DNA of 64,000 bases from Arthrobacter sp. YN (GTDB taxonomy: Bacteria > Actinomycetota > Actinomycetes > Actinomycetales > Micrococcaceae), in contig NZ_CP022436.1 in the NCBI RefSeq assembly GCF_002224285.1, positions 3,038,001-3,102,000 on the forward strand, written 5' to 3'. Both the position numbers and the translations under genes were made by a program. Positions 1 through 64,000 of this stretch are shown here, piece by piece; the first letter of the stretch is position 1, and every line of letters starts with the position of its first letter. The notes beneath the pieces were generated by a model. The model made no database searches. It saw only the letters and a program-made list of their open reading frames with translations, and had not been told where the DNA came from.

Positions 1-801
1 ATCGGCCGCTTTGACGTCCGCCGGAGCCGCCCCGGCGATCTCGACGGCGGGGACGGTCAGGACGCGCACGATGCCACCGGCGAACACCTGCAGGCCTCCC
101 CTGTCCGCCCGCACGCGGGCAAACAGGAAGCCAGCGCCCACCAGGGCAGCCACGGCCACCAAGGCGCCAAGCCACGGGACGGCGACCGCGATCAAGGCCG
201 CCGGGAAGACGGCGGAAACAATGATCATGATGAAGACCGAGCTCCGGGCATGCACCCACAGGCGAAGCGTGTCGCGGGCCAGGTCCGGATCCTCCAGCAG
301 GGTCAGTTCCTCCTGCAGGGCAACGTCATCCTCGCGGGTCCAGCGTGGGTCCGGCTTGAAGGCGAACATCATGACGATGCCCAAGGCCACCGCCGCGCCA
401 CTGCCCATGGCCAGCACGATCGGGTCTACATGGGACTCGCGAGCGTCCACCAGCCCGGACTGTCCCACCAGTCCGGCTGCCACCACCGTAGTAATGAAAA
501 GGCTCACCGTCAGGCCCAGGCCCATCAGGACGCGCCTCATGACAACAGGCCTGGTAATGGTCACCGCTTGGAGGAACACGGCCCATCCGCAGAAGGTGAT
601 GAGGGCTGCGCCGCCGGTCACGTAGGCGCCGAACGGCGCGAACGAACTGCCGCCGTCGGCGTTCCACATCACGGCAACGGGGTTCGGAAGATCGTTGCGC
701 AGCATTTGGGCGCACACCACAAATCCGACGGCGAGGAGCAACGGAAAGGCAACCGCAAACCTCAGTGCGCGGAAATCGAGAGTGTCCCGGAACGATCCCA
801 T
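1..801 (-). CDS. DUF1648-type multispanning membrane protein (partial, 3' end outside window)
   Basis: Reading frame open from an ATG at 801 down to base 1 with no stop, so the C-terminus lies off the left edge; 267 codons are visible. Hydrophobic segments occur near residues 13-33, 55-78, 90-112, 130-150 and 190-230. The stretch LPNPVAVMWNADGG after the first membrane segment matches the usual position and character of the DUF1648 motif. An upstream TAGCGT six bases before the ATG, with no Shine-Dalgarno, suggests a leaderless transcript. Divergent from the aminopeptidase gene. Function unknown; the DUF assignment is by eye. Confidence 0.75.
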   Translation of the reverse strand, partial: MGSFRDTLDFRALRFAVAFPLLLAVGFVVCAQMLRNDLPNPVAVMWNADGGSSFAPFGAYVTGGAALITFCGWAVFLQAVTITRPVVMRRVLMGLGLTVSLFITTVVAAGLVGQSGLVDARESHVDPIVLAMGSGAAVALGIVMMFAFKPDPRWTREDDVALQEELTLLEDPDLARDTLRLWVHARSSVFIMIIVSAVFPAALIAVAVPWLGALVAVAALVGAGFLFARVRADRGGLQVFAGGIVRVLTVPAVEIAGAAPADVKAAD

Positions 802-934
802 AATCCAACGCTACTCCGTGGGGCGACACTGTGGTGTCCCCTCCTTGCCTTCGGGCCGTGGAGTGAAAGAATGGCTTCACACCAGCGTCCGGCTGCGATT
901 GGCCGGGCATCCCAAAATCTTCCGGAGGCACCAC

Positions 935-3496
935 TTGCCAGGCCTGAACCTCACGCGCGACGAAGCCGCGATCCGCGCCCAACTGCTCAACGTCGAGTCG
1001 TACAACGTCACTTTGGACCTGACCAAAGGTCCCGAGGTCTTCGGCTCCACCACCGTGGTGAAGTTCTCCGCAACTCCGGGATCCACCACCTTCATTGATG
1101 CCATCACCCAGGCCGTCCACAGCGTGACCTTGAACGGAACTGATCTGGACCCCGCGGAGGTCTCGGACGGCATCCGCATCCAGCTGGCGGACCTCGCCGC
1201 CGACAACGAACTCGTGGTGGTCGCAGACGCCCCCTACATGAACACGGGCGAAGGACTGCACCGTTTCGTTGACCCTGTGGACGGCGAGGTGTACCTCTAC
1301 ACGCAGTTCGAGGTTCCGGACTCCCGGCGAATGTTCGCCGTCTTTGAGCAGCCGGACCTTAAAGCCACCTTCACCTTCAGCATCACAGCGCCGTCGCACT
1401 GGGATGTCATCTCCAACTCCCCCACACCGGTTCCCGTTGAAGCTCCTGCCGGGGAAGACGGCAGCGCCCGGTCCGTGTGGGAATTCGCGCCCACTCCCCG
1501 ACTGTCCTCGTACGTCACCGCGTTGATCGCCGGACCGTACCAGGCGGTCCGTTCCGAGGTCACCAGCGCCGACGGACGAGTTGTGCCGCTGGGAGTCTTT
1601 GCCCGCAAGTCGCTGATGCAGTATCTCGATGCGGACAACATCTTCACCCTGACCCGTCAAGGATTTGAGTTCTTCGAAGCCCAGTTCGGCTGCCCCTACC
1701 CGTTTGAAAAGTACGATCAGCTGTTTGTTCCCGAGTTCAACGCCGGGGCCATGGAAAACGCAGGCGCCGTGACCATCCTGGAAGGCTACGTCTTCCGCGG
1801 AAAAGTCACGGGAGCCCAGATCGAACGGCGCGCCATCACCGTTCTGCACGAACTGGCCCACATGTGGTTCGGGGACCTGGTGACCATGCGGTGGTGGAAC
1901 GACCTCTGGCTCAACGAGTCCTTCGCCGAATACATGTCGCACCTGGCCGCCGTGGAAAACACGGAATTCGACCGTGCCTGGACCACTTTCGCCTCAGTCG
2001 AAAAGTCATGGGCGTACAAGCAGGACCAGCTGCCCACCACCCACCCGATCTTCGCGGAAATCAACAACCTCGAAGACGTGGAGGTGAACTTCGATGGCAT
2101 CACCTATGCCAAGGGTGCTTCCGTGCTCCGCCAGTTGGTGGCCTGGGTGGGTCCGGAGCAGTTCATGGCCGGCGTCCGCACCTACTTCGCCAAGCACGCC
2201 TGGAAGAACACTGAGCTCGCCGATCTCATGGTGGAGCTTGAGGCGGCCAGCGGCCGCGACCTGGAGGGGTGGGGCAAGCTCTGGCTCGAAACTGCCGGCG
2301 TCAACACCCTTGCTCCCGAGGTGACCGTCGACGCTGACGGAATCATCACCGGCTTCGCGATTCTGCAGACCGCGATCGACGAACAGCCAACCCTCCGTCC
2401 GCACCGCCTCGCCGTTGGCTTCTACTCACTCTCCGGTGAGGGCAAGCTGGAGCGTACCCACCGGGAGGAGCTTGATGTCGATGGCCCCCGCACGGAAGTC
2501 CCTGCCCTGATTGGCAAGGCACGTCCGGACCTTATCCTGCTCAATGACGACGACCTCGCCTACGCCAAGGTCCGGCTCGACCCGCACTCCCTTGCCACCG
2601 CGAAGGCCCACCTGAAGGACTTCTCGGCCAGCCTGCCGCGCACCTTGGTGTGGGGCTCTGCCTGGGATGCCGCGCGCGACGGCGAAACCCCGGCCCGTGG
2701 TTACGTGGACCTGGTCCTTGCCAACATTGCGCACGAAACTGATTCCTCGGTCATCCTTGTCCAGCTTCGCCAGCTGGCCACTACCTTGACCTACTACGTG
2801 GCCGCCGAGCACCAAGCCGAGGCCACCATCGCCGCCGCAGACAAGCTGTGGGCGCTTGCATCCTCGGTGGAAGCGGGCTCGGATGCCCAGCTGCAGTTCG
2901 CCAAGTCCTTTGCCCAGCTCGCGCGCAGCGGGGGCCAGCTGGACCGCATCCAGGCGCTGCTGGACGGAACCGAAACGCTGGAAGGCCTCACGGTGGACCA
3001 GGACATGCGCTGGGAGCTCCTGACCGCACTGGTGGCCGGCGGGCGCCAAGGCCAGGAACGCATCGACGCCGAACTTGCCCGTGACAACACCTCCAACGGT
3101 CAAAATGCTGCCGCCCAAGCGAAGGCAGCCATCCCCACCGCTGAAGCCAAGGCCGCAGCATGGGACGCGATTGTTGTCACCGGAGAACTCTCCAACGCGC
3201 TGCAGTCGTCAGCCGTGGCCGGCTTCATGCGGGTCCCGACCACTGAATTGCTGGAGCCCTACGCCGAAAAGTACTTTGACGCCGTGCCCGGAATCGTCAA
3301 GGAACGCACCCACGCCCTGGCGCAGCAGATTGTAGTGGGGCTCTACCCGGCGCAGCTCACGACGCAGGCAACGGTGGACCGTACGGACGAGTTCCTGGCG
3401 GCGCTTCCGGAGGACAGCGCGGCGCTTCGCCGGATGATGCTGGAGAACCGCGACGGAGTAGCCCGCGCCCTCCGCGCACGGGCTGCCGACGCCTAG
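935..3496 (+). CDS. pepN: Aminopeptidase N, M1 family zinc metallopeptidase
   Basis: About 853 aa from a TTG start at 935 that has GGAGG eight bases upstream; the frame is open further upstream but that part has no family character. Removes N-terminal residues from peptides in the cytoplasm. The M1 exopeptidase motif GAMEN is at residues 271-275, the zinc site HELAH at 305-309, and the third zinc ligand Glu in NESFAEY at 328. Length and the long helical C-terminal (ERAP1_C-like) half from about residue 520 match actinobacterial PepN. Monocistronic, followed by the leaderless OsmC gene. Confidence 0.96.
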   Translation: MPGLNLTRDEAAIRAQLLNVESYNVTLDLTKGPEVFGSTTVVKFSATPGSTTFIDAITQAVHSVTLNGTDLDPAEVSDGIRIQLADLAADNELVVVADAPYMNTGEGLHRFVDPVDGEVYLYTQFEVPDSRRMFAVFEQPDLKATFTFSITAPSHWDVISNSPTPVPVEAPAGEDGSARSVWEFAPTPRLSSYVTALIAGPYQAVRSEVTSADGRVVPLGVFARKSLMQYLDADNIFTLTRQGFEFFEAQFGCPYPFEKYDQLFVPEFNAGAMENAGAVTILEGYVFRGKVTGAQIERRAITVLHELAHMWFGDLVTMRWWNDLWLNESFAEYMSHLAAVENTEFDRAWTTFASVEKSWAYKQDQLPTTHPIFAEINNLEDVEVNFDGITYAKGASVLRQLVAWVGPEQFMAGVRTYFAKHAWKNTELADLMVELEAASGRDLEGWGKLWLETAGVNTLAPEVTVDADGIITGFAILQTAIDEQPTLRPHRLAVGFYSLSGEGKLERTHREELDVDGPRTEVPALIGKARPDLILLNDDDLAYAKVRLDPHSLATAKAHLKDFSASLPRTLVWGSAWDAARDGETPARGYVDLVLANIAHETDSSVILVQLRQLATTLTYYVAAEHQAEATIAAADKLWALASSVEAGSDAQLQFAKSFAQLARSGGQLDRIQALLDGTETLEGLTVDQDMRWELLTALVAGGRQGQERIDAELARDNTSNGQNAAAQAKAAIPTAEAKAAAWDAIVVTGELSNALQSSAVAGFMRVPTTELLEPYAEKYFDAVPGIVKERTHALAQQIVVGLYPAQLTTQATVDRTDEFLAALPEDSAALRRMMLENRDGVARALRARAADA

Positions 3497-3553
3497 GCCC
3501 GCACCTAACGAGGTCCCTGCGGACAGTCGACGCCTGCTGGCTAGACTGTCCGC

Positions 3554-4033
3554 ATGGGCCTCAACGAACACCATTACGCGCTGACCGTCCGCTGGACCGG
3601 AAACCTGGGTGAGGGCACGGCCGGCTACCGGTCATATTCACGGGACCACGACATCGAAATCCCGGGCCTGCCCACCCTCCAGGGCTCCGCTGATCCCACC
3701 TTCCATGGAAACCATTCACGCTACAACCCGGAGCAACTGCTGCTCGCTGCCGTCTCGCAGTGCCACATGTTGTCTTTTCTCCACGTGGCCGTCAAGCACG
3801 GGGTGGTAGTCACGGGCTACGAGGACAATGCCGAGGGCCTGATGAAGCTCAACCGGGACGGCAGCGGGCAGTTCGAAAGCGTCACGCTCAAACCCCACGT
3901 CACCATTGCCGAACCTGGCCACGCCGGGTTGATGTCCCAACTGCACCATGAAGCCAATCAGGTCTGCTTCATCGCCCGCAGCGTCAACTTCCCCGTACTC
4001 CACAAACCAAGCACGACGCCGGCAGCCGGCTAA
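3554..4033 (+). CDS. OsmC family peroxidase-like protein
   Basis: 159 aa, the usual size for the OsmC/Ohr fold, which reduces organic hydroperoxides through two cysteines. The candidate redox pair is Cys70 (in SQCHMLSFLH) and Cys138 (in ANQVCFIARS), spaced as in the family. Which substrate it uses cannot be told; the N-terminus (HHYALTVRWTG) is of the YhfA/OsmC-like branch rather than classic Ohr. TAGACT lies six bases before the ATG with no RBS, so the transcript is probably leaderless. Converges on the epimerase gene with a 4-nt overlap of ends. Confidence 0.9.
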   Translation: MGLNEHHYALTVRWTGNLGEGTAGYRSYSRDHDIEIPGLPTLQGSADPTFHGNHSRYNPEQLLLAAVSQCHMLSFLHVAVKHGVVVTGYEDNAEGLMKLNRDGSGQFESVTLKPHVTIAEPGHAGLMSQLHHEANQVCFIARSVNFPVLHKPSTTPAAG

Positions 4034-5043
4034 GTCTGCCGGGCCCGCCATAGTGCCACGAGGCGCTGTTCGGTTTCGCGGCTGAGCCCGGCTTTGCGTT
4101 CCCTGTCCAATCCCCGGCTCCGTTCATCCTCGAGGGTGGCCGCCAAGGTTTCCTGCCATGGCCGCAGGACCATTCCGCGCTCACGTGCTGCTTTGTTGGA
4201 CCGAGCCTGGAAGCCATCATGGTCCGCCGGCAACCACAAAGGAAGCGAGTCCGGTCCTGCCCAATACTCGATGCCGTTCTCCACGAGCCACTCTTCATCA
4301 GCCCGGACAACGTCCTGCGCGACTCCATCCCCGGTTCCGGCTCCAGCCGCCCGCTGGGACTCGGCCAGGTAGTCCTCGAACCGCACGACGTCGCCCAACG
4401 CGTTGTAGGTACCCGTCAGTCCTTCACCGGCGGACTGCAGGATCCACGCTGCAAGATCGCGGACGTCAATGATCTGTGTTGCGGCATCCGGGATGTCAGG
4501 AACCAGCACCGGGCCAGGGTCAGCAGCGAATCGAGCGGACCAGTATCCGTACCTGTCAGTGCCGTCCCCCGGGCCGCTGATGAGTCCCGCCCGCACGATG
4601 TGTGCTTTCTCCCCCACCACAGCCAAAGTCATCTGCTCAATAGCGGATTTGGACTCGCCGTAAGTCTCCGGGGTACCGGCCTGGCCCGCCGGCAACGGCT
4701 CCAGCATCTCCGCGCCCTCATCGGCGCCGGGTATCGAATGGTCTGCATAAACAGAGCAACTCGATACAAACGTCCAGTGCGCGGCGGCTGTTCCCAGCAC
4801 GTCCAACGCCTCGCCCGCCTGCACGGGATCCCGCGACACCTCCACCACCGCGTCCCATCCGCCGTCGAGTTCCGCATAAGCCGCCGCGCCCAGGGCGCGG
4901 TCGCCCCTGACCCAGGTGGCGCCGTCGGGAGGGGTCGTTGAGGTGCCACGGGCAAAGCAGGTGACGTCATGTCCCGCGGCAACTGCCTGCCGGGCGGTTT
5001 CTGCGGACAGGAAGGCGGTACCGCCAAGGACCAGGATGCGCAT
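4030..5043 (-). CDS. NAD-dependent epimerase/dehydratase-like (extended SDR) protein
   Basis: 337 aa with an N-terminal Rossmann nucleotide-binding motif (LVLGGTAFLSAETAR, residues 4-18), a Ser in TFVSSCSVYADH near residue 98 and a YGESK sequence near 129 corresponding to the active-site Tyr-x3-Lys. This is the atypical/extended SDR pattern; substrate unknown. TAGCGT sits six bases before the ATG (leaderless pattern). Divergent from the MscS gene. Confidence 0.85.
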   Translation of the reverse strand: MRILVLGGTAFLSAETARQAVAAGHDVTCFARGTSTTPPDGATWVRGDRALGAAAYAELDGGWDAVVEVSRDPVQAGEALDVLGTAAAHWTFVSSCSVYADHSIPGADEGAEMLEPLPAGQAGTPETYGESKSAIEQMTLAVVGEKAHIVRAGLISGPGDGTDRYGYWSARFAADPGPVLVPDIPDAATQIIDVRDLAAWILQSAGEGLTGTYNALGDVVRFEDYLAESQRAAGAGTGDGVAQDVVRADEEWLVENGIEYWAGPDSLPLWLPADHDGFQARSNKAARERGMVLRPWQETLAATLEDERSRGLDRERKAGLSRETEQRLVALWRARQT

Positions 5044-5130
5044 ACCGTCACGCTACGGCGCTAGGGTTGTAGATGGACAGAGTGTTCCGCGCCCGGCGAA
5101 CACGGGCCGACGACAAGGAGAAATTCACCC

Positions 5131-5829
5131 TTGACCTCCATCCCCCTGGCAGAAATTGTCACTTTGGAACCCGAAAAGATCGACCTCGTTTCAATCCTCA
5201 TCACTGTAGGCGTGGGCCTGGGTGTGTGGATCGTTGCGCGGTTCATCATCTTGCGCATCACCCGGCGGGTTTCCGCCGGAAGTTCCTTCTTCAAGAAAGC
5301 GCACTTCAAGTGGGTGCAACCCGCCATCCGCGCACTGGACCACGAGCGCCGCTCCCAGCGTGCCGAGACCATCGGCACCTTGCTGACGAGCCTGGTAAGC
5401 GTTGTGGTGGTGGTGATCGTGATCATCTACGTCCTCAAATACATGAACGTGGACGTCGCGCCCCTGCTGACCAGCGTGGGCATCCTGGGTGTCGCCATCG
5501 GCTTCGGCGCCCAGCAACTGATCCGTGATTTCCTCGCCGGAATCTTCATCACCATCGAAGACCAATACGGAATCGGCGATGTCATCGTCACCAGCGAAGT
5601 GATTGGTACCGTTGAATCCGTGGGCCTGCGCATTACCCGGGTCCGCGCTGAAGACGGAGCCATCTGGTATCTGCGCAACGGCGAAATCCTCCGCGTGGGC
5701 AACCGCTCGCAGGGTGACTACGTCCCTCTGGAAACACCGGACACCACCATTGAGCCCGGCGCTGCAGCTGCGCCGGTCACAGCAGGCGCACCGCGCGTCA
5801 CCAAAGCCGAGGAGAAGTCCAATGAGTAG
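5131..5829 (+). CDS. MscS-family mechanosensitive channel protein
   Basis: 232 aa from a TTG with AAGGAG ten bases upstream. Membrane segments near residues 18-40 and 88-112, then the pore-lining/beta-domain signature GVAIGFGAQQLIRDFLAGIFI (about 120-140) and EDQYGIGDVI, typical of small-conductance mechanosensitive channels that open on hypo-osmotic shock. The Ala/Pro-rich tail after residue 205 is not conserved. Stop overlaps the start of the haemoglobin gene by 8 nt, so the two are co-transcribed. Confidence 0.92.
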   Translation: MTSIPLAEIVTLEPEKIDLVSILITVGVGLGVWIVARFIILRITRRVSAGSSFFKKAHFKWVQPAIRALDHERRSQRAETIGTLLTSLVSVVVVVIVIIYVLKYMNVDVAPLLTSVGILGVAIGFGAQQLIRDFLAGIFITIEDQYGIGDVIVTSEVIGTVESVGLRITRVRAEDGAIWYLRNGEILRVGNRSQGDYVPLETPDTTIEPGAAAAPVTAGAPRVTKAEEKSNE

Positions 5830-6298
5830 TACAGCAGGCGGGCAACAACCGGCACCCCAATCGGGGCCCCGACGCCAGCTGATGCAGAATGACCCCTTCA
5901 GCCAGCCCGCCTACACGGATAGTTTTTACGCTGCAGTGGGCGGTCACGAGACATTCGTTAAGCTCATCGACGTCTTCTACGACGGCGTTGCCACGGATCC
6001 ATTGCTTCGGCCCATGTACCCGGAGGAGGACCTGGGGCCGGCAAAGCGGCGCTTCCTGATGTTCCTGGAACAATACTGGGGCGGTCCCACCACCTACGGC
6101 GAAGAACGCGGCCACCCCCGGCTGCGCATGCGCCACATGCCGTTCCGGGTAACCCCCGAGGCCAAGGACCGCTGGCTGTTCCACATGCGCACGGCCGTGG
6201 ACTCCCTGGAGCTCTCCCCGCTGCATGAGGGCACCTTGTGGGACTACATGGAACGGGCTGCGCTGACCATGGTCAACAGTCCTTCGGCCGGCGCCTGA
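5822..6298 (+). CDS. glbO: Truncated haemoglobin, group II (GlbO-like)
   Basis: 158 aa from the ATG at 5822 inside the end of the channel gene. The globin core starts at about residue 30: YAAVGGHETFVKLIDVFYDGVATDPLLRPMYPEEDL, then PRLRMRHMPF with the proximal-His region, and WDYMERAALTMVN at the end. These match the actinobacterial trHbO group, oxygen/NO-binding haem proteins. About 28 extra N-terminal residues are Gln/Pro/Ser-rich and not conserved. Confidence 0.93.
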   Translation: MSSTAGGQQPAPQSGPRRQLMQNDPFSQPAYTDSFYAAVGGHETFVKLIDVFYDGVATDPLLRPMYPEEDLGPAKRRFLMFLEQYWGGPTTYGEERGHPRLRMRHMPFRVTPEAKDRWLFHMRTAVDSLELSPLHEGTLWDYMERAALTMVNSPSAGA

Positions 6299-6300
6299 CC

Positions 6301-6972
6301 CTAGAAGCCGAGCCCCAGGCCTGCGCCTGTGCGTACCAGCACATGGCCGCGGGGGCCGCTCAAGCGGAACCAGCGGCCATTGCGGAAGACCTTCTGCTCG
6401 GCGTCGCCCAGGAAACCCAGAGCGAAAGCAGCGAAGGCCGCGCCGGCAGGAAGGCCGCCGGCGTCTGGAAGCTCACGGCCCCATATTGCTGCCCTGGCAC
6501 TGTTGACCACTGCAGCACCTGCCAAAGCCGGAATGACACCGGCCACCTCGGCTATGCCGGCCTCGGCCGACTGCCTAAGGTCGGCGTCGAGCATTGATCC
6601 CTGCGCTTCCCACCCGGAGCGCGGCGCGCCAACGCCTGCCCAGGACTCGGAAACGGTCGACGGCGGTATGGGCAGCTCCACGTCGTCGGCACCCGAGCGG
6701 GCCAACCGGTCCATGACGGACGCAAGCGTCACCGTCACATCGGCCTGGGCCGGCTCAGCGAGTGCCATGGTCCGCAGGCCGAGGATGGTAGGAGTGGACT
6801 CCCCCAGGATGCGCGGCCTCAGGACACACACGTACGCGGCCAGGACACTGCCCGCGGCCTGGAGGCGGATGGCGCCGTCGTCGATGCTCTTTGCCCGCGT
6901 CACAAAGGTTTTCAAGTCAGCGAGGTCGCGGGGATCGGCGAAGCGGAAGGACTGGGTCAAGACGTCTGTCAC
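6301..6972 (-). CDS. Conserved hypothetical protein, function unknown
   Basis: 223 aa from a GTG at 6972, chosen because TAGAGT lies seven bases upstream (leaderless pattern) and because the frame upstream overlaps the divergent thioesterase. I recognise no domain. The first half is Ala/Leu/Val-rich with a possible soluble alpha/beta character; the C-terminal part (GRELPDAGGLPAGAAFAAFALGFLGD) is Gly/Ala-rich and could be one membrane-associated helix. The gene ends 3 bp after the haemoglobin stop, convergent. Confidence 0.7.
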   Translation of the reverse strand: MTDVLTQSFRFADPRDLADLKTFVTRAKSIDDGAIRLQAAGSVLAAYVCVLRPRILGESTPTILGLRTMALAEPAQADVTVTLASVMDRLARSGADDVELPIPPSTVSESWAGVGAPRSGWEAQGSMLDADLRQSAEAGIAEVAGVIPALAGAAVVNSARAAIWGRELPDAGGLPAGAAFAAFALGFLGDAEQKVFRNGRWFRLSGPRGHVLVRTGAGLGLGF

Positions 6973-7035
6973 ATCATCGACTCTACCGGCATGTCCCCGG
7001 TTGAGAGGGGTCGGGGCGGCGTCTAAAGTCGAACC

Positions 7036-7941
7036 ATGACTGAGACGAATGCTGGCCTTGAAGTGGAAGCACCTGCAGAAGACCCCATGGATGTGCTGAT
7101 CGGCCTGCTGGACCTTGGTGACTTTGACGGAGCCCGGACCAATGAGGACATCTTCCTGGGCCCATCGCAGAAGCAGCCACGGCACCGGGTCTTTGGTGGC
7201 CAGGTTCTGGCGCAGTCGATGATGGCCGGCATGCGAACAGTGGAACCGGACAGGGTGGCACACTCCATGCATGGCTACTTCCTGCGGCCGGGGGACGCCA
7301 ACAAGCCCATCACTTTCGGTGTTGAAAGGCTGCGGGACGGACGTTCGTTCTCCGCCCGACGCGTACACGCCTACCAGGACGGCGCGCCGATTCTCTCAAT
7401 GATCGCGTCATTCCAGGTGGAGGACACCGGCCTGGACCACCAAGCCACCATGCCCGAAGGCATCCCCGACCCCGAGTCCCTGCCCAGCACTGCGGAGCTG
7501 TTGTCGCAGTTCGACCACCCGATGGCACGGCACATGTCATCTGAACGTCCGTTCGACGTCCGCCACATTGACCCGGCGCTCTATGTTTCCCCGCCCACCC
7601 AGCACGTGGCAAGCAACGCCGTGTGGATGAAAACCATGGGACCGTTGCCCGATGATCCCAACCTGCACCGTGCCGCCCTGGCCTATGCCAGCGACTACAC
7701 GCTGTTGGAGCCCATTCTCCGCGCACACGGCCTCGCCTGGATGACGCCGGGAATGAGCGTCGCCAGCCTCGACCACGCCATGTGGTGGCACCGTCCGGTT
7801 CGGGTGGACGAGTGGATGCTCTACGTCCAGGAGTCCCCCAGCGCCCAAGGCGCACGAGGACTCGCCACCGGCCGCATCTTCAACCGCGACGGGCTGCATG
7901 TTGCCACCGTGGCCCAAGAGGGCATGGTACGGATCCCTTAG
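7036..7941 (+). CDS. tesB: Acyl-CoA thioesterase II
   Basis: 301 aa double hotdog enzyme that hydrolyses acyl-CoA to free acid and CoA. Typical TesB blocks: RVFGGQVLAQSMMAG near residue 50, HSMHGYFLRPGD near 76, RSFSARRVHAYQDG near 104, and in the second hotdog ASLDHAMWWHRPVRVDEWMLY with the catalytic-region Asp. TAAAGT six bases before the ATG points to a leaderless message. Divergent from the unknown gene ending at 6301. Confidence 0.95.
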   Translation: MTETNAGLEVEAPAEDPMDVLIGLLDLGDFDGARTNEDIFLGPSQKQPRHRVFGGQVLAQSMMAGMRTVEPDRVAHSMHGYFLRPGDANKPITFGVERLRDGRSFSARRVHAYQDGAPILSMIASFQVEDTGLDHQATMPEGIPDPESLPSTAELLSQFDHPMARHMSSERPFDVRHIDPALYVSPPTQHVASNAVWMKTMGPLPDDPNLHRAALAYASDYTLLEPILRAHGLAWMTPGMSVASLDHAMWWHRPVRVDEWMLYVQESPSAQGARGLATGRIFNRDGLHVATVAQEGMVRIP

Positions 7942-7978
7942 GCTCTTGCGACGCTGTGTGACGGCGAGGAGTTAAAGC

Positions 7979-8011
7979 AGAAAGGCCGGTCCCCTGCGGG
8001 ACCGGCCTTTC
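7979..8011. terminator. Bidirectional hairpin terminator
   Basis: GC-rich perfect stem (AAAGGCCGGTCCC with its complement, four-base loop) between the convergent tesB and ettA genes, with A- and T-rich flanks on the two sides. Confidence 0.85.
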
Positions 8012-8032
8012 TCCGTGTGTGCCTGGAATTCC

Positions 8033-9715
8033 CTAGTCGCGGGTCAGGCGGCGGTGCGTCACGCGGTGCGGCTTGGCGGCATCGGGGCCAAGGCGCTCCA
8101 CCTTGTTCTCTTCGTAGGAGTCGAAGTTGCCCTCGAACCAGTACCACTTGGACGGGTTCTCGTCGTCACCTTCGTAGGCGAGGATGTGGGTCGCTACCCG
8201 GTCGAGGAACCAACGATCGTGCGAAACCACCACTGCGCAGCCCGGGAATTCGAGAAGGGCGTTTTCTAGGCTGCCCAGGGTTTCGACGTCGAGGTCGTTG
8301 GTAGGTTCGTCAAGCAGCAACAAGTTGCCACCCTGCTTGAGGGTCAGCGCCAGGTTGAGGCGGTTGCGCTCACCACCGGAGAGGACACCGGCCTTCTTCT
8401 GCTGGTCCGGGCCCTTGAAGCCGAACGCCGACACGTAGGCACGCGAAGGCATTTCGACCTGACCGACCTGGAGGAAGTCATGTCCTTCCGAAACAACTTC
8501 CCAGAGGGATTTGTTGGGATCGATGCCGCCACGGGACTGGTCCACGTAGGAGATCTTCACGGACTCGCCGATCTTGAGCTCACCATCGTCCAACGGCTCC
8601 ATGCCCACGATCGTCTTGAACAGCGTGGACTTACCCACACCGTTGGGTCCGATGACGCCAACGATGCCGTTGCGGGGCAGCGAGAAGGAGAGGCCATCGA
8701 TCAGGACGCGGTCGTCGAAGCCCTTCTTCAGGTTCTTGGCCTCGATGACCAGGGAACCCAGGCGCGGTCCCGGCGGGATCTGGATCTCTTCGAAGTCCAG
8801 CTTGCGGGTGCGATCGGCCTCTGCAGCCATTTCTTCGTAGCGGGCAAGACGGGCCTTGGACTTGGTTTGGCGGCCCTTGGCGTTGGAGCGCACCCACTCA
8901 AGTTCCTCGGTAAGGCGCTTGGACAGCTTGGCGTCCTTTTTGCCTTGGACCTCCAGGCGGGCCTTCTTCTTCTCCAGGTAGGTGGAGTAGTTGCCCTCAT
9001 ACGGGTAGAGGTGGCCGCGGTCAACTTCTGCGATCCACTCGGCCACATGGTCCAGGAAGTAACGGTCGTGGGTCACGGCAAGGACAGCACCGGGGTACTG
9101 GGAGAGGTGCTGTTCGAGCCACAGCACGCTCTCGGCGTCCAAGTGGTTGGTGGGCTCATCGAGGAGCAGGAGATCAGGCTTCTGGAGAAGAAGCTTGCAC
9201 AGGGCCACGCGGCGGCGCTCACCACCGGAGAGGACAGTGACGTCGGAATCAGCCGGCGGGCAACGCAAGGCGTCCATAGCCTGTTCGAGCTGGGAATCGA
9301 TGTCCCAGGCGTCGGCAGCGTCAATGGCTTCCTGCAGCTTGCCCATTTCATCCAGGAGCGTCTCGTAATCCGCGTCCGGGTTGGCCATTTCTTCGGAGAT
9401 CTCGTTGAAACGCTGGATCTTGCCGTAGATCTCGCCTACACCTTCCTGGACATTGCCCAAGACGGTCTTTTCCTCGTTCAGCGGCGGTTCCTGCAGGAGG
9501 ATGCCCACGGTGTAGCCGGGGCTCAGGCGGGCCTCGCCGTTTGAAGGGGTGTCCAGTCCGGCCATGATCTTCAGGATGGTGGACTTACCAGCACCGTTCG
9601 GTCCCACGACGCCGATCTTCGCGCCAGGATAGAACGACATGCTGACATCGTCCAGAATAAGTTTGTCGCCAACGGCTTTGCGAGCCTTGGTCATCGTGTA
9701 AATGAATTCCGCCAT
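8033..9715 (-). CDS. ettA: Energy-dependent translational throttle protein, ABC-F ATPase
   Basis: 560 aa with two ABC ATPase domains and no membrane segments. First Walker A GPNGAGKST at residues 38-46, first signature LSGGERRRVALCKLL, then the linker arm (YSTYLEKKKARLEVQ) and second Walker A GPNGVGKST near 352 with signature LSGGERNRLNLALTL. Start MAEFIYTM is the standard EttA N-terminus. ABC-F proteins of this group bind the ribosomal E site and gate elongation by ATP/ADP level. TAGATT seven bases before the ATG suggests leaderless transcription. Confidence 0.96.
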   Translation of the reverse strand: MAEFIYTMTKARKAVGDKLILDDVSMSFYPGAKIGVVGPNGAGKSTILKIMAGLDTPSNGEARLSPGYTVGILLQEPPLNEEKTVLGNVQEGVGEIYGKIQRFNEISEEMANPDADYETLLDEMGKLQEAIDAADAWDIDSQLEQAMDALRCPPADSDVTVLSGGERRRVALCKLLLQKPDLLLLDEPTNHLDAESVLWLEQHLSQYPGAVLAVTHDRYFLDHVAEWIAEVDRGHLYPYEGNYSTYLEKKKARLEVQGKKDAKLSKRLTEELEWVRSNAKGRQTKSKARLARYEEMAAEADRTRKLDFEEIQIPPGPRLGSLVIEAKNLKKGFDDRVLIDGLSFSLPRNGIVGVIGPNGVGKSTLFKTIVGMEPLDDGELKIGESVKISYVDQSRGGIDPNKSLWEVVSEGHDFLQVGQVEMPSRAYVSAFGFKGPDQQKKAGVLSGGERNRLNLALTLKQGGNLLLLDEPTNDLDVETLGSLENALLEFPGCAVVVSHDRWFLDRVATHILAYEGDDENPSKWYWFEGNFDSYEENKVERLGPDAAKPHRVTHRRLTRD

Positions 9716-9771
9716 GCCGTTAAATCTAATGGCTCGGCCTGCTTAACTCACATTCGCGCCCCGAAGAGCCG

Positions 9772-10257
9772 CTAGCGGGCGTCTCCCACGAAGCATTTAC
9801 CAGTAGCCAGCACGGGCAGTACGGTCACCAGGACACCACCGTCACGGATTTGCCCCACGATGCAGCTCTCCCCGGTCAAAGCCGCTGCCTCCAGGGCATC
9901 GACGTCAAGGCCCGTGGGCGTGCGGCTGACAGAGACTTCCACGTTGGCCTTCGGAATCCCGGCCGAGACCAAGGCCGAGCGGAGCGCTTCCTGGTCCGGC
10001 TTCGGGTTGCCGGCCACGAGGTTTTTCAGCGTAGTTTCGACGGTTGCCGACGTGGCAGCGACTGCAGGATCCACCGGAGCTGTGGCTTGGGCAGAGGTGG
10101 AGGGAGCCGGGACGGTTCCTGGTTGCGCTGTGGACCCCGTGCTTGACGTGCATCCAGTCAGCGCCACAGTCACCGCTATCGCCAGCGACAATGCTGCACC
10201 GCGGATTGTCGCTGCCCCTGTTGTCTTGCCACACGGCGTCGTTCCCCTGCTCATCAC
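9772..10257 (-). CDS. Putative secreted lipoprotein, function unknown
   Basis: 161 aa. Basic N-terminus, hydrophobic segment (ALSLAIAVTVAL) and lipobox LTGC with the lipidated Cys near residue 36, followed by a Ser/Thr/Pro/Ala-rich linker and a small domain with two cysteines (ESCIVG and GKCFV), which could form a disulphide outside the membrane. Start is GTG at 10257 or the adjacent ATG at 10254. I do not recognise the domain with certainty. Confidence 0.75.
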   Translation of the reverse strand: MMSRGTTPCGKTTGAATIRGAALSLAIAVTVALTGCTSSTGSTAQPGTVPAPSTSAQATAPVDPAVAATSATVETTLKNLVAGNPKPDQEALRSALVSAGIPKANVEVSVSRTPTGLDVDALEAAALTGESCIVGQIRDGGVLVTVLPVLATGKCFVGDAR

Positions 10258-10407
10258 CTAGCCATTGTGCCATTCGCGTGGCGTGTTCACCGGCGCAGCG
10301 TTCGGGTGAAGGGATTTCGGTTCTGGTGCTGAGAACTGGTGAGGACCATCATGATCGGGGAACCCGTAATGCCGTTGCATGGAAGTTCTTGAAGAGGCGA
10401 TAAGGGA

Positions 10408-10439
10408 CATCCCCCTTGGAAGCTTGTCCAAGGGGGATG
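10408..10439 (-). terminator. Terminator of the tRNA-Arg gene
   Basis: 13-bp stem CATCCCCCTTGGA with perfect complement and a six-base loop, immediately downstream of tRNA-Arg on the minus strand. Confidence 0.75.
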
Positions 10440-10442
10440 CGT

Positions 10443-10518
10443 TGGTGCCCCAGGAGGGAATCGAACCCCCGACCGGCGGATTAGAAGGCCGCTGCTCTAT
10501 CCCCTGAGCTACTGGGGC
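10443..10518 (-). tRNA. tRNA-Arg (anticodon TCT)
   Basis: Complete cloverleaf on the minus strand: acceptor GCCCCAG/CTGGGGC, D-arm AGCTCAGGGGATAGAGC, anticodon loop CTTCTAA with TCT, T-arm GGGGGTTCGATTCCC, and encoded CCA end. Decodes AGA/AGG Arg codons, rare in this GC-rich genome. Confidence 0.96.
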
Positions 10519-10740
10519 GCACTGGCGCCGTCACCACCATGGGCGGCTGGCGCCACAAAGAGTTTACAGTGCCATCGGCACATGGCCCGCCATCTTCACC
10601 CCAGAGGCCTCCATTCCTCCACAAAGGCCATTTCGCCAGGGTTATGCACATACGCCACAGCGACACTGCCTTCGACGCCTTCACTGGATGAAGCTGAAAG
10701 AGCCGGACAGGCACTCCCTACATCCAGAAGGACCACCACA

Positions 10741-11340
10741 ATGAATGACATGATCACCGTCCGGGGCTTCGTGGCCTCGGAGGTTAAAAGTTCCACCACT
10801 ACGCGGGGAACAGCTACAGCATCGTTCCGCCTGGGAACCACAGAGCGCCGTTACGACCGGACCAGCAACACGTGGGTTGACGGCAACACCAATTGGTACA
10901 CGGTGCAATCATTCCGGTACCTTGCCGGCCACGTGGGGTGCAGCGTGAAAAAGGGACAGCGCGTACTGGTGGTGGGAAAGCTCCGCTTGCGGCAGTGGGA
11001 ACATGAAGGCCGCGTCTACCATGTGGCGGAAATCGATGCCGAATCCGTGGGACACGACCTCATGTGGGGCTCCGCCAACTTCACCCGCATGAACGGCACC
11101 TCGGCACCGGCAGACTCCGGCGCGGCGAACACTGCGTCATCGGAGGAAGCCCTCTCCAATCCGGCCCTCTCCAATCCGGCGCTGGACGGTCCCGGGAACG
11201 GCAGCGAGTGGGATGCCGAGGACGCTGATCAAGCTCCTCCGGAGGACGAGTCAGTAGCAGCCGGGATGGATGACCCCGATGGAAGCGGCCCTTTGATGGT
11301 GAACACCTCAACAGGTGAGCTGGTGGGTGCCGGCGTTTGA
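10741..11340 (+). CDS. Single-stranded DNA-binding protein (second, SsbB-like paralogue)
   Basis: 199 aa from the ATG at 10741. Residues 1-110 form an OB-fold SSB domain (MITVRGFVASEVK, NTNWYTVQSFRYLA, GQRVLVVGKLRLRQWEHEGR); the rest is a long acidic, low-complexity tail. It lacks the D-D-x-P-F tip that docks replication partners, unlike the prophage SSB at 44247, so it is probably an accessory SSB. NPALSNPAL is a short tandem repeat in the linker. Confidence 0.88.
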   Translation: MNDMITVRGFVASEVKSSTTTRGTATASFRLGTTERRYDRTSNTWVDGNTNWYTVQSFRYLAGHVGCSVKKGQRVLVVGKLRLRQWEHEGRVYHVAEIDAESVGHDLMWGSANFTRMNGTSAPADSGAANTASSEEALSNPALSNPALDGPGNGSEWDAEDADQAPPEDESVAAGMDDPDGSGPLMVNTSTGELVGAGV

Positions 11341-11403
11341 ACATTGAACCTGGTTCCCGGAACCCGCCATACCAGCCGTGACGGAGAGGCCTATTCTGGG
11401 TGC

Positions 11404-12021
11404 ATGGCACAGCACGAGCAAACGCTCAGTCCAGAGACCGCTCCTGCGTCCTGGGCAGCTGTTGAGGAGCTGTTCGGGACCAAGGGCGAACCATCCCGGT
11501 GTTGGTGCCGGTGGTTCGCCCTTGCCGGCAAGGACTGGAACACCACCTCGCCGGATGATCGCAAGGAAATGCTGAAGACAGCGTTCAGCACCGGACCGGC
11601 TCCGGGAGTCATGGCCTTCAGAAACGGTGATCCAGTCGGTTGGTGCGCTGTTGAACCCCGGGAAAGCTACCGGCGGCTGAAACGGTCCCCGGTTCTGAAA
11701 GCAGAACCACCAAGCGCCACGGAAGACACCGGTCTTTGGGCCATCAGTTGTTTCGTGGTGGCACCAAAACATCGCCGTTCAGGGGTGTCGACCGCGCTCC
11801 TGGCCGCCGCTGTAGAGCACGCGTTCACCAACGGCGCGGAGGTTGTGGAGGCCTACCCGGTCGACACAGAGCTCAGGACCAAGGCGACTTCAGCGGAGCT
11901 CTACCACGGCACTCTGTCACTTTTTCGGGCTGCCGGTTTCAGCCCGGTCTCCGAATCAGTGCCTGGCCGGCCCGTGGTGAGGCTGGCCAGGGGCCACACG
12001 ACGCCCGGAGGCCGGGCCTGA
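11404..12021 (+). CDS. GNAT family N-acetyltransferase
   Basis: 205 aa from the ATG at 11404, which follows TATTCT by six bases (leaderless pattern). N-terminal CWCRWFALAG block, then the acetyl-CoA-binding region ISCFVVAPKHRRSGVSTALLAAAVEHA (motif A, R/Q-x-x-G/A with basic residues). This is the group with the CxCxxF N-terminal block often of unknown substrate. The C-terminus (AAGFSPV) is the usual GNAT end. Confidence 0.88.
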   Translation: MAQHEQTLSPETAPASWAAVEELFGTKGEPSRCWCRWFALAGKDWNTTSPDDRKEMLKTAFSTGPAPGVMAFRNGDPVGWCAVEPRESYRRLKRSPVLKAEPPSATEDTGLWAISCFVVAPKHRRSGVSTALLAAAVEHAFTNGAEVVEAYPVDTELRTKATSAELYHGTLSLFRAAGFSPVSESVPGRPVVRLARGHTTPGGRA

Positions 12022-12038
12022 TTCAGGCGTGGCCTGAT

Positions 12039-12806
12039 TCAAGGCAGTGTCAGGATCATCGGGCCGTCCGCCGTGATGGCGACCGTGTGCTCGCTGTGGG
12101 CTGCTCTTCGTCCGTTCGCCGAGCGCAGGGTCCACTCGTCCTCATCGTGGTAGTAGTCGTCTTTCCCTCCCAGAATCAACATGGGCTCGATGGCGATGAC
12201 CAAGCCTTCCTCGAGCTTCATGCCGCGCCCCGGACGCCCGATGTTGGGGACAGGAGGTTCCGCATGCATGGTCCGGCCGATGCCATGTCCGCCGTGATCG
12301 GCCAACAATCCGTAGCCTGCACGTTTGGCTTCACCACCAATGGCGTAGGCAAGATCACCCATTTTGTTGCCCACGCGTGCTGCTTCTATTCCCCGCGCCA
12401 GTGCGGCATCCGTTGCATCTATGAGTTCCTGGTCCAGGGGATCGCTCTCCCCCACAATGAAGCTGACGGCAGCGTCTCCGCACCAGCCCTCCAGGAAGGC
12501 GCCGCAGTCAACGCTGAGCAGATCGCCGTCTTCAAGCGCATAGCCGTTAGGAATACCGTGCACTACGGCGTCATTGACACTGGCGCAGATCACGCCGGGA
12601 AACGGCACTGACGCCCAACGGGGGTGATAGTCCAGGAACGCGGGCCGTGCGCCGGCGTCGGACATTACTGCCGCCGCGACCTCGTCAAGTTCCTTGAGGG
12701 TAACGCCCACGGCAGCGTGCTCCTTGACGGCCTGTAGAGCGTTGGCCACCACCCTGCCGGCCTCACGCATCAACGTAATCTGCTGGGGAGTTTTCAACAT
12801 TGACAT
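12039..12806 (-). CDS. map: Methionine aminopeptidase, type I
   Basis: 255 aa from ATG at 12806 with GGAGG eight bases upstream. Removes the initiator Met. Metal ligands of the pita-bread fold are visible: His in NDAVVHGIP, Asp in VDCGAFLEGWCGDAAVSF (two Asp), His in GHGIGRTMHAEPPVPN, Glu in IEPML, and the final Glu in HSEHTVAI. No N-terminal SH3-binding extension. Confidence 0.96.
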   Translation of the reverse strand: MSMLKTPQQITLMREAGRVVANALQAVKEHAAVGVTLKELDEVAAAVMSDAGARPAFLDYHPRWASVPFPGVICASVNDAVVHGIPNGYALEDGDLLSVDCGAFLEGWCGDAAVSFIVGESDPLDQELIDATDAALARGIEAARVGNKMGDLAYAIGGEAKRAGYGLLADHGGHGIGRTMHAEPPVPNIGRPGRGMKLEEGLVIAIEPMLILGGKDDYYHDEDEWTLRSANGRRAAHSEHTVAITADGPMILTLP

Positions 12807-12959
12807 CAGGGTCCTCCGTTGCCGGGCGTGTCCACAGGGGCTGGTTGTGCGGCCAGAAGCTGCCACGCTGCCCACTCTACGACCCCCCGGATATGTCTGG
12901 GAGGGTCTCCGACCGATGACAGGAGACCCGCGGCCATACATCGGTCCTACAGTGGACGC

Positions 12960-13643
12960 ATGACCAAGGAACTAGTGGACTCGATCCGCTCCTCACTCCG
13001 CTCCTCCGGGGACGCTGAACGGGCGGTTGGTGCCCGGAAGTACATGAAGTCGGAGATGCCCTCCCTCGGGGTCAGGGTTCCGGAGGTCCGGAGCATCGTC
13101 AAAGCAGCGGCAAGAGAGTTTCCCGTCTCATCCCCTGACGAGCTGCGGGACGCTGTTCTGCAGTTGTGGCGCGATGCCGAGGCACGCGAAGAGCGGTACG
13201 CAGCCATTGACCTGACAGGCCTGCGGATGGTGAAGGAAGACCTGGACATGCTGCCCGTGTACGAGGAAATTATCCGGACGGGAGCCTGGTGGGACCTGGT
13301 GGATGGAGTTTCGCCCCGGATATGCGCACTGTTGCTTGCGCATAAGCCGACGATGACCCCTTTACTGCTTCGCTGGGCCGAGGACAACGACCTGTGGATC
13401 CGTCGGGCTGCCATTACTGCCCAGCTGGGGGCAAAGTCCATGACCGATCACGGCTTGCTGGCCGCAGTCATCGAACCCAACCTGCACAGCAGGGAGTTCT
13501 TTATCCGCAAGGCCATCGGCTGGGCGCTGCGCGAATACAGCAAGTCAGATCCCGAATGGGTCCGGGCTTTTGCCGCAGATAACGCGTCATCGCTGAGTCC
13601 CTTGTCCCTTCGTGAGGGGACACGGCTTTTATCGTCCAGCTGA
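12960..13643 (+). CDS. DNA alkylation repair protein, AlkD-like HEAT-repeat fold
   Basis: 227 aa, all-helical, with family blocks KSEMPSLGVRVPEVR, RYAAIDLTG, WWDLVDGVSPR, DLWIRRAAITAQL and FFIRKAIGWALREYSK. AlkD-type glycosylases remove N3/N7-alkylated bases using HEAT repeats. Start at 12960 follows TACAGT by six bases without RBS (leaderless). Confidence 0.9.
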   Translation: MTKELVDSIRSSLRSSGDAERAVGARKYMKSEMPSLGVRVPEVRSIVKAAAREFPVSSPDELRDAVLQLWRDAEAREERYAAIDLTGLRMVKEDLDMLPVYEEIIRTGAWWDLVDGVSPRICALLLAHKPTMTPLLLRWAEDNDLWIRRAAITAQLGAKSMTDHGLLAAVIEPNLHSREFFIRKAIGWALREYSKSDPEWVRAFAADNASSLSPLSLREGTRLLSSS

Positions 13644-13649
13644 TGCGGT

Positions 13650-15272
13650 TCAGATGATCGGACGGAGGCCGGGTTCGTCGTGTTTGCGGAACAGGCTCTT
13701 GGTTTTGGGGTCCACGAAGATCAGGTACACGGCGAAGAGCAAGGCAATGATGGCCGCTGCATTCCGGGCCAACGTCAAAGCCAGGCCCAGGTCTTCGCTC
13801 TGGAGGTATGGGAAGACGTCCAGCTGGTCCGAGATCGCGTAGACCATGAAGAAGGAGACCACGAAATAGACGGCCTTGACCTGCCAGTCATTGCGGATAC
13901 CGGTCACGGCAAAGAGCGGAATCAGCCAGACCACGTACCAGGACTGGATCATCGGGGCCAGAATGACGATAGCTGCAAACGCCAGTGTGAGACGGCGCAT
14001 CAGGCGGTCGTAGTCGCCACGGAAGACCTGCCAGGCGATGGCTCCCACCATCAGCACCTTGCCGGCGTCGTAAACCCATTTGGCCATGCCCCAGCCGTCC
14101 AGACCAAAGACATTGAAGATGGACGCCACCACCAAACCAATAAGGCCGATGGGCGCGTACCAGATCCAGACACTGCCTGGCGCTGACAGACCATTGATCC
14201 AACCGAATCCGAAGCCATTGACCATGCTCATGGCATACAGCAATCCGAAGCTCAGCCCGGCGGTCAGGAACCAGAAGACGAACTTCCGTGGCCAGGAAGC
14301 CCCCTTGCCGGCCCACAAGAGCCCGATAAAGGGAAGGAACACCACCGTAATGGGCTTGACGGAGATGGAGAGGGTGACCAGTACCAAGCCCAGGATCACG
14401 CGGCGTGTTGCGCAGTAATAGAGTCCCGCAAGGGCCAGACCGATCATGAGGGCGTCGTTGTGGACGCTGGCAATGAAGTTGGTCAGGAAGAGCGGGTTTG
14501 CGGCGGTCAGCCACAATGCCCGGTGCGGATTTACTCCGTGAAGTTCCGCCAGCTTGGGTACATAGATGATGCAGAGGACGATCCCCACAAGGGCAACCAG
14601 CCGGAACAGCATGATGCTTGCTTCAGGTTGGACATTGGTCACCCAGACGACGAACTGCTCGATCCACAGGAACAATTGCCCGTACGGCACCGGCGCTTCG
14701 GTCCACATCTTGTCCGCACCCAATTGGAAGTAATTGGGCAACGCGGAAATCCCATTCTCGTAGGGATTGATGCCTTCGACCATCAGACGGCCCTGGCCGA
14801 TGTACGCGTAAACGTCCCTGCTGAAGAGGGGAACGGTGAACATCATGGGCAATCCCCACGCAGCCACCGCCTGAAGCGTTGCCTTCCGCGCCTCCAGCCC
14901 CCAGACCCGGACACGTTGACCCAATCGCAGCCAGGCCCGGACCAGCAGCATTCCTCCGACGGCCAGCAGGACAATCGACAGGGCGACTCCAACACCTTCG
15001 GTGCGCATCCAGATGAAAAGCGGCAACCTCCGGAGTTCGGAGACCGGAGCGAGCCAGCCCACCCCCAGGGACCCGAAGACCATGAACATGGAGCCGATGA
15101 AACCGGCGATCAGCGGCGAACGGGCATTATCAACCTCGCTGGCCGCAGCATCTGCCGTCGGCGCTGCTGTCCCTGCCTTCTGGGCGGCGGGTACTGGCAC
15201 CGTCATGTGGTCGTCATCCAATCGTTCGCCCGGTACATCCGGGAGAAATTCAGCGTCTTTGGGGCTATCCAC
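13650..15272 (-). CDS. Polyprenol-phosphomannose-dependent alpha-1,6-mannosyltransferase, MptB-like GT-C enzyme
   Basis: 540 aa with about 12-13 membrane segments after a 50-residue cytoplasmic N-terminus. The first extracytoplasmic loop holds SRDVYAYIGQGRLMVEGINPYENG, the MptA/MptB signature with the catalytic Asp. These enzymes build the mannan core of lipomannan in Corynebacteriales and the lipomannan-like polymers of Micrococcales. Convergent with the AlkD-like gene (6-bp gap). Confidence 0.88.
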   Translation of the reverse strand: MDSPKDAEFLPDVPGERLDDDHMTVPVPAAQKAGTAAPTADAAASEVDNARSPLIAGFIGSMFMVFGSLGVGWLAPVSELRRLPLFIWMRTEGVGVALSIVLLAVGGMLLVRAWLRLGQRVRVWGLEARKATLQAVAAWGLPMMFTVPLFSRDVYAYIGQGRLMVEGINPYENGISALPNYFQLGADKMWTEAPVPYGQLFLWIEQFVVWVTNVQPEASIMLFRLVALVGIVLCIIYVPKLAELHGVNPHRALWLTAANPLFLTNFIASVHNDALMIGLALAGLYYCATRRVILGLVLVTLSISVKPITVVFLPFIGLLWAGKGASWPRKFVFWFLTAGLSFGLLYAMSMVNGFGFGWINGLSAPGSVWIWYAPIGLIGLVVASIFNVFGLDGWGMAKWVYDAGKVLMVGAIAWQVFRGDYDRLMRRLTLAFAAIVILAPMIQSWYVVWLIPLFAVTGIRNDWQVKAVYFVVSFFMVYAISDQLDVFPYLQSEDLGLALTLARNAAAIIALLFAVYLIFVDPKTKSLFRKHDEPGLRPII

Positions 15273-15353
15273 GGCAGGAAGAAAAAGACACTGCCGCGCT
15301 CAAAAATCGTACCATCAGAGCACTTCGAAGCGGCTGAAGGATAGGCTGGGCGC

Positions 15354-15989
15354 GTGCCTATTACTAATGAACGCATCGTCTGGATCGACTGCGAAATGAC
15401 CGGCCTGGACCTGAACAACGACGCCCTGATCGAGGTCGCGGCGCTGGTGACGGATTCCGAGCTCAACATCCTCGGCGACGGCGTCGACGTCGTCATCAAG
15501 CCGGACGATGCCGCCCTGGAACAAATGAATGATTTTGTGCGGGACATGCATACCCGCTCCAAGCTCCTTGACGAACTCCCCCAGGGGAAGACCATGGCCG
15601 AGGCCGAAGCCCAGGTCCTTGAATACATCGAGAAGTGGGTTCCGGACCCCCGCAAGGCACCTTTGGGCGGCAACTCCGTGGGAACAGACCGCATGTTCCT
15701 GGCCAGGGACATGCCAAACATCGTGGAGCACCTCCATTACCGCGTGATCGATGTCAGCACCATCAAGGAGCTCTCGCGGCGCTGGTTCCCGCGCGCCTAC
15801 TTCCAGTCGCCTGCAAAGCACGGCGGTCACCGCGCCCTCGGCGATATCAAGGACTCCATCGACGAACTCCGCTACTACCGCCAGGCCGTGTTCGTGGCCG
15901 CTCCCGGACCGGACACTGCCACGGCACAGCGCATCTCCAAGGACGTCATGGCCACTGCGGAGACCTTAGGCTCCACGGAAACTGTGTGA
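15354..15989 (+). CDS. orn: Oligoribonuclease
   Basis: 211 aa DEDDh exonuclease that degrades 2-5-mer RNAs and pGpG. Exo [13 protein letters not shown] (catalytic Asp and Glu at about 12-14), Exo II around [16 protein letters not shown], Exo [24 protein letters not shown] start at 15354; TAGGCT six bases before it (leaderless). Next feature is tRNA-His, as is usual in Actinobacteria. Confidence 0.96.
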
Positions 15990-16120
15990 TCTGCACCATT
16001 TTTCAAGGTTTTTTCGCCAAAACCGGCAAAAGTGGACTTTGCACCCCAAAACAGCAGGTAAGCTATTTGTCGTTGCCTTGAAGGAAAGCCGGTCAAACGG
16101 TTCAGCCCCAAAAGGCGCAT

Positions 16121-16194
16121 GGTGGGCTTAGCTCAGTTGGCAGAGCGCCTGGTTGTGGTCCAGGAGGTCGCGGGTTCAACCCCCGTAGCTCACC
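16121..16194 (+). tRNA. tRNA-His (anticodon GTG)
   Basis: Acceptor GTGGGCT/AGCTCAC with the extra G(-1) opposite C73 expected of tRNA-His, D-arm AGCTCAGTTGGCAGAGC, anticodon GTG in loop TTGTGGT, T-arm GCGGGTTCAACCCCCG. CCA is not encoded. Confidence 0.95.
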
Positions 16195-16225
16195 CCACCG
16201 AGATTGGCTGCAGAGCCGGTTTCCA

Positions 16226-16258
16226 CAAAGGCCGCACCGGTTATCCGGTGCGGCCTTT
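16226..16258 (+). terminator. Intrinsic terminator after tRNA-His
   Basis: Perfect 14-bp stem (AAAGGCCGCACCGG) with a short TTAT loop, followed by TTGCTTTT, between tRNA-His and def. Confidence 0.85.
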
Positions 16259-16323
16259 GCTTTTAACCGTGAAGCGGACCTGCGCCGCTCCGGACTTCAG
16301 CGATCAACAAAGGAAGAACTGAC

Positions 16324-16896
16324 ATGACCGTCCTGCCAGTCACCATTTGGGGCGAACCTGTTTTGCATCGCCGGGCCAGCGAAGTGGAGGTTTTCGACGA
16401 CCAACTCCGCGGGCTGATCGCGGATATGTTCGAGACCAACGACGCCGCCAACGGGGTAGGGCTCGCAGCCCCGCAGATCGGTGTGGGCAAGCGCCTTTTC
16501 GTCTACAAGTACGCCAACGATGACGACGTTCCGGAACAGGGCGTGGTGGTCAACCCGGTACTCACTCTCTCCAAAGTCTCGGGAGCTCTCCCGGATCCTG
16601 ACGAGCATGTGGAGGGTTGCTTGTCCTTCCCGGGAGAGTACTATCCTTTGCAGCGGGCTGAATGGACGCGCGTCCAGGGCTTCGACGGTGACGGCAACCC
16701 CGTGGACTTTGAAGCGACCGGCTGGTTTGCCCGGATTCTGCAGCACGAGTTCGACCACTTGGACGGCAAGCTGTACGTCAACCGGCTGGTGGACAGGTAC
16801 GCAAAAAAGGCCCTCAAGCAAGCGAAGAAGCACGGCTGGGGCGTACCAGGGCTGACGTGGATGCCCGGCGTCGATCCCGATCCTTTCGGACACTAA
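16324..16896 (+). CDS. def: Peptide deformylase
   Basis: 190 aa metalloenzyme that removes the N-formyl group from nascent proteins. Motif 1 GVGLAAPQ at 44-51, motif 2 EGCLSFPG with metal ligand Cys99, motif 3 QHEFDHLDG with ligands His141 and His145. RBS AAAGGAAG is seven bases upstream. The stop is 2 bp from the next ATG, so the two genes are one operon. Confidence 0.96.
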   Translation: MTVLPVTIWGEPVLHRRASEVEVFDDQLRGLIADMFETNDAANGVGLAAPQIGVGKRLFVYKYANDDDVPEQGVVVNPVLTLSKVSGALPDPDEHVEGCLSFPGEYYPLQRAEWTRVQGFDGDGNPVDFEATGWFARILQHEFDHLDGKLYVNRLVDRYAKKALKQAKKHGWGVPGLTWMPGVDPDPFGH

Positions 16897-16898
16897 TC

Positions 16899-17738
16899 AT
16901 GACCCCGACCACGCACACTGGGCTGTTCGAACTCCTGGACATCACCGGCGACGACGCGGAGGAGTGTGCCGCCCTTCTCGCAACTCCGCCCGGCGAAGCG
17001 GTGCTGCGCGCCATGGCCACCATGGACGAGCGGCTGGGTTCCTTTCCACTGGACAGCGTCCGGGAAGACAACGCCGACGAAACGCACTGGATCGAAGCAC
17101 TGCTCCGCTTCTCCCCCACCGTCCATGCTTATCACCTGCAGCTCGGCATCAGTCCGGAAATCTCTGCGGCGTCGTTGGCTGACGTGGGACTGCAGCTCAG
17201 AATCAACCGCCGGGTCCATGGCCGGTTCGGCCTCGATACGTGGGGCTGGCTGACCTTGCACATGGCAGGGAACCTGTTCAGGCTGGGCCGTCTGCAGTTC
17301 CACCTGGTCCGCAGCCCGGAGGAAACCGCTCAAGCCGGTACCCCCGCAGCTGACCAGCGCTGGGTACTCGGCGTCCACATTCCAGAAGATGGCGGGCTCT
17401 CCCCCGCCTTGGTGGATGCCAGCTTGTCCGAGGCCCGCCTTTTCTTCCCTCGATACTTCCCTGACAAGCCAGCAGCCGTTGCCACGTGTGATTCGTGGAT
17501 GCTGGACCCCTATCTTGCGGACCGCTTGCCGGACAGCAACATTGCCTCTTTTGCCCGGCGCTTCACACTGGACCGTTGCTCTGACGCCCCTACCGACGCC
17601 GTGTATTTCACCTTCCGGCAGCGCGGGCTCCAGGACCTGGACAAGCTTCCCCGGGATACGTCACTTCAGCGGGTGGTCTTGGAGAGAATCGACGACGGCG
17701 GCACCTGGCAGCTGGGGCACGGTCACCTGGAGCTGTAG
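16899..17738 (+). CDS. GNAT-like acyltransferase domain protein (DUF5596 type)
   Basis: 279 aa immediately downstream of def. Resembles actinobacterial proteins with an N-terminal helical part and a C-terminal GNAT-like domain (FFPRYFPDKPAAVATCDSWMLDPYLADRLPDSNIASFARRF), annotated as acyltransferase-like; no activity is established that I know of. The last 16 bases overlap the 3' end of the nuclease gene on the other strand. Confidence 0.75.
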   Translation: MTPTTHTGLFELLDITGDDAEECAALLATPPGEAVLRAMATMDERLGSFPLDSVREDNADETHWIEALLRFSPTVHAYHLQLGISPEISAASLADVGLQLRINRRVHGRFGLDTWGWLTLHMAGNLFRLGRLQFHLVRSPEETAQAGTPAADQRWVLGVHIPEDGGLSPALVDASLSEARLFFPRYFPDKPAAVATCDSWMLDPYLADRLPDSNIASFARRFTLDRCSDAPTDAVYFTFRQRGLQDLDKLPRDTSLQRVVLERIDDGGTWQLGHGHLEL

Positions 17739-18550
17739 ATGGTCTGTTGCTCCGGACAGGAGGAGAGGACGCCCTTCATGGCGTCCTTTTCCGCCTGTGT
17801 CACCCAGAGCTTGTAGGCGGCCTTCACGGAAATTTGCCGGGCGACGTAATGGCAGCGGAAGTTCTTGTTGGCCGGCAGCCACGTCGCAGCGTCACCCGCC
17901 CCTTTTTTGACGTTCGCCGGACCATCGGCCGCAATCAGGTTCAAAGGATCGTTGGCGAAAGTCTGGCGCTGCTGAACGGTCAGCTGTTGTGCCCCTTTTT
18001 GCCATGCGTCCGCCAAGGCAACCACATGGTCGATTTGGACGGCGGCACTTGTGTCTTGTCCCCGCCGGAAAGCCACTTGGGCGCCGGTGTAGGGTTCGTG
18101 GAAACTGCCGCCGGCCACCTTGCAGGAAGATCCTTCGGTGAACTCGACCGCCGAAAGGTCGCGCCGGAGGATGTCGTTCCTGGTGTCGCACCCGTTACGG
18201 TCGGCATCGGCCCAGGCCTGTCCGAAGGCCGCCCGGTCATAGTCTGACTTCGGGGCCCTCCCCTTGACCTGCAGCCGTTCCAAGGCGTCGGCGGCCTTCT
18301 CGGCAGTCACAGGGGCGGCGCCGCGCACGGGTTTCATCCAGAGGGGGTTGAACACGGGAGCTTCGCTGGGGCCCGCTACCCATGGATCTGCCGCGGTGAA
18401 TTGGCCCGTGGTGAAAAACCAGGACAGCGCGGCCACGATGGTTGCGGCAGCCAAGGCGAGAATCGTCCATGCTTGCCGGGATCTGCGGCGGGCGCGTTTG
18501 TAGGCAGACCAGGTGATACTCAAGGGACTCCGTCCAGTGGGGGCAGGCAT
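17723..18550 (-). CDS. Membrane-anchored or secreted HNH nuclease, DUF1524 (GmrSD C-terminal) family
   Basis: 275 aa. One membrane segment near residues 27-47 after a basic tail, so the catalytic part is outside. The DUF1524 core follows: CDTRNDILRRDL, CKVAGGSFHEPYTG, then QIDHVVALADAWQKGA with the HNH His, NDPLNLIAADGPANVKKG, and FRCHYVARQISVKAAYKLWV. Probably an extracellular or cell-surface DNase. Start could also be slightly downstream. Confidence 0.9.
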   Translation of the reverse strand: MPAPTGRSPLSITWSAYKRARRRSRQAWTILALAAATIVAALSWFFTTGQFTAADPWVAGPSEAPVFNPLWMKPVRGAAPVTAEKAADALERLQVKGRAPKSDYDRAAFGQAWADADRNGCDTRNDILRRDLSAVEFTEGSSCKVAGGSFHEPYTGAQVAFRRGQDTSAAVQIDHVVALADAWQKGAQQLTVQQRQTFANDPLNLIAADGPANVKKGAGDAATWLPANKNFRCHYVARQISVKAAYKLWVTQAEKDAMKGVLSSCPEQQTIYSSR

Positions 18551-18642
18551 GTCCTACGAGCGTAGGACAAGGCCCCGACAGAAAGAGCCGGTATCCACAG
18601 TGTGTAGGAGAAGTCACACCGTGAGGGTGGATACCTCTTGTT

Positions 18643-18852
18643 TTACTGCTCCCGCAGCACGCGTTGGAGGTCTTCAGTTGCCAGCGCGAGGAGTCCCCGC
18701 AGTTGCTCCACCCGTTGGTCAGGGACATCGCCGGAGGCGTTGGCCGCGACAGCCTGATTCAGGAGTTTTTGGGCTTGTTTGTGATTGGCGCGGGCTACAT
18801 CCAGCGCGTGTTCAAGTGCTGTCTCGTGCTCCAAAGTTGATTCATTTTCCAT
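18643..18852 (-). CDS. Small coiled-coil protein, unknown
   Basis: 69 aa from an ATG at 18852. Almost entirely helical and charged (HALDVARANHKQAQKLLNQAVA), with a second helix LRGLLALATEDLQRVL. No recognised domain. A longer reading in the same region is a shadow of gap. Confidence 0.55.
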   Translation of the reverse strand: MENESTLEHETALEHALDVARANHKQAQKLLNQAVAANASGDVPDQRVEQLRGLLALATEDLQRVLREQ

Positions 18853-18925
18853 GAACCCATTTTGGTCAGGTTTCCCGGCTGACACCAGTGATTCAGCCGG
18901 GAAACCCACGAATACTTCCGGGTAC

Positions 18926-20413
18926 TTAGGCGCCGGCCGTTTCCAGAACGGCGATGGGAGCCACGACGTCGCGGGCAGGGAACGACGGCGGGTTGACGCC
19001 GGCCATTTCCTCCATGACGCGGACAACCTGGCATGAGTAACCGAACTCGTTGTCGTACCAAACATAAAGTACAAGGTTCTTGTCATTGGAGATCGTTGCC
19101 AGGCCGTCGACGATGCCTGCACGGCGCGAACCCACGAAGTCCGTGGAGACAACATCGGGAGAATCGATGTAGTCGATCTGCTTCCGAAGATCCGAGTGCA
19201 AGGACATTTCGCGGAGGAAGTCATTGACTTCGTCCCGGGTGGTGCCCTTTTCCAGGTTCAGGTTAAGAATGGCCATGGAAACATCCGGCGTGGGAACGCG
19301 GATGGCATTGCCGGTCAACTTGCCCTGAAGTTCCGGGAGAGCCTTGGCTACGGCCTTGGCGGCACCGGTTTCGGTGATGACCATGTTCAGCGCAGCGGAA
19401 CGTCCGCGGCGATCGCCCTTGTGGAAGTTGTCGATCAGGTTCTGGTCGTTCGTGAACGAGTGCACTGTTTCCACGTGGCCGTGGATGATGCCGAACTTGT
19501 CGTTGATGGCCTTGAGCACCGGCGTGATGGCGTTGGTGGTGCAGGAAGCAGCAGTAACGATTTCGTCATCGTCCGAGATGTCCTTGTGGTTGATGCCGTG
19601 GACGATGTTCTTCAGGTCGCCCTTGCCCGGAGCGGTGAGCAGGACGCGGGCAGCACCCTTGCTCTGCAGGTGCTGGGAGAGGCCTTCGGCATCGCGCCAG
19701 CGCCCGGTGTTGTCTACCACCAGGGCGTCCTTGATTCCGTAGGCGGTGTAGTCCACCGTGGCAGGGTTGTCCGAGTAGATGACCTGGACCTGCACCCCGT
19801 TGGCGGTGATGGTGTTGGCTTCCTCGTCAACGCGGATGGTGCCCTCGAAGGAACCGTGAACGGAGTCGCGGCGCAGCAGGCTGGCGCGCTTTACAAGATC
19901 GTTCTCGGCACCCTTGCGCACGACGATCGCACGGAGCCGCAGGCCGTGTCCGCCGCCCGCCTTTTCGATGAGGATGCGGGCCAGGAGACGGCCGATACGG
20001 CCAAAGCCGTAAAGCACGACGTCGGTGCTGGTGCGGTCGTCAGCGCCACGCTTGCCCACGATCTCTGCAAGCTCAGCGCGCAAGTACTCATCCAGGGAGG
20101 CGCCATTGCCTTCTGCCCTGTACTTCTCGGTCAAGCGTGCAATGTCGATGGCTGCTGCGCCGAGTTCCAGCTCCGAGAGGGCGTTCAGCAGGGGTGCAGT
20201 CTCTTCGAGCAGGAGCTCGTGGTTGCTCATCCGGCGGGCAAATCGGTGCGCCTTGAGGATGTTCATGGTGGACTTGTTGATCAGGCTGCGGCCATGGATG
20301 CTGGTGACCACGTTGTTTTCCCGGTACAGCCGGCCGATCACCGGAATCATGGCCTCGGCGAGAGCCTCCCGGCCCATCCACTTATCAAGACAAGAATCTG
20401 ACGTCTGGCTCAC
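18926..20413 (-). CDS. Glyceraldehyde-3-phosphate dehydrogenase, long form with N-terminal extension
   Basis: 495 aa; ordinary GAPDH is about 335. Residues 1-130 are a helical extension, then GFGRIGR (136-142) opens the NAD(P)-binding domain and SCTTNAITPV holds catalytic Cys291; HTNDQ-equivalent SFTNDQNLIDNFHKGDRRGRSAALN follows. The long form is like Corynebacterium glutamicum GapB, the NADP-linked gluconeogenic enzyme, so a gluconeogenic role is inferred. The typical glycolytic GAPDH is not in the window. Confidence 0.92.
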   Translation of the reverse strand: MSQTSDSCLDKWMGREALAEAMIPVIGRLYRENNVVTSIHGRSLINKSTMNILKAHRFARRMSNHELLLEETAPLLNALSELELGAAAIDIARLTEKYRAEGNGASLDEYLRAELAEIVGKRGADDRTSTDVVLYGFGRIGRLLARILIEKAGGGHGLRLRAIVVRKGAENDLVKRASLLRRDSVHGSFEGTIRVDEEANTITANGVQVQVIYSDNPATVDYTAYGIKDALVVDNTGRWRDAEGLSQHLQSKGAARVLLTAPGKGDLKNIVHGINHKDISDDDEIVTAASCTTNAITPVLKAINDKFGIIHGHVETVHSFTNDQNLIDNFHKGDRRGRSAALNMVITETGAAKAVAKALPELQGKLTGNAIRVPTPDVSMAILNLNLEKGTTRDEVNDFLREMSLHSDLRKQIDYIDSPDVVSTDFVGSRRAGIVDGLATISNDKNLVLYVWYDNEFGYSCQVVRVMEEMAGVNPPSFPARDVVAPIAVLETAGA

Positions 20414-20667
20414 AGAACTACCTTCCTTGGGTCAACCACATACGTCCTCGTATGCAGATGGCAGCGGCCGCCCGGAGTAGTCCTGCGGCACATGCGCCGG
20501 CGGGCTTCGGTCCACCCACAGCGCCTTGAACGAGAGCAAAGAAAATCCGCCGGCTGCGAACGCAGTCCCGGCGGCAGAACATCTACGTTCAGTAACCATT
20601 CTAGGGCGGAAGGAGGGGGCATAGGCTGCCCAGCGGCGTGAAATCACTCACACGGCCGTTTTGCGGC

Positions 20668-21075
20668 AGTCATAAATGGATGGGTCGACCGATACGCCGG
20701 GTTCTGTCATCCCCTCCCGTTACCGGAAAGGGAGTGGCGGCCATCCATCTACGAACGCCGTTGCCGACGCCCTCCAGCAGCCTACCCGGACACTCGGGCG
20801 AGCAGCCCTCAAACGTGTCCTGTCTGGCCTTGCTCCGGGTGGGGTTTACCTAGCCTCCCCGGTCACCCAGGGAGCTGGTGGTCTCTTACACCACCGTTTC
20901 ACCCTTACCTGCTGCTCCGCGATGAAAAACATCACGCAGCGCAGGCGGTCTGTTCTCTGTGGCACTGGCCTGCGGGTTACCCCGAGTGGGCGTTACCCAC
21001 CACCCTGCTCTACGGAGCCCGGACGTTCCTCGAGCCACTTTCGTGACGCGCGACCGCCTGGTCGACCCATCCGCC
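20668..21075 (-). ncRNA. rnpB: RNase P RNA, bacterial class A
   Basis: Minus-strand RNA with the conserved P4 strand GAGGAACGTCCGGGCTCC near 21030-21013, ACAGAGAACAGACCGCC near 20965, and the terminal helix in which GGATGGGTCGACC (5') pairs with GGTCGACCCATCC (3'). TAGACT at 21085-21080 is a fitting -10. Ends are set from the helix and are good to a few bases. Confidence 0.93.
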
Positions 21076-21126
21076 GTCCAGTCTACCGGCGTTGGGACCG
21101 GCCAAAGTCCCCGGTAATATCGACGG

Positions 21127-21891
21127 GTGCTGATTCTGCTGCCGCCTTCCGAAGGCAAGACCCCTGCCCCCAAAGGTCCCGTCATCGAGTGGGAGTCGCT
21201 GAGCTTTCCGGAGCTGAATCCTTACCGGGCAAGAGTGCTCGAGGCGTTGGGCACAGTGAGCGCACACGAGGACGCACTTTCCCTGCTGGGCGTCGGGGCC
21301 TCGTTGCGGGACGACGTCGAACGCAATACCCGACTCCATACGGAACCGGCAGCGCCGGCGCACCAGGTGTATTCGGGGGTTCTCTACGACGCCCTGGGCT
21401 ACAACAGCATGACGCCAACGCAGCGCCGCAAGGCCACTGAGTCCATCCTGGTAGTGTCCGCCCTCTGGGGCGCCATCGGCTTTGGCGACCACGTACCCGC
21501 CTACCGCCTCTCCATGGGAACGGCACTGCCCGACGTCGGACGCCTCGCCTCCTACTGGAAGCCGCAGCTTAACGCCGCCCTCGCCTCACGTGCCGAAAGC
21601 GAACTCCTGGTGGATTGCCGCTCCAGCACCTATGCCGCTGCCTGGGCTCCCCCGGCGGCGCAGACCGTCAACGTCAACGTCTTCAATGAAGCCAACGGCA
21701 AGCGCACAGTGGTGAGCCACTTCGCCAAGCACACCCGCGGCGAACTGGCTCGACACTTGCTGACCCGGCGTGGCAAGGCGCCGGCAACCCCGGATCAGCT
21801 CCTGAAGGCTGCCGGCGAAGTCTGGACGGCGGAACTCGTTGAGGGCACTGCCCGGAAGCCCCACGCGCTCAACATCATCCTGTCCAGCTGA
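21127..21891 (+). CDS. yaaA: Peroxide stress protein YaaA (DUF328)
   Basis: 254 aa. Signature N-terminus LLPPSEGKT, then VYSGVLYDALGYNSM, VVSALWGAIGFGDHVPAYRLSMG and VVSHFAKHTRGELARHLL, all characteristic of YaaA, which limits iron/peroxide damage in E. coli. GTG start at 21127 preceded by TAATAT at six bases (leaderless). Divergent from rnpB. Confidence 0.94.
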   Translation: MLILLPPSEGKTPAPKGPVIEWESLSFPELNPYRARVLEALGTVSAHEDALSLLGVGASLRDDVERNTRLHTEPAAPAHQVYSGVLYDALGYNSMTPTQRRKATESILVVSALWGAIGFGDHVPAYRLSMGTALPDVGRLASYWKPQLNAALASRAESELLVDCRSSTYAAAWAPPAAQTVNVNVFNEANGKRTVVSHFAKHTRGELARHLLTRRGKAPATPDQLLKAAGEVWTAELVEGTARKPHALNIILSS

Positions 21892-21918
21892 GTTCAGGCC
21901 GGGAGGGGTGGGGCCCTG

Positions 21919-22656
21919 TCAGTTCCAGTCGGCCGAACGGACCAGGATGACCCCGGAATCCGGGCAGAAAACAATGTCGTCCTCTGCCGCAGCCTTGACC
22001 TCGGCAAGGTCGCCCGGGCTGAGCATCATGCCCGAGCCTTCGGATTTGCCGTGGAACAGCCGGGCAGCGCCGACCCCGCGCCTGGCAATGGTCTTCTCGT
22101 AAACCGCCAGCAGTCCGGTGTCCAGGGTGTCGGCGAACGCTGCCCGCTGTCCCCGAACCACTGTTTCTTCGGCGGCAATCTCGGCAATGGCTTCATCCAG
22201 TTCAGCACGGATGCTTCCGAAGGAGCCCTGGATGTCGTTAACGATCGACTGCTGGGCGGCCTGACGCTCGCGCAACGTATCCAAGCGCTCCAGGATTTCG
22301 AGCTCCACGTCTTCAAGGTCGGAGCGGCGCTTGTTCAATGAGGCGATGTCGCTTTGGAGCGCCACCAGGTCCTTGGAAAGGCCGGTGCCGCTGTTGAGCC
22401 GGGTCTCGTCACGTTCAATGCGGGTGGCTACCTGCTCCACGTCGGCTTCCGCCCGGCGAAGCTCGGCCTCGGCGTCATGGACGGCAACTTTGGCCGCCCC
22501 GAGTTCGCCGTTGGCCACGTTCAGCGCATCCGTGAGGTCCGTGATCCGGGGATCCGTCTCCAGGACTTTCCGGCGGCCGGCCAGTGACTTCAGCTTGGCA
22601 TCCAGCCCCTGCAGTTCAAGCAATTTCAATTGTTCTGCCGGTGCTGCTTTCGCCAC
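21919..22656 (-). CDS. Coiled-coil zinc-ribbon family protein with degenerate ribbon
   Basis: 245 aa. Residues 5-175 form a long antiparallel coiled coil; the C-terminus is where the C4 zinc ribbon of this family sits. Here only one cysteine remains (VFCPDSGVILVR); the positions expected for the first CxxC pair read LFHGKSEGSG. GTG start with GGAGG six bases upstream. The gene follows nif3, the usual actinobacterial pairing. Metal binding is probably lost. Confidence 0.87.
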   Translation of the reverse strand: MAKAAPAEQLKLLELQGLDAKLKSLAGRRKVLETDPRITDLTDALNVANGELGAAKVAVHDAEAELRRAEADVEQVATRIERDETRLNSGTGLSKDLVALQSDIASLNKRRSDLEDVELEILERLDTLRERQAAQQSIVNDIQGSFGSIRAELDEAIAEIAAEETVVRGQRAAFADTLDTGLLAVYEKTIARRGVGAARLFHGKSEGSGMMLSPGDLAEVKAAAEDDIVFCPDSGVILVRSADWN

Positions 22657-22746
22657 GCTTACCTCCGCTTATCGCTGCCGGGCCTGGAGATCAGTTCCGG
22701 CCGGACCGGCCCCATTCTGTTGAGGCTGTCCGTATCCTTCTAGACT

Positions 22747-23675
22747 CTAGTCCCCGCCGGGAGTGAGTATGAAGTCCCAGGGATCGCTGTTGGTGCTGCT
22801 GACACGGATCTCGACGTCGTAGCCCTGGTCCGCGAGCACGTTGCCCAGCGCTTCTGCGGCAGCAGGCAGCCACAGCCACTCGCTGGCAAAGTGTGAAACG
22901 TCGATCAGGTATGGCCGGCCATTGCTGGCACCCTCACGGGCTTCCGAAGCCGGGTGGTGGCGCATGTCAGCGGTCACGTATACGTCGGCGTGGCTGGCGC
23001 GAACGGCGTCAAACAGGCTGTCGCCTGCGCCGCCGCAGACTGCAACCCGCCGCACCAGTCCGTCCTTGTCACCGGCGACGCGGACGCCGCCGGCCACTGC
23101 AGGCAGCATTTCGAAGACCCTCGCCGCGAAATCACCGAGCGTGATGAGTTCCGGAAGGTCACCCACGCGGCCGATGCCCTCTTCAGGCAAGCCGTTGGCA
23201 GCCGGAGTCAGCGGCTCCACGTTTTCCAGTCCAAAGGCGTCGGCCAGGACGTCCGAAACTCCCCGACTGCGGAGTCGCCGTTGGTATGGACGGTCAGAAG
23301 GCCCGTTCCGGCCTCGATCAACCGATGGACCGCCAGGCCCTTGGCAGAGGTGGCGGCCACGGAGTTCACCCCTTTGAGGAGCAGAGGGTGGTGGGTGATC
23401 AACAGTCCGGCGCCCCACTCAATGGCTTCGTCAATGACGGCCAACGTGGGGTCTACGGCAAAGAGGACCTTGGTCACGGGGACGTTGGGGCGTCCCACAA
23501 CCAAGCCAACCTCGTCCCAGTCCTCGGCCAGTGACTCGGGCCAGAGTTCTTCAACAGCAAGCAACACCTGGCCAAGCGTGGGATCTCCGCCGGCGTCGAC
23601 TGTTTCGTCCTCTTCAACTTCTTGGTCATCATCGACCGAATCCGCATCTGAAATACCGGTGTTTACTGCTTCCAT
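22747..23675 (-). CDS. Nif3-like dinuclear metal centre protein, frame broken by one base
   Basis: Two reading frames together give a full-length Nif3/YqfO-type protein of about 309 aa. Frame 1 (start 23675) has LAEDWDEVGLVVGRP, ITHHPLLLKGV and HTNGDSAVG; frame 2 continues with VSDVLADAFGLENVEPL, VCGGAGDSLFDAV, DVYVTADMRHH and DVSHFASEWLWLP. The joint is in GGGG at 23264-23261; one more G would restore the frame. Unusual acidic N-terminal extension of about 30 aa. Family members bind two metals and have GTP cyclohydrolase-like folds of unclear role. Confidence 0.88.
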
Positions 23676-23809
23676 GCTCTTATTCTTCCCTACTTCTTCC
23701 CTTCCACGGCGGATGAGGCCGTTCCGCCACCCGCAGACCTGCCGGGTGCCGTAATTCTCCCGTAAGGTGAAGCGGGAATCATCAAGCCCTCCGATCCATT
23801 GAAGAGAAC

Positions 23810-24334
23810 ATGAAAACTTTCGTACTTGGCGGTGGCTGCTTTTGGTGCCTGGACGCCGTTTACCAGAAAACCCGCGGTGTCAGCTCAGTTGTTTCGGGCT
23901 ACACGGGCGGCCACGTCCGCAATCCCGACTACTACCAGGTCTGCTCAGGAACTACGGGCCATGCCGAAGTGGTGGCGGTGACCTTCGACGAAACCGTGGT
24001 CCCGGAAGAGGTCATTCTGGACATGTTCTTTGCCCTGCATGACCCCACCACGCTGAACCGGCAAGGCTATGACGTTGGTACCCAGTACAGGTCTTCGATG
24101 TTCTACACCACCACGGAAGAAAAAGTGCTGTTCGAGGAAGCCATAGAGCGTGCCCAGGCACTCTGGTCAGATCCGATTGTGACGGAGGTCAGCCGTCTGC
24201 CTGAGTTCCACGAGGCCGAGGAAGTCCACCAGAATTACTACGCCAAATTCCCCTATCAGGGATACTGCCAGGTGATTATTAACCCGAAGCTGGCCAAGGC
24301 CCGGAAATATTACTCTGCATGGCTTACTGCTTAG
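23810..24334 (+). CDS. msrA: Peptide methionine sulfoxide reductase A
   Basis: 174 aa. Active site GGGCFWC with the nucleophilic Cys10 and Cys13, followed by GYTGGHVRNPDYYQVCSGTTGHAEVV and YDVGTQYRSSMFY. Reduces Met-S-sulfoxide in proteins and free Met. GAAGAG five bases before the ATG is the RBS. Confidence 0.96.
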   Translation: MKTFVLGGGCFWCLDAVYQKTRGVSSVVSGYTGGHVRNPDYYQVCSGTTGHAEVVAVTFDETVVPEEVILDMFFALHDPTTLNRQGYDVGTQYRSSMFYTTTEEKVLFEEAIERAQALWSDPIVTEVSRLPEFHEAEEVHQNYYAKFPYQGYCQVIINPKLAKARKYYSAWLTA

Positions 24335-24400
24335 CGGTGTTTCGATCCGGCTGGTTAGGCTGACCTCAGCATTCCCTCTTCAGAGATAGGCGAAATTTTC

Positions 24401-25336
24401 ATGGCTAGGATCTACGACGACGTCACGCAGCTGGTCGGCCGCACACCGCTGGTCCGCTTGAACCGGCTTACCGAAGGCCTTGACGCCACGGTTGCCGTCA
24501 AGCTTGAGTTCTACAACCCGGCCAACAGCGTCAAGGACCGCATCGGTGTGGCCATCATTGACGCTGCCGAGAAGTCCGGCGCGTTGAAGCCCGGCGGAAC
24601 CATCGTTGAAGGTACCTCCGGCAACACCGGCATCGCTCTGGCCCTGGTGGGCGCAGCCCGCGGCTACAAGGTCATCCTGACCATGCCGGAGACCATGTCT
24701 ACCGAGCGCCGCGTCATGCTGCGCGCCTACGGTGCCGAAATCGTCCTCACGCCCGGATCCGAAGGCATGCGCGGCGCCGTGGAGAAGGCCCAGGAAATCG
24801 TCGCCAACACGGAAAACTCCATTTGGGCGCAGCAGTTCGCCAATGAGGCCAACCCGGCGATCCACCGCACCACCACTGCCGAGGAAGTCTGGGAAGACAC
24901 CGACGGTGAAGTGGACATCTTTGTTGCAGGTGTGGGCACCGGCGGCACCATCACCGGCGTCGGGCAGGTCCTTAAGGAACGCAAGCCGGGCGTGCAGATC
25001 GTAGCCATCGAGCCCAAGGACTCCGCGATCCTGAACGGTGGCGCTCCGGGCCCCCACAAGATCCAGGGAATCGGCGCCAACTTTGTTCCGGAAATCCTGG
25101 ACACCAACGTTTATGACGAAGTCCTGGACGCCACGCTGGAAGATTCCGTCCGCGTTGCCCGTGAACTCGGCGCCCGTGAAGGCATCCTCGGTGGCATCTC
25201 CTCCGGTGCCATCGTGTGGGGCGCCCTGGAGCTGGCCAAGCGTCCTGAGAACGCCGGCAAGTTGATTGTCGCCGTTGTCTGCGACTTTGGAGAGCGTTAC
25301 ATCTCCACTGTGCTGTTCGACGACATCCGCGGCTGA
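24401..25336 (+). CDS. cysK: Cysteine synthase A (O-acetylserine sulfhydrylase)
   Basis: 311 aa fold-type II PLP enzyme. PLP lysine is Lys45 in NSVKDRIG; phosphate loop [10 protein letters not shown]; substrate loop [11 protein letters not shown]-terminal [15 protein letters not shown]. Converts O-acetylserine and sulfide to cysteine. Followed at 41 bp by cysE, which makes its substrate, forming a cysteine operon. Confidence 0.97.
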
Positions 25337-25377
25337 CACGACGCCTGCAAACCTTCATTTCCTGTAGAAAGGTCTTT

Positions 25378-25962
25378 GTGAGCTTCTTCGCAAGGCTTAA
25401 GGAAGACCTCGACGCCGCCCGGTCACACGACCCGGCGGCTCGAGGCTCTTTCGAGAACTTTTTCGCATATTCCGGCCTGCATGCCATTTGGGCCCACCGC
25501 GTGACGCACCGGCTGTGGCAGAATCCGGCGCTCCGTTTTCCGGCGCGCCTGATCTCCCAGCTTGCCAGGTTCCTGACGGGCATCGAGATCCATCCGGGTG
25601 CCACCATTGGCCGCCGGTTCTTCATCGACCACGGGATGGGTGTGGTAATCGGTGAAACCGCCGAAATCGGCGAGGACGTGATGATCTATCACGGCGTAAC
25701 ACTCGGCGGCCGTTCGCTGGCCAAGGTCAAGCGGCACCCCACCATCGGCGACCGCGTCACCATCGGCGCAGGCGCAAAAGTCCTGGGTCCCATCACCATC
25801 GGTGACGGCAGCGCAATAGGTGCCAACGCCGTCGTGGTCAAGGACGCACCTCCGGAATCCATCATCACGGGGATTCCTGCGACATGGCGGCACCGGGACG
25901 CGAAGTCCGAAACCAAGCCCGCCGTGGATCCCGCAGAGTACTACATCGAGTACCGGATCTAG
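25378..25962 (+). CDS. cysE: Serine O-acetyltransferase
   Basis: 194 aa, the short EpsC/CysE form. N-terminal helices, then left-handed beta-helix hexapeptide repeats: [23 protein letters not shown] with the catalytic His-Asp pair, YHGVTLGG, and [15 protein letters not shown]. Transfers acetyl from acetyl-CoA to serine. GTG start with AGAAAGG upstream. The C-terminal tail ([10 protein letters not shown]) is the part that docks in CysK in other bacteria and ends in Ile as required. Confidence 0.96.
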
Positions 25963-26798
25963 CCCGCCAGCCTTCTGTAGAAATTCCAGAAGACAGCATC
26001 GAACGCACGGTCCGGAAGAATCCTTCGCATCAACAGGACGCTCCAGGCTCCCCTGCCCACCGGGTAGCGGGTCCTGGGGCGTTTTGCCGTCGCGGCCCGA
26101 ACGATGGCGTTGGCAACAACCCGTGCCGGGGTCGACAACACGTGGCCCTCTCCTGATGTGGACGCCAAAGCAGCAGCCACGACATGTGCCTGCTGCTGAT
26201 AGGGCCCGTCGCCGGACGTCGCCAGCAGGCTTTCCCCCGCGATGGTGCCCCATTCACTGTTGGTCCCTGACGGTTCGATGATCACGACGTCGATGCCGTG
26301 CGGCTTCAGTTCCAGGCGCAGGGCGTCACTCATCCCTTCGACGGCAAATTTGGTTCCGTGGTACCAGGCGCCCAATGGCTCGTAGATTTTTCCGCCTATG
26401 GACGTGACATTGATGATCCTGCCGGAGCCGGCGGCACGCATCCCTGGGATCACCAGCTGGGTCATCCTGGCCAGGCCCATGACGTTGACCTCGAATTGGC
26501 GCCTGCCCTCGGCCAACGGCACTTCCTCGAGGGATCCGTAGGAGCCATAGCCAGCATTGTTCACCAGCACATCGATGTGTCCGTGTGCCGCTTCCACCAG
26601 CGCCACCGCCGATGCCATGGATTCCTCCGAGGTGACATCCAAGGACATGACTGTAATGCCGTGGTGTTCCAGTGGCCCCATCTTCTCCACGCGGCGCGCG
26701 CCGGCGTAGACCGTGAACCCGGCCGCCCTCAGGGCGATGGCTGTGTCAAAGCCAATTCCTGTGGAGGCCCCGGTGACCATCGCAATACGGGATGCCAT
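25959..26798 (-). CDS. Short-chain dehydrogenase/reductase
   Basis: 279 aa from ATG at 26798 with AGGAG six bases upstream. Classical [11 protein letters not shown] (8-15), NNAGYGS near 85, catalytic Ser in [24 protein letters not shown] with YHGTK supplying Tyr and Lys. The long C-terminus (about 60 aa, [19 protein letters not shown]) is like retinol/steroid-type SDRs. Substrate unknown. Confidence 0.9.
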
Positions 26799-26827
26799 GG
26801 CGGTTCTCCTTCTGTTCACGTACGGCA

Positions 26828-26868
26828 AAGGCCGGCCCTCCCCAGCGTAACGGGGATGGACCGGCCTG
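26828..26868 (-). terminator. Terminator downstream of gnd
   Basis: Imperfect long stem AGGCCGGNCC / GG-CCGGCCT with an inner CCCC/GGGG helix, between gnd and the SDR gene. Confidence 0.6.
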
Positions 26869-26884
26869 TGACGGGACGTTGATG

Positions 26885-28321
26885 CTAGTGGGTGTCGACC
26901 GCCGAGATCTCGGACTTGTCTTCGCCCCACAGTGTGTGGAACGTGCCCTCGGTGTCCACTCGGCCGTAGGTGTGTGCTCCGAAGAGGTCGCGCTGGCCCT
27001 GGATCAGGGCAGCGGCAACGCGCTTGCGGCGCAGGCCGTCGTAGTAGGCCAGCGAGGAGGAGAACACCGGTACCGGGATGCCCAACTGGACTGCGGTGGC
27101 TACCACCCGGCGCCACGCCGGGAGTGCCTCGGCGATGGCCTTGGTGAACGCCGGCGCGAACAGCAGGTTGGCGGGCTTCTCTTCCGCGGCGTAGGCCTTG
27201 GTGATGTCCTTGAGCAGTTCTGCACGGATGATGCAGCCTGCACGCCAGAGCGAAGCGATCTCATCCAGCTTCAGGTCCCAGCCGTACTCCTTGGCTGCGG
27301 AGGTCAGCATGTCCAGGCCCTGGGCGTAGGAGACCAGCTTGGAGGCGTACAGTGCCTGGCGGACGTCCTCGACGAAGGTCTCGGGGATTTCCACGGACGC
27401 TTCTTCGCCGGCGAGCAGTTCCTGGCCAAGCTTGCGCTGCTCGGTCTGGGAGGACAGTGCGCGGGCGAAAACGGACTCGGCGATGCCGGAGACCGGGGAG
27501 CCGAGTTCCAAGGCGGAGATGACCGTCCAGCGGCCCGTGCCCTTTTGGCCGGCAGCATCGACGACGACGTCCACGAACGGCTTGCCCGTCTTGGCGTCAA
27601 CGTGTCCCAGGACCTCAGCGGAAATTTCGATCAGGAAGGAGGACAGATCGCCCTTGTTCCATTCTGCGAAGATCTTGGACTGTTCGGCGGGCTCGATGCC
27701 GGCACCGGAGCGGAGGAGATCGAATGCTTCACCGATAACCTGCATGTCGGCGTATTCAATGCCGTTGTGGACCATCTTGACGAAGTGGCCGGCGCCGTCG
27801 GTGCCAATCCAGGCGCAGCAGGGTTCGCCGTCGACCTTGGCGGAAATCTTCTCCAGCAGCGGGCCGAGGGCGTCATAGGACTCGCGGGAGCCGCCGGGCA
27901 TGATGGACGGGCCGTTCAGGGCGCCTTCTTCGCCACCGGATACACCGACGCCGACGAAGTGGAGGTCCTTCTTTGCCAGCGCGGCTTCGCGGCGGCGGGT
28001 GTCCTCGTAGTGCGAGTTGCCGGCGTCGATGATGATGTCACCGGCTTCGAGCAGCGGTTCGAGCTGCTCGATCACGTTGTCAACGGGAGCGCCTGCCTTG
28101 ACCATGATGAGGACGCGGCGGGGCTTTTCGAGGGAATCGACGAGTTCCTGCAGCGTTTCCGTGCGGATGAAGTCGCCGTCCGTGCCGTGCTTTTCGAGCA
28201 GGGCGTCAGTCTTTTCCACGGAGCGGTTGTGGAGAGCCACGGTGAAGCCGTTGCGGGCGAGGTTGCGGGCCAGGTTGGCGCCCATCACCGCAAGGCCGGT
28301 GACACCGATGTGTGCTGACAT
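26885..28321 (-). CDS. gndA: 6-phosphogluconate dehydrogenase, decarboxylating (NADP type)
   Basis: 478 aa. Nucleotide-binding GVTGLAVMGANLARNLA then HNRS (NADP-type residue pattern), catalytic Lys in HFVKMVHNGIEY, VSGGEEGALNGPSIMPGG and C-terminal AAALIQGQRDLFGAHTY. Oxidative pentose-phosphate step giving ribulose-5-phosphate. Start at 28321; the regulator gene of the GntR family lies divergently next to it. Confidence 0.96.
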   Translation of the reverse strand: MSAHIGVTGLAVMGANLARNLARNGFTVALHNRSVEKTDALLEKHGTDGDFIRTETLQELVDSLEKPRRVLIMVKAGAPVDNVIEQLEPLLEAGDIIIDAGNSHYEDTRRREAALAKKDLHFVGVGVSGGEEGALNGPSIMPGGSRESYDALGPLLEKISAKVDGEPCCAWIGTDGAGHFVKMVHNGIEYADMQVIGEAFDLLRSGAGIEPAEQSKIFAEWNKGDLSSFLIEISAEVLGHVDAKTGKPFVDVVVDAAGQKGTGRWTVISALELGSPVSGIAESVFARALSSQTEQRKLGQELLAGEEASVEIPETFVEDVRQALYASKLVSYAQGLDMLTSAAKEYGWDLKLDEIASLWRAGCIIRAELLKDITKAYAAEEKPANLLFAPAFTKAIAEALPAWRRVVATAVQLGIPVPVFSSSLAYYDGLRRKRVAAALIQGQRDLFGAHTYGRVDTEGTFHTLWGEDKSEISAVDTH

Positions 28322-28565
28322 CAAAACTCCAATTCGTTCGTGTGCAAACAGTCCTGCCCTGCCCCCCTGGGGGCACACAGGAAGCGATTTCAAAACCAGG
28401 GGCTGTAATAAACCATACGTATTAAATCCTTGGGCGGGAAAGCGGTGCCCACGTTGTGGAAGCTCCCTGCGTCATAAACAGTCTATGATGAGCGCCCGGA
28501 TCCACCTGTGCAGGCGACGCCGGGTCCTGCACGCAGGTGCCGCGTGCGCCACTATGCTTACCTCT

Positions 28566-29294
28566 ATGTCAACCAGCCTCCACCACCGCGCCGTTGAGCA
28601 TTTGGGAACCCGGATTGTGGGTGGCGCCCTGCCAACCGGACATGTGATGTTGGCGGAGCACTTGGAAGACGAACTCAAGGTGTCCCGCTCGGTAGTCCGG
28701 GAAGCTGTGCGCGTCCTGCAGTCGCTGGGCCTCGTGGAGACCATCAAGCGGGTGGGCATTCGGGTCCTTCCCGCACACCGGTGGAATCCTTTCGATCCCT
28801 TGGTGATTCGTTGGCGGCTTGCAGGCGAAGGGCGTGGCGCCCAGTTGCGATCGCTCGCAGAACTGCGTTCCGCCGTCGAGCCCGTTGCTGCTGAACTTGC
28901 CGCAGGCAATGCACCGGAAAGCCTCCGCCAGGAGCTGGTGGGTATCTCCTTGGCCATGAAGGAAGCCGGCGACGCCGGCGATATGGCCAGGTTCCTGGAC
29001 CTCGACATCCGTTTCCACGCCCTGGTGCTGTCCGGCTCGGGCAATGAAATGTTCGCCAACCTCATTGGCCAGGTCACCGAGACACTCACTGGACGTACGG
29101 TGCACGGACTCATGCCTGAACACCCCCAGAAACAGGCGTTGCAGTGGCACATGGACGTCGCCCACGCGATCGACGCCGGAGACGGTTCCCTGGCGCGGGA
29201 CGCGGCAGCAAAGATCATGCGGCAGACCATCGCGGAGCTGGCACCCAGCTGGGACGACCAGCCCCGCGTCTTCGTCCCTGTGTCCAAAAACTAG
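28566..29294 (+). CDS. GntR/FadR-family transcriptional regulator
   Basis: 242 aa. N-terminal winged helix (TGHVMLAEHLEDELKVSRSVVREAVRVLQSLGLV, recognition helix about 40-58), C-terminal FCD effector domain with metal-ligand-type residues in DLDIRFHALVLSGSGNEMF and WHMDVAHAIDAGD. Position between gndA and the idonate/gluconate genes suggests a sugar-acid sensor (inference). TATGCT seven bases before this ATG supports it over the in-frame ATG 12 bases earlier. Confidence 0.92.
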   Translation: MSTSLHHRAVEHLGTRIVGGALPTGHVMLAEHLEDELKVSRSVVREAVRVLQSLGLVETIKRVGIRVLPAHRWNPFDPLVIRWRLAGEGRGAQLRSLAELRSAVEPVAAELAAGNAPESLRQELVGISLAMKEAGDAGDMARFLDLDIRFHALVLSGSGNEMFANLIGQVTETLTGRTVHGLMPEHPQKQALQWHMDVAHAIDAGDGSLARDAAAKIMRQTIAELAPSWDDQPRVFVPVSKN

Positions 29295-29300
29295 CCGGAG

Positions 29301-30347
29301 CTATCCGAAGTTCAGCAGGACTTTTCCGGACTCGGCGGAGTTCTTGGCTACCTCAAAGGCTTCCAGTCCGTGGGCGAGGTCGAATTCGTGCGTCACCACG
29401 GGGTCCACAAACAACGACCCATCGGCCAGAGCTGTAATGACGTCGTCGATTTCGTCATTGAAACGGAACGAGCCGAGCAGTTCCAACTCGCGGGTGATGG
29501 CCAGGGAGATGAACACCGGCTGCGGTCCTGTGGGCAGCAGGCCAACCATCACCACCTTGCCGCCGCGCGTGGCTCCCTTGATGGCCGAGGCCAGTCCGTA
29601 GTGGCTTCCCGAGGATTCAATGACGACGTCGGCATCCACTGCCGCTATGGCCTCCGCTTCATCGCCCTTGAGGACCTCGTCTGCACCGACGGCGCGGGCG
29701 ATTTCCAACGGTTTGTCATGCATATCGACGGCGACGATCCTTCCCGCGCCGGCACGCTTGAGGACGGCGACGGTGAGGGCGCCGATCGGGCCGCTGCCGA
29801 TCACGAGGGCCGTCTTTCCCTTGACGTCGCCTGCGCGGGCCACGGCGTGCCAGGCAACACTGGCCGGTTCCACGAGCGCAGCGGTGCGAAGGTCCAGGTT
29901 ATCCGGCAGCGGGCGGAGCATCCTGGAGGGCAGGTTGGCGTAGCGGCTGAACGCGCCGTCCGTATGCGGATGCCGGGCAGCACTGCCCAAGTACGTGCAG
30001 CCCGGGGAGAGGTTGGGCCGGTCTTCCGGATACCTGACATCCCCGGGGGCCGGCGTCGCTGGATGGACGGCCACCGGCGTTCCCACGCCAGGGCCGGAAC
30101 CATCGCCTGCCTGTTGGAGGACCACTCCCACAATCTCGTGCCCGAGGACCATGGGTTCTTTGAGGATGGACTCCCCCGCCGCACCATGCAACCAGTAATG
30201 AAGATCTGAACCGCAGATCCCGCCGTAGGCAATCTCCACGATCGCTTCCCCGGCAGCCGGTGCGGTCAGCGGGATGTCTTCGATCCGGAGATCGCCCTTT
30301 CCATGGGCCACCACAGCGGGGCCGGAAGCCGGAAGAGTGATGCCCAT
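29301..30347 (-). CDS. Zinc-dependent L-idonate 5-dehydrogenase-like alcohol dehydrogenase
   Basis: 348 aa MDR enzyme. Catalytic zinc residues: Cys and following Asp-Leu-His in YGGICGSDLHYWLHG, HE in VLGHEIVG. NAD(P)-binding VIGSGPIGALTVAVLKRAGAGRIVAVD. The structural-zinc four-Cys loop appears missing (DVRYPEDRPNLSPGCTYLG keeps one Cys). Start overlaps the stop of the preceding SDR gene by one base, so they are translationally coupled; together they fit idonate to 5-ketogluconate to gluconate. Confidence 0.88.
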   Translation of the reverse strand: MGITLPASGPAVVAHGKGDLRIEDIPLTAPAAGEAIVEIAYGGICGSDLHYWLHGAAGESILKEPMVLGHEIVGVVLQQAGDGSGPGVGTPVAVHPATPAPGDVRYPEDRPNLSPGCTYLGSAARHPHTDGAFSRYANLPSRMLRPLPDNLDLRTAALVEPASVAWHAVARAGDVKGKTALVIGSGPIGALTVAVLKRAGAGRIVAVDMHDKPLEIARAVGADEVLKGDEAEAIAAVDADVVIESSGSHYGLASAIKGATRGGKVVMVGLLPTGPQPVFISLAITRELELLGSFRFNDEIDDVITALADGSLFVDPVVTHEFDLAHGLEAFEVAKNSAESGKVLLNFG

Positions 30348-31117
30348 CAGACCACCACCGTCATTCCACCGTCGACGAAGATCGTCTGGCCGTTGACGAA
30401 GTTGGACGCCTGGGAGGCAAGCCACACCACGGGCCCGGCAAGATCGGCCACCGTCCCCCACCGGTTGGCCGGAGTGCGGCCCAGTATCCAGGAGTTGAAA
30501 TCGGAATCATCCACCAGGTTCTGCGTCATTTCCGTGTGGATGTACCCCGGCGCGATGCCGTTGATCTGCAAACCGGACGCAGCCCACTCAGCAGTCATGG
30601 CGCGGGTCAGGTTCCGGAGGCCACCCTTGGCCGCCACATAGGGTGCGATGGTGGGACGGGCCAGGTCCGTCTGGACCGAACAGATATTGATGATCTTCCC
30701 TTGTCCCCGGGGGATCATGTGCCGTGCAGCTTCCCTGCCCACCAGGAACGCACTGGTCAGGTCCGTGGTGATCACCCGGTCCCAGTCCTTGACGTCCAGG
30801 TCCAGCATCGGGACGCGGTGCTGGATCCCGGCGTTGTTTACCAGGATCTCCAACGGGCCAACGTTCTCCTCAACCCAGGCAACGCCCTCGGCAGCGGACG
30901 TGGCATCTGTGACATCGAAGGCCCGGCCGTGCACCCGGCCCGCCGGATAATCAGCCGCCATGGCCTGATGGGCCGCTTCAAGCCGCTCCGGATTGATGCC
31001 ATTGAGCACCACCGTCGCCCCGGCATCGGCCAAGCCCCTTGCCAAGGCGTTACCGATCCCCCTGCTCGAACCAGTGACCAAGGCAACCCGCCCGGTCAGA
31101 TCAAAAAGTCCACTCAT
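30347..31117 (-). CDS. Gluconate 5-dehydrogenase-like SDR
   Basis: 256 aa. TGSSRGIGNALA (15-26), NNAGIQHR near 93, catalytic Ser in NICSVQTDL and YVAAKGG motif near 158. Sequence style (GIQHR, RPTIAPYVAAKGG, GRTPANRWG) is that of gluconate 5-dehydrogenase (Ga5DH/IdnO). Coupled to the idonate dehydrogenase gene. Confidence 0.9.
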   Translation of the reverse strand: MSGLFDLTGRVALVTGSSRGIGNALARGLADAGATVVLNGINPERLEAAHQAMAADYPAGRVHGRAFDVTDATSAAEGVAWVEENVGPLEILVNNAGIQHRVPMLDLDVKDWDRVITTDLTSAFLVGREAARHMIPRGQGKIINICSVQTDLARPTIAPYVAAKGGLRNLTRAMTAEWAASGLQINGIAPGYIHTEMTQNLVDDSDFNSWILGRTPANRWGTVADLAGPVVWLASQASNFVNGQTIFVDGGMTVVV

Positions 31118-31152
31118 AGTTTGTTCTTCATTCCTTCTGTGGTTGCGCCGGT

Positions 31153-32064
31153 TCAGTTGGTGTTCGCCGGCGCTGCATGCGCCCGGCTCAGGTTTGCGAT
31201 GGTTTGGCGGACCACGGCGAGGTCCTGGTCGCCGAGGCCCTGGCTTTTGAGTTCTGCGTAGAGTTCAATCGCGGCCGAAGCCATGGGAACGGCGGAACCA
31301 ACGGCTTCCGCGCTGGTCAGCACGAAGCCAAGGTCCTTGTGCATGAACTTGGCCGGACCGGTAGGTGCGTAGTCCTTGGCGGCCAGGCGTGGACCCACGT
31401 TGTCCAAAACCCGGCTTCCCGCCAGCCCGCCGGACAGGACGTCAAAGAGGGCGCCCACGTCCATGCCGGAGCGCTCGGCGAGTTCGGCGGCTTCGGCGAG
31501 CGCCGCCGTCGTGGTTCCGACAATCAGTTGGTTGCACGCCTTGGCGAGGGACCCTGATCCCAGTGGTCCCATCCGACGTACGGTGGTCCCCATGGCGCCC
31601 AGCAGTGGTTGCAGCGTGTCGAACCCGGATTCGGTGGCTCCGACCATGATGGCCAGTGTCCCGCTTTGCGCACCGGCGGTGCCGCCACTGACCGGCGCGT
31701 CCATCACCTCTGCGTTGCCACTGCTTGCCTCATGAACCGTCTTACTGAACTGCTGTACCGCTGTGGGCGAGACACTGCTCATGATCACGACGGCGGTGCC
31801 GGGCTTTGGCGGTTGGTTCCGCCATGACGCAAGCAGGTCCGCGGCGGCTTCTTCGATGAACGGCAGGTCCGGGAGCATGAAGATGATGGCGTCCTCGTCA
31901 CGGAGTTCCGCGACGCTTGCTGTGCGACGCACGCCGGCCAGGCTTTCAAAGGCCGCATCGGATCGGTTCCAGCCGGTGACGGACCATCCGGCTTTGGCTA
32001 AATTGGCAGCCATGGGAGCACCCATGAGTCCCAAGCCCACGAAGCCCACTCGCTGACTGATCAC
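31153..32064 (-). CDS. NAD(P)-dependent beta-hydroxyacid dehydrogenase (GarR/HIBADH family)
   Basis: 303 aa. GFVGLGLMGAPMAANLAKAG dinucleotide site at 7-26, DAPVSGGTAGAQSGTLAIMVG substrate loop near 143, and catalytic Lys in GSLAKACNQLIVG near 180. Family members reduce tartronate semialdehyde or oxidise 3-hydroxyisobutyrate. First gene of the leftward group with the idonate/gluconate enzymes (36-bp gap). Confidence 0.9.
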   Translation of the reverse strand: MISQRVGFVGLGLMGAPMAANLAKAGWSVTGWNRSDAAFESLAGVRRTASVAELRDEDAIIFMLPDLPFIEEAAADLLASWRNQPPKPGTAVVIMSSVSPTAVQQFSKTVHEASSGNAEVMDAPVSGGTAGAQSGTLAIMVGATESGFDTLQPLLGAMGTTVRRMGPLGSGSLAKACNQLIVGTTTAALAEAAELAERSGMDVGALFDVLSGGLAGSRVLDNVGPRLAAKDYAPTGPAKFMHKDLGFVLTSAEAVGSAVPMASAAIELYAELKSQGLGDQDLAVVRQTIANLSRAHAAPANTN

Positions 32065-32128
32065 GGCAGGTCACACCTCACTTCTTTGTGGTCATCTTCA
32101 GGAATACTGTTCAATATCCTAGCCTCCA

Positions 32129-32143
32129 TTCAGTATGATGAAC
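32129..32143. promoter_or_regulatory. Candidate IclR operator, inverted TTCA-N6-TGAA
   Basis: TTCAGTATGATGAAC overlaps the -10 TATGAT of the hydroxyacid dehydrogenase gene. The same TTCA-N6-TGAA arrangement lies before the iclR gene (36222-36237). Binding is inferred. Confidence 0.4.
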
Positions 32144-32146
32144 ACT

Positions 32147-33202
32147 ATGACGACTGATGAACTTACCATCGCCATCGCTGTACCGCTCGAAGCTGAGCAC
32201 GTAGAGCTGATACGCGCTGTAGATCCTTCCGTAACAGTTCTCTACGAACCCGAGCTGCTGCCCCCGGAGCGGTTCCCCGCCGATCATGCCGGTGATCCCG
32301 ACTTCAAGCGGACGCCCGAGCAGGAGGAGCGCTACTGGGCCCTGCTGAACCGGGCGCAGGTTCTCTACGGCTTCCCCAACGAAAGCCCCGCTGGACTGGC
32401 ACGCGTCGCTGCCAGCAACCCCCACCTGCAATGGATCCATGCGATGGCCGCGGGCGCCGGCGGAGCGGTCAAGGCCTCAGGCCTGGACACCGAAACCCTG
32501 CAGAAGTTCCGCGTCACCACATCCGCAGGCGTCCACGCGCTACCGCTGGCAGAATTCTCCGCGTTCGGCATCCTCAACGGATTCAAGCGCAGCGCAGAGA
32601 TGGCACAAGACCAAACCGCCAAGTTCTGGCCCGAGCTCCGCACCCCCACCAAATTGGCCAACGGCTCCAAGGTGGTTATCGCCGGGCTCGGCGAGATCGG
32701 CATGGAGACTGCACGCATCGCACACGCCCTGGGCATGAAGGTCAGCGGAACCAAGCGCAACGTCGAAGCCATCGACGGAATAGAGGAGGTCACCGGCAAT
32801 GACGGACTCCCCGGACTGCTCGCCGACGCCGATGCCGTCGTCAACACGCTCCCCGGTACTCCTTACACGGAGAAGCTGTTCAACAGGGACATTTTCGCCG
32901 CCATGAAGCCCGGCACTGTCTTCGTCAATGTGGGCCGCGGAACTGTGGTGGACGAGGAAGCCCTGCTTGAAGCACTCGACAACGGTCAGGTCTCCTACGC
33001 TTGCCTGGATGTCTTCGCCGTGGAGCCGCTCCCCCAGGACAGCCCCCTGTGGAGCCACCCCCGGGTACTGGTGTCCCCGCACACCTCCGCCCTCAGCTCT
33101 GCGGAGAACCGCCTCATCGCGGAACGGTTCTGCAGCAACCTTCGTACCTTCCTGGCCGGCGGCGAACTGCCCCACCTGGTGGATCCCATCCACTTCTACT
33201 AG
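32147..33202 (+). CDS. D-2-hydroxyacid dehydrogenase (D-isomer specific)
   Basis: 351 aa from the ATG at 32147, chosen because TATGAT (32134-32139) would be the -10 of a leaderless message; upstream in-frame ATGs overlap that box. NAD-binding GLGEIGMETARIAHALGMKV, catalytic Arg in VNVGRGTVVDEEAL, Glu in FAVEPLP and His in SPHTSAL. The N-terminus AMAAGAGG near 105 is as in phosphoglycerate dehydrogenase-like proteins of this group. Likely reduces a 2-ketoacid; substrate unknown. Confidence 0.9.
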   Translation: MTTDELTIAIAVPLEAEHVELIRAVDPSVTVLYEPELLPPERFPADHAGDPDFKRTPEQEERYWALLNRAQVLYGFPNESPAGLARVAASNPHLQWIHAMAAGAGGAVKASGLDTETLQKFRVTTSAGVHALPLAEFSAFGILNGFKRSAEMAQDQTAKFWPELRTPTKLANGSKVVIAGLGEIGMETARIAHALGMKVSGTKRNVEAIDGIEEVTGNDGLPGLLADADAVVNTLPGTPYTEKLFNRDIFAAMKPGTVFVNVGRGTVVDEEALLEALDNGQVSYACLDVFAVEPLPQDSPLWSHPRVLVSPHTSALSSAENRLIAERFCSNLRTFLAGGELPHLVDPIHFY

Positions 33203-33227
33203 GCCATCTTCTCAACGCTCGGCCTGC

Positions 33228-33270
33228 GCAAGGGGCGCGGCCAGGGACTGCCCCTGGCCGCGCCCCTTGC
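33228..33270 (+). terminator. Strong intrinsic terminator
   Basis: 19-bp perfect GC stem (GCAAGGGGCGCGGCCAGGG and complement) with a five-base loop, then TTTGA, after the D-2-hydroxyacid dehydrogenase. Confidence 0.85.
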
Positions 33271-33300
33271 TTTGACATTGCCTTGAAGTAGCATCGCCAC

Positions 33301-33804
33301 ATGAATACTTTGGAGGGCCCGCAACGCGCTGTCGTGCGCCTGTTTCCGGATTACGGGGACACGGCGCTCTGGCTTGACGGTCCCATCGACTACTCCCTCA
33401 CGGGGTTGACTGAAGGCCTGGTGCATGAGCTCCGGGACTGGGAACAGTCCTACTATGAGTCCCTGACACGCGGTTTCACCTGGAAATCGGCGGAGAGTGC
33501 TGCCAGATACACCGCTCAGGGTCATCGGCTGGCCCAGCGTGTTGCTGATGAACTCGGCGACGGTTATGAAATCGACTTCACATCCTACGAGGACAACGCC
33601 CGGCCGCACCGGTTCTTCGGCACCAAGGCCCCTAACCCGCAGGCGGTTGCTGCCTTCGATGCCCTGACATCCACTTCGCGCGCAGAAAAAGAGAGAGTCG
33701 CGCGTGCTTTGGCTGACGCCCCGCCCGGAACAGGCACCGGATGGTTCGCTACCGCTCCCCTTTCGGGCAGCGTTTTCAGGCCGACGCAGAAAAAACAGGA
33801 ATAG
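33301..33804 (+). CDS. Hypothetical protein
   Basis: 167 aa. ATG at 33301 follows TAGCAT by six bases (leaderless). I recognise no domain; the N-terminal half (VVRLFPDYGDTALWLDGPIDY) and helical WEQSYYESL look like a small soluble globular protein. The C-terminal 25 aa are low complexity. Conserved-hypothetical status is an inference from normal codon use. Confidence 0.75.
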   Translation: MNTLEGPQRAVVRLFPDYGDTALWLDGPIDYSLTGLTEGLVHELRDWEQSYYESLTRGFTWKSAESAARYTAQGHRLAQRVADELGDGYEIDFTSYEDNARPHRFFGTKAPNPQAVAAFDALTSTSRAEKERVARALADAPPGTGTGWFATAPLSGSVFRPTQKKQE

Positions 33805-33826
33805 TACGGCAAGCGCCGGTTCCCTG

Positions 33827-33878
33827 CACAAATGCAGCGTGGCACCCTCCGTTCGGAGGGTGCCACGCTGCATTTGTG
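33827..33878. terminator. Perfect 52-bp palindrome, bidirectional terminator
   Basis: 25-bp uninterrupted stem starting CACAAATGCAGCGTGG with a two-base centre (TT), between the convergent hypothetical gene and the MHS transporter. Much longer than the other terminators in the window. Confidence 0.85.
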
Positions 33879-33889
33879 GTGCCGGAACG

Positions 33890-35248
33890 CTACTTGGCGT
33901 CTTCGGTACTGACCAGGTCGCGACCCGCCGTCTCCGGGGTGAAGAAGGTGGTTACGAAGGAGATGAGCGCCAGGACCAGGGAGTAGATGGCCAGCACCAA
34001 CCATGAGTGGTTGGTGGCCGCCAGCATAAGCGCACCCAGCAGGGGTGCGAGTCCGCCGGCCAGGACGGCTGAGATTTCCCGGCTCATGGCCACACCCGTA
34101 AAGCGGTACTGGGAGCCGAACAGTTCAGGCAGCAACGGGCACTGTGGGCCAAGCATCGACTGGACGCCGATGGCGATGCCCACGGACATGACGACCCACA
34201 CCAGAGTGACGTTGCCCAAGGTGACCAGGTAGAAGGCAGGGACCGCAATGATGGCCTGGAACAAGGCGCCGTAGCGGTACACCGGAACGCGGCCGAACCT
34301 ATCGGACAGCGCGCCGAACGTCACCACCAGGACGGCAGCGAAACCTGCGGCGACCAGCAAGCCCACAGGGCCGATCGAGTTGTTTCCGGCAAAGACGCCT
34401 GCCGGCATGCTCATGAACGACACCAGCAGGGCCGAGTAGATGGACGAGTTGCCGTTTTCGCCCATCCGGAGTCCGATGCCCAGGAGCACATTCTTCTTGG
34501 AGTGCTTCCACAGCGCACTGATGGGGTTCTTGACCACATTCTTGTGCTTCTCCAACTCCTGGAACGCAGGCGTTTCCTTGAGCTTGAGGCGGATGAAGAT
34601 GGCCACTGCGATCAGGATGAAGCTGGCCAGGAACGGAACGCGCCACAGCCAGCCCTGCAGGACGTCCTTGTCAGCCATGGCAATCAAAGCAAAGGTTCCC
34701 GCGCCGAGGAGGGTACCCAGTTGGATGCCCACGAAAGGCAATGATGCGAAGAAACCACGACGACGGCGCGGAGCTACTTCGGAGATCAGCGTGGTGGCGC
34801 CGGCCTGCTCCGCGCCCGCGCCGAGGCCCTGGATGATCCTTAGGGTCACCAGCAGGACCGCCCCGAGCATTCCGGCCTGTTCGAAGGTCGGAAGCAACCC
34901 AATGGCGAAGCTTGCCGTACCCATCAGGGCAATGGTCAAGATCAGGACCATCTTGCGGCCAAACCTGTCGCCGATGTAGCCAAAGATCAAGCCACCGAAG
35001 GGTCGCGCGGCGAATCCAACGCCATACGTGGCGAAGGAGGCGATCAGAGCGCCCTCCGGGCCAAGGGGGGAAAAGAACAATGGGCCAAAGATCAGCGCGG
35101 AAGCCAATCCGTAGATGTAGAAATCGTAGTACTCCAAGGCTGAGCCGACGGAGCTGGCCAAGGTAGCCCTGCGCAGCTGTTCCGGCTCAACAACGGCATC
35201 GTCAGCATCAGCTGCGAGCCGTGCATTAGTACGAGTTATCACAAGCAC
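33890..35248 (-). CDS. MFS transporter, metabolite:H+ symporter (MHS) family
   Basis: 452 aa with 12 predicted membrane segments. N-terminal SSVGSALEYYDFYIYGLAS, loop 2-3 GYIGDRFGRKMVL, IIQGLGAGAEQAGATTLISE and loop 8-9 SDRFGRVPVYR are the MHS/ShiA-KgtP hallmarks, so substrates are likely mono/dicarboxylates or aromatic acids. Its upstream region shares GTTCA half-sites with the hydroxyacid dehydrogenase and iclR promoters, hinting at uptake of that enzyme's acid substrate. Confidence 0.92.
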   Translation of the reverse strand: MLVITRTNARLAADADDAVVEPEQLRRATLASSVGSALEYYDFYIYGLASALIFGPLFFSPLGPEGALIASFATYGVGFAARPFGGLIFGYIGDRFGRKMVLILTIALMGTASFAIGLLPTFEQAGMLGAVLLVTLRIIQGLGAGAEQAGATTLISEVAPRRRRGFFASLPFVGIQLGTLLGAGTFALIAMADKDVLQGWLWRVPFLASFILIAVAIFIRLKLKETPAFQELEKHKNVVKNPISALWKHSKKNVLLGIGLRMGENGNSSIYSALLVSFMSMPAGVFAGNNSIGPVGLLVAAGFAAVLVVTFGALSDRFGRVPVYRYGALFQAIIAVPAFYLVTLGNVTLVWVVMSVGIAIGVQSMLGPQCPLLPELFGSQYRFTGVAMSREISAVLAGGLAPLLGALMLAATNHSWLVLAIYSLVLALISFVTTFFTPETAGRDLVSTEDAK

Positions 35249-35320
35249 TCCCTCAAAATCACCCCAGGCCCCCGTTGGCCCGGCGAGATAGTGATGGCAT
35301 CACCGCCAAGATCACTATGA

Positions 35321-35344
35321 TGAACAGCGTACAGCTTGTTGAAC
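35321..35344. promoter_or_regulatory. Direct TGAAC repeats upstream of the MHS transporter
   Basis: TGAAC at 35321-35325 and 35340-35344, 19 bp apart, preceded by CACTATGATG, which also occurs in the iclR upstream region. Candidate IclR half-sites. Confidence 0.35.
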
Positions 35345-35398
35345 TCAGTGCCAAGGTTGTAATCAGATTTATTTAGAGCGGTCCCGAAAGATGCGGGC

Positions 35399-36193
35399 TC
35401 AGCCCATCGGGTTCCCGAGGGATCGCGCCAACTCCTTGAGCTCCTTGACCATCAAGGCGCCCTGTTCCTCGGAGTAGGTGGCCTTGAGCGCTGTGACCGA
35501 AAGCCCCAAACTGGGGCCGTGGGCTCCATGGGTAGGCACGGGCACGGCGAGACAGACCACACCCACCGTTGACTCCTCATCTTCGAAAGCGAACCCCTGC
35601 TTCCGAATGGCAGCTATCTGGGACTTAAGTTCCTCAGCGGTGCGAAGTGAGTTGGCAGTCATGACCGGAAGTTCCATGCCATCAGGGAACATTGACTCAA
35701 TGTCGTGATCATGGAGTTGCGCCAGCAGGGCTTTGCCAACGCTGCAAAGGGAGACAGGCATCTTGTCGCCAATATTGGATGTCAGCCTCACCGCAGGATG
35801 CCCCTCATAGCGGGCCAAATAGATGACGTGGTCGCCGTCGAGCATGGCGATGCGCACCGTCTCACCTGAGAGGGTAGGTGCCTGCTCGCAATACTTGTAG
35901 AACTCCTGTACCTCGTCGAGTCGGCTTAGGTACGCGGCACCGAGCTCCACCAGTTTCCGTCCCAAGGCAAAGTCCGCGCCCTGCCTGGTAATAAGGCGCG
36001 CTTCCTCGAGCGCCAGCAGGAGATTGGACGTGGACGATTTGGGGATGCCAAGTTCGCGGGAAAGATCGCTGAGCGTCAGCCGCCCTGACGGAGATCCTGC
36101 CAGTGCCTCAAGAACCGCGGCTGCGCGGGTCACGGCGGGCGCAGGCGACGAAGCGCCCAGCCCCTCGGAACGGGTGGTGCGGGAATCGGCCAT
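35399..36193 (-). CDS. IclR-family transcriptional regulator
   Basis: 264 aa. Winged helix at about 22-75 (AAAVLEALAGSPSGRLTLSDLSRELGIPKSSTSNLLLALEEARLI split across helix-turn-helix), then the IclR effector domain: GETVRIAMLDGDHVIYLARYEG, SLCSVGKALLAQ and VVCLAVPVPTHGAHGPSLGLSVTAL. AGGAGAATC RBS before ATG at 36193. Neighbouring transporter suggests it controls acid uptake and oxidation. Confidence 0.93.
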   Translation of the reverse strand: MADSRTTRSEGLGASSPAPAVTRAAAVLEALAGSPSGRLTLSDLSRELGIPKSSTSNLLLALEEARLITRQGADFALGRKLVELGAAYLSRLDEVQEFYKYCEQAPTLSGETVRIAMLDGDHVIYLARYEGHPAVRLTSNIGDKMPVSLCSVGKALLAQLHDHDIESMFPDGMELPVMTANSLRTAEELKSQIAAIRKQGFAFEDEESTVGVVCLAVPVPTHGAHGPSLGLSVTALKATYSEEQGALMVKELKELARSLGNPMG

Positions 36194-36221
36194 GATTCTC
36201 CTTCGTCATAACTCTCATCGC

Positions 36222-36237
36222 GTTCATTCAGCTGAAC
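36222..36237. promoter_or_regulatory. Candidate autoregulatory IclR operator
   Basis: Inverted GTTCA-N6-TGAAC containing the perfect palindrome TTCAGCTGAA, just downstream of TATGAT on the minus strand and 29 bp before the iclR ATG. Confidence 0.45.
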
Positions 36238-36361
36238 ACTACCCATCATAGTGACACGCCGCTGCCATCATGAGGCATGAACCCACCGGATATTCGACAC
36301 GTGCCGGCCGTTTGGCATACTCGGCTTTCCAAACCCAAAAGTTCTCTGTATATTCATCTTC

Positions 36362-36406
36362 GAGCTCTCCACCGCGGCATCCCCCAATAGTCGCGGTGGA
36401 GAGCTC
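36362..36406 (-). terminator. Intrinsic terminator
   Basis: 15-bp perfect stem GAGCTCTCCACCGCG with complement and 15-base loop, downstream of the small gene at 36425 on the minus strand. Confidence 0.75.
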
Positions 36407-36424
36407 ATCCATTTCCCGGAAAAC

Positions 36425-36715
36425 CTAGGCCGCAGCCACTTCTTCGCCCCTCAGGCACCAACCTCCTCCGGCACCATCCCGCACCAGCTCCCACGTGGCA
36501 ATGCCGGACCGGAGATTGCTTCCCAAGCGAACCTGGACCTGCCAGACCTCCACATCCACGCGGCCTTGCCCCCTCGGCATTCGCCGTGACTGCTCCCACC
36601 ATGGGACGCGCTCAAACCAGCGCACAGGCTCTACTACGATCCGCCATTCCCGATTGCCCCTCACCACTACCGCCGGTGTGCCCTGCGTGCTGCTACGGAT
36701 ATATACGTGCTCCAT
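36425..36715 (-). CDS. Small Arg/Trp-rich protein, possibly DUF6504-like
   Basis: 96 aa. Pattern WRIVVEPVRWFERVPWWEQSRRMPRG...VEVWQVQVRL...TWELVRDG...GWCLRG is like short actinobacterial proteins often found beside dnaE2/imuB damage-tolerance genes, but no such genes are here. It is the last host gene before the tRNA-Val junction. Assignment tentative. Confidence 0.6.
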   Translation of the reverse strand: MEHVYIRSSTQGTPAVVVRGNREWRIVVEPVRWFERVPWWEQSRRMPRGQGRVDVEVWQVQVRLGSNLRSGIATWELVRDGAGGGWCLRGEEVAAA

Positions 36716-36780
36716 GGGAAGAAACCCTAGATGCGGGCCCTGACATTAAAGGGATGTGGAGAACGTGGGCTTTGCACGAA

Positions 36781-36826
36781 AAAACCCCGCCACTGCCAGC
36801 CAAAAGGCTTGGAGTGACGGGGGTTT
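36781..36826 (-). terminator. Terminator downstream of tRNA-Val
   Basis: Stem AACCCCGCCACT/AGTGACGGGGGTT with an inner GCC-AAAA-GGC hairpin; on the minus strand it ends in a run of T. It lies 8 bp beyond the tRNA 3' end, so the host terminator was kept when the prophage inserted. Confidence 0.85.
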
Positions 36827-36833
36827 CGGTCGG

Positions 36834-36879
36834 TGGGTCCTACCGGGATCGAACCGATGACATCCACGGTGTAAACGTG
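36834..36879 (-). other. Prophage attachment site: 3' remnant of tRNA-Val (TAC)
   Basis: Minus strand reads CACGTTTACACCGTGG, then variable loop, T-arm ATCGGTTCGATCCCGGT and acceptor AGGACCC plus A73, i.e. tRNA-Val from the anticodon stem to the end. The 5' half is absent; non-tRNA sequence starts at 36880. So this is the host-side copy of the core, and the intact tRNA should be at the other prophage end beyond 64000. Confidence 0.85.
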
Positions 36880-36944
36880 AGTGTAGTCCCAGTGCTGGCG
36901 CGGATTATCCGGCCCCCTGAGAGGAATTAGGGAGAGTCAGGGTA

Positions 36945-36974
36945 TTGACAGGGTGTATATACACCCTGTAGTTT
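36945..36974 (+). promoter_or_regulatory. Early phage promoter overlapped by a perfect palindromic operator
   Basis: TTGACA at 36945-36950 and TAGTTT at 36969-36974 (18-bp spacer). The spacer is filled by a perfect 22-bp inverted repeat at 36948-36969 with core GGGTGTATATACACCC, so a dimeric repressor there would block the polymerase. TAGGGA-like boxes lie just upstream (36928, 36938). Confidence 0.75.
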
Positions 36975-37012
36975 TGTCTTATCGGAACAAGCCGAAGACG
37001 GAAGGCAAGACA

Positions 37013-37195
37013 ATGATCGCAGTAGAGAATCTCGAAGTCGGAATGATGATCATCCCGGAAGGACGCAAGCACGCCGTCGAGGTCATGAGCGTAGACAACT
37101 GGGGCAACGCGAACCTCTACAAAATCGGCCACTTCGGCAAGGGGTTCAATGTAACCGCCCTCCCCGCCGGCTCAATGGTCCGTCTCGCAGCATGA
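37013..37195 (+). CDS. Small early phage protein, paralogue of the 51751 gene
   Basis: 60 aa, beta-rich, with VENLEVGMMIIPEGRKHAVEVMSV. The same scaffold (V-x-x-L-x-x-G-x-x-x-IP-x-G-x-K-x-AVE-x-x-S) is in the protein at 51751-51981. Function unknown. First gene after the palindromic operator; ATG overlaps nothing upstream and follows GGAAGG. Confidence 0.75.
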   Translation: MIAVENLEVGMMIIPEGRKHAVEVMSVDNWGNANLYKIGHFGKGFNVTALPAGSMVRLAA

Positions 37196-37338
37196 ACAGT
37201 AAGGCAGAATTGCTCGTAATGGCGGCGGCTGCGATTCCCTACTTCCAGGAGCAGTGGGAGAAGAAGCCGAATGAATACACGCGGGGGCGCCTTGATAGCG
37301 CACTCCGCACACTCGAACGGATAGAGGAAATGAAGTGA
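37192..37338 (+). CDS. Hypothetical early phage protein, 48 aa
   Basis: Too short for most ORF lists. ATG overlaps the previous stop by four bases (ATGA) and its own stop overlaps the next GTG. Helical: AAAAIPYFQEQWEKKPNEY then ARRLDSAL-like helix ending RIEEMK. Coupling on both sides supports expression. Confidence 0.65.
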   Translation: MNSKAELLVMAAAAIPYFQEQWEKKPNEYTRGRLDSALRTLERIEEMK

Positions 37339-37502
37339 TCAACTACGCAGCGGTAGAGAGTGGTGCACGGCTTTATATCGAGGACGGTCGGTTCGGGATC
37401 CCCTGGGAGGATGCAACAGCAGATGAACGCGCTGAAGCCATGGCCAAAGTTCGCGCAATCCTCGAAGCCGCCATGCCCCACATGCTGGCGGGCCAGGCGT
37501 GA
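37335..37502 (+). CDS. Hypothetical early phage protein, 55 aa
   Basis: GTG start at 37335 in a GTGA overlap with the preceding stop; stop overlaps the start of the RHH gene. Residues 1-25 beta-like (YIEDGRFGIPWEDA), then a helix ERAEAMAKVRAILEAA. No family recognised. Confidence 0.6.
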   Translation: MINYAAVESGARLYIEDGRFGIPWEDATADERAEAMAKVRAILEAAMPHMLAGQA

Positions 37503-37669
37503 GTAAGGGGACTACCCACCGTACAGTCCGCATCGAAGATGGGCTATGGGATGACGCTAAGGCTGCCGCCAGCAAGAACGGCGACAGCCTTAGCGACGTA
37601 ATCAGGCAGGCACTGCAGAGATACGTGGCAGCTCATGATCAAGAATCAGAGCGTTCATCCTCAGACTGA
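37499..37669 (+). CDS. Ribbon-helix-helix (Arc/CopG-like) protein
   Basis: 56 aa. HRTVRIEDGLWDDAKAAA followed by GDSLSDVIRQALQRYVAAHD is the RHH pattern (one strand that enters the major groove, two helices). A natural candidate to bind the palindrome in front of this operon, or to act as excision/arbitration factor. GTGA overlap with the gene before. Its 3' 68 bases overlap the integrase 3' end on the other strand. Confidence 0.75.
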   Translation: MSKGTTHRTVRIEDGLWDDAKAAASKNGDSLSDVIRQALQRYVAAHDQESERSSSD

Positions 37670-38726
37670 CGTCATCAAGATCCTGGTCAAATAGCCCGGC
37701 GTACACGTCCAAGGTGATCTTGGCTGAGGCGTGCCCCAGCATCCGCTGTACCGACTTGACCGAGGCCCCGGATGAGATCGCCAACGACGCGGCAGTGTGT
37801 CGGAGGTCATGCACCCATAGGTCGGCCGGGAGCTTCGCTGCTTTCACAGCCGGGTTATAGGTGCGGCGCTTGAAGTTGTTGGACCGGAGCCATCCGCCAC
37901 GTGGGCCCGGGAACACGAGGTCATCCCGGGCGAGGCTTGCGGCCCGCCTGGTCACCCTCTCCATCACGTACCCTGGCACTGGCACGTCCCGGGGCTTCCC
38001 GTTCTTGGGCGGCCCCACTACCATCTTCCCGTCCACGTCAGTCACGGACCGGGCCACGGTGATGCGGCCACGCTCCAAGTGAAGGTCCTTCGCTCTCAGC
38101 TCTGCGGCTTCCCCAAATCGCAGACCAGTCATAGCCAGGAACCACACAAGGTCCGTATAGAAGGGATCGATCGACAGCGCCAGCTTCGATACCTCTGAGA
38201 CCTTGAGGTAGATATGCTCTCGCTTGTGGCCGCGGGGCAGGTTCACCCCAACGGCAGGGCTGTGCGGGATGCGGCCCTCTTCTACGCACCAGTTCAGGAA
38301 GTTGCGGAACCGGCCGTAGATGGTCTCCACGGTCCGGGCGGCTTTCTTCATCCCTGACACCCACTCTTGGATGTCGGCGCGGGTGATGTCCGCGACGATG
38401 CGGTTCTCCCAGTACGGCCGGATAGTGGCCCGCACGTCAGAGCGGGTGGCCGCCACGGTGGAGTCCCGCAAATGCAAGAGGGTGTCCATCCATGGATCCA
38501 GCAACTCCCCCACGTGGACCCTGCCGAGTTCCCGGGAGGTGTACGTGCCGGACCGTTGCCGGTGATCGATGCTTGTCAGGTGCGCCTGGGCGGCGTCCTT
38601 GAAAGCGAATGACGCTTTTTTCTCTTTGCCGTTCTCGTACCACACGGCTTGCCAGCGCTTGCCCTTCCCATAGAGAGGGGTGCGCGTCTTGTCTTTCCTC
38701 ACCCACCGATCATCGATGCGGCTCAT
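37602..38726 (-). CDS. int: Tyrosine-family phage integrase
   Basis: 374 aa. N-terminal AP2-like arm-binding region (RWQAVWYENGKEKKASF), SAM-like core-binding domain about 70-160, catalytic domain with Arg203 (TGLRFGE), Lys241 (PPKNGKPR), His306 and Arg309 (HDLRH), His332 (LGHAS) and Tyr342 (LDVYAGLF), so all active-site residues are present. Leftward, with its 3' end 720 bp from the tRNA-Val core it presumably recombines. Confidence 0.96.
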   Translation of the reverse strand: MSRIDDRWVRKDKTRTPLYGKGKRWQAVWYENGKEKKASFAFKDAAQAHLTSIDHRQRSGTYTSRELGRVHVGELLDPWMDTLLHLRDSTVAATRSDVRATIRPYWENRIVADITRADIQEWVSGMKKAARTVETIYGRFRNFLNWCVEEGRIPHSPAVGVNLPRGHKREHIYLKVSEVSKLALSIDPFYTDLVWFLAMTGLRFGEAAELRAKDLHLERGRITVARSVTDVDGKMVVGPPKNGKPRDVPVPGYVMERVTRRAASLARDDLVFPGPRGGWLRSNNFKRRTYNPAVKAAKLPADLWVHDLRHTAASLAISSGASVKSVQRMLGHASAKITLDVYAGLFDQDLDDVSLRMNALILDHELPRISAVPA

Positions 38727-39046
38727 TACTGAAGCTCATGTCCGACGAGTCGTTTCATGGTGGCCCAATCTTTGACGCTCAGGTGGTCTATGTAGGCTCG
38801 CACGATGCCAGGTGTCGCCCATAGTTCTCGGGCTACGCCGTCGATGGTGCGGTGTGAACGTGCTGCGTTCAAGAACTCCCGTGGGGAGATGAGCCTTTGG
38901 GCGGCCCACTCGTCTGCGAGTTCACATTTGACCGGGCAAACGGTCTTGTAGAAGTTGTGACCTGCGTTGTGCATCCGGCTTGGTGGCTGTCCGGATTGCT
39001 TCGAGGTGCTGTTTGTGTCGGTGCTGGTTGCGGGCTTGGTGTCCAA
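38726..39046 (-). CDS. ImmA/IrrE-like protein lacking the catalytic Glu
   Basis: 106 aa. CELADEWAAQRLISPREFLNAARSHRTIDGVARELWATPGIVRAYIDHL matches the region around the third zinc ligand of ImmA-type metallopeptidases. Where HExxH is expected the sequence is HNAGH, and the usual N-terminal part is replaced by a Ser/Thr/Gln-rich tail. ImmA cleaves a phage repressor on induction; this one may be regulatory only. Its position between int and the repressor fits. Stop overlaps the integrase start. Confidence 0.65.
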   Translation of the reverse strand: MDTKPATSTDTNSTSKQSGQPPSRMHNAGHNFYKTVCPVKCELADEWAAQRLISPREFLNAARSHRTIDGVARELWATPGIVRAYIDHLSVKDWATMKRLVGHELQ

Positions 39047-39110
39047 CGCGGCTGTTCCCCTTGATGTCTAACATTGGTCACCTTTGGTGGTGCCGAGGAT
39101 GACTTTACAG

Positions 39111-39130
39111 CCTTTCCCTACCTTTCCCTT
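39111..39130 (-). promoter_or_regulatory. Tandem TAGGGA-type boxes, 10-bp spacing
   Basis: CCTTTCCCTA directly repeated as CCTTTCCCTT, upstream of the ImmA-like gene and inside the interval after the repressor stop. On the minus strand they read AAGGGAAA and TAGGGAAA. Confidence 0.55.
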
Positions 39131-39134
39131 TTTG

Positions 39135-39581
39135 TCAGTGGTCAGTGCTAGGGGCTTCGCGCTCGTCTTTCAGCTTGGAAACTTCGACAGTCAAGTGACG
39201 AACGCGATACTGGAGTTCCATTAAAAGCTCTTCGGTGGTCAATTGTGACGCCTTTGTGACGGGTTTGCCGGTCTCGGCATCCAGCTCATCCCAAGATTCC
39301 TGCTGTGCACCAAGCTTCATGTCATCGGTGGTGACAAGCGACAGGTCTATGTCCTCGCGGCGATCCCAGATCTGTCGGATGGACATTGCACGCCAACCCA
39401 GAACCTTCTCAACTGCATGGAGTTTCGTGTCATGCAACAGCCGATCCCCGGTTTCGAGGGTCCGGAGGGTCTTGACGTCAATGCCGGCTTCCTTAGCAAA
39501 AACAACCTGCGTCTTCCCCTCCTGGACGCGTGCGGATGCAACTAAGCGGCCGATCATCTTCAAAGCTTCTATGTCGTTCAC
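39135..39581 (-). CDS. XRE-type HTH protein, probable immunity repressor
   Basis: 148 aa. Helix-turn-helix at about 9-60 (IGRLVASARVQEGKTQVVFAKEAGIDVKTLRTLETGDRLL split over five helices), then an acidic linker and a C-terminal coiled coil (LLMELQYRVRHLTVEVSKLKDE) that could dimerise. Divergent from the Cro-like gene across a 190-bp control region that contains three TAGGGA boxes. GTG start at 39581. Confidence 0.82.
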   Translation of the reverse strand: MNDIEALKMIGRLVASARVQEGKTQVVFAKEAGIDVKTLRTLETGDRLLHDTKLHAVEKVLGWRAMSIRQIWDRREDIDLSLVTTDDMKLGAQQESWDELDAETGKPVTKASQLTTEELLMELQYRVRHLTVEVSKLKDEREAPSTDH

Positions 39582-39602
39582 ATCCTCATCGTGTAGGAGA
39601 AG

Positions 39603-39771
39603 TTAGGGAATATCAACTGGGCAAACCGCCCAAGGTCACCCTTTAATTCGGGAAACATGTCCGGTAATTACGCCTTTGTAATTCAGGTATTCGGGCATGT
39701 ACCCGCGGGTATCGGGCATCTTTCCCTAAGGTTGGGTAGACCTTTCCCTAACTTTCCGCTAGATTGGGTAT
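39603..39771. promoter_or_regulatory. Immunity control region between repressor and Cro-like genes
   Basis: TTAGGGAA at 39603 faces the repressor; TTTCCCTA at 39721-39728 and 39743-39750 (22 bp apart) face the Cro-like gene, whose -10 is TAGATT at 39760-39765, followed by GGGTAT. The region also has repeated GGGTA/TACCC steps near 39690-39712. Layout is that of a phage operator with two opposing promoters. Confidence 0.7.
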
Positions 39772-40062
39772 GTGCCAACACCGACAAACCCGGCCCGCAG
39801 GGGGCCGCAGAAAACCTACCCTGAAGACCACGACTGGGAGCGCGTAGGCGCGACAGTCCGTGAGATCCGGATGGAGTTAAACCTGACCCAAGAGGAACTG
39901 GCAACCGCAATCGGTTACCGCGGCGCTCCCTCCATCAGTCAGATCGAATCCGGTCTCAGGCCCCTGACGAACTCAAAGCTGGTTGCTTTGGCCAAGTTCC
40001 TAGGGGTCCACCCGTCAGATATCCGCGGTACGAAACTCTCTGTGGTTAGGAGCTCGTCATGA
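39772..40062 (+). CDS. XRE-type HTH protein, Cro-like
   Basis: 96 aa. HTH from about 25 to 85: VGATVREIRMELNLTQEELATAIG with recognition part RGAPSISQIESGLRP, then TNSKLVALAKFLGV. GTG start lies seven bases from the TAGATT -10, so the message is leaderless. First gene of the rightward lytic-side operon. Confidence 0.82.
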   Translation: MPTPTNPARRGPQKTYPEDHDWERVGATVREIRMELNLTQEELATAIGYRGAPSISQIESGLRPLTNSKLVALAKFLGVHPSDIRGTKLSVVRSSS

Positions 40063-40328
40063 CACAGGCCATGGTCCTTGAAGACCGTACGTGGACCGAT
40101 GACGCGATGGACGTCCTTGCACAGGTAGCCAAGAGGGGTGAGCCCTTCACGGCGTACGCACTCACCCAGGCTGGGCTCCGAAACCCTCCGCATCCCAGCA
40201 TGTGGGGCACGTTGTTCCGGCATGCTGCAGAGCGCGGAGCCATCCGACCGGCGAAGGTCCCGTTTGTCCGGTCACCGCGCCCGGGCCGCAACGGCGGGGT
40301 CTGCGCCCAATGGAGGGCCGCACGATGA
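40059..40328 (+). CDS. Phage protein, possible winged-helix
   Basis: 89 aa, ATGA overlap with the Cro-like gene. Helical N-terminus, then GEPFTAYALTQAGLRNPPHPSMWGTLFRHAAERGAI and a basic hairpin, a layout seen in small phage winged-helix proteins of the replication/regulation region. Function unknown. Confidence 0.65.
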   Translation: MTQAMVLEDRTWTDDAMDVLAQVAKRGEPFTAYALTQAGLRNPPHPSMWGTLFRHAAERGAIRPAKVPFVRSPRPGRNGGVCAQWRAAR

Positions 40329-40525
40329 CCCGCACTGGAGACGCCACCGTGAAGCAGGTAGCCGAACACCTCGGCCACCACCCCGTAACCATCCGCACCA
40401 TGGCCCGCTCCGGCGAGTTCCCCGGAGCCTACAAGGGCGGCTCAGGGAAAAAGAACTCACCACTCCGCATCCCCTGGGCCGACGTGGACCGCTGGCGGGA
40501 ACGCCAGCCCCGCGCAAGCCAATGA
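40325..40525 (+). CDS. Excisionase-like HTH (MerR/AlpA type) protein
   Basis: 66 aa. TVKQVAEHLGHHPVTIRTMARSGEFPGAYKGG then LRIPWADVDRWRERQ is the excisionase/DNA-binding helix-wing pattern used by Xis and by plasmid AlpA proteins. ATGA overlap with the previous gene. A role in excision is inferred from fold. Confidence 0.78.
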   Translation: MTRTGDATVKQVAEHLGHHPVTIRTMARSGEFPGAYKGGSGKKNSPLRIPWADVDRWRERQPRASQ

Positions 40526-40797
40526 GTGCCGACATCCACCAGACCGTGCTGGCCGCACTCACTGAGGTGGCAGAGACGGAAGACTTCCTCACCGTTGTAG
40601 CGGCAGCAGTAACTGAAGCACTCACCACCGCGGGGTACTTCAAGGCGGCTGGCACGGAATATGCGATCCGCAGGGGGACTGTCATCGAGGAAATCGGGTT
40701 CAACACCGAGGGCCAGGCGATGAAGTGGGCAGAGACTCACCTCCCGAAGAACACCTTGTTTGAGATTCCGAAACGGCCCGTAGGGGTCTGGCAATAG
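40522..40797 (+). CDS. Hypothetical phage protein, 91 aa
   Basis: ATGA overlap with the excisionase-like gene. Helical N-terminal half (HQTVLAALTEVAETEDFLTVVAAAVTEAL), then a short alpha/beta part ending FEIPKRPVGVWQ. No family recognised. Confidence 0.6.
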   Translation: MSADIHQTVLAALTEVAETEDFLTVVAAAVTEALTTAGYFKAAGTEYAIRRGTVIEEIGFNTEGQAMKWAETHLPKNTLFEIPKRPVGVWQ

Positions 40798-40799
40798 AA

Positions 40800-40828
40800 G
40801 AAGGGCCCGGCAGCCACCGGACCCTTCA
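40800..40828 (+). terminator. Hairpin, possible terminator or processing site
   Basis: AAGGGCCCGG/CCGGACCCTT stem with one mismatch and CAGCCA loop in the 56-bp gap between two genes; no T run follows, so termination is uncertain. It is followed by CCAACACCGACAAA, a string also present at the start of the Cro-like gene. Confidence 0.45.
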
Positions 40829-40853
40829 AGTCACCAACACCGACAAAGGAAGA

Positions 40854-41243
40854 ATGATGACCAACTCTCAGATTACGCCACTGATGTTCGATCGGTCCAT
40901 GGCCACTCAGGTTGTCCGCTATGTGACGGGAACCTTCGCCGCTGAAGGGCCCAAGGACTACACAGAGGACGAACTCCAGACCCTCGCCCGGAAACTCTCG
41001 TTCATGACCGACTCCGATGTGCAGTGGACGGCGCTGGACCACCTCGTGACCACGATCCGTGAACTGGACGAACTGGACCGGGGAAACCATGACATGCACG
41101 AGTGCTGGAGGGACGGCACCGTGGACAACACTCTCTGGGTGCTGGACAACATTGAGGGGCGCATCAGCGAGTCCGTGGACTACGTGCTCATGACGGCCCG
41201 GTTCCAAGCCCGCTACGCCGATCTCCACCTGGCGGCGGCGTAA
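40854..41243 (+). CDS. Hypothetical phage protein, 129 aa
   Basis: AAAGGAAG RBS before ATGATG. Mainly helical and acidic (EDELQTLARKLSFMTDSDVQWTALDHLVTTIRELDELD), Trp-rich second half. Stop overlaps the next ATG (TAATG). No family recognised. Confidence 0.65.
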   Translation: MMTNSQITPLMFDRSMATQVVRYVTGTFAAEGPKDYTEDELQTLARKLSFMTDSDVQWTALDHLVTTIRELDELDRGNHDMHECWRDGTVDNTLWVLDNIEGRISESVDYVLMTARFQARYADLHLAAA

Positions 41244-41386
41244 TGAACGGCCTGATCTTCCTCAACGCCATCCTGGCCCTCGGATTCCTCCTAGCGATCC
41301 CGTGGGCCATCCGTGCCGACCACGCGGACGTACACCTTATGCACCGCGCCGGCTCCGGATGCAGGGACTGCGAGGACCTGTCATGA
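41243..41386 (+). CDS. Small membrane protein, 47 aa
   Basis: One hydrophobic helix at residues 3-22 (LIFLNAILALGFLLAIPWAI), then a short tail with GSGCRDCED, a single CxxC. TAATG overlap with the gene before and ATGA overlap with the one after support translation. Could be a phage membrane-modulating peptide; function unknown. Confidence 0.6.
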   Translation: MNGLIFLNAILALGFLLAIPWAIRADHADVHLMHRAGSGCRDCEDLS

Positions 41387-41583
41387 GCCTCACCCCGTAT
41401 GACCTCGAATGCACCTGCCTGGACGACGAACTGTTCATGTGCCGGGAATGCGGAGAGATAGGCGAAGAGATCGGTGGTTGCCCTGCCTGTTACGGAACCA
41501 TCGAGCTCGTCCCTGATGACACCCGCATGGAGGACTACCCAGCCACGGACTGCCCGCAACATGGAGGTTCCGACGATGAGTGA
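41383..41583 (+). CDS. Small Cys-rich putative zinc-binding protein
   Basis: 66 aa, acidic. Cys pattern C-x-C (ECTCLD), CRECGE and CPAC, consistent with one zinc ribbon, plus DCPQH near the end. ATGA overlaps on the upstream side and 8-nt overlap downstream. No family recognised. Confidence 0.6.
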   Translation: MSLTPYDLECTCLDDELFMCRECGEIGEEIGGCPACYGTIELVPDDTRMEDYPATDCPQHGGSDDE

Positions 41584-41764
41584 CAACAGGTTCTGCTACT
41601 GCGGTGACCGTTACCGCTGCGATGACTGCCACAAGGACGTCTGCTTCTGCATATGCGAGACGGACGGCGCACCCCAGGCCCGGGAGGAAGTTACCTCCGG
41701 CTGGGTGAACCCATCAACCGCCCGTATCGAAGCCTGGGCCAACAAGAGGGAGCTGACACGATGA
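41576..41764 (+). CDS. Small Cys-rich putative zinc-binding protein
   Basis: 62 aa. FCYCGDRYRCDDCHKDVCFCICE holds eight cysteines and one histidine in 24 residues, enough for two metal sites. Overlaps the genes before and after. Second of several Cys-rich small proteins in this prophage. Confidence 0.6.
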   Translation: MSDNRFCYCGDRYRCDDCHKDVCFCICETDGAPQAREEVTSGWVNPSTARIEAWANKRELTR

Positions 41765-42885
41765 CCACCCAATTCCGCGAACCTACCGGCAAACCCTCCT
41801 GGCCCATCCTCCTTATTGCGGGCGGGGAGAAGGCCGGCAAGTCCTACGCCTCCGCCAAGGCTTCTGCTTCTGAGCTCATCGGCCAGACCTACTGGGTTGG
41901 TGTTGGTGAGGATGACCCTGATGAGTACGGAGCCATTGAGGGTGCCCGGTTCCTCATCGCGAAGCATGACGGCACGCACAAGTCGATCCTCGCCGCACTC
42001 CGGGACGCTTCAAACCAGCCCCGCGTGGACGGCAAGCCAAACCTGCTGGTCCTCGACTCCGGAACGCGAGTCTGGGAGATGCTCTCCGACGAAGCCCAAG
42101 AGCGAGCCAACATGCGGGCCAAGAAGACCGCCGAGAAGTGGAAGAAGCCCTACGACCCGGACGCGGAAGCCACCATCGGCCCGGACCTCTGGAACAAGGC
42201 CACCGCCCGCTGGCAGGACGTCATGGACGTCATGCGCGAGCATGACGGGCCCTCCATCATCACTGCCCGCCTAGACATTGTGGCGGTCATGGACGATAAG
42301 GGCCAGCCCACGAAGGACAAGACGCAGAAGATCAAGGGTCAGAAGTCCCTGCCGTTCGACGTGGGAGCCATCGTTGAGATGCCGGAGCGCGGCAGTTCGT
42401 ACCTGACTGGGGTCCGGTCCCTCAAGCTGGACCTGCCCGTAGGAAACAAAGTCCCCGTCAGGGACTTCTCGGTGGATTGGCTGTGGCGGAAGCTGGGCCT
42501 TGACGCCGAGGGGGCCACAGCCCCACGCCAGTACTCCAGCGCTGATGGTCAGGCATCGGCCGCCGTGCCGGAAGAGGAAGCCCCGCAGCAGCAGCGCATG
42601 CAGCAGGCGCCGCCGGCAAACCCCAACGAGGACGCTGGAGCCCAAGCGCTCCATGCCCGTCAGGCAGCAGCCCGCGCCGCAACCCCCGTATGGGGTGATG
42701 AGCAGGCCGAGCAGCTTGAAGTGCGCCTCTATGAGGCCAAGGGCAATGTGGACCTCCTGCGGTCCATCTGGAAGTCCGCGCAGGGCATGGGAGCACCTCA
42801 GGCGGTCCTGGACCGCATCGCAAACATCAACAAACCACAGGCCGCACCGGCCGACACGACACAGAAGGAGATGGCAGCAGCATGA
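41761..42885 (+). CDS. RecA-fold phage ATPase, Sak4-like single-strand annealing protein
   Basis: 374 aa. Walker A GGEKAGKS at 21-28, Walker B LLVLDS ending at Asp99, QKIKGQKSLPFDVGAIVEM region near 200 as in phage RecA-core (Sak4) proteins. The last 100 residues are a Gln/Pro/Ala-rich linker and a helical end (ANKINK-type). Sak4 works with a phage SSB in recombination; an SSB is encoded five genes downstream. Confidence 0.8.
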   Translation: MTTQFREPTGKPSWPILLIAGGEKAGKSYASAKASASELIGQTYWVGVGEDDPDEYGAIEGARFLIAKHDGTHKSILAALRDASNQPRVDGKPNLLVLDSGTRVWEMLSDEAQERANMRAKKTAEKWKKPYDPDAEATIGPDLWNKATARWQDVMDVMREHDGPSIITARLDIVAVMDDKGQPTKDKTQKIKGQKSLPFDVGAIVEMPERGSSYLTGVRSLKLDLPVGNKVPVRDFSVDWLWRKLGLDAEGATAPRQYSSADGQASAAVPEEEAPQQQRMQQAPPANPNEDAGAQALHARQAAARAATPVWGDEQAEQLEVRLYEAKGNVDLLRSIWKSAQGMGAPQAVLDRIANINKPQAAPADTTQKEMAAA

Positions 42886-43499
42886 GCGCACCAGCCGAAG
42901 AACGGGCAGAAGAGATCACCGTCGTGGACATCCGCGAAGAGAACCTGCGGTTTGTGTTCAAGAAGACCATTGTTGATGCCCTCACGGCGGAGATCAAGAA
43001 GGACCGTGAGGAACACATCAAGCCCCTACTGGAGGAATGGCGCCGGTCCGGTAATAAGTCCTTCTCCGTGGCCCTCCCGGACGGAACGAAGATCGGGCAG
43101 GTGTCCCTCACGGAGGGCAAGGACGCGACTGTGATCGCTGACGACACGGCGTTCTTCATGTGGATGAAGAAGAACCACCCGGAAGAGATCGAGACCGTGG
43201 TTGTTCCGGAGAAGGTTGTCCCGGCGACGTCGTATGAACAGGTCAAGCCGGCCGCACTCAACCGCCTGCTGGAGGAAGAGTTCATCCAGGCCGGTGACCA
43301 GATCATCACGAAGGACGGCGAGCCCGTCCCCGGTGTTGAGCACCTGAAAGCTCCGGAGCCCTCACAGTTCAGCGTCACCTACGCCGGGACCAAGGCCGCG
43401 GACAAGGACAAGACCAAGCAGAAGCTGTTCGCCGCGTACCGTAACGGCGACCTGGCCCACCTGAACCTTGGATCCGCGCTCCCCCAGATCGAAGGCTGA
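42882..43499 (+). CDS. Phage protein of the recombination cluster, unknown
   Basis: 205 aa, ATGA overlap with the Sak4-like gene. N-terminal basic helix (FVFKKTIVDALTAEIKKDREEHIKPLLEEWRRSG), a beta part (FSVALPDGTKIGQVSLTEGK), then charged C-terminus. Adjacent to Sak4 in this operon, so likely a recombination or exonuclease-inhibitor type partner, but I cannot name a family. Confidence 0.65.
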   Translation: MSAPAEERAEEITVVDIREENLRFVFKKTIVDALTAEIKKDREEHIKPLLEEWRRSGNKSFSVALPDGTKIGQVSLTEGKDATVIADDTAFFMWMKKNHPEEIETVVVPEKVVPATSYEQVKPAALNRLLEEEFIQAGDQIITKDGEPVPGVEHLKAPEPSQFSVTYAGTKAADKDKTKQKLFAAYRNGDLAHLNLGSALPQIEG

Positions 43500-43501
43500 G
43501 C

Positions 43502-43864
43502 ATGAGCGTTGACGTCCTGAACCCGGTCACCATAGAGCAGCGTATCCGGGACATCAGCAACCGGATCGCCAAATCGGCCGGCGTCTGCAATGAACGCTAC
43601 ATAGCGTTCCTCACGGCGGATCGGGAGTATGACCAGGCGTTCGCCTCGGCGTACATGGTCCACGAAGGTGCAGCGCACGAGAAGAAGTACGCGGCTGAGC
43701 TGGCCACCCTCGCTGAGCGGGAGGCCCGGGACGTCACGGACGCTGCCTACAAGTACGCGGACCGGCTGGCTAAGGCGCTGGAGTCGGAGCTGCGGGCGTA
43801 CCAGTCCATCGGCGCCAGCGTCCGGGCCATGTTCGGAGTAGCCGGAAGGGGCGAAGGTTCATGA
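43502..43864 (+). CDS. Hypothetical helical phage protein, 120 aa
   Basis: Almost wholly helical: EQRIRDISNRIAKSAGVCN, then a long heptad-rich stretch AAELATLAEREARDVTDAAYKYADRLAKALESELRAYQ. Stop overlaps the next ATG (ATGA). Size and position resemble phage proteins between recombinase and SSB; function unknown. Confidence 0.6.
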   Translation: MSVDVLNPVTIEQRIRDISNRIAKSAGVCNERYIAFLTADREYDQAFASAYMVHEGAAHEKKYAAELATLAEREARDVTDAAYKYADRLAKALESELRAYQSIGASVRAMFGVAGRGEGS

Positions 43865-44244
43865 GTAAGAACACTGGTTTCACGAAGGCGCAGAAGATCG
43901 CCATCACGGCCCGGGATCTGGATTGTGTCATCCACGGCGCTGGCGGGGACTGCGTTGGGGATCTCGTCCACCATCACCGGAAGGGCCGCGGACATGGCGG
44001 GGTGAAGTCCCGCAACCGGGTGGCTAACGGTTTGCTGGTTTGCTCCCGCTGGAATGACCTTGTGGAGTCCATGCCGGACCTCGCGGAACAGGCGCGCATG
44101 AACGGGTGGAAGGTCCGGTCTGATCTAGAGATAGACACCCGACCCGTGTACATCCCCCGCATTGGCCGGTTTGTCTATCTGGACGACGAGGGCCACTACA
44201 CAGATTTGCAACACAACATCATCACTAGTCAGGAAGCAGCGTAA
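43861..44244 (+). CDS. HNH-like nuclease-fold phage protein
   Basis: 127 aa. [31 protein letters not shown]...[13 protein letters not shown] carries two Cys, a His triplet, Asn and a further Cys in HNH order, though the second CxxC is reduced to a single Cys. Possibly a structure-specific or Holliday-junction nuclease beside SSB. Moderately confident in the fold only. Confidence 0.6.
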
Positions 44245-44246
44245 AC

Positions 44247-44738
44247 ATGGCAGGCGAGACAACTATTACGGTCATCGGGAATCTGACGAATGATCCTGAG
44301 CTCAGGTTCACCCCGAGTGGTTCAGCGGTGGCGAACTTCACAATCGCCAGCACTCCCAGGACGTTCGACCGGCAGTCGAATGAGTGGAAGGACGGGGAGA
44401 CTTTGTTCCTCCGGGCCTCGGTGTGGAAGGAAGCCGCAGAGAACGTGGCCGAGTCCCTCACCAAGGGTATGCGAGTCATCGTATCCGGCCGCCTCAAGTC
44501 CCGCTCCTATGAGACGAAGGAAGGCGAGAAGCGGACCGTGATTGAGTTGGAGGTTGACGAAATCGGCCCCAGCCTCCGGTACGCGAATGCCAAGGTGAAC
44601 CGCACTCAGCGGAGCGGCAACGGCGGCGGGAACTCGGGCGGATTCAACGGTAACACCGGTGGCGGAGGGTTCGGCGGTGGCGGGCAGCAGGACGCCGGCA
44701 ACTGGGGCAACGGGCCCGACTCGGAACCTCCCTTCTAA
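44247..44738 (+). CDS. ssb: Phage single-stranded DNA-binding protein
   Basis: 163 aa. OB-fold 1-110 ([53 protein letters not shown]), Gly-rich flexible linker, and the partner-docking tip DSEPPF. Works with the Sak4-like protein and DnaB of this prophage. Two bases after the preceding stop. Confidence 0.95.
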
Positions 44739-44755
44739 ACCAAACCACCCTGTTC

Positions 44756-44791
44756 GAGGGGCTGGGATCTTCGGATCCTGGCCCTCCTTTT
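44756..44791 (+). terminator. Intrinsic terminator after ssb
   Basis: GAGGG-GCTGGGATC hairpin with TTCG tetraloop and CCTTTTG tail, closing the first lytic-side operon. Confidence 0.82.
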
Positions 44792-44857
44792 GTGTGAGTA
44801 CTCTCACATCCGAACCAAGTAATCGAAATGGGGAAGCAAGTACAAAAGAACCCGAAA

Positions 44858-44900
44858 TAGGTGGTAAAAAGGGGAAAAATAGGTACTTCTGAGGTAGACT
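44858..44900 (+). promoter_or_regulatory. Phage promoter with two TAGGT boxes
   Basis: TAGGTGG at 44858 and TAGGTAC at 44880 (22 bp apart), -10 TAGACT at 44895-44900, eight bases after the second box. Same layout as the other phage promoters though the boxes are TAGGT rather than TAGGG. Confidence 0.6.
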
Positions 44901-44922
44901 TTACCTATCCAGATAAACCAAA

Positions 44923-44978
44923 AGCCCCGCCGATGCTGCGAACATCTGACGGGGCTAAACACCACTGATTGGAAGTGG
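44923..44978 (+). ncRNA. Two-hairpin leader RNA element, copy 1
   Basis: Hairpin I: AGCCCCG (44923) with CGGGGCT (44950), inner stem GATG/CATC, loop CTGCGAA. Hairpin II: CCACT (44962) with AGTGG (44974), loop GATTGGA, six bases before the ATG at 44985. Copy 2 is at 49552-49606. The inner stems differ but pair in both copies. Confidence 0.55.
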
Positions 44979-44984
44979 CTCTAA

Positions 44985-45197
44985 ATGCAGAGTAGCAACA
45001 GCATGCCCGACAATGCAATGCGACCCCTTGAGATCGTGTCGCAAGTAGCCAGGACGCACACCGAAACCAAAGCCCTTCTGATAAAGGCGTCGAAGGAAGC
45101 CAAGGATCAAGGTCACACCTATGAGCAGATCGGGCAAGCATCCGGCGTAAGCACTATGCAGGCATGGCGCCGAGTCAACGGCAAGGTCCAGGCATGA
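44985..45197 (+). CDS. Small HTH phage protein
   Basis: 70 aa. C-terminal HTH TYEQIGQASGVSTMQAWRRVNG (about 44-66); a Leu/Lys helix precedes it. Stop overlaps the methyltransferase start (ATGA). Could also start at the ATG at 45003. Expressed from the promoter and leader just upstream. Confidence 0.68.
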   Translation: MQSSNSMPDNAMRPLEIVSQVARTHTETKALLIKASKEAKDQGHTYEQIGQASGVSTMQAWRRVNGKVQA

Positions 45198-45846
45198 GAA
45201 CTGTCATTAGCCTCTGTGACCTCACAGGGAACATGGTCAAACCGTGGGTAGAGGCGGGATACAAAGCCGTATTGGTAGACCCCCAGCACGTAACTACTCG
45301 AATCGAGGGGCCCGTTACGAAGTTCGCCGGCACCGTCGAGGATGTCATGGAGTTTGCCGGCCACCTGATCCGATCTGGCGATGTCGCCATGGTTTTCGGA
45401 TTCCCGCCGTGCACGGACATGGCAGTCAGCGGGGCCCGCTGGTTCAAAGACAAGCATGCCAAGGACGCGCTCTTCCAGGCGAAGGCCGTCATGGTTGCGG
45501 AGCAGTGCCGTACCATCGGCCGGCTGAGTGGGGCGCCGTACATGGTGGAGAATCCTGTCTCCGTGTTGGCCTCAGCGTTCGGGAAGCCGCAGCACACCTT
45601 CCACCCGGCAGACTTCACCACCTTTGAACCCGGGGATAACTACACGAAGAAGACATGCTTGTGGACCGGGGGGGCTTTCAAATGCCGGAACCCGCTAAGG
45701 ACGAAACACTGGGCGCACCGGACAACCGCATCCATTTTGCGAGCCCCGGCCCGGAGCGTGCCAACTTCCGGAGCGCTACCCCGATGGGCTTTGCCCGTGC
45801 CGTATTCGAGGCCAACCATGTTGCCGCGCTGGAGGTGGCAGCATGA
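45194..45846 (+). CDS. DNA cytosine methyltransferase-like protein, frame broken at seven G
   Basis: About 217 aa when frames are joined. FGFPPCTDMAVSGARWF has the PPC catalytic-type motif and MVENPVSVL the ENP motif of C5-methyltransferase-like phage proteins. Frame 1 reads TCLWTGG up to the GGGGGGG at 45668-45674; the natural C-terminus (FQMPEPAKDETLG, PGPERANFRSATPMGFARAVFEAN) is in the -1 frame and ends in an ATGA overlap with the next gene, which supports it. Missing G or -1 slippage. Confidence 0.72.
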
Positions 45847-46124
45847 GCGTTGATAACTCACCGCGCCGCGCTGGTGGCGGCACGGTGGTGCCAGAGAAAT
45901 GCAAACAATTGGTGAGCCTACTGGTGGACGGTGGCTGGTCTTTCGTCTTGAACCACGGCATAGATACTGGCAGCAGCCCATTTGTGACAGTCGAGGCTAG
46001 GAGAAGAGACGACCACGTGATGGTCACGTGGCACACACGCGCAACTGGGACTTACCGGCTGTTTAGCTGCATGTTCAACCGGCGTGATGTGTCGCTGACC
46101 AGGCTTCAGGAGGTGGCACCATGA
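45843..46124 (+). CDS. Hypothetical phage protein, 93 aa
   Basis: Starts in ATGA overlap with the -1 frame stop of the methyltransferase-like gene. Beta-rich (SFVLNHGIDTGSSPFVTVEARRRDDHVMVTWHTRATGTYRLF). Stop overlaps the next ATG. Not recognised. Confidence 0.65.
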   Translation: MSVDNSPRRAGGGTVVPEKCKQLVSLLVDGGWSFVLNHGIDTGSSPFVTVEARRRDDHVMVTWHTRATGTYRLFSCMFNRRDVSLTRLQEVAP

Positions 46125-46417
46125 CAGTCCTTGATGACTCGATAGCAATTCTTCACGGGACTAATGACAACTCTCTTCGGTGGCTGTGGTTGTCGAAGAA
46201 GCACGGCACGGTGGTGATTGCCCGCGTGAGTGACAGCGGGTTCTACATGCGGGAGCCGGAGGCGCCTGGTGTGGCCGAGATCGCCGCGAACCTCCCCCGC
46301 CTGTGGTCCTGTCACACGGCCGGCGTGAACCTCGCTGGGCATGCAACGCACATGCTGGAAGCACCGCAACTGCAGAACATTGTTCGCATCCCCGGGGAAA
46401 GCGTGGTGACGGCGTGA
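46121..46417 (+). CDS. Hypothetical phage protein, 98 aa
   Basis: ATGA overlap upstream, GTGA overlap downstream. Sequence (LRWLWLSKKHGTVVIARVSDSGFYMREPEAPG) suggests a small alpha/beta fold; no family recognised. Confidence 0.6.
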   Translation: MTVLDDSIAILHGTNDNSLRWLWLSKKHGTVVIARVSDSGFYMREPEAPGVAEIAANLPRLWSCHTAGVNLAGHATHMLEAPQLQNIVRIPGESVVTA

Positions 46418-46710
46418 GTCTCATCTTCACCCATGCAGCGGAGCGCTGGAAAGAAATGAAGGACGCCTATGACGCTCATGTTCAGGCGGCCTACGACAAA
46501 GCATTGGAAGCGACAGGCGGAGTGTTGGTAAACAAGCTGGGCCGGGCCCTGCACATTGATGGGCTGGACCTTTTCACAGGGCCAGTGTCACGTGCCCACC
46601 GCTACGCCTCCTGGGAGCTGCTGGAGCACTGGCAGACCACACCACGGCTAAGCCTCAAGGACTTTGAGTCTCAGTGGGTTTCCGGGGAGGTGGAGTACAT
46701 TGGCGCGTGA
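46414..46710 (+). CDS. Hypothetical phage protein, 98 aa
   Basis: GTG start. Helical N-terminus (AAERWKEMKDAYDAHVQAAYDKALEATGG), then HIDGLDLFTGPVSRAHRYASWELLEHW. Overlaps the replication gene start by 11 bases. Not recognised. Confidence 0.6.
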   Translation: MSLIFTHAAERWKEMKDAYDAHVQAAYDKALEATGGVLVNKLGRALHIDGLDLFTGPVSRAHRYASWELLEHWQTTPRLSLKDFESQWVSGEVEYIGA

Positions 46711-47563
46711 TCGTGCATCCATCAACACTGCCATCCACACGGACGATGACTGGCGGGAGCTGAACGTCATTGAGCAGCACCTGTACTGGCTGCTGATGAC
46801 CCACCCGAAGCTCAGCTATGTGGGCGTTGCGGACTGGCGGCCGGCGCGGCTGGCTGCCATGACCAAGGGCATGACGGCGGACACTATTCGCGCCGCTGCG
46901 GAGGGTCTCCAGGCGGCCCGTTTTGTGCTCATTGATGACGAGACTGAGGAAATCCTCATTCGGTCTTTCTTGAGGCATGACGGGCTCTTGAAGCAGCCGA
47001 AGCTATCCATCTCCATGGTGAACTCCTACGCGGATGTGGCTTCGAAGCGCATCCGCCAAGTCCTCACCTTTGAGTTGCAGCGACTCCATGGTGAGTTCCC
47101 CGAGTGGGCGGCCTTTAGGCAAGACAAGGTGATGTCTCTGGTCAAGGGTAAGGGTGCGGATATCTCAACATTTACCCAAGGGCTTACCCTTCCGTTTACC
47201 CCTGAAGAAACGCTGCCTTTTACCCTAAACCCTGACCGCCCGGAAGGGTTGCACACAGCTACAGCTACTACTACAGCTACCTCACCTAGCGGTGAGGGGG
47301 TGCAGGGGGAACGTAAGAAGCCGGAGCGTCCACTCCCTGCCAACTGGGTTCCGAACGGCGCGCACATCGAATATGCAAAGAGCCGTCTTTTGAATCTGGA
47401 CAGCGAAGCCGAGAGGTTTAGGCTTCACGCTCAGGCTAATGACCGTCGTCTCCGGGATTGGGATTCCGGGTTCCGGATGTGGCTGACCAAAGCCACGCCG
47501 ACACTGCCTAAGTCAGCAAGCCCCTGGTCCCCTGAATTCCACAAGATCGGGGCCCGGTCATGA
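46700..47563 (+). CDS. Phage replication initiation protein (DnaB-loader partner type)
   Basis: 287 aa from a TTG at 46700 with GGGGAGG nine bases upstream. N-terminal winged-helix region (NVIEQHLYWLLMTHPKLSYVGVADWRPARLAAMTKGMTADTIRAAAEGL, a typical phage initiator start), a Thr/Ala-rich linker with TATATTTATS, and a C-terminal domain WVPNGAHIEYAKSRLL like those of DnaT/phage O-type helicase loaders. Immediately upstream of dnaB, overlapping ATGA. Confidence 0.8.
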   Translation: MARDRASINTAIHTDDDWRELNVIEQHLYWLLMTHPKLSYVGVADWRPARLAAMTKGMTADTIRAAAEGLQAARFVLIDDETEEILIRSFLRHDGLLKQPKLSISMVNSYADVASKRIRQVLTFELQRLHGEFPEWAAFRQDKVMSLVKGKGADISTFTQGLTLPFTPEETLPFTLNPDRPEGLHTATATTTATSPSGEGVQGERKKPERPLPANWVPNGAHIEYAKSRLLNLDSEAERFRLHAQANDRRLRDWDSGFRMWLTKATPTLPKSASPWSPEFHKIGARS

Positions 47564-48863
47564 GCGAATCACTTACCCCGCCGCAGGACATCGCGGCTGA
47601 GCAGTCAACGCTGGGATCGATGCTCCTGAGCTCCGAGGCAATGCAGGACGTTGTGGAGATCGTGACGGGCCCGGACTTCTACCGGCCGGCGCATGAAACG
47701 ATCTTCCGGACAATGCTGGAGCTTCAGGGCCGGGGCGAGCCGGTGGACGTGATCACCGTGGGCGCCTCGCTGGTGGTCTCCGGGGAGGTTGACCGGGTGG
47801 GTGGAGTCCAGTACCTCCACGAGATCAGCCAGGCCTGCCCCACCCCGTCCGTGGGGTCGCATTACGCGCAGATCGTTGCCCGACACGCTACCCGCCGCCG
47901 GCTGGCCGCCGCCGCGCACAGAATCCGTGACATCGCCCACCAGCCTGGGGACGAGGCGGAGCTGGTGGAGCTGGCCCGCAAGGAAGTCGATGGGACATCA
48001 AAGGCGACCACGACAACAGTCCAGTCCTTCGGGGAAACCATCGATGTGATGTTGTCCCAGTTGGATGATGAACCGGATCAGGTGCCCACCCCATGGATGG
48101 CTGTGAATGACATCATCGGCGGCCTCCGTCCGGGTGGCTTGTATGTGGTGGGTGCCCGCCCGGCCGTGGGTAAGTCTGTGATCGCCCTGCAGTTGGCCAA
48201 AGCTTTGACGGCCAAGGGTGCTGTGGCGTTCTCGTCCCTTGAAATGTCTGAGGCGGATGTGCAGATCCGGGCTGTGGCCGCGGATCTGCGGATCGATCTG
48301 GCAAGGCTCATGAAGCGGGATCTGCTGGCGTCAGACTGGGCTGCGATCCGGGCACGCCGGGCCGCATGGCAGGACGTGCCACTGTTCATCGATGACAACT
48401 CCGGCGTGACATTGACGGACATCAAGCGTTTCGCCCGTTCGGTGAACCGCCGGCAGCCCCTCGCTGGGCTGGTGGTGGACTACCTGCAGCTCATGGCGCA
48501 GCCCGCCGGGGACAAGCGGCCCCGGCACGAGTTCGTGGCGGACATGTCCCGGCAATTGAAGATCCTGGCCATGGAGATGAAAATTCCCGTGATCGCACTG
48601 TCTCAGCTCAACCGAGGGTCCACCCAGCGAGCGGACAACATGCCTCAAATAAGCGACCTCCGCGAGTCTGGGCGGTGGAGCAGGACGCCGACGTGGTGAT
48701 CCTCCTGCACCGAGAAATCATGGGAGAGAACACCGGAGACCTGTCTATGCTGATCGCAAAGCAACGCAACGGGCCTACCGGACTCGCAGAGCTCGACTTC
48801 TGGGGCCACTACTCCATGGCGCTCGACAAGGGCGCCAGGCTCCCCATGAGGGCCGTAGCGTGA
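47560..48863 (+). CDS. dnaB: Replicative DNA helicase DnaB-like, frame broken by one base
   Basis: Joined frames give about 434 aa, normal for DnaB. N-terminal domain starts PPQDIAAEQSTLGSMLL; C-terminal RecA core has Walker A GARPAVGKS, FSSLEMS, Walker B LVVDYLQLM, ALSQLNRG and MPQISDLRESG. There frame 1 is lost and reaches a stop at 48699; the expected continuation VEQDADVVILLHRE is in the -1 frame to 48863, whose GTGA overlaps the next gene. One G more at GGG 48670-48672 repairs it. Confidence 0.87.
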
Positions 48864-49045
48864 GCCGCCGTAAGGGGACGCGGGTGTACCGGCTGGACAT
48901 TGTGCACGAGGCCACCCTGGAGCGCACAGCGGCCGTTATGGGCACGACTGACCGGGAGTTGCTGCGGAGGCTGGTGTGGGTTGCCGGCCGGTCACCTGAG
49001 GCATGGCAGGCGTTGGAGCGGGAAGTGGAGGCACTGGATGCGTGA
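48860..49045 (+). CDS. Small phage protein, possible ribbon-helix-helix
   Basis: 61 aa, GTG start in GTGA overlap with the helicase 3' end. GTRVYRLDIVHEATLERTAAVMGTTDRELLRRLVWVAG is compatible with a strand then two helices; assignment weak. Overlaps the resolvase gene. Confidence 0.55.
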   Translation: MSRRKGTRVYRLDIVHEATLERTAAVMGTTDRELLRRLVWVAGRSPEAWQALEREVEALDA

Positions 49046-49502
49046 GTGGACTGTGACCGTGCCGGCCCCGTATATCAAGCCGGTCCGGAAGCAGAAGACG
49101 GGGAAGATGTTCACCCGGAAGCCGTGGCTGAACTCGAATGACCGGGATCATTGGCGGGTGTTGTCTCCGATCCGGGCGGACTGGCGGAGGTTGGCGGCTG
49201 AGGCCGCGGCCGCTGCTGGCCTCCCCCAGGGCCTTGACCGGGTGACGATCACCGGGCGTGTGGTGAAAACCCGGGCCGGTGACTTCGACGCCATGAACTT
49301 CTACCCCACCGCCAAGGCCATCGTGGATGGGCTGATCGATCACGGGATGTGCGAGGACGACAACAACCGTTACGTGGAGGGCCCGTTCCTTTTCGAGGGC
49401 GGGAAGGGTGATCCGTGCATCGTCCTGACCATCCGTGAGGTGCCGGTTTCCCTGCCTTCGGGCGTGGATGACACGCCTTTGGGTGCGGTTTTAGGGAAAT
49501 AG
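49038..49502 (+). CDS. RusA-like Holliday junction resolvase
   Basis: 154 aa. TVTVPAPYIKPVRKQKTGKMFTR N-terminus, GRVVKTRAGDFDAMNFYPTAKAIVDGLIDHGMCEDDNNRYVEG with the three acidic positions of RusA (Asp-Asp and the later Asp-Asp pair), and PCIVLTIREV at the end. RusA enzymes cut phage four-way junctions after recombination. RusA usually has DPDN; DFDAMN here is a variant. Confidence 0.78.
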   Translation: MREWTVTVPAPYIKPVRKQKTGKMFTRKPWLNSNDRDHWRVLSPIRADWRRLAAEAAAAAGLPQGLDRVTITGRVVKTRAGDFDAMNFYPTAKAIVDGLIDHGMCEDDNNRYVEGPFLFEGGKGDPCIVLTIREVPVSLPSGVDDTPLGAVLGK

Positions 49503-49532
49503 ATGGAAAAATAGGGAAACTGTTGCTAGGCT
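49492..49532 (+). promoter_or_regulatory. Phage promoter with two TAGGGAAA boxes
   Basis: TAGGGAAA at 49492 and 49512 (20 bp apart), -10 TAGGCT at 49527-49532, followed by GGGTAT as in the Cro promoter. It lies at the 3' end of the resolvase gene. Confidence 0.7.
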
Positions 49533-49551
49533 GGGTATACCGACAAAGAGA

Positions 49552-49606
49552 AGCCCCCGCGACCACTGCAATGGTCCGGAGGCTATGACCAGGAAAGGAA
49601 CTCCTG
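49552..49606 (+). ncRNA. Two-hairpin leader RNA element, copy 2
   Basis: Hairpin I: AGCCCCCG (49552) with CGGAGGCT (49577), inner stem GACCA/TGGTC and loop CTGCAA. Hairpin II: CAGGA (49590)/TCCTG (49602) with the Shine-Dalgarno AAGGAAC in its loop, directly before the ATG at 49607. The Shine-Dalgarno is thus folded up, suggesting translational control. Confidence 0.55.
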
Positions 49607-49939
49607 ATGCACACCAGCCTAGCAACACTCCCGAACGTGGACTCTCCAACGAGTCCCGCAGGGATCGCCCCGTGCGCTAACCCGGAATGCGGGAAGCTCA
49701 CACGCTCATCGAAGATGAAGAGTGCGGACTACCCGGACACCATCGCCCGTGGCGGTGGCGGGATGTGCGTCACTTGCTGGAAGCGCTCCAAGCAGCCCTG
49801 CGAAGTGGCCAACCCGCTGAAGGCGCTCCAGCTCAGCCACACCATGGCCGGTCTTGGCTCTTTCATGGAAGCTCGCCGCCGGCGTGGCGTTCCTGCTGGC
49901 GGCCTGCGTTGCGAGTACCGCTTGGAGGAAGCAGCATGA
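49607..49939 (+). CDS. Cys-rich putative zinc-binding phage protein
   Basis: 110 aa. CANPECGKLTRSS and CVTCWKRSKQ give two CxxC pairs, a zinc ribbon; C-terminal basic tail. Only gene whose RBS is held in leader hairpin II. ATGA overlap downstream. Confidence 0.68.
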   Translation: MHTSLATLPNVDSPTSPAGIAPCANPECGKLTRSSKMKSADYPDTIARGGGGMCVTCWKRSKQPCEVANPLKALQLSHTMAGLGSFMEARRRRGVPAGGLRCEYRLEEAA

Positions 49940-50220
49940 CCCCGGAAGAGGTTGCTGAGTCCATGCTCAAGCGGGGCAGCACCGAAGTCACGGAATTCAA
50001 AGACCTCAAGGTGGGCTCACGTGTCCGACGCTCCGCCGAACAATGGGGCGAGGCCTACACCAAAGGCACCGGAACCATCGAGCGAATCTTCCACAAGCAA
50101 AACTCGTCCTGGGAACGGAAGTATGGCCGCCCTGACGTGGAGCTCATCGTCAAGCGCGACGACGGCGAGTACTCATACCTGGCTGACTACCACGTAGACC
50201 TTGCCGAGGTGCAGTCATGA
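49936..50220 (+). CDS. Hypothetical phage protein, 94 aa
   Basis: TEFKDLKVGSRVRRSAEQWGEAYTKGTGTIERIF looks like a small beta-barrel (SH3-like) with a basic face, then IVKRDDGEYSYLADYHVDL. Overlapping ends with neighbours. Not recognised. Confidence 0.6.
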   Translation: MTPEEVAESMLKRGSTEVTEFKDLKVGSRVRRSAEQWGEAYTKGTGTIERIFHKQNSSWERKYGRPDVELIVKRDDGEYSYLADYHVDLAEVQS

Positions 50221-50474
50221 GCACCGAAGAGCCGTCATACCTCGCTTTCGCCCGGGCTAACGTCCGTGACGCACAGCCCAGCTCACCGGCAGTCGTCCGT
50301 GAACTTGTGGCCCGCATCGACCGAAACGCAGCGAAACCCAACCCGGAAGCCGCCGTACAGGCCATCGAGCAGATCCGCGAGGCCGTGGACTTGCTCTTCA
50401 AGGGCCAGTCCACGCCGACCGAGGCAGTCCGCCAAATCGTAAAGCACCTGAGCTCATACGAGGTCCAGCCATGA
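50217..50474 (+). CDS. Hypothetical helical phage protein, 85 aa
   Basis: ATGA overlaps at both ends. All-helical (VVRELVARIDRNAAKPNPEAAVQAIEQIREAVDLLFKG). Not recognised. Confidence 0.6.
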   Translation: MSTEEPSYLAFARANVRDAQPSSPAVVRELVARIDRNAAKPNPEAAVQAIEQIREAVDLLFKGQSTPTEAVRQIVKHLSSYEVQP

Positions 50475-50902
50475 AGGCTCTGACTGTGAAGCAGCCGTGG
50501 GCTGACGCGATCATCCGGTTCGGTAAGGACGTGGAGAACCGTTCCCGCCCGACGAACTATCGGGGCCCGCTATTCATCCATGCTGGGGTTGCTGAGTCGA
50601 AGGAAGCGCGGGACTGGCCGGCGATGCGGGTTGCTTTCAAGCACCATGGGATCGTTCCTGATGACCCGATGATCGGGATGCCCCGCGGCCAGGTCATCGG
50701 AACCGTAGATGTCATCGACTGCCACTACTGGGAAGACTGCGCGAACCTCTGCGATGAAACAGTGTGCTCAGAGTGGGCCATGACTAAGCACTACCACTGG
50801 GTGTTGGCTAACCCCCAGCCGCTGGCACTGCCCTTCCCGATGACGGGCAAGCTTGGCATCTGGAACATGGAAGCCCCTGACTCGAAGTGGTACAGCGCAT
50901 GA
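50471..50902 (+). CDS. ASCH-domain protein
   Basis: 143 aa. Typical ASCH (PUA-like) start MKALTVKQPWADAIIRFGKDVENRS, then GPLFIHAGVAE, GMPRGQVIGTVDVIDC and HWVLANPQPLALPFPMTGKLGIW. ASCH domains bind RNA or modified nucleosides; some hydrolyse acetylated nucleosides. Role in the phage unknown. Confidence 0.88.
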   Translation: MKALTVKQPWADAIIRFGKDVENRSRPTNYRGPLFIHAGVAESKEARDWPAMRVAFKHHGIVPDDPMIGMPRGQVIGTVDVIDCHYWEDCANLCDETVCSEWAMTKHYHWVLANPQPLALPFPMTGKLGIWNMEAPDSKWYSA

Positions 50903-51237
50903 GCCCGCAGCGTGTGCAGCGGAAGCCCCTCGAACTGCACGTGTACCCGAAGCAATTCACGCGCACAGGGCAAGAGGTCTATGACCTCGGGCGGCCAACA
51001 ACAAGCTGGGGCGAAACGCTCACGCCAACCTGGGTCGTTGACATGGAAGCGCGGAACAAACACCTCACGGGACCCGAGCTTGCCGCTGAGCACTGGCTGT
51101 TCTGCTGGCTGTGGGAGAACAGCATCGCTGGCGATGACGGCTACGACGGGCACCCTGTGACACGGGAATACAGGCGCCGTGCCGATGTTATGGAGCGCTT
51201 CGCCACCCACCCGCACTACGACGAGGCCGACCAGTGA
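50899..51237 (+). CDS. Hypothetical phage protein, 112 aa
   Basis: ATGA overlap with the ASCH gene. Trp/His-rich (WGETLTPTWVVDMEARN, EHWLFCWLWENSIAGDDGYDG). Small conserved phage-type protein, function unknown. Confidence 0.62.
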   Translation: MSPQRVQRKPLELHVYPKQFTRTGQEVYDLGRPTTSWGETLTPTWVVDMEARNKHLTGPELAAEHWLFCWLWENSIAGDDGYDGHPVTREYRRRADVMERFATHPHYDEADQ

Positions 51238-51356
51238 CCCCCACGGAGCGTCTCGCGCAACTCGCCACGACGTGCCCGCACCTCGCCCGCAACCTGGGCC
51301 TACTCCCACCCGAGCAACTCCAAACCATCCTCACAGAGAAAGAACCCAAACGATGA
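51234..51356 (+). CDS. Small phage protein, 40 aa
   Basis: GTG start in GTGA overlap with the previous gene; stop overlaps the next ATG. PTERLAQLATTCPHLARNLGLLPPEQLQTIL has two helices. Missing from ordinary ORF lists because of size; coupling suggests it is real. Confidence 0.5.
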   Translation: MTPTERLAQLATTCPHLARNLGLLPPEQLQTILTEKEPKR

Positions 51357-51748
51357 GCGCACACCTGGACGCAACACCCATCTACCGCATCACAGAGGAA
51401 ATCCTAGGCGAGCGACTTCGCCAGCACGCCAAATGGGGCGAGCAGAACCACAGCAATGGCACTGGGCCTCATGAAGTACCGCTCATTGGCCTGTGGTACC
51501 GCGCAGACGCCTCTGACCCGCTTGAAGACTTCGATGCTAAAGACATCGCCACCGCAGCGAAGGCATCGACAGACCACGCAGCGAAACAAGGCACGCTCAC
51601 TTACGCTGACATCTTCCTCGAGGAAGTGTTTGAAGCTTTGGCCGAGGGCGACCCTGAGAAGCTGCGTCTGGAACTGATCCAGTGCGCTGCCGTCGCCACA
51701 GCGTGGGTCGAGAAGATCGACCGAGACAAAGCGAAGGCAGAGGACTGA
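51353..51748 (+). CDS. MazG-like NTP pyrophosphohydrolase-family protein
   Basis: 131 aa. GERLRQHAKWGEQNH, then DIFLEEVFEALAEGDPEKLRLELIQCAAVATAWVEKID with the EExxEA ... acidic/Glu pattern of all-alpha NTP-PPases common in actinophages. Probably hydrolyses nucleoside triphosphates or is a related structural homologue; activity not certain. Confidence 0.72.
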   Translation: MSAHLDATPIYRITEEILGERLRQHAKWGEQNHSNGTGPHEVPLIGLWYRADASDPLEDFDAKDIATAAKASTDHAAKQGTLTYADIFLEEVFEALAEGDPEKLRLELIQCAAVATAWVEKIDRDKAKAED

Positions 51749-51750
51749 TC

Positions 51751-51981
51751 GTGACCAAACAGAAGACCAAGACCATCCCTGTAGACGAGTTGGTCATAGG
51801 CGCGAAGTTCATTCCTGCCGGAAAGAAAAGGGCGGTCGAGATCCTGAGTATCGCGGACTTCACTCCGGCCCGGCTGGAAATGGTGTGCACCAGCCCTTAT
51901 GGCACGAGCATCGTCTACGTTTCCCGTTACGACACCGTCGAGGCTGTCATTCCTGCCACGATGAAAGCGGCTACGGCATGA
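51751..51981 (+). CDS. Paralogue of the early 37013 protein
   Basis: 76 aa, GTG start two bases after the MazG-like stop. VDELVIGAKFIPAGKKRAVEILSI aligns with the 37013 product (VENLEVGMMIIPEGRKHAVEVMSV) through the whole core. Beta-rich, function unknown. Overlaps the HNH gene start (ATGA). Confidence 0.68.
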   Translation: MTKQKTKTIPVDELVIGAKFIPAGKKRAVEILSIADFTPARLEMVCTSPYGTSIVYVSRYDTVEAVIPATMKAATA

Positions 51982-52478
51982 CCGCGGATCGTATCCCTGC
52001 CCTGCTTGAACCCATCCAAAACCGACGCCCTTCTACCCTTGAACGCTTCTGGTCAAAAGTGGTCAAGACCAGCGGATGCTGGGGGTGGAAGGCCGCTATC
52101 CGCGCTGACGGGTACGTGAACTTCTGGGACGGCGATGCGAGGAAGATGAAACGCGCTCACCGGTACGGGTATGAGGCTGTCAACGGGCCAGTTTCTCCGG
52201 ACTTAGTCCTGGACCACCTATGCCGGAACCGAAGCTGCGTCAACCCTGACCACCTGGAACCTGTTACGCAACAAACCAACGCCCTCCGAGGAATTGGGTT
52301 GCCGGCCATCAACGCTGAAAAGACACACTGCGTCAAAGGGCATGAGCTTGCAGGCCAGAACCTCTACATGGAAGGCACTGGCCGGAGGTGCGTTGCCTGC
52401 AGGAAAGATGCGGCAAGGCGGTACGAGGCGCGAAAGACGAGGGTCCGGTCAAGGGCCGCGCTCGGAGGTGAAGCATGA
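51978..52478 (+). CDS. HNH homing-type endonuclease
   Basis: 166 aa. ERFWSKVVKTSGCWGWKAAIRADGYVNFWDG then AHRYGYEAVNGPVSPDLVLDHLCRNRSCVNPDHLEPVTQQTNALRG is the HNH_3 group with DH, N and H active positions, followed by a Cys/His module CVKGHELAGQN...CVACRK. Free-standing, coupled to genes on both sides; may be a mobile insertion or part of packaging. Confidence 0.9.
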   Translation: MTADRIPALLEPIQNRRPSTLERFWSKVVKTSGCWGWKAAIRADGYVNFWDGDARKMKRAHRYGYEAVNGPVSPDLVLDHLCRNRSCVNPDHLEPVTQQTNALRGIGLPAINAEKTHCVKGHELAGQNLYMEGTGRRCVACRKDAARRYEARKTRVRSRAALGGEA

Positions 52479-52734
52479 GCCACCAGACCTCTGAGGAAGC
52501 CCTTGACGCCGGGGTGGACCTGAATGAACTCATGGCCGGCGAATGGAAACCCACACCCGTGGACCCGCCCGTGGCCACCGGGTACGGCACGAAACACACC
52601 GACCTACTCACCGGCGCACAAGTCGCCCGGGAGTTCGACAACACCGGCCGGTTACTCAACGAGTGGCGGAAAGCCCCGGCGGAGACAAATGGGTGCCCGT
52701 GAAGCTCTACACCACCTACCGGAGACAAGCGTGA
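52475..52734 (+). CDS. Hypothetical phage protein, frame broken near the 3' end
   Basis: Frame 1 gives 75 aa ending AETNGCP. One base more in CCCCGGCGG (52674-52682) would give ...KAPGGDKWVPVKLYTTYRRQA, whose stop at 52732-52734 overlaps the next GTG as elsewhere in the operon. N-terminal EEALDAGVDLNELMAGEW, TGAQVAREFDNTGRLLNEWRK. Not recognised; the repaired form is favoured. Confidence 0.6.
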
Positions 52735-53003
52735 GCCGCCAAGAAGCTGCAGCACGGGCGATAGCGGAGCAGGACAGGCGCCGCCTGAGCTCGTTCCACC
52801 AAGCACAGGCACGGGACGCACTCGCCGCCGCTGACGCGGTGATGTTCTCTGACGAAGCCATGGAACGGGCGGCAGTGGCCCTCTACAACTTAGAGTTTCC
52901 ATGTTCTCTAATAACTGATCTGTCGGAACTTCTGGAATGGCGTCGAGAACAGTTGTTACATCAGGCCAGCATCGTGGTGGCTGCTTTGAAGGGAGAGCAA
53001 TGA
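52731..53003 (+). CDS. Hypothetical helical phage protein, 90 aa
   Basis: GTG start. Charged helices (AAARAIAEQDRRRLSSFHQAQARDALAAADAVMFSDEAMERAAVALYNL in two parts). Stop overlaps the next ATG. Not recognised. Confidence 0.6.
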   Translation: MSRQEAAARAIAEQDRRRLSSFHQAQARDALAAADAVMFSDEAMERAAVALYNLEFPCSLITDLSELLEWRREQLLHQASIVVAALKGEQ

Positions 53004-53140
53004 GCCGGGCTAAGCGTGCGTGTGATTGCGTCTGCCACAAGCTGGGCTACGTCTCCTGTGGTGGCGGGTGACCAGACGATCCACTCTGGCATGCGGCCGA
53101 GCAGGAGCTCGCTGACGACTACGAGAGGAATGAGCATTGA
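53000..53140 (+). CDS. Small Cys-rich protein interrupted by an in-frame UGA
   Basis: Residues 1-23 read MSRAKRACDCVCHKLGYVSC then GGG, UGA at 53069-53071, and the same frame goes on PDDPLWHAAEQELADDYERNEH to the stop at 53138. The Cys spacing (DC-VC ... SC-GGG-?-PDD) predicts a Cys at the UGA. ATGA overlap with the gene before and 11-nt overlap with the next show that the long form is the natural gene. Confidence 0.5.
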
Positions 53141-53324
53141 GCGCGGTAAGCCGCCTCGAATACCGGGCGGATGCAGTAACCACGCCTGCGTCTGCTGGAC
53201 CGCGCCACCGCCGCCGTGCCTGAAGTTCCAGTACTACTTCACATTCCACTGCGCCAGGTGCGGATGGGAGCGCCACTCTCATGACCGCCCGCCACTACTC
53301 CATAACGGGAGTAAACCACGATGA
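53130..53324 (+). CDS. Small Cys-rich putative zinc-binding protein
   Basis: 64 aa. GGCSNHACVCWTAPPPPCLKF and HCARCGWERHSHDRPP give at least five cysteines and three histidines. Overlaps the UGA-containing gene. No family recognised. Confidence 0.55.
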   Translation: MSIERGKPPRIPGGCSNHACVCWTAPPPPCLKFQYYFTFHCARCGWERHSHDRPPLLHNGSKPR

Positions 53325-53339
53325 GGCAAAGGAGCCGTC

Positions 53340-53489
53340 ATGTACTACTGCCCCACGTGCAGTCACCACCACGGGAAGGAAGGTGCCTGGCTGAGGTGCG
53401 GGGCGGTGGTGCATGACCGGGCCACGGACGGGGCGAGTAAGTGCGGGTGCGTTGGGGAAATCGCCCGCTTGAAAAGTGCCCAAAAATAG
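53340..53489 (+). CDS. Small Cys-rich putative zinc ribbon, 49 aa
   Basis: AAAGGAG RBS six bases upstream. YYCPTCSHHHGKEG, LRCGAV and SKCGCVG form a likely zinc ribbon. The stop lies inside the first TAGGGA box of the next promoter. Confidence 0.55.
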   Translation: MYYCPTCSHHHGKEGAWLRCGAVVHDRATDGASKCGCVGEIARLKSAQK

Positions 53490-53517
53490 GGAATTGTAGG
53501 GAGTTTTCGCCTATAAT
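53487..53517 (+). promoter_or_regulatory. Phage promoter with two TAGGGA boxes and TATAAT
   Basis: TAGGGAA at 53487 and TAGGGAG at 53497 (10 bp), TATAAT at 53512-53517, then ATG at 53524: a leaderless start. Confidence 0.72.
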
Positions 53518-53523
53518 TGGACT

Positions 53524-54323
53524 ATGACTTGTGGCGCATGCGGTGGGGGAACAGGCGACGGACAACACCTCTGCGCGAGGTGCACGCAACTACTGGAGCA
53601 AGACCTCGCAGAGCTCAACGAACTGTGGGACGACCTCCAGGTCACCGTGGCGAAGCTCGACAAGGGAGCGGACAGCGTTGGCACCTCTGGAGGGCACGCC
53701 GGATCGTCCGAACCCATCAACCTCACCGCATCCGACAGGGCACGAACCCTCACGGAAATCCTCATCGGCTGGGCCCATGCACTCGGCCACTCCACCCACA
53801 CCGCGCTCCAAGCCTCCGACGTGCTGTTCTCACAGATCCGGGAAGTACGCCGGCAGGATTGGGCGCCGGTACTGAAAGAGGAACTCCACACCACCATGGG
53901 CAATGCCGGGCCGCCACGGACCGGGCAGCGGAGCTTATTGTTATCGGCCGGTGCCAGACCGTCATCGAGGGCCTGCGCTGCCCCGATGAGGTGAAAGCGG
54001 TACAAGGCCAGCCGACAGGCCGGTGCCGGACCTGCGGAGAAACGGTAGACGTCCAGGAACACCAGCTATGGATGATCGCCAGCGCCTGGCACATCACGGA
54101 ACCACTGCCGCACATCCTGCGGGCACTCAAGCACTCCCACCACCTCAGCATCCCGTTGAACCGGGTAGAGCGCTGGGTGGACCGCGGCAAGCTCCAGCCA
54201 ACCGCCCGGACCAAGCGCGGGAACCTCTTCACTCCGGCTGCTGTGATCGAAGCGTACCGAGGAACCCCCACAGGGAAGAGGGACACAAGGATGAATTCCC
54301 TACAAATCCCCCACATTCCCTAA
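53524..54323 (+). CDS. Zinc-finger/HTH phage protein, frame broken by one base
   Basis: About 266 aa when joined. N-terminal CGACGGGTGDGQHLCARC is a zinc site, followed by a helical domain (DLAELNELWDDLQVTVAKL; GWAHALGHSTHTALQASDVLF). Frame 1 is lost near 53908-53916; the -1 frame has ELIVIGRCQTVIEGLRCPDEVKAV...GRCRTCGETVDV, a second zinc ribbon, then an HTH (SIPLNRVERWVDRGKLQP). One C/G more would close it. Similar proteins sit just before terminase genes in actinophages; likely a late regulator. Confidence 0.7.
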
Positions 54324-54338
54324 TTTTGTGGGTATAGT
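54295..54338 (+). promoter_or_regulatory. Promoter of the tRNA/packaging region with two TTCCCTA boxes
   Basis: ATTCCCTA at 54295 and 54315 (20 bp) and TATAGT at 54333-54338, with TGGGTAT around it. No CDS follows for 630 bp. Confidence 0.65.
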
Positions 54339-54344
54339 TTTCTT

Positions 54345-54575
54345 AGAGTGCGATTAGTGGCTGAAAAGCCACCACGCGCACGTAAAGACTTGAGGCCCGG
54401 ACAGCACCCCCACAGTTCCGGGCCTCAAACACATGTACCGCACCCAAGGGCAGGGCGTTGCCAAGCGGGTGTAGGACCGTAACCGTCCACGCACGGCGGG
54501 AACCTGAGAACGGTTCAACTATCCCACCGAGTACAAATTGAATAGCGCCAACCGGATGCACATGAGCTCCGGGTG
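54345..54575 (+). ncRNA. Structured untranslated leader upstream of the tRNAs
   Basis: No credible ORF. Perfect hairpin GTGGCT-GAAA-AGCCAC at 54357-54372, an 11-bp stem TTGAGGCCCGG/CCGGGCCTCAA at 54390-54428, and weaker pairs after it. Could be a processed tRNA-operon leader or a small phage RNA. Confidence 0.45.
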
Positions 54576-54580
54576 GGCAT

Positions 54581-54653
54581 GGGAGTAGAAGAGGCAAGGT
54601 GCCAGGGCTGGCTGTAAACCAGTCCACGGTTGGTTCGATTCCAACTGCTCCCA
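54581..54653 (+). tRNA. Phage tRNA-Tyr-like (anticodon GTA), unusual D-arm
   Basis: Acceptor GGGAGTA/TGCTCCC, anticodon loop CTGTAAA with GTA, T-arm GTTGGTTCGATTCCAAC. The D-arm is weak (GGC-AAGGT-GCC) and the variable loop is short, unlike bacterial tRNA-Tyr, which has a long variable arm. Discriminator A. Confidence 0.72.
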
Positions 54654-54720
54654 CGGGAGTCATCCCCTACGAGGGACCTCCACCCCCGGCCCCAAGCAGC
54701 TAGCAGCGGGGCCGGGACTT

Positions 54721-54801
54721 GGAAGTTACCCCAACGGTGGGAAGCTGTCTTGAAAACAGTGGCCGGTGAAACGGTAGCGGGTTCGACTCCTGTAGCTTCC
54801 G
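54721..54801 (+). tRNA. Phage tRNA-Ser (anticodon TGA)
   Basis: Acceptor GGAAGTT/AGCTTCC, anticodon loop CTTGAAA with TGA, a long variable arm (GGCCGGTGAAACGGTAGC) as in serine tRNAs, T-arm GGGTTCGACTCC. Decodes UCA, a codon rare in high-GC hosts. Confidence 0.82.
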
Positions 54802-54807
54802 CAATAG

Positions 54808-54880
54808 GGGTCTCTAGTCCAACGGCAGAGACGGCAGCTTCAAAACCTGCACAGTCCCGGTTCGAATCCGGGGAGACCCA
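54808..54880 (+). tRNA. Phage tRNA with ambiguous anticodon (CAA Leu, or TCA)
   Basis: Acceptor GGGTCTC/GAGACCC and T-arm CCCGGTTCGAATCCGGG are perfect. The anticodon arm is GCAGC-TTCAAAA-CCTGC with a C-C mismatch at the top. By stem counting the anticodon is CAA (Leu UUG), but tRNA-Leu should have a long variable arm and this one does not; shifting the loop by one gives TCA, which reads UGA. Confidence 0.65.
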
Positions 54881-54973
54881 CTAGACGGCGAACACCCCCG
54901 GCCAACATCAGACCGAGCGGGGCGAGTCAGTACCCGTCGCACACTTACACAACTGGAAGGCGGTGACTCGTTT

Positions 54974-55459
54974 GTGCCTGCGAGCAAATACACCGAAGCC
55001 CAGCGAGCCGAAGCCATTGAGCTATACCGGACAGACGGACCAACCGCTGTAACCGAACAACTCGGCATCCCCAAGCAAACCGTTCAACATTGGGCCCGCA
55101 AGGCTGGCGTTCGGACGGTCCGAACCTCTTCCACGCGTGAGGCGACAGAAGCCCGCGCTGTGGACCTCAAGGCCAGGCGCCAGGAACTGTCTGCGCTGCT
55201 ACTGGAGGATGCTCACCGGTTGCGTGCCCAGTTGTGGGAGCCTGCCCGCTTGGTGTCGTTCGGCGGTAAGGACAACACGCTGGCTGAAACGATGCTGGAT
55301 GAGCCGTTGTTTGTGGATAAGAAGAACATCATGTCGTCGGTGTCCACGGCCATGAACACTGTGGTGAACATGACGAAGCTTGATCAGGACAACGGTGTGG
55401 GTGAGGTTGTTTCGATGCTGGACAAGCTGATCGGGAATCTGGGTGTTCCTGATGAGTGA
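54974..55459 (+). CDS. terS: Terminase small subunit
   Basis: 161 aa, GTG start. N-terminal HTH (YTEAQRAEAIELYRTDGPTAVTEQLGIPKQTVQHWARKAG, residues 5-45), then a helical oligomerisation domain. Recognises the packaging site for TerL, whose gene overlaps by 8 nt. Confidence 0.87.
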   Translation: MPASKYTEAQRAEAIELYRTDGPTAVTEQLGIPKQTVQHWARKAGVRTVRTSSTREATEARAVDLKARRQELSALLLEDAHRLRAQLWEPARLVSFGGKDNTLAETMLDEPLFVDKKNIMSSVSTAMNTVVNMTKLDQDNGVGEVVSMLDKLIGNLGVPDE

Positions 55460-56753
55460 GTTAGTGACGGTGGATCGTCCGCTTGGTGCTGAGGTGCCGG
55501 CGGATGTGATCAGTCCGAAGCAGCTGCATTTCATGCGGAACTCCTTCACCCGTGTGAACGTGTGCGAAGGGTCCATCCGTTCGGGCAAGACCATCATCAC
55601 GCTTCTCAGGTGGTTGGTGTTCGTGGCTCGTGCGCCTTTCGGTGGTGAGCTGGTCATGATCGGACGCACCCGTGACGCTATCTGGCGTAACTGCATCGGA
55701 CCCCTGCAGAACGTGCAACTGTTCGGTAAGGCCGCGTTCCAGGTTGTGGGGAACTACGGTGCCCCAACGGTCCGGATCATGGGACGTGTCGTTCATGTCC
55801 TTGGCGCGTCGGATGCGAAGGCTGAGAAGGTCATCCGCGGTATGACCGTCGCCGGCGCGTACGTGGATGAGATCACGGTCATCCCGGAAGAGTTCTTCAC
55901 CCAGCTCCTCGGCCGCATGTCGGTGCCGAAGGCGAAACTGTTCGGCACCTCCAACCCTGACTCCCCCGCGCACTGGCTCAAGCGGAAGTTCCTTGACCGC
56001 ATCGGCACACTCGCTGACTGGTCCTCCTGGCACTTCACCCTGGACGACAACCCGGCCCTGACTGAGGCGTACAAGAACAGCATCCGCCAGGAGTTCACCG
56101 GGCTCTGGTACCGGCGGTTCATCCTCGGTGAATGGGTGGCCGCTGAAGGCGCCATCTACGACATGTGGGAACCGGAGAAGCACATCATCCCATGGGATGA
56201 CCTCCCGGAGATGCGCCAACTCCTCGGTGTCGGTATCGACTACGGCACAACCAACGCCACCACAGCGCTCATGCTCGGCCTCGGAGAAGACAACCGCCTC
56301 TACATGGTGGATGAATGGCGGTACGACGCCGGCCAGCAGCAGATGCGATTCACTGACGCTCAACTCAGCGACGGTATCCGCACCTGGATGGGCGGGCAGC
56401 ACCTGCCTTACGTGAACAGTCTCAGGCCTGAGTGGACCATCGTTGACCCCGCCGCCGCATCCTTCAAAGTGCAGCTCGCCGCTGACGGGCTCACGAACGT
56501 CATCAACGGTGACAACAACGTCCTCTACGGCATCCGCACCACAGCATCACTGCTGTCCACGGACAAGCTCAAGATCAGCTCCCGCTGTGAAGGGTTCATC
56601 CAAGAAGCCCCGGGTTATTCGTGGGACAACAAAGCCACTGAGAAGGGCGAAGACAAGCCCATGAAGGTAGCTGACCACTCGTTGGATGGTGGCCGGTACG
56701 TGATCGCTACGACTGAGACGAACTGGCGGGACTGGGTAGACCTCGCCGCCTAG
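55452..56753 (+). CDS. terL: Terminase large subunit, PBSX-like
   Basis: 433 aa. Walker A GSIRSGKT at 40-47, Walker B AYVDE with Asp139-Glu140, coupling TSNPDS near 168, and the RNase H-like nuclease domain beginning GIDYGTTN with Asp263 and later VDPAAASFK and DHSLDGGRYVIAT. Motor and headful or cos nuclease of the packaging machine. Starts inside terS. Confidence 0.96.
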   Translation: MSELVTVDRPLGAEVPADVISPKQLHFMRNSFTRVNVCEGSIRSGKTIITLLRWLVFVARAPFGGELVMIGRTRDAIWRNCIGPLQNVQLFGKAAFQVVGNYGAPTVRIMGRVVHVLGASDAKAEKVIRGMTVAGAYVDEITVIPEEFFTQLLGRMSVPKAKLFGTSNPDSPAHWLKRKFLDRIGTLADWSSWHFTLDDNPALTEAYKNSIRQEFTGLWYRRFILGEWVAAEGAIYDMWEPEKHIIPWDDLPEMRQLLGVGIDYGTTNATTALMLGLGEDNRLYMVDEWRYDAGQQQMRFTDAQLSDGIRTWMGGQHLPYVNSLRPEWTIVDPAAASFKVQLAADGLTNVINGDNNVLYGIRTTASLLSTDKLKISSRCEGFIQEAPGYSWDNKATEKGEDKPMKVADHSLDGGRYVIATTETNWRDWVDLAA

Positions 56754-56859
56754 CCTTTACCCGGCGCAACGGCCGGGCGAGACCGTTGCAACGCTGGACC
56801 CCGCCAAGGTGCACCAAGGCGGGGCCTGGCACAACCACTCACACCACCTTGGGGGAACT

Positions 56860-57114
56860 ATGGCCGAATACACCCTGATGCCAGAGACGCACCTCGACAT
56901 CACAGAGCATGGCGAAGTGAAGTGGTTCAAGGGTTATGGCGCTGTGCCTGTCGCTCCCTTTGAGGGTGAGTGCGAACACTTCGGCCGCGAGGTCATCGCG
57001 TGGGGCTGGGACGCCAAGCACTACGAATTCGTCCAGTGCTCTGACTGCCTTTCCCGCTCCTGGAACACGGACCGCGGTGTGGTCACTACCCCGTGGATGC
57101 AACCCAAAACTTAG
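56860..57114 (+). CDS. Hypothetical phage protein between terminase and portal
   Basis: 84 aa after a 106-bp gap. Beta-rich, with CEHFGREVIAWGWDAKHYEFVQCSDC (two Cys pairs at distance). GGGGGAAC before the ATG. Not recognised. Confidence 0.6.
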   Translation: MAEYTLMPETHLDITEHGEVKWFKGYGAVPVAPFEGECEHFGREVIAWGWDAKHYEFVQCSDCLSRSWNTDRGVVTTPWMQPKT

Positions 57115-57123
57115 GAGGCCATC

Positions 57124-58698
57124 TTGGCACTGCCAGTAAACGGCACCGAATGGCCGCCCACCGAACACACCACCTTCCTTGACGCGTACCACGTGTGGAA
57201 CGCTTGGTACGCGAACGACCCCGGCGCACTCTCCAACACGTATGTGGCCCCGCGCCGTACCGGCATCCTCAACCGGGCGTTGGAATGGTTCTGGACCCCA
57301 AAGGACTCCGATGGTGAGTCCGGGCTGGTGAAGCTCCACATCCCCGTAGCCTCTGACTTGTGCCAGGTGTCCGCTGATCTGCTGTTCGGTGAGCCTCCCA
57401 CGTTCACTGTGGAGGAACCCAAGGGCAAGAACAAGGCAGCGCAGGAGCGTCTGGACCTCATCACCGGCGCCGGGCTGGATCAGACCCTTGTGGCCGCCGC
57501 TGAGGTGTCCGCGGCGCTGTCTGGGGTGTATTTCCGTGCCACATGGGACGCCACCCTGTTCGAACACGTGTTCATCACGAAGATGGACGTGGACGGTGCC
57601 CTCCCGAAGTTCCGGTACGGGCAACTCGTGTCCGTCATGTTCTGGCGCATCGTCAAGACCCAAGGCCAAGTGGTGTGGCGGCACGTCGAAGAACACTCCC
57701 TCGATTCGTTCGGCATCGGCGTCATTGAGCACGGCCTGTTCGAGGGCAACCATGCCAGCATCGGGCAGCGCGTCCCACTGACGGAGGCCGACGCCACGAA
57801 GCACCTTGTGGACGTCGTGGACAGGGATTCGAGGATCACCACCGGCACAACCGGTCTCGCTGTCACCTACGCACCGAACATCACCCCTAACCGTCGCTGG
57901 CGGCAAGACCCCATCGGCGCGAACCTCGGCCGGTCCGACCTTGACGGTGTTGAGCCGCTCATGGACGCCCTCGACCGCACCTACTCATCCCTGATGCGTG
58001 ACCTGGAGCTTGGCAAGGGCCGGCTCATCGTCCCGCAGAACATGCTTACCGACCTTGGCGCGGGTAAGGGTGCAGCGTTCAACACCGACCGTGCACTCTT
58101 CACCGGTGTGAAGGCCGCCCCAGGCACGGCCGCGGACGCGAAGATGTCCTTGGAGCAGGTCCAGTTCAAGATCCGGGTAGAAGAGCACCTGGCGATTGCT
58201 GCTGACCTGTTCGGGCAGATCATCCGCACCGCCGGATACTCGTCCCAAACCTTTGGTGAGAAGGACGAAGCCGCCGGCGACGTCACAGCCACAGAGGTAA
58301 CAGCGAAGGAACGCCGGTCCTACTCCACGAGGGACCGGAAGATCCGGGCCATCAAACCCGCCCTCGAAGGCATCCTGTCCAAGGCGCTGGCCATGGACGC
58401 CATCCTGTTCCCCAGCGGGGCAACGGCTGTCCCTGTGACGGTGCAGTTCCCTGACGGTGTGCAGGAAACCATGGAAGCCCTCGCCCGCACCGCCGGGCTG
58501 TTGAAGGCTGCTGAGGCTGCGTCACGGAAGACCATCATCCAGATGCTCCACCCTGACTGGGATTCGGAGCAGGTGGATGAGGAAGTGGCCGAGATCCTTA
58601 GGGAGCAGCCGATCATCGCTGACCCATTCGCACACCCGGAGGATGAGGACGACGATGGCACAGACCCAGCAGCAGGAGAGCCTGCCGGCGACAGTTAG
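57124..58698 (+). CDS. Portal protein, SPP1 gp6-like
   Basis: 524 aa, TTG start with AGGAGG seven bases upstream. VASDLCQVSADLLFGEPPTF near 78, a conserved SPP1-type portal block, YRAT..., then RLIVPQNMLTD and the long helical C-terminus (GQIIRTAGYSSQTFGEKDEAAGDVTATEV, common in this family). Dodecameric ring at the capsid vertex. The acidic tail (EDEDDDGTDPAAGEPAGDS) overlaps the next gene by 44 nt. Confidence 0.92.
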   Translation: MALPVNGTEWPPTEHTTFLDAYHVWNAWYANDPGALSNTYVAPRRTGILNRALEWFWTPKDSDGESGLVKLHIPVASDLCQVSADLLFGEPPTFTVEEPKGKNKAAQERLDLITGAGLDQTLVAAAEVSAALSGVYFRATWDATLFEHVFITKMDVDGALPKFRYGQLVSVMFWRIVKTQGQVVWRHVEEHSLDSFGIGVIEHGLFEGNHASIGQRVPLTEADATKHLVDVVDRDSRITTGTTGLAVTYAPNITPNRRWRQDPIGANLGRSDLDGVEPLMDALDRTYSSLMRDLELGKGRLIVPQNMLTDLGAGKGAAFNTDRALFTGVKAAPGTAADAKMSLEQVQFKIRVEEHLAIAADLFGQIIRTAGYSSQTFGEKDEAAGDVTATEVTAKERRSYSTRDRKIRAIKPALEGILSKALAMDAILFPSGATAVPVTVQFPDGVQETMEALARTAGLLKAAEAASRKTIIQMLHPDWDSEQVDEEVAEILREQPIIADPFAHPEDEDDDGTDPAAGEPAGDS

Positions 58699-59806
58699 CG
58701 CCACGGCCGCTGCGGTGACTTTGGTGTTCGTGGCTGGTGAGCAGGAAGTACTCACCGGCTCCGCCCAGCTCATCCGTGCCGCGATCGATGACCAGTCACA
58801 GGTGCCGGGGTTGCAGGGCAGGCTGTGGGGGTTGGCTCAGGGCGTGTCCCGCTCCATCCTCCGCAGGGTCCGGACGTTGGCCACTGGGGCTATGCAGGTC
58901 GCTTCCCGCAACGGCGATGTTACCGCTGTGCGGGAGATCCAGGCACTGCAGCGTGCCACGGAGGACTTCATCGCCTCGCCCGTGTCTCGCATCCCCTCCC
59001 ATCATGCCCAGTCATCGGCGGCCATCGCCAACGACCTGACCGACTCGCTGGCCTCCGCGGCGCACCGGATCACCCGGTTCGCTGACGACGCCTACCGGGC
59101 GGCCACGGTCAACGGCACACTGGTGGGCATCAACCCTGCCCGGGACATCATCCGGGACGCCACAGCCCGCGCAACACTGGCCGAAGCGCAGGCACAGGCG
59201 TGGCGTCAACTCACCTCCCGCGGCATCACCGGCTTCACCGACTCCGCAGGGCGTCAGTGGAACCTTTCCTCCTATGTGGAGATGGCCGTTAGGACCGCAA
59301 CACAGCGGGCGTACAACGCATCCCACAAAGCGAGGATGGAAGCCGCCGGCATCACCCTCTTCACACCCTCCACCACTGGCCGGCCATGCAAGCTGTGCGC
59401 CCCTTGGGAAGGCAAGGTCCTATCGGATCAGGGTGAGGCGGACGTGGTCCAGGACGGGCACCGGTTCCGTATCAGCGCCACGGTGGAGGAAGCCATGGCC
59501 GCCGGCCTGTTCCACCCGAATTGCGAACACACGCTCACGGCGTTCTTCCCCGGCGTCACGGTCCTCCGCACCACGGAATGGACTGACAGGGATGAGCAGG
59601 CATTCAAGGACACCCAGAGGCAGCGAACCCTTGAGCGGGCCATCCGCGGCGCCAAGCAAGCCCAAGCATCCGCACTGACTGACCTTGACCGTGCCCGCGC
59701 TGCCCGGCGTGTCCGTGAGCTCCAGACCCGGATGCGTAACCACCTCGCAAGGACCGGCCTCAACCGTCGTTCCCGGCGCGAACAACTAGACCTCGGCAAC
59801 AAATAA
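58655..59806 (+). CDS. Phage minor capsid protein 2 (MuF-like)
   Basis: 383 aa. Helical N-terminal two thirds, then AYNASHKARMEAAGITLFTPSTTGRPCKLCAPWEGKVLSDQG and ATVEEAMAAGLFHPNCEHTLTAFFPGV, the Cys/His block of the Phage_min_cap2/MuF family. Head morphogenesis; family members sometimes carry toxin domains, but here the end is only a helical basic tail (about 60 aa). Confidence 0.9.
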   Translation: MAQTQQQESLPATVSATAAAVTLVFVAGEQEVLTGSAQLIRAAIDDQSQVPGLQGRLWGLAQGVSRSILRRVRTLATGAMQVASRNGDVTAVREIQALQRATEDFIASPVSRIPSHHAQSSAAIANDLTDSLASAAHRITRFADDAYRAATVNGTLVGINPARDIIRDATARATLAEAQAQAWRQLTSRGITGFTDSAGRQWNLSSYVEMAVRTATQRAYNASHKARMEAAGITLFTPSTTGRPCKLCAPWEGKVLSDQGEADVVQDGHRFRISATVEEAMAAGLFHPNCEHTLTAFFPGVTVLRTTEWTDRDEQAFKDTQRQRTLERAIRGAKQAQASALTDLDRARAARRVRELQTRMRNHLARTGLNRRSRREQLDLGNK

Positions 59807-59832
59807 CACTCACAACCGTCCAGGAGGACACC

Positions 59833-60552
59833 ATGCCCCGACGTAAGACCATCCACGGCATCGACCTGACCGCACCTGGCGGACTTGAAGCCTTGTTCGC
59901 TTTCCGGCGTGCACAGTTCGGGGACGCCCAGATGAACGCCAACGCCGGTGACGGCGGCGGCGACGCACCGCCCGCTGGTGATGCTCCCCCGGCCGGTGAC
60001 AACCCTCCCGCACCCGCTGGCGACGCCCCTCCTGCCGATTCTGGTGCTCCGGAGGCCCAGAAGGTGGAAGAGCTCCCCGCCTGGGCTCAGAAGCTCATCA
60101 CGGACACCCGGAAGGAAGCCGGCGATGAGCGGGCAGCGGCGAAGACCCTCGCCGCGCTCCAGAAGGTTCTCAACCCTGATGCGAAGGGCGACGAAAAGCC
60201 CGACGCGGCGGCCCTCACCCAGGCGCTGGCCGCGAAGGACGCCGAAACGGCAGCCGCCAAACGTGAACTGACGGTCTTCAAGATCGCCGCGAAACAGGGC
60301 GCAGACGCTGACGCCCTCCTTGATTCCCGCGCCTTCCTGGCGAAGATCGCGGACCTCGACCCAACCAAGACGGCCGACTTTGAGAAGGCCATCAAGGATG
60401 CGGTCAAAGACAACCCCAAGCTCAAACTGGTCCTGGCGGCCGGCACGGGCGGAGCAGACTTCACCGGCGGGCCCGGCGAACTGCACCACACCGACGCGTC
60501 CAAAGCGAAACCGGGTCAAGCCCGCATCGCAGCGGCGTTCAACTCCAACTAG
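59833..60552 (+). CDS. Capsid scaffolding protein
   Basis: 239 aa. Ala/Pro/Asp-rich N-terminal third (GDAPPAGDAPPAGDN repeats), then charged helices ELPAWAQKLITDTRKEAGDERAAAK and DAALTQALAAKDAE, typical of scaffold proteins encoded just before major capsid genes. AGGAGG RBS. Confidence 0.85.
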   Translation: MPRRKTIHGIDLTAPGGLEALFAFRRAQFGDAQMNANAGDGGGDAPPAGDAPPAGDNPPAPAGDAPPADSGAPEAQKVEELPAWAQKLITDTRKEAGDERAAAKTLAALQKVLNPDAKGDEKPDAAALTQALAAKDAETAAAKRELTVFKIAAKQGADADALLDSRAFLAKIADLDPTKTADFEKAIKDAVKDNPKLKLVLAAGTGGADFTGGPGELHHTDASKAKPGQARIAAAFNSN

Positions 60553-60567
60553 TAAAGGAAACCTCCA

Positions 60568-61521
60568 ATGGCTGTAACCCTTGCCGAGGCCGCCCCGCTT
60601 ATCCCCGATAACCTGCAGCGCGGCGTCGTTGAAACCTTTGTCCAGGTCTCCCCCGTCCTGGACCGTCTCCCCATCAAAGGGATTGGCGGCAACGCCTACT
60701 CCTACAACACCGAAGGCACCCTCCCGGGTATCGCTTTCCGTGGCGTGAACGAGGCATACACCGAATCCACGGGCACCTTCAACCAGCGCACCGAAACGCT
60801 GTCGATCATGGGTGGTGACGCCGACGTTGACAAGTTCATCGTGGCCACCGGCTCCCAGCTGAACGATCAGAAGGCGCTCCAGACCGCGGCGAAGGTCAAG
60901 GCCGCTTCCTACAAGTTCCAGGAGACCTTCATCAACGGTGACATCACCGTGGATGCCAAGGCCTTCGACGGGCTGAAGAAGCGCCTTACCGGCGCCCAGG
61001 TCCTGGACGCTGCCACGAACGGCATGGGAGTTGTGGCTGGTGGCCACGACTTCTTCGATGCTCTGGACGCGCTGATCGCATCCGTGCCGGGCCTGAACGG
61101 TGCCAACGGTGCCCTGTACACCAACTCAAAGATCATCGGCAAGGTCCTTTCCTCGGGCCGGCGCCTCGGTGGCACCGAGATGGTCCGCGAGGACATCACC
61201 GGCAAGCGCGTCGCCATGTACAACGGCGTCCCGCTGCTGGACATCGGCCAGACGGCCGCCGGCGCTGACATCATCGGCCAGAACGAAACGCAGGGCTCTT
61301 CCTCGCTTGCGTCCTCGATCTACGCCGTGAAGTTCGGCGGCGACGAGAACGATCAGGCTGTTACCGGCCTGGCATCCAACGGCCTGCTGTACCCGGCGGC
61401 CTACGACCTGGGCGAGCTGCAGACCAAGCCCGCCTACCGTGTCCGCATCGACTGGTACTGCGGTCTGGCTGTCTTCGGCGGCAAGGCAGCAGCCCGCCTC
61501 CGCGGCGTCCTGAACTCCTAA
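60568..61521 (+). CDS. Major capsid protein
   Basis: 317 aa. HK97-fold like blocks: NLQRGVVETFVQVSPVLDRLPIKGIGGNAYSYNTEG, FNQRTETLSIMGGDADVDKFIVAT, ALYTNSKIIGKVLSSGRRLGG and C-terminal YRVRIDWYCGLAVFGGKAAARLRGVLNS (dominant capsid surface domain). AAAGGAAAC RBS. Confidence 0.92.
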   Translation: MAVTLAEAAPLIPDNLQRGVVETFVQVSPVLDRLPIKGIGGNAYSYNTEGTLPGIAFRGVNEAYTESTGTFNQRTETLSIMGGDADVDKFIVATGSQLNDQKALQTAAKVKAASYKFQETFINGDITVDAKAFDGLKKRLTGAQVLDAATNGMGVVAGGHDFFDALDALIASVPGLNGANGALYTNSKIIGKVLSSGRRLGGTEMVREDITGKRVAMYNGVPLLDIGQTAAGADIIGQNETQGSSSLASSIYAVKFGGDENDQAVTGLASNGLLYPAAYDLGELQTKPAYRVRIDWYCGLAVFGGKAAARLRGVLNS

Positions 61522-61541
61522 CCCGAAAGGAAACCAGCATC

Positions 61542-61853
61542 ATGGCTGTTTCGAAGGAAACCGAGGCCAAGACAACTCTTGACTCGGATGTGACCAAGCC
61601 GTCCGTTACCGCCCCCGGCGACGGCCCGGCGGACACCACGGACCCGACTGAGCGTGCCACTTCGGTGACGCCTCAGCCCGGGGATGAAGCGTTCGCTGTG
61701 GGTACCGTGAACGCGGTCAAGCCCCTGCCGAAGGCTAAGGCCCCCGCGAAGGGCAAGGAACGCACGGAAACGTACGAGGCGGTCAAGCCGGACGGTTCCA
61801 CCGTCAAAATTGAGCGCAACATCGAGACCGGCGAATCCAAGATCGTGGAATAA
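61542..61853 (+). CDS. Small head-associated protein, unknown
   Basis: 103 aa, acidic and Thr/Pro-rich with a C-terminal beta part ETYEAVKPDGSTVKIERNIETGESKIVE. Position after the major capsid gene suggests a decoration/head protein. Confidence 0.62.
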   Translation: MAVSKETEAKTTLDSDVTKPSVTAPGDGPADTTDPTERATSVTPQPGDEAFAVGTVNAVKPLPKAKAPAKGKERTETYEAVKPDGSTVKIERNIETGESKIVE

Positions 61854-61868
61854 CAGGGAGGGGCTGCA

Positions 61869-62294
61869 GTGATCATCTACGCAACTACGGGGGACCTGGA
61901 ACAGTGGGTCTCTCCGGCGCCAGCGAACGCTGCAGCCCTTCTCCGTTCGGCCTCCATTCTGGTCCGCACAGAGACCATGACGGCCGTGTACGAAACCACG
62001 GAAGACGGCGCCCCAACTGAGCCCCGGCTGGTTGAGGCTTTCCGGGACGCGACATGCGCCCAAGTGAGGGCATGGAACGGGATGGGTGTGGACCCGTCCA
62101 CCGCTGGTGTCCCCTCGGCGGCGCCCGTGAAGTCCAAGAAACTGGGCTCGGGCGGTTTTGAGTACGACACCTCAGTGCATTCCTCCGTGACCGCCTTCCA
62201 GGCGAAGAGGGAAGCAGCCGCCCAGATCTGCATTGAGTCGGTCATGATCCTCCAGCAAGCAGGCCTCACGCCGGGCGGTGTCCGCCATGGGTGA
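61869..62294 (+). CDS. Head-to-tail connector protein (Gp15/HK97 gp6-like)
   Basis: 141 aa, GTG start with AGGGAGGGG upstream. IYATTGDLEQWVSP, RSASILVRTETM, AFRDATCAQVRAWNGMG, AAQICIESVMILQQAG: an all-helical connector with the adaptor pattern. Its stop overlaps the next ATG by 8 bases. Confidence 0.78.
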   Translation: MIIYATTGDLEQWVSPAPANAAALLRSASILVRTETMTAVYETTEDGAPTEPRLVEAFRDATCAQVRAWNGMGVDPSTAGVPSAAPVKSKKLGSGGFEYDTSVHSSVTAFQAKREAAAQICIESVMILQQAGLTPGGVRHG

Positions 62295-62604
62295 GCTTGA
62301 CGACTTCTACGTGCACACGGTGACCGTGGAGACGTTCGAGGGCACAGGCGCCTACGGTGACGTGTACAGCGCCCCTGTGGTGGTGCCTGGCTGGTTGGAG
62401 GACAAGCGCCGGCTGGTGCGGGACAAGAACGGGCAAGAGGTCATTTCCATGTCCCAGTTCATGTGCGACAACGCCCACCTGGACAAGTTCACCCCGGACT
62501 CGCGGGTGACGCTCCCCCGCCGGCAAGCGTTCGTCATCGGCGTGGCCGACCTCAACAGCGGCGCCCTTGACCTTCCGGACCATCTGGAAATCGACCTCAC
62601 CTAG
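62287..62604 (+). CDS. Head-tail stopper-like protein
   Basis: 105 aa from ATG at 62287. Beta-rich: VHTVTVETFEGTGAYGDVYSAPVVVPGWLEDKRRLVRDKNGQEV is like small head closure proteins (SPP1 gp16 type). Could alternatively start at the GTG nine bases earlier. Confidence 0.75.
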   Translation: MGELDDFYVHTVTVETFEGTGAYGDVYSAPVVVPGWLEDKRRLVRDKNGQEVISMSQFMCDNAHLDKFTPDSRVTLPRRQAFVIGVADLNSGALDLPDHLEIDLT

Positions 62605-62612
62605 GAGCGGCC

Positions 62613-62945
62613 ATGGGCGAGACCTTCAGCGTGCACCTGGACCGGATCGATGAGGCTGTTGAGGCTGCCATCCCCGGCGCCGCGTTCAAAGCCATGGAGC
62701 ACCTCCGGCAGGTAGCAGTGAACCGCACGCCCCTGGATGACTCCCCTCTCCGGTCCTCCGCCTACGTGGAAGCCACCCCGGACGGCGCGGACGTCGTGTA
62801 CGACTCCGTTTACGCCCGGTACCAACACTACGAACACCTCCACCATGAGGTAGGTGAACGGCTCTACCTGTCCACGTCGGTGGTCAGTGAGACCCCCAAG
62901 GTGATCGGGATCCTGACCGCGGAATTGGGGAAAGAGATAGGATGA
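62613..62945 (+). CDS. Tail completion/minor protein (HK97 gp10-like)
   Basis: 110 aa. AAFKAMEHLRQVAVNRTPLDDSPLRSSAYVEATPDGADVVYDSVYARYQHYEHLHHEVG is the HK97-gp10 pattern with the A-R-Y-Q-H block. Joins head and tail. Confidence 0.82.
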   Translation: MGETFSVHLDRIDEAVEAAIPGAAFKAMEHLRQVAVNRTPLDDSPLRSSAYVEATPDGADVVYDSVYARYQHYEHLHHEVGERLYLSTSVVSETPKVIGILTAELGKEIG

Positions 62946-62952
62946 CGGCAGG

Positions 62953-63414
62953 ATGAGCTACGAGAAAGACTTCCTCACCGGCATCGCCCAGATGATCGCT
63001 GACAACGGGATCGCCACTTACAAACCGAGTGGCGTCTACAGTGCTGGGGAAATCGGGATTGTCTTTGGCGGCTGGCCCCAAGCCCCAGACCGATGCATCA
63101 CCCTGAACTACACCCCAGTGACGGACCAGACCGCCTCCGCCTTCGGCCGCGGCATCCTGGATTTCGGTTTCCGCGGCGCCCCTGGTAACCCGTTCGGCCC
63201 CTCCGATCTCGCCGTGCCAGTGTTCGACCTGTTCCACGGCATGCGCAACTACAAGCTCGGCACCGCCGAAGTCATCCAAATCCTCCGGGACCACGTGGCC
63301 CCAATGGAAACGGACGGCAACCGGCGCAGCAAACGCTTCGACCTGTACTACGTGGATCTAGGATCACCCCCACAAAGTACCGAGACTAACCAAATACCCT
63401 TCATGGCCCCGTAA
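62953..63414 (+). CDS. Tail terminator/minor capsid family protein
   Basis: 153 aa. FLTGIAQMIADNGIATYKPSGVYS, CITLNYTPVTDQTASAFGRGILDFGFRG, DLFHGMRN: resembles the phage tail-terminator (minor capsid) group. Stop codon lies inside the following terminator hairpin. Confidence 0.78.
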   Translation: MSYEKDFLTGIAQMIADNGIATYKPSGVYSAGEIGIVFGGWPQAPDRCITLNYTPVTDQTASAFGRGILDFGFRGAPGNPFGPSDLAVPVFDLFHGMRNYKLGTAEVIQILRDHVAPMETDGNRRSKRFDLYYVDLGSPPQSTETNQIPFMAP

Positions 63415-63433
63415 CTCCTACGGGGCTTTTTCT
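63406..63433 (+). terminator. Intrinsic terminator
   Basis: GCCCCGTA/TACGGGGC stem, five-base loop, followed by TTTTTCTTT. Placed between head completion and tail genes; may reduce rather than stop transcription. Confidence 0.8.
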
Positions 63434-63464
63434 TTGCCCGAAAACAGCCCATAGGAGGCAAACC

Positions 63465-64000
63465 ATGTCCGCATCCCTCGCCCGCCGGTTCAAGACGGAA
63501 GTATCCGCTGACGGCATCAACTGGCTCCCCTTCAAGGGAATCACCGACTTCGCGCCCACAGAGAACCCCACCACCCAGTCCACCGCCGACTACGACACAG
63601 ACGGTTGGGACTCCTTCGAGAAGACCCTCACCGGCTGGCAGCTCGTGGTGAAAGCCAACCGCAAGGTCAACGCCGGCGTGTTCGACCCGGGCCAGGAACT
63701 CGTGCGTGCCCGCCAGTACAAGTTCGGTGACGACAACCGCATCTACGTGCGCTACTACGACCGCGACGGCGCCCCGGAAGCACGCTCCGGCCGCGCACTC
63801 GTGGAGTGGAACCAGTCCAAGACCGGCGTTTCCGACATCGAGGAAGTCACCGCCACATTCAAGGGTGACGGCCCGTTGGAGGACATCGACAACCCGCACG
63901 AAGACGCTGACGCCCCGGTTGTTTCCTCCGCCACGCCTTCCGGCGCCGCTGCTGGCACCACGGTGACCATCCAGGGCGCCAACTTCACCGGCACAGTCCC
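63465..64000 (+). CDS. Major tail tube protein with C-terminal Ig-like (IPT/TIG) domain, cut by window end
   Basis: 178 codons visible. AGGAGG RBS. N-terminal tail-tube domain (RFKTEVSADGINWLPFKGITDF, TTQSTADYDTDGWDSFEKTLTGWQLVVKANRK), then PVVSSATPSGAAAGTTVTIQGANFTGTV, the start of an IPT/TIG Ig-like domain near residue 155. Ig-like domains on tail tubes are thought to help surface attachment. The rest lies beyond 64000. Confidence 0.9.
   Translation, partial: MSASLARRFKTEVSADGINWLPFKGITDFAPTENPTTQSTADYDTDGWDSFEKTLTGWQLVVKANRKVNAGVFDPGQELVRARQYKFGDDNRIYVRYYDRDGAPEARSGRALVEWNQSKTGVSDIEEVTATFKGDGPLEDIDNPHEDADAPVVSSATPSGAAAGTTVTIQGANFTGTV

Follow-up and report, generated by a model that had tools for sequence, protein, structure and literature searches.

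Short TAGGGA-type boxes, many of them paired, lie close to -10-like hexamers in a prophage of Arthrobacter sp. YN, and the question raised by this locus is which protein reads them and with what effect on transcription. The original prediction took them for dispersed operators of the helix-turn-helix (HTH) protein encoded at 39135 or of a Cro-like factor. Coordinates below are those of the window, that is, the whole stretch of 64,000 nucleotides that was analysed. Our results suggested that the boxes are probably dispersed direct-repeat operators of the 39135 protein, acting as the lysogeny repressor.

The prophage and its regulatory genes

The prophage has a length of 41,960 bp in a host genome of 5.06 Mb. 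Its ends and the genes of its switch region are as follows.

36833..36879, no strand: attL core, the left prophage end, a 47-bp exact direct repeat
37602..38726, minus: tyrosine integrase (PF00589)
38726..39046, minus: 106-aa protein, function unassigned, between the repressor and integrase genes; all-helical model
39135..39581, minus: 148-aa XRE (HTH_3) protein, proposed repressor, GTG start; PF01381, 24.5 bits
39664..39671, no strand: GTAATTAC, candidate site of the Cro-like 39772 protein, single copy in the prophage
39772..40062, plus: 96-aa Cro-like HTH_3 protein, GTG start 6 bp past the -10; PF01381, 49.1 bits
78746-78792 (window coordinates continued rightward): second copy of the att core, overlapping a tRNA-Val gene (L003 1746-1819)

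The 39135 protein belongs to the HTH_3 family, scoring 24.5 bits against a curated cut-off of 23. Its predicted structure, modelled from 18 sequences, comprised an HTH, a linker (92-110, pLDDT <50) and a long C-terminal helix (116-142); a second DNA-binding domain was not seen in this model. The neighbouring 38726..39046 protein matched no Pfam family at thresholds up to E 10. An HxxGH motif and the gene order had led to the guess that it could be an ImmA-like protease, which was dropped in view of this result and of the all-helical model.

Box sites and promoter-like places

The box consensus was about WTAGGGAAW, and no box was more than 2 bp away from the place originally predicted. Exact TAGGGA cores lay at 36928, 39604, 49492, 49512, 53487 and 53497 on the plus strand and at 39115, 39723, 39745, 54297 and 54317 on the minus strand. 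The sites, with the putative promoter elements beside them, are listed here.

36928..36933, plus: exact box whose neighbour at 36938 is degenerate; 13.8 bits with the matrix from the related phage L065
39115..39130, minus: P39.1 boxes TAGGGA (39115-39120) and AAGGGA (39125-39130), 10 bp apart, kept in L065; leftward promoter with -10 TAAAGT (39102-39107)
39604..39609, plus: single box of PRM, the repressor's own promoter (minus strand), lying between -35 TTGATA (39611-39616) and -10 CACGAT (39588-39593); conserved in L065
39723..39728, minus: upstream box of PR, the next box being 22 bp away; without counterpart in L065
39745..39750, minus: PR box between -35 TAGACC (39737-39742) and -10 TAGATT (39760-39765); kept in L065
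44870..44885, plus: P44.9 degenerate boxes at 44870 and 44880, 10 bp apart; -10 TAGACT (44895-44900)
49492..49517, plus: P49.5 boxes at 49492 and 49512, 20 bp apart, and between them a weak box at 49502; -10 TAGGCT (49527-49532)
53487..53502, plus: P53.5 boxes at 53487 and 53497 (10 bp); -10 TATAAT (53512-53517), ATG at 53524
54297..54322, minus: P54.3 boxes at 54297 and 54317 (20 bp), upstream of tRNA genes and terminase genes; -10 TATAGT (54333-54338)

The box at 36928 was a weak member of the set. In two of the predicted pairs, 36928/36938 and 39113/39123, the first box was exact (36928 and 39115), but the partners at 36938 (CAGGGT) and 39125 (AAGGGA) were degenerate copies. The 22-bp pair of TAGGT form proposed at 44858/44880 had to be replaced: the TAGGT boxes scored <7 bits, and alignment with L065, which has TAGGGA/TAGGGA at this place, indicated a 10-bp pair at 44870/44880, the 44870 box scoring 13.6 bits.

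At all places the nearest box ended 7-10 bp ahead of a -10-like hexamer, in either orientation. In the five rightward promoters this distance was 9, 9, 9, 9 and 10 bp, in agreement with the 8-10 bases predicted, and it was 7 bp for the leftward P39.1 and 10 bp for the repressor's own promoter, all -10s having been picked by eye. The boxes of the rightward promoters were on the plus strand at P44.9, P49.5 and P53.5 and on the minus strand at PR and P54.3. The spacings of the exact pairs were 20, 10, 20 and 22 bp in the prophage, as had been predicted, and 9, 10, 20 and 10 bp in L065, so that none of the eight (four per phage) departed by more than 1.5 bp from an integral number of helical turns, with a chance probability of about 4e-4 calculated post hoc. 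The TGGGTAT sequence, also thought to be shared, was present in three promoters of the prophage but absent from all the aligned L065 promoters, and it was dropped as a shared promoter element.

Repression or activation

According to the mechanism that we propose, each box would be bound by one HTH of the 148-aa repressor, with the C-terminal helix serving for dimerisation, and the bound protein would cover the stretch just upstream of the -10, keeping RNA polymerase off. In the lysogen, PR, P44.9, P49.5, P53.5 and the late/tRNA promoter P54.3 would be silenced, the leftward 38726-integrase promoter would be damped, and the repressor's own promoter would be damped via its single box. For the Cro-like 39772 protein, GTAATTAC would be the main site of action.

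The same boxes could instead be activator sites, at which the 39772 protein, or the 39135 protein in a dual role, recruits RNA polymerase from tandem boxes over the -35 region to promoters that have no -35. The CII protein of lambda recruits RNA polymerase in this manner, at direct repeats 10 bp apart in promoters that lack a -35. The best -35 matches of P39.1, P44.9 and P53.5 (2 or 3 of 6 bases) would suit such a role, the second box, 10 bp upstream, covering the -35 position. However, poor -35s are common among actinobacterial promoters, PR and PRM have -35 matches of 4 or 5 of 6 with the box behind them, the boxes face both ways, and activation of late genes by a lysogeny protein makes little sense. 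Boxes in mixed orientation at a constant distance to the -10 are more easily reconciled with a blocker than with an activator, and we consider activation unlikely.

Conservation in related phages and the Cro-like protein

The repressor of L065 was 62-63% identical to the 39135 protein, and in L065 each of the seven promoter-like places compared (P39.1, PRM, PR, P44.9, P49.5, P53.5 and P54.3) also carried boxes, several with identical 10- or 20-bp spacing. Because the related phage has boxes at the same places, they are probable docking sites of the protein that keeps lysogeny. Place and often spacing were kept while the flanking bases differed; at P49.5 the 20-bp pair, the -35-like TGGAAA and the -10 were all kept, and the counterpart of P53.5 was CAGGGA/TAGGGA. 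The P54.3 place in L065 also had boxes, but differently arranged; this and the lack of a counterpart to the upstream PR box speak against repression by the 39135 protein. A box beside the att core (78735; 8376 in the flipped L065) was also conserved, and it was set aside as probably incidental because it is next to an inverted repeat adjoining that core.

In annotated phages, a protein search with the 39135 protein gave no match, and one with P0007 gave one weak match, in the Gordonia phage Murp, whose switch region contains TTCCC repeats and whose exact cores numbered only 2 over 30 kb. Scans of genome contigs confirmed no relative. Close relatives of both regulators (P0004, P0010) are encoded on one contig of Paenarthrobacter nicotinovorans.

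Lambda Cro and CI use common operators, and the boxes might in the same way serve both the 39135 protein and the Cro-like 39772 protein, or else the latter alone. They flank the 39772 gene, and the Cro-like protein is conserved alongside them in L065 (54.8% identity). Against this, GTAATTAC was found as a separate candidate between the divergently oriented gene pair of three phages, each encoding a Cro-like relative, in the same place in L065 and Murp, and a direct repeat similar to the boxes precedes the chromosomal relatives of the 39135 protein. The Cro-like factor, one of the two binders originally envisaged, is therefore the less likely one, and we regard its ownership of the boxes as rather improbable. 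Two more Cro-like matches (L112 and L113) had no TAGGGA, TCCCTA or GTAATTAC in the stretches examined, and a search for the Cro-like family in 245 genomes at E 1e-8 found none except the prophage's own protein.

Enrichment of the boxes in the prophage

Four of the six same-strand TAGGGA pairs of the genome (10-36 bp start to start) fell inside the prophage, and the remaining two had spacings of 17 and 18 bp, off helical phase. The excess of TAGGGA-N4..30-TAGGGA in the prophage had a binomial P of 7e-8, the hexamer having been selected post hoc. When hexamers were ranked without bias by their number of pairs at 8-24 bp on one strand, TAGGGA took first place in L065 and, behind GGGTAA, second place in the prophage; G342 and G245 were covered by this ranking only. 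A matrix built from L065 only was then run on the prophage (42 kb) and on 409,900 bp of host DNA, and it detected six direct pairs in the prophage and none in host DNA at 9 bits, and seven and one, respectively, at 7 bits. Equal box density in host DNA, set beforehand as the result that would speak against the original prediction, was thus not observed, and a host promoter element was rejected, direct pairs being almost absent there. The prophage had 17 exact TAGGGA cores; the pairs sat at promoter-like places, six of the 17 single cores lay outside the named places, and single copies occurred in host DNA as well. These results show that the boxes are real and mostly paired at one or two helix turns. 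That they are a by-product of A- and G-rich phage intergenic DNA or of ordinary promoter sequence, with no dedicated regulator, is highly improbable and largely refuted by the concentration of pairs in the prophage, against none at the 9-bit level in 410 kb of host sequence, and by the places and spacings kept between two phages despite differing flanks, even if single copies are found elsewhere and a reversed control hexamer also pairs (14 times genome-wide, so that such a motif pair is not rare across the genome).

Chromosomal relatives of the 39135 protein

The promoters of chromosomal relatives carried a 10-bp direct repeat, TTRCCYA-N3-TTGCCTA, before the gene, each copy being present in 30 of 31 loci. 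The second copy read TTGCCTA in these relatives, whereas it reads TTCCCTA in the phage. The pattern occurred 10 times in 61 genomes, in eight cases beside a 39135 relative, a count that measures its rarity elsewhere and is not an independent discovery, because the pattern was designed from these loci. Near more distant relatives, TAGGAA/TTCCYA repeats were suggestive at G159 and G498 and doubtful at G427, no clear repeat was seen near G183 or G114, and there was no box at G080, so these relatives would lend only partial support. Together with the orthologous places in L065 and the box at the repressor's own promoter, the repeat of the chromosomal relatives favours the 39135 protein as the one for which the boxes are predicted operators.

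In a wider and speculative reading, which we think unlikely, one family of regulators, present in phages and as a chromosomal gene of the host's genus, would use flexibly tethered HTHs to read TAGG-N-AA half-sites in tandem, with a phase of about 10 bp, and one core base would differ between the proteins (phage TAGGGAA, chromosomal TAGGCAA and perhaps a TAGGAA-like form in another genus); the same phage protein would repress promoters that have a -35 and activate or remodel those that do not.

If repression by the 39135 protein is true, a single small repressor with one short box, acting at seven promoters under a helical-phase rule, would make up a compact and testable lysogeny circuit, and the chromosomal relative with its one-base-shifted box would be a natural experiment on specificity change in an XRE recognition helix. 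A limited literature search found no earlier report of this circuit.

Comparison with known repressor systems

The boxes had been compared to the stoperators of phage L5. As described for cluster A phages, L5 included, 13-bp asymmetric repressor sites are spread over an actinobacteriophage genome, their orientation correlates with transcription, repression is lost if they are reversed, and the L5 repressor has two DNA-binding domains (PMC9283540); by the same account, biochemical characterisation among the validated repressors of actinobacteriophages was limited, as of 2022, to those of clusters A and G. The likeness stands insofar as both systems have many dispersed asymmetric sites. In contrast, the prophage box has 6-8 bp and occurs in either orientation at rightward promoters, a single orientation relative to transcription was not found, and the 39135 model has one predicted HTH in place of an HTH and a second DNA-binding domain. 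Stoperators of the L5 type are also located in short gaps between genes, outside promoters; in the prophage the box pairs were at promoter-like places, and 6 of the 17 exact single cores lay elsewhere. On our best reading, the system is not of the L5 stoperator kind, and closer analogies are P2 C, P1 C1 and SinR.

The C protein of P2 is described as a small HTH repressor whose target at the early promoter consists of two direct repeats, each asymmetric and 8 bp long, with a centre-to-centre distance of 22 bp (PMC4752584). The proposed repressor is likewise a small HTH protein and would use direct repeats, with pairs at 20-22 bp at PR, P49.5 and P54.3 but at 10 bp at other promoters. In P2 the repeats lie on either side of the -10 of a single promoter, whereas the boxes are upstream of the -10 and at several promoters. 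P2 C was not among the three matches at E 0.01 or better of a 39135 profile against PDB sequences, nor among the best 50 of 561 fold matches of the 39135 protein. For P1 C1, 22 asymmetric 17-bp operators dispersed over the genome are reported (PMC8546580); the dispersal and asymmetry are alike, but the P1 sites are longer and of another sequence. SinR is described as having an HTH and a separate multimerisation domain and as recognising a 7-bp asymmetric box found in several copies and orientations at promoters, with a preference for inverted pairs, tandem pairs being no better than a single site (PMC3163267). The short asymmetric box in several copies and orientations is common to both systems, although SinR is a host regulator of Bacillus subtilis and favours inverted pairs. 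SinR chains were among the fold matches listed for the 39135 protein, with a best E of 1.8e-3 among those listed.

Genetic setting of the boxes

The prophage lies in a host genome of one contig (5,063,552 bases) and measures 41,960 bp; a 47-bp direct repeat, which overlaps a tRNA-Val gene, marks its bounds:

36833, left copy (window coordinates)
78746, right copy (window numbering extended rightward)

The XRE protein, a 106-aa protein and a tyrosine integrase are encoded leftward, and the Cro-like protein, an excisionase-like protein, SSB, a match to a RepA-like initiator, a DnaB-like helicase, tRNAs and the terminase rightward. HTH_3 was present in both regulators:

39135-39581, minus strand, XRE protein 39135, proposed repressor
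39772-40062, plus strand, Cro-like protein 39772

All the TAGGGA-type boxes listed in the original prediction, which had proposed them as dispersed operators, were found in the prophage. Ten of the 17 exact TAGGGA copies were at named promoter-like places, one was at 36928 and six were elsewhere. In a ranking of hexamers by the number of same-strand pairs at 8-24 bp, with palindromes and self-overlapping hexamers left out, TAGGGA came second to GGGTAA, which owed its place to an array at 47172-47220. This array, GGGTAA/TTACCC with a 12-bp period within the RepA-like gene, may represent replication iterons.

The pattern TAGGGA-N4..30-TAGGGA had six matches in the whole genome. Four fell in the prophage, where the two copies start 22, 20, 10 and 20 bp apart; the two outside were spaced 17 and 18 bp. 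The reversed control gave 14 matches genome-wide, showing that the pair motif itself is not rare and that it is the clustering that is rare. Across 59 genomes, our own included, 35 had a match, and 31 of these had one or two.

Geometry of the promoter-like places

With the -10 hexamers chosen by eye at all seven places, designated by their position in kb except PR and PRM (the promoter of 39135 itself), the gaps from the nearest box end to the -10 were:

PR, P44.9, P49.5 and P53.5: 9 bp
PRM and P54.3: 10 bp
P39.1 (leftward): 7 bp

The boxes faced either way. PR and PRM matched the -35 consensus at 4 or 5 of 6 positions, and P39.1, P44.9 and P53.5 at 2 or 3, the box covering the -35 position. 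Because of these poor -35s we retained activation, or dual action, through the boxes as an improbable alternative to repression. The mRNAs from several of these putative promoters would be nearly leaderless. Hairpins were predicted soon after the start in the leaders of P44.9 (44895-45000) and P49.5 (49527-49640), and also in the corresponding leaders of L065, with partly different bases.

Conservation in a related phage

The IMG/VR phage record L065 is largely collinear with the prophage; its repressor shares 62-63% identity with 39135, and its Cro-like protein 54.8% with 39772. TAGGGA ranked first among the paired hexamers of L065 (38,549 of 41,701 bases covered), with spacings of 9, 10, 20 and 10 bp. 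One-by-one alignment placed boxes at the same seven promoter-like places in both phages; P49.5 retained its 20-bp pair together with the -35-like TGGAAA and -10, and P39.1 and P53.5 the 10-bp pair. At the aligned promoters neither the upstream PR box nor the P54.3 arrangement was conserved, and TGGGTAT, originally seen as an element shared by three promoters, was likewise not conserved. L065 had boxes of its own (flipped coordinates) at 15393 and 25813, and an opposite-facing pair at 19898/19907.

The original prediction had proposed a scan with a matrix of its own sites; here the prophage was scanned together with 409,900 bp from the host using a weight matrix of 16 L065 sites, which is independent of the prophage but not of the hypothesis, since the sites were selected by box and place. 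Single matches at 9 bits numbered 22 for the prophage against 42 for the host, so that the densities were not equal, that of the prophage being 5.1 times that of the host. Direct pairs 8-36 bp apart numbered six in the prophage (three from the P49.5 triple) and none in the host at 9 bits, seven versus one at 7 bits and four versus none at 10 bits. Opposite-strand pairs numbered two versus one at 7 bits and none in either above that.

Binding of the boxes by the Cro-like protein seemed slightly less probable still than activation. The sequence GTAATTAC occurred once in the prophage, twice in L065 (38,549 bases) and once in Gordonia phage Murp (51 kb), and in all three phages one copy lay between the divergent regulator genes, suggesting a candidate operator of the Cro-like protein:

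39664-39671, prophage
10527, L065 (flipped)
14908, Murp

Chromosomal relatives of 39135

Of 206 genomes from the genus, 40 had a match to 39135 at E 1e-5 (our own genome and weak partial matches included); the chromosomal members of the family are 36-38% identical to it. We read 31 loci, 27 from this search and four from another; a few matches (e.g. those in genomes G274 and G454) came without a locus. Upstream of the relative's gene was TTRCCYA-N3-TTGCCTA, with copies 10 bp apart; the second copy was TTGCCTA in 30 of 31 loci (TTACCTA in L025), and the first fitted TTRCCYA in all except L067. On the matched strand the phage box reads TTCCCTA, in contrast to the chromosomal TTGCCTA. The pattern TAGGCAANNNTRGGYAA, designed from these same loci, had 10 matches in 61 genomes against one for its reversed control; the eight whose surroundings were inspected, those outside G244 and G276, all adjoined a 39135 relative. 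The relative, present in part of the genus, was also found in our genome (G000:C1:480528-480914), with a TTGCCTA direct repeat 5' of the gene. In genome G159 (L098/L099), three of the nine TAGGAA/TTCCTA copies in 38 kb fell within 60 bp before a distant 39135 relative, with the 39135 match lying some 150-205 bp downstream.

Possible operator use by 39135

AlphaFold, given 18 sequences, modelled 39135 with a mean pLDDT of 77.5 and a pTM of 0.59: the HTH domain was confident, residues 92-110 were not, and 116-142 formed a helix. Among the best 50 of 561 hits in a PDB fold search, C.BclI was top and SinR chains were lower. In the preferred reading, 39135 would act as a tethered dimer, although the model is a monomer, and could bind direct repeats spaced at one or two turns. 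Published work offers precedents: P2 C uses direct repeats 22 bp apart (PMC4752584), SinR boxes vary in number and orientation (PMC3163267), and P1 C1 operators are asymmetric and dispersed (PMC8546580). Small XRE repressors, direct-repeat operators and dispersed asymmetric operators are already known singly; within a limited literature search, what is new is their combination in a proposed regulon conserved in two phages, with a chromosomal relative whose candidate box is shifted.

Other features of the prophage

The small, conserved protein encoded between the integrase and repressor genes (38726-39046) carries H-x3-H-x6-C-x3-C, possibly a zinc site. The helicase gene (47560-48699) looks frameshifted, as its ORF ends short of the DnaB_C profile end and a different frame holds the typical continuation; this may reflect either a defective prophage or an error in the sequence. 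An extra tRNA at 54581-54653 scored 32.5 bits with Rfam (gathering 29) and was missed by ARAGORN. Finally, TTGACA followed by the perfect palindrome ACAGGGTGTATATACACCCTGT (36948-36969), spanning 36945-36969, preceded a small rightward operon whose last gene (37499-37669) we take to be ribbon-helix-helix-like.
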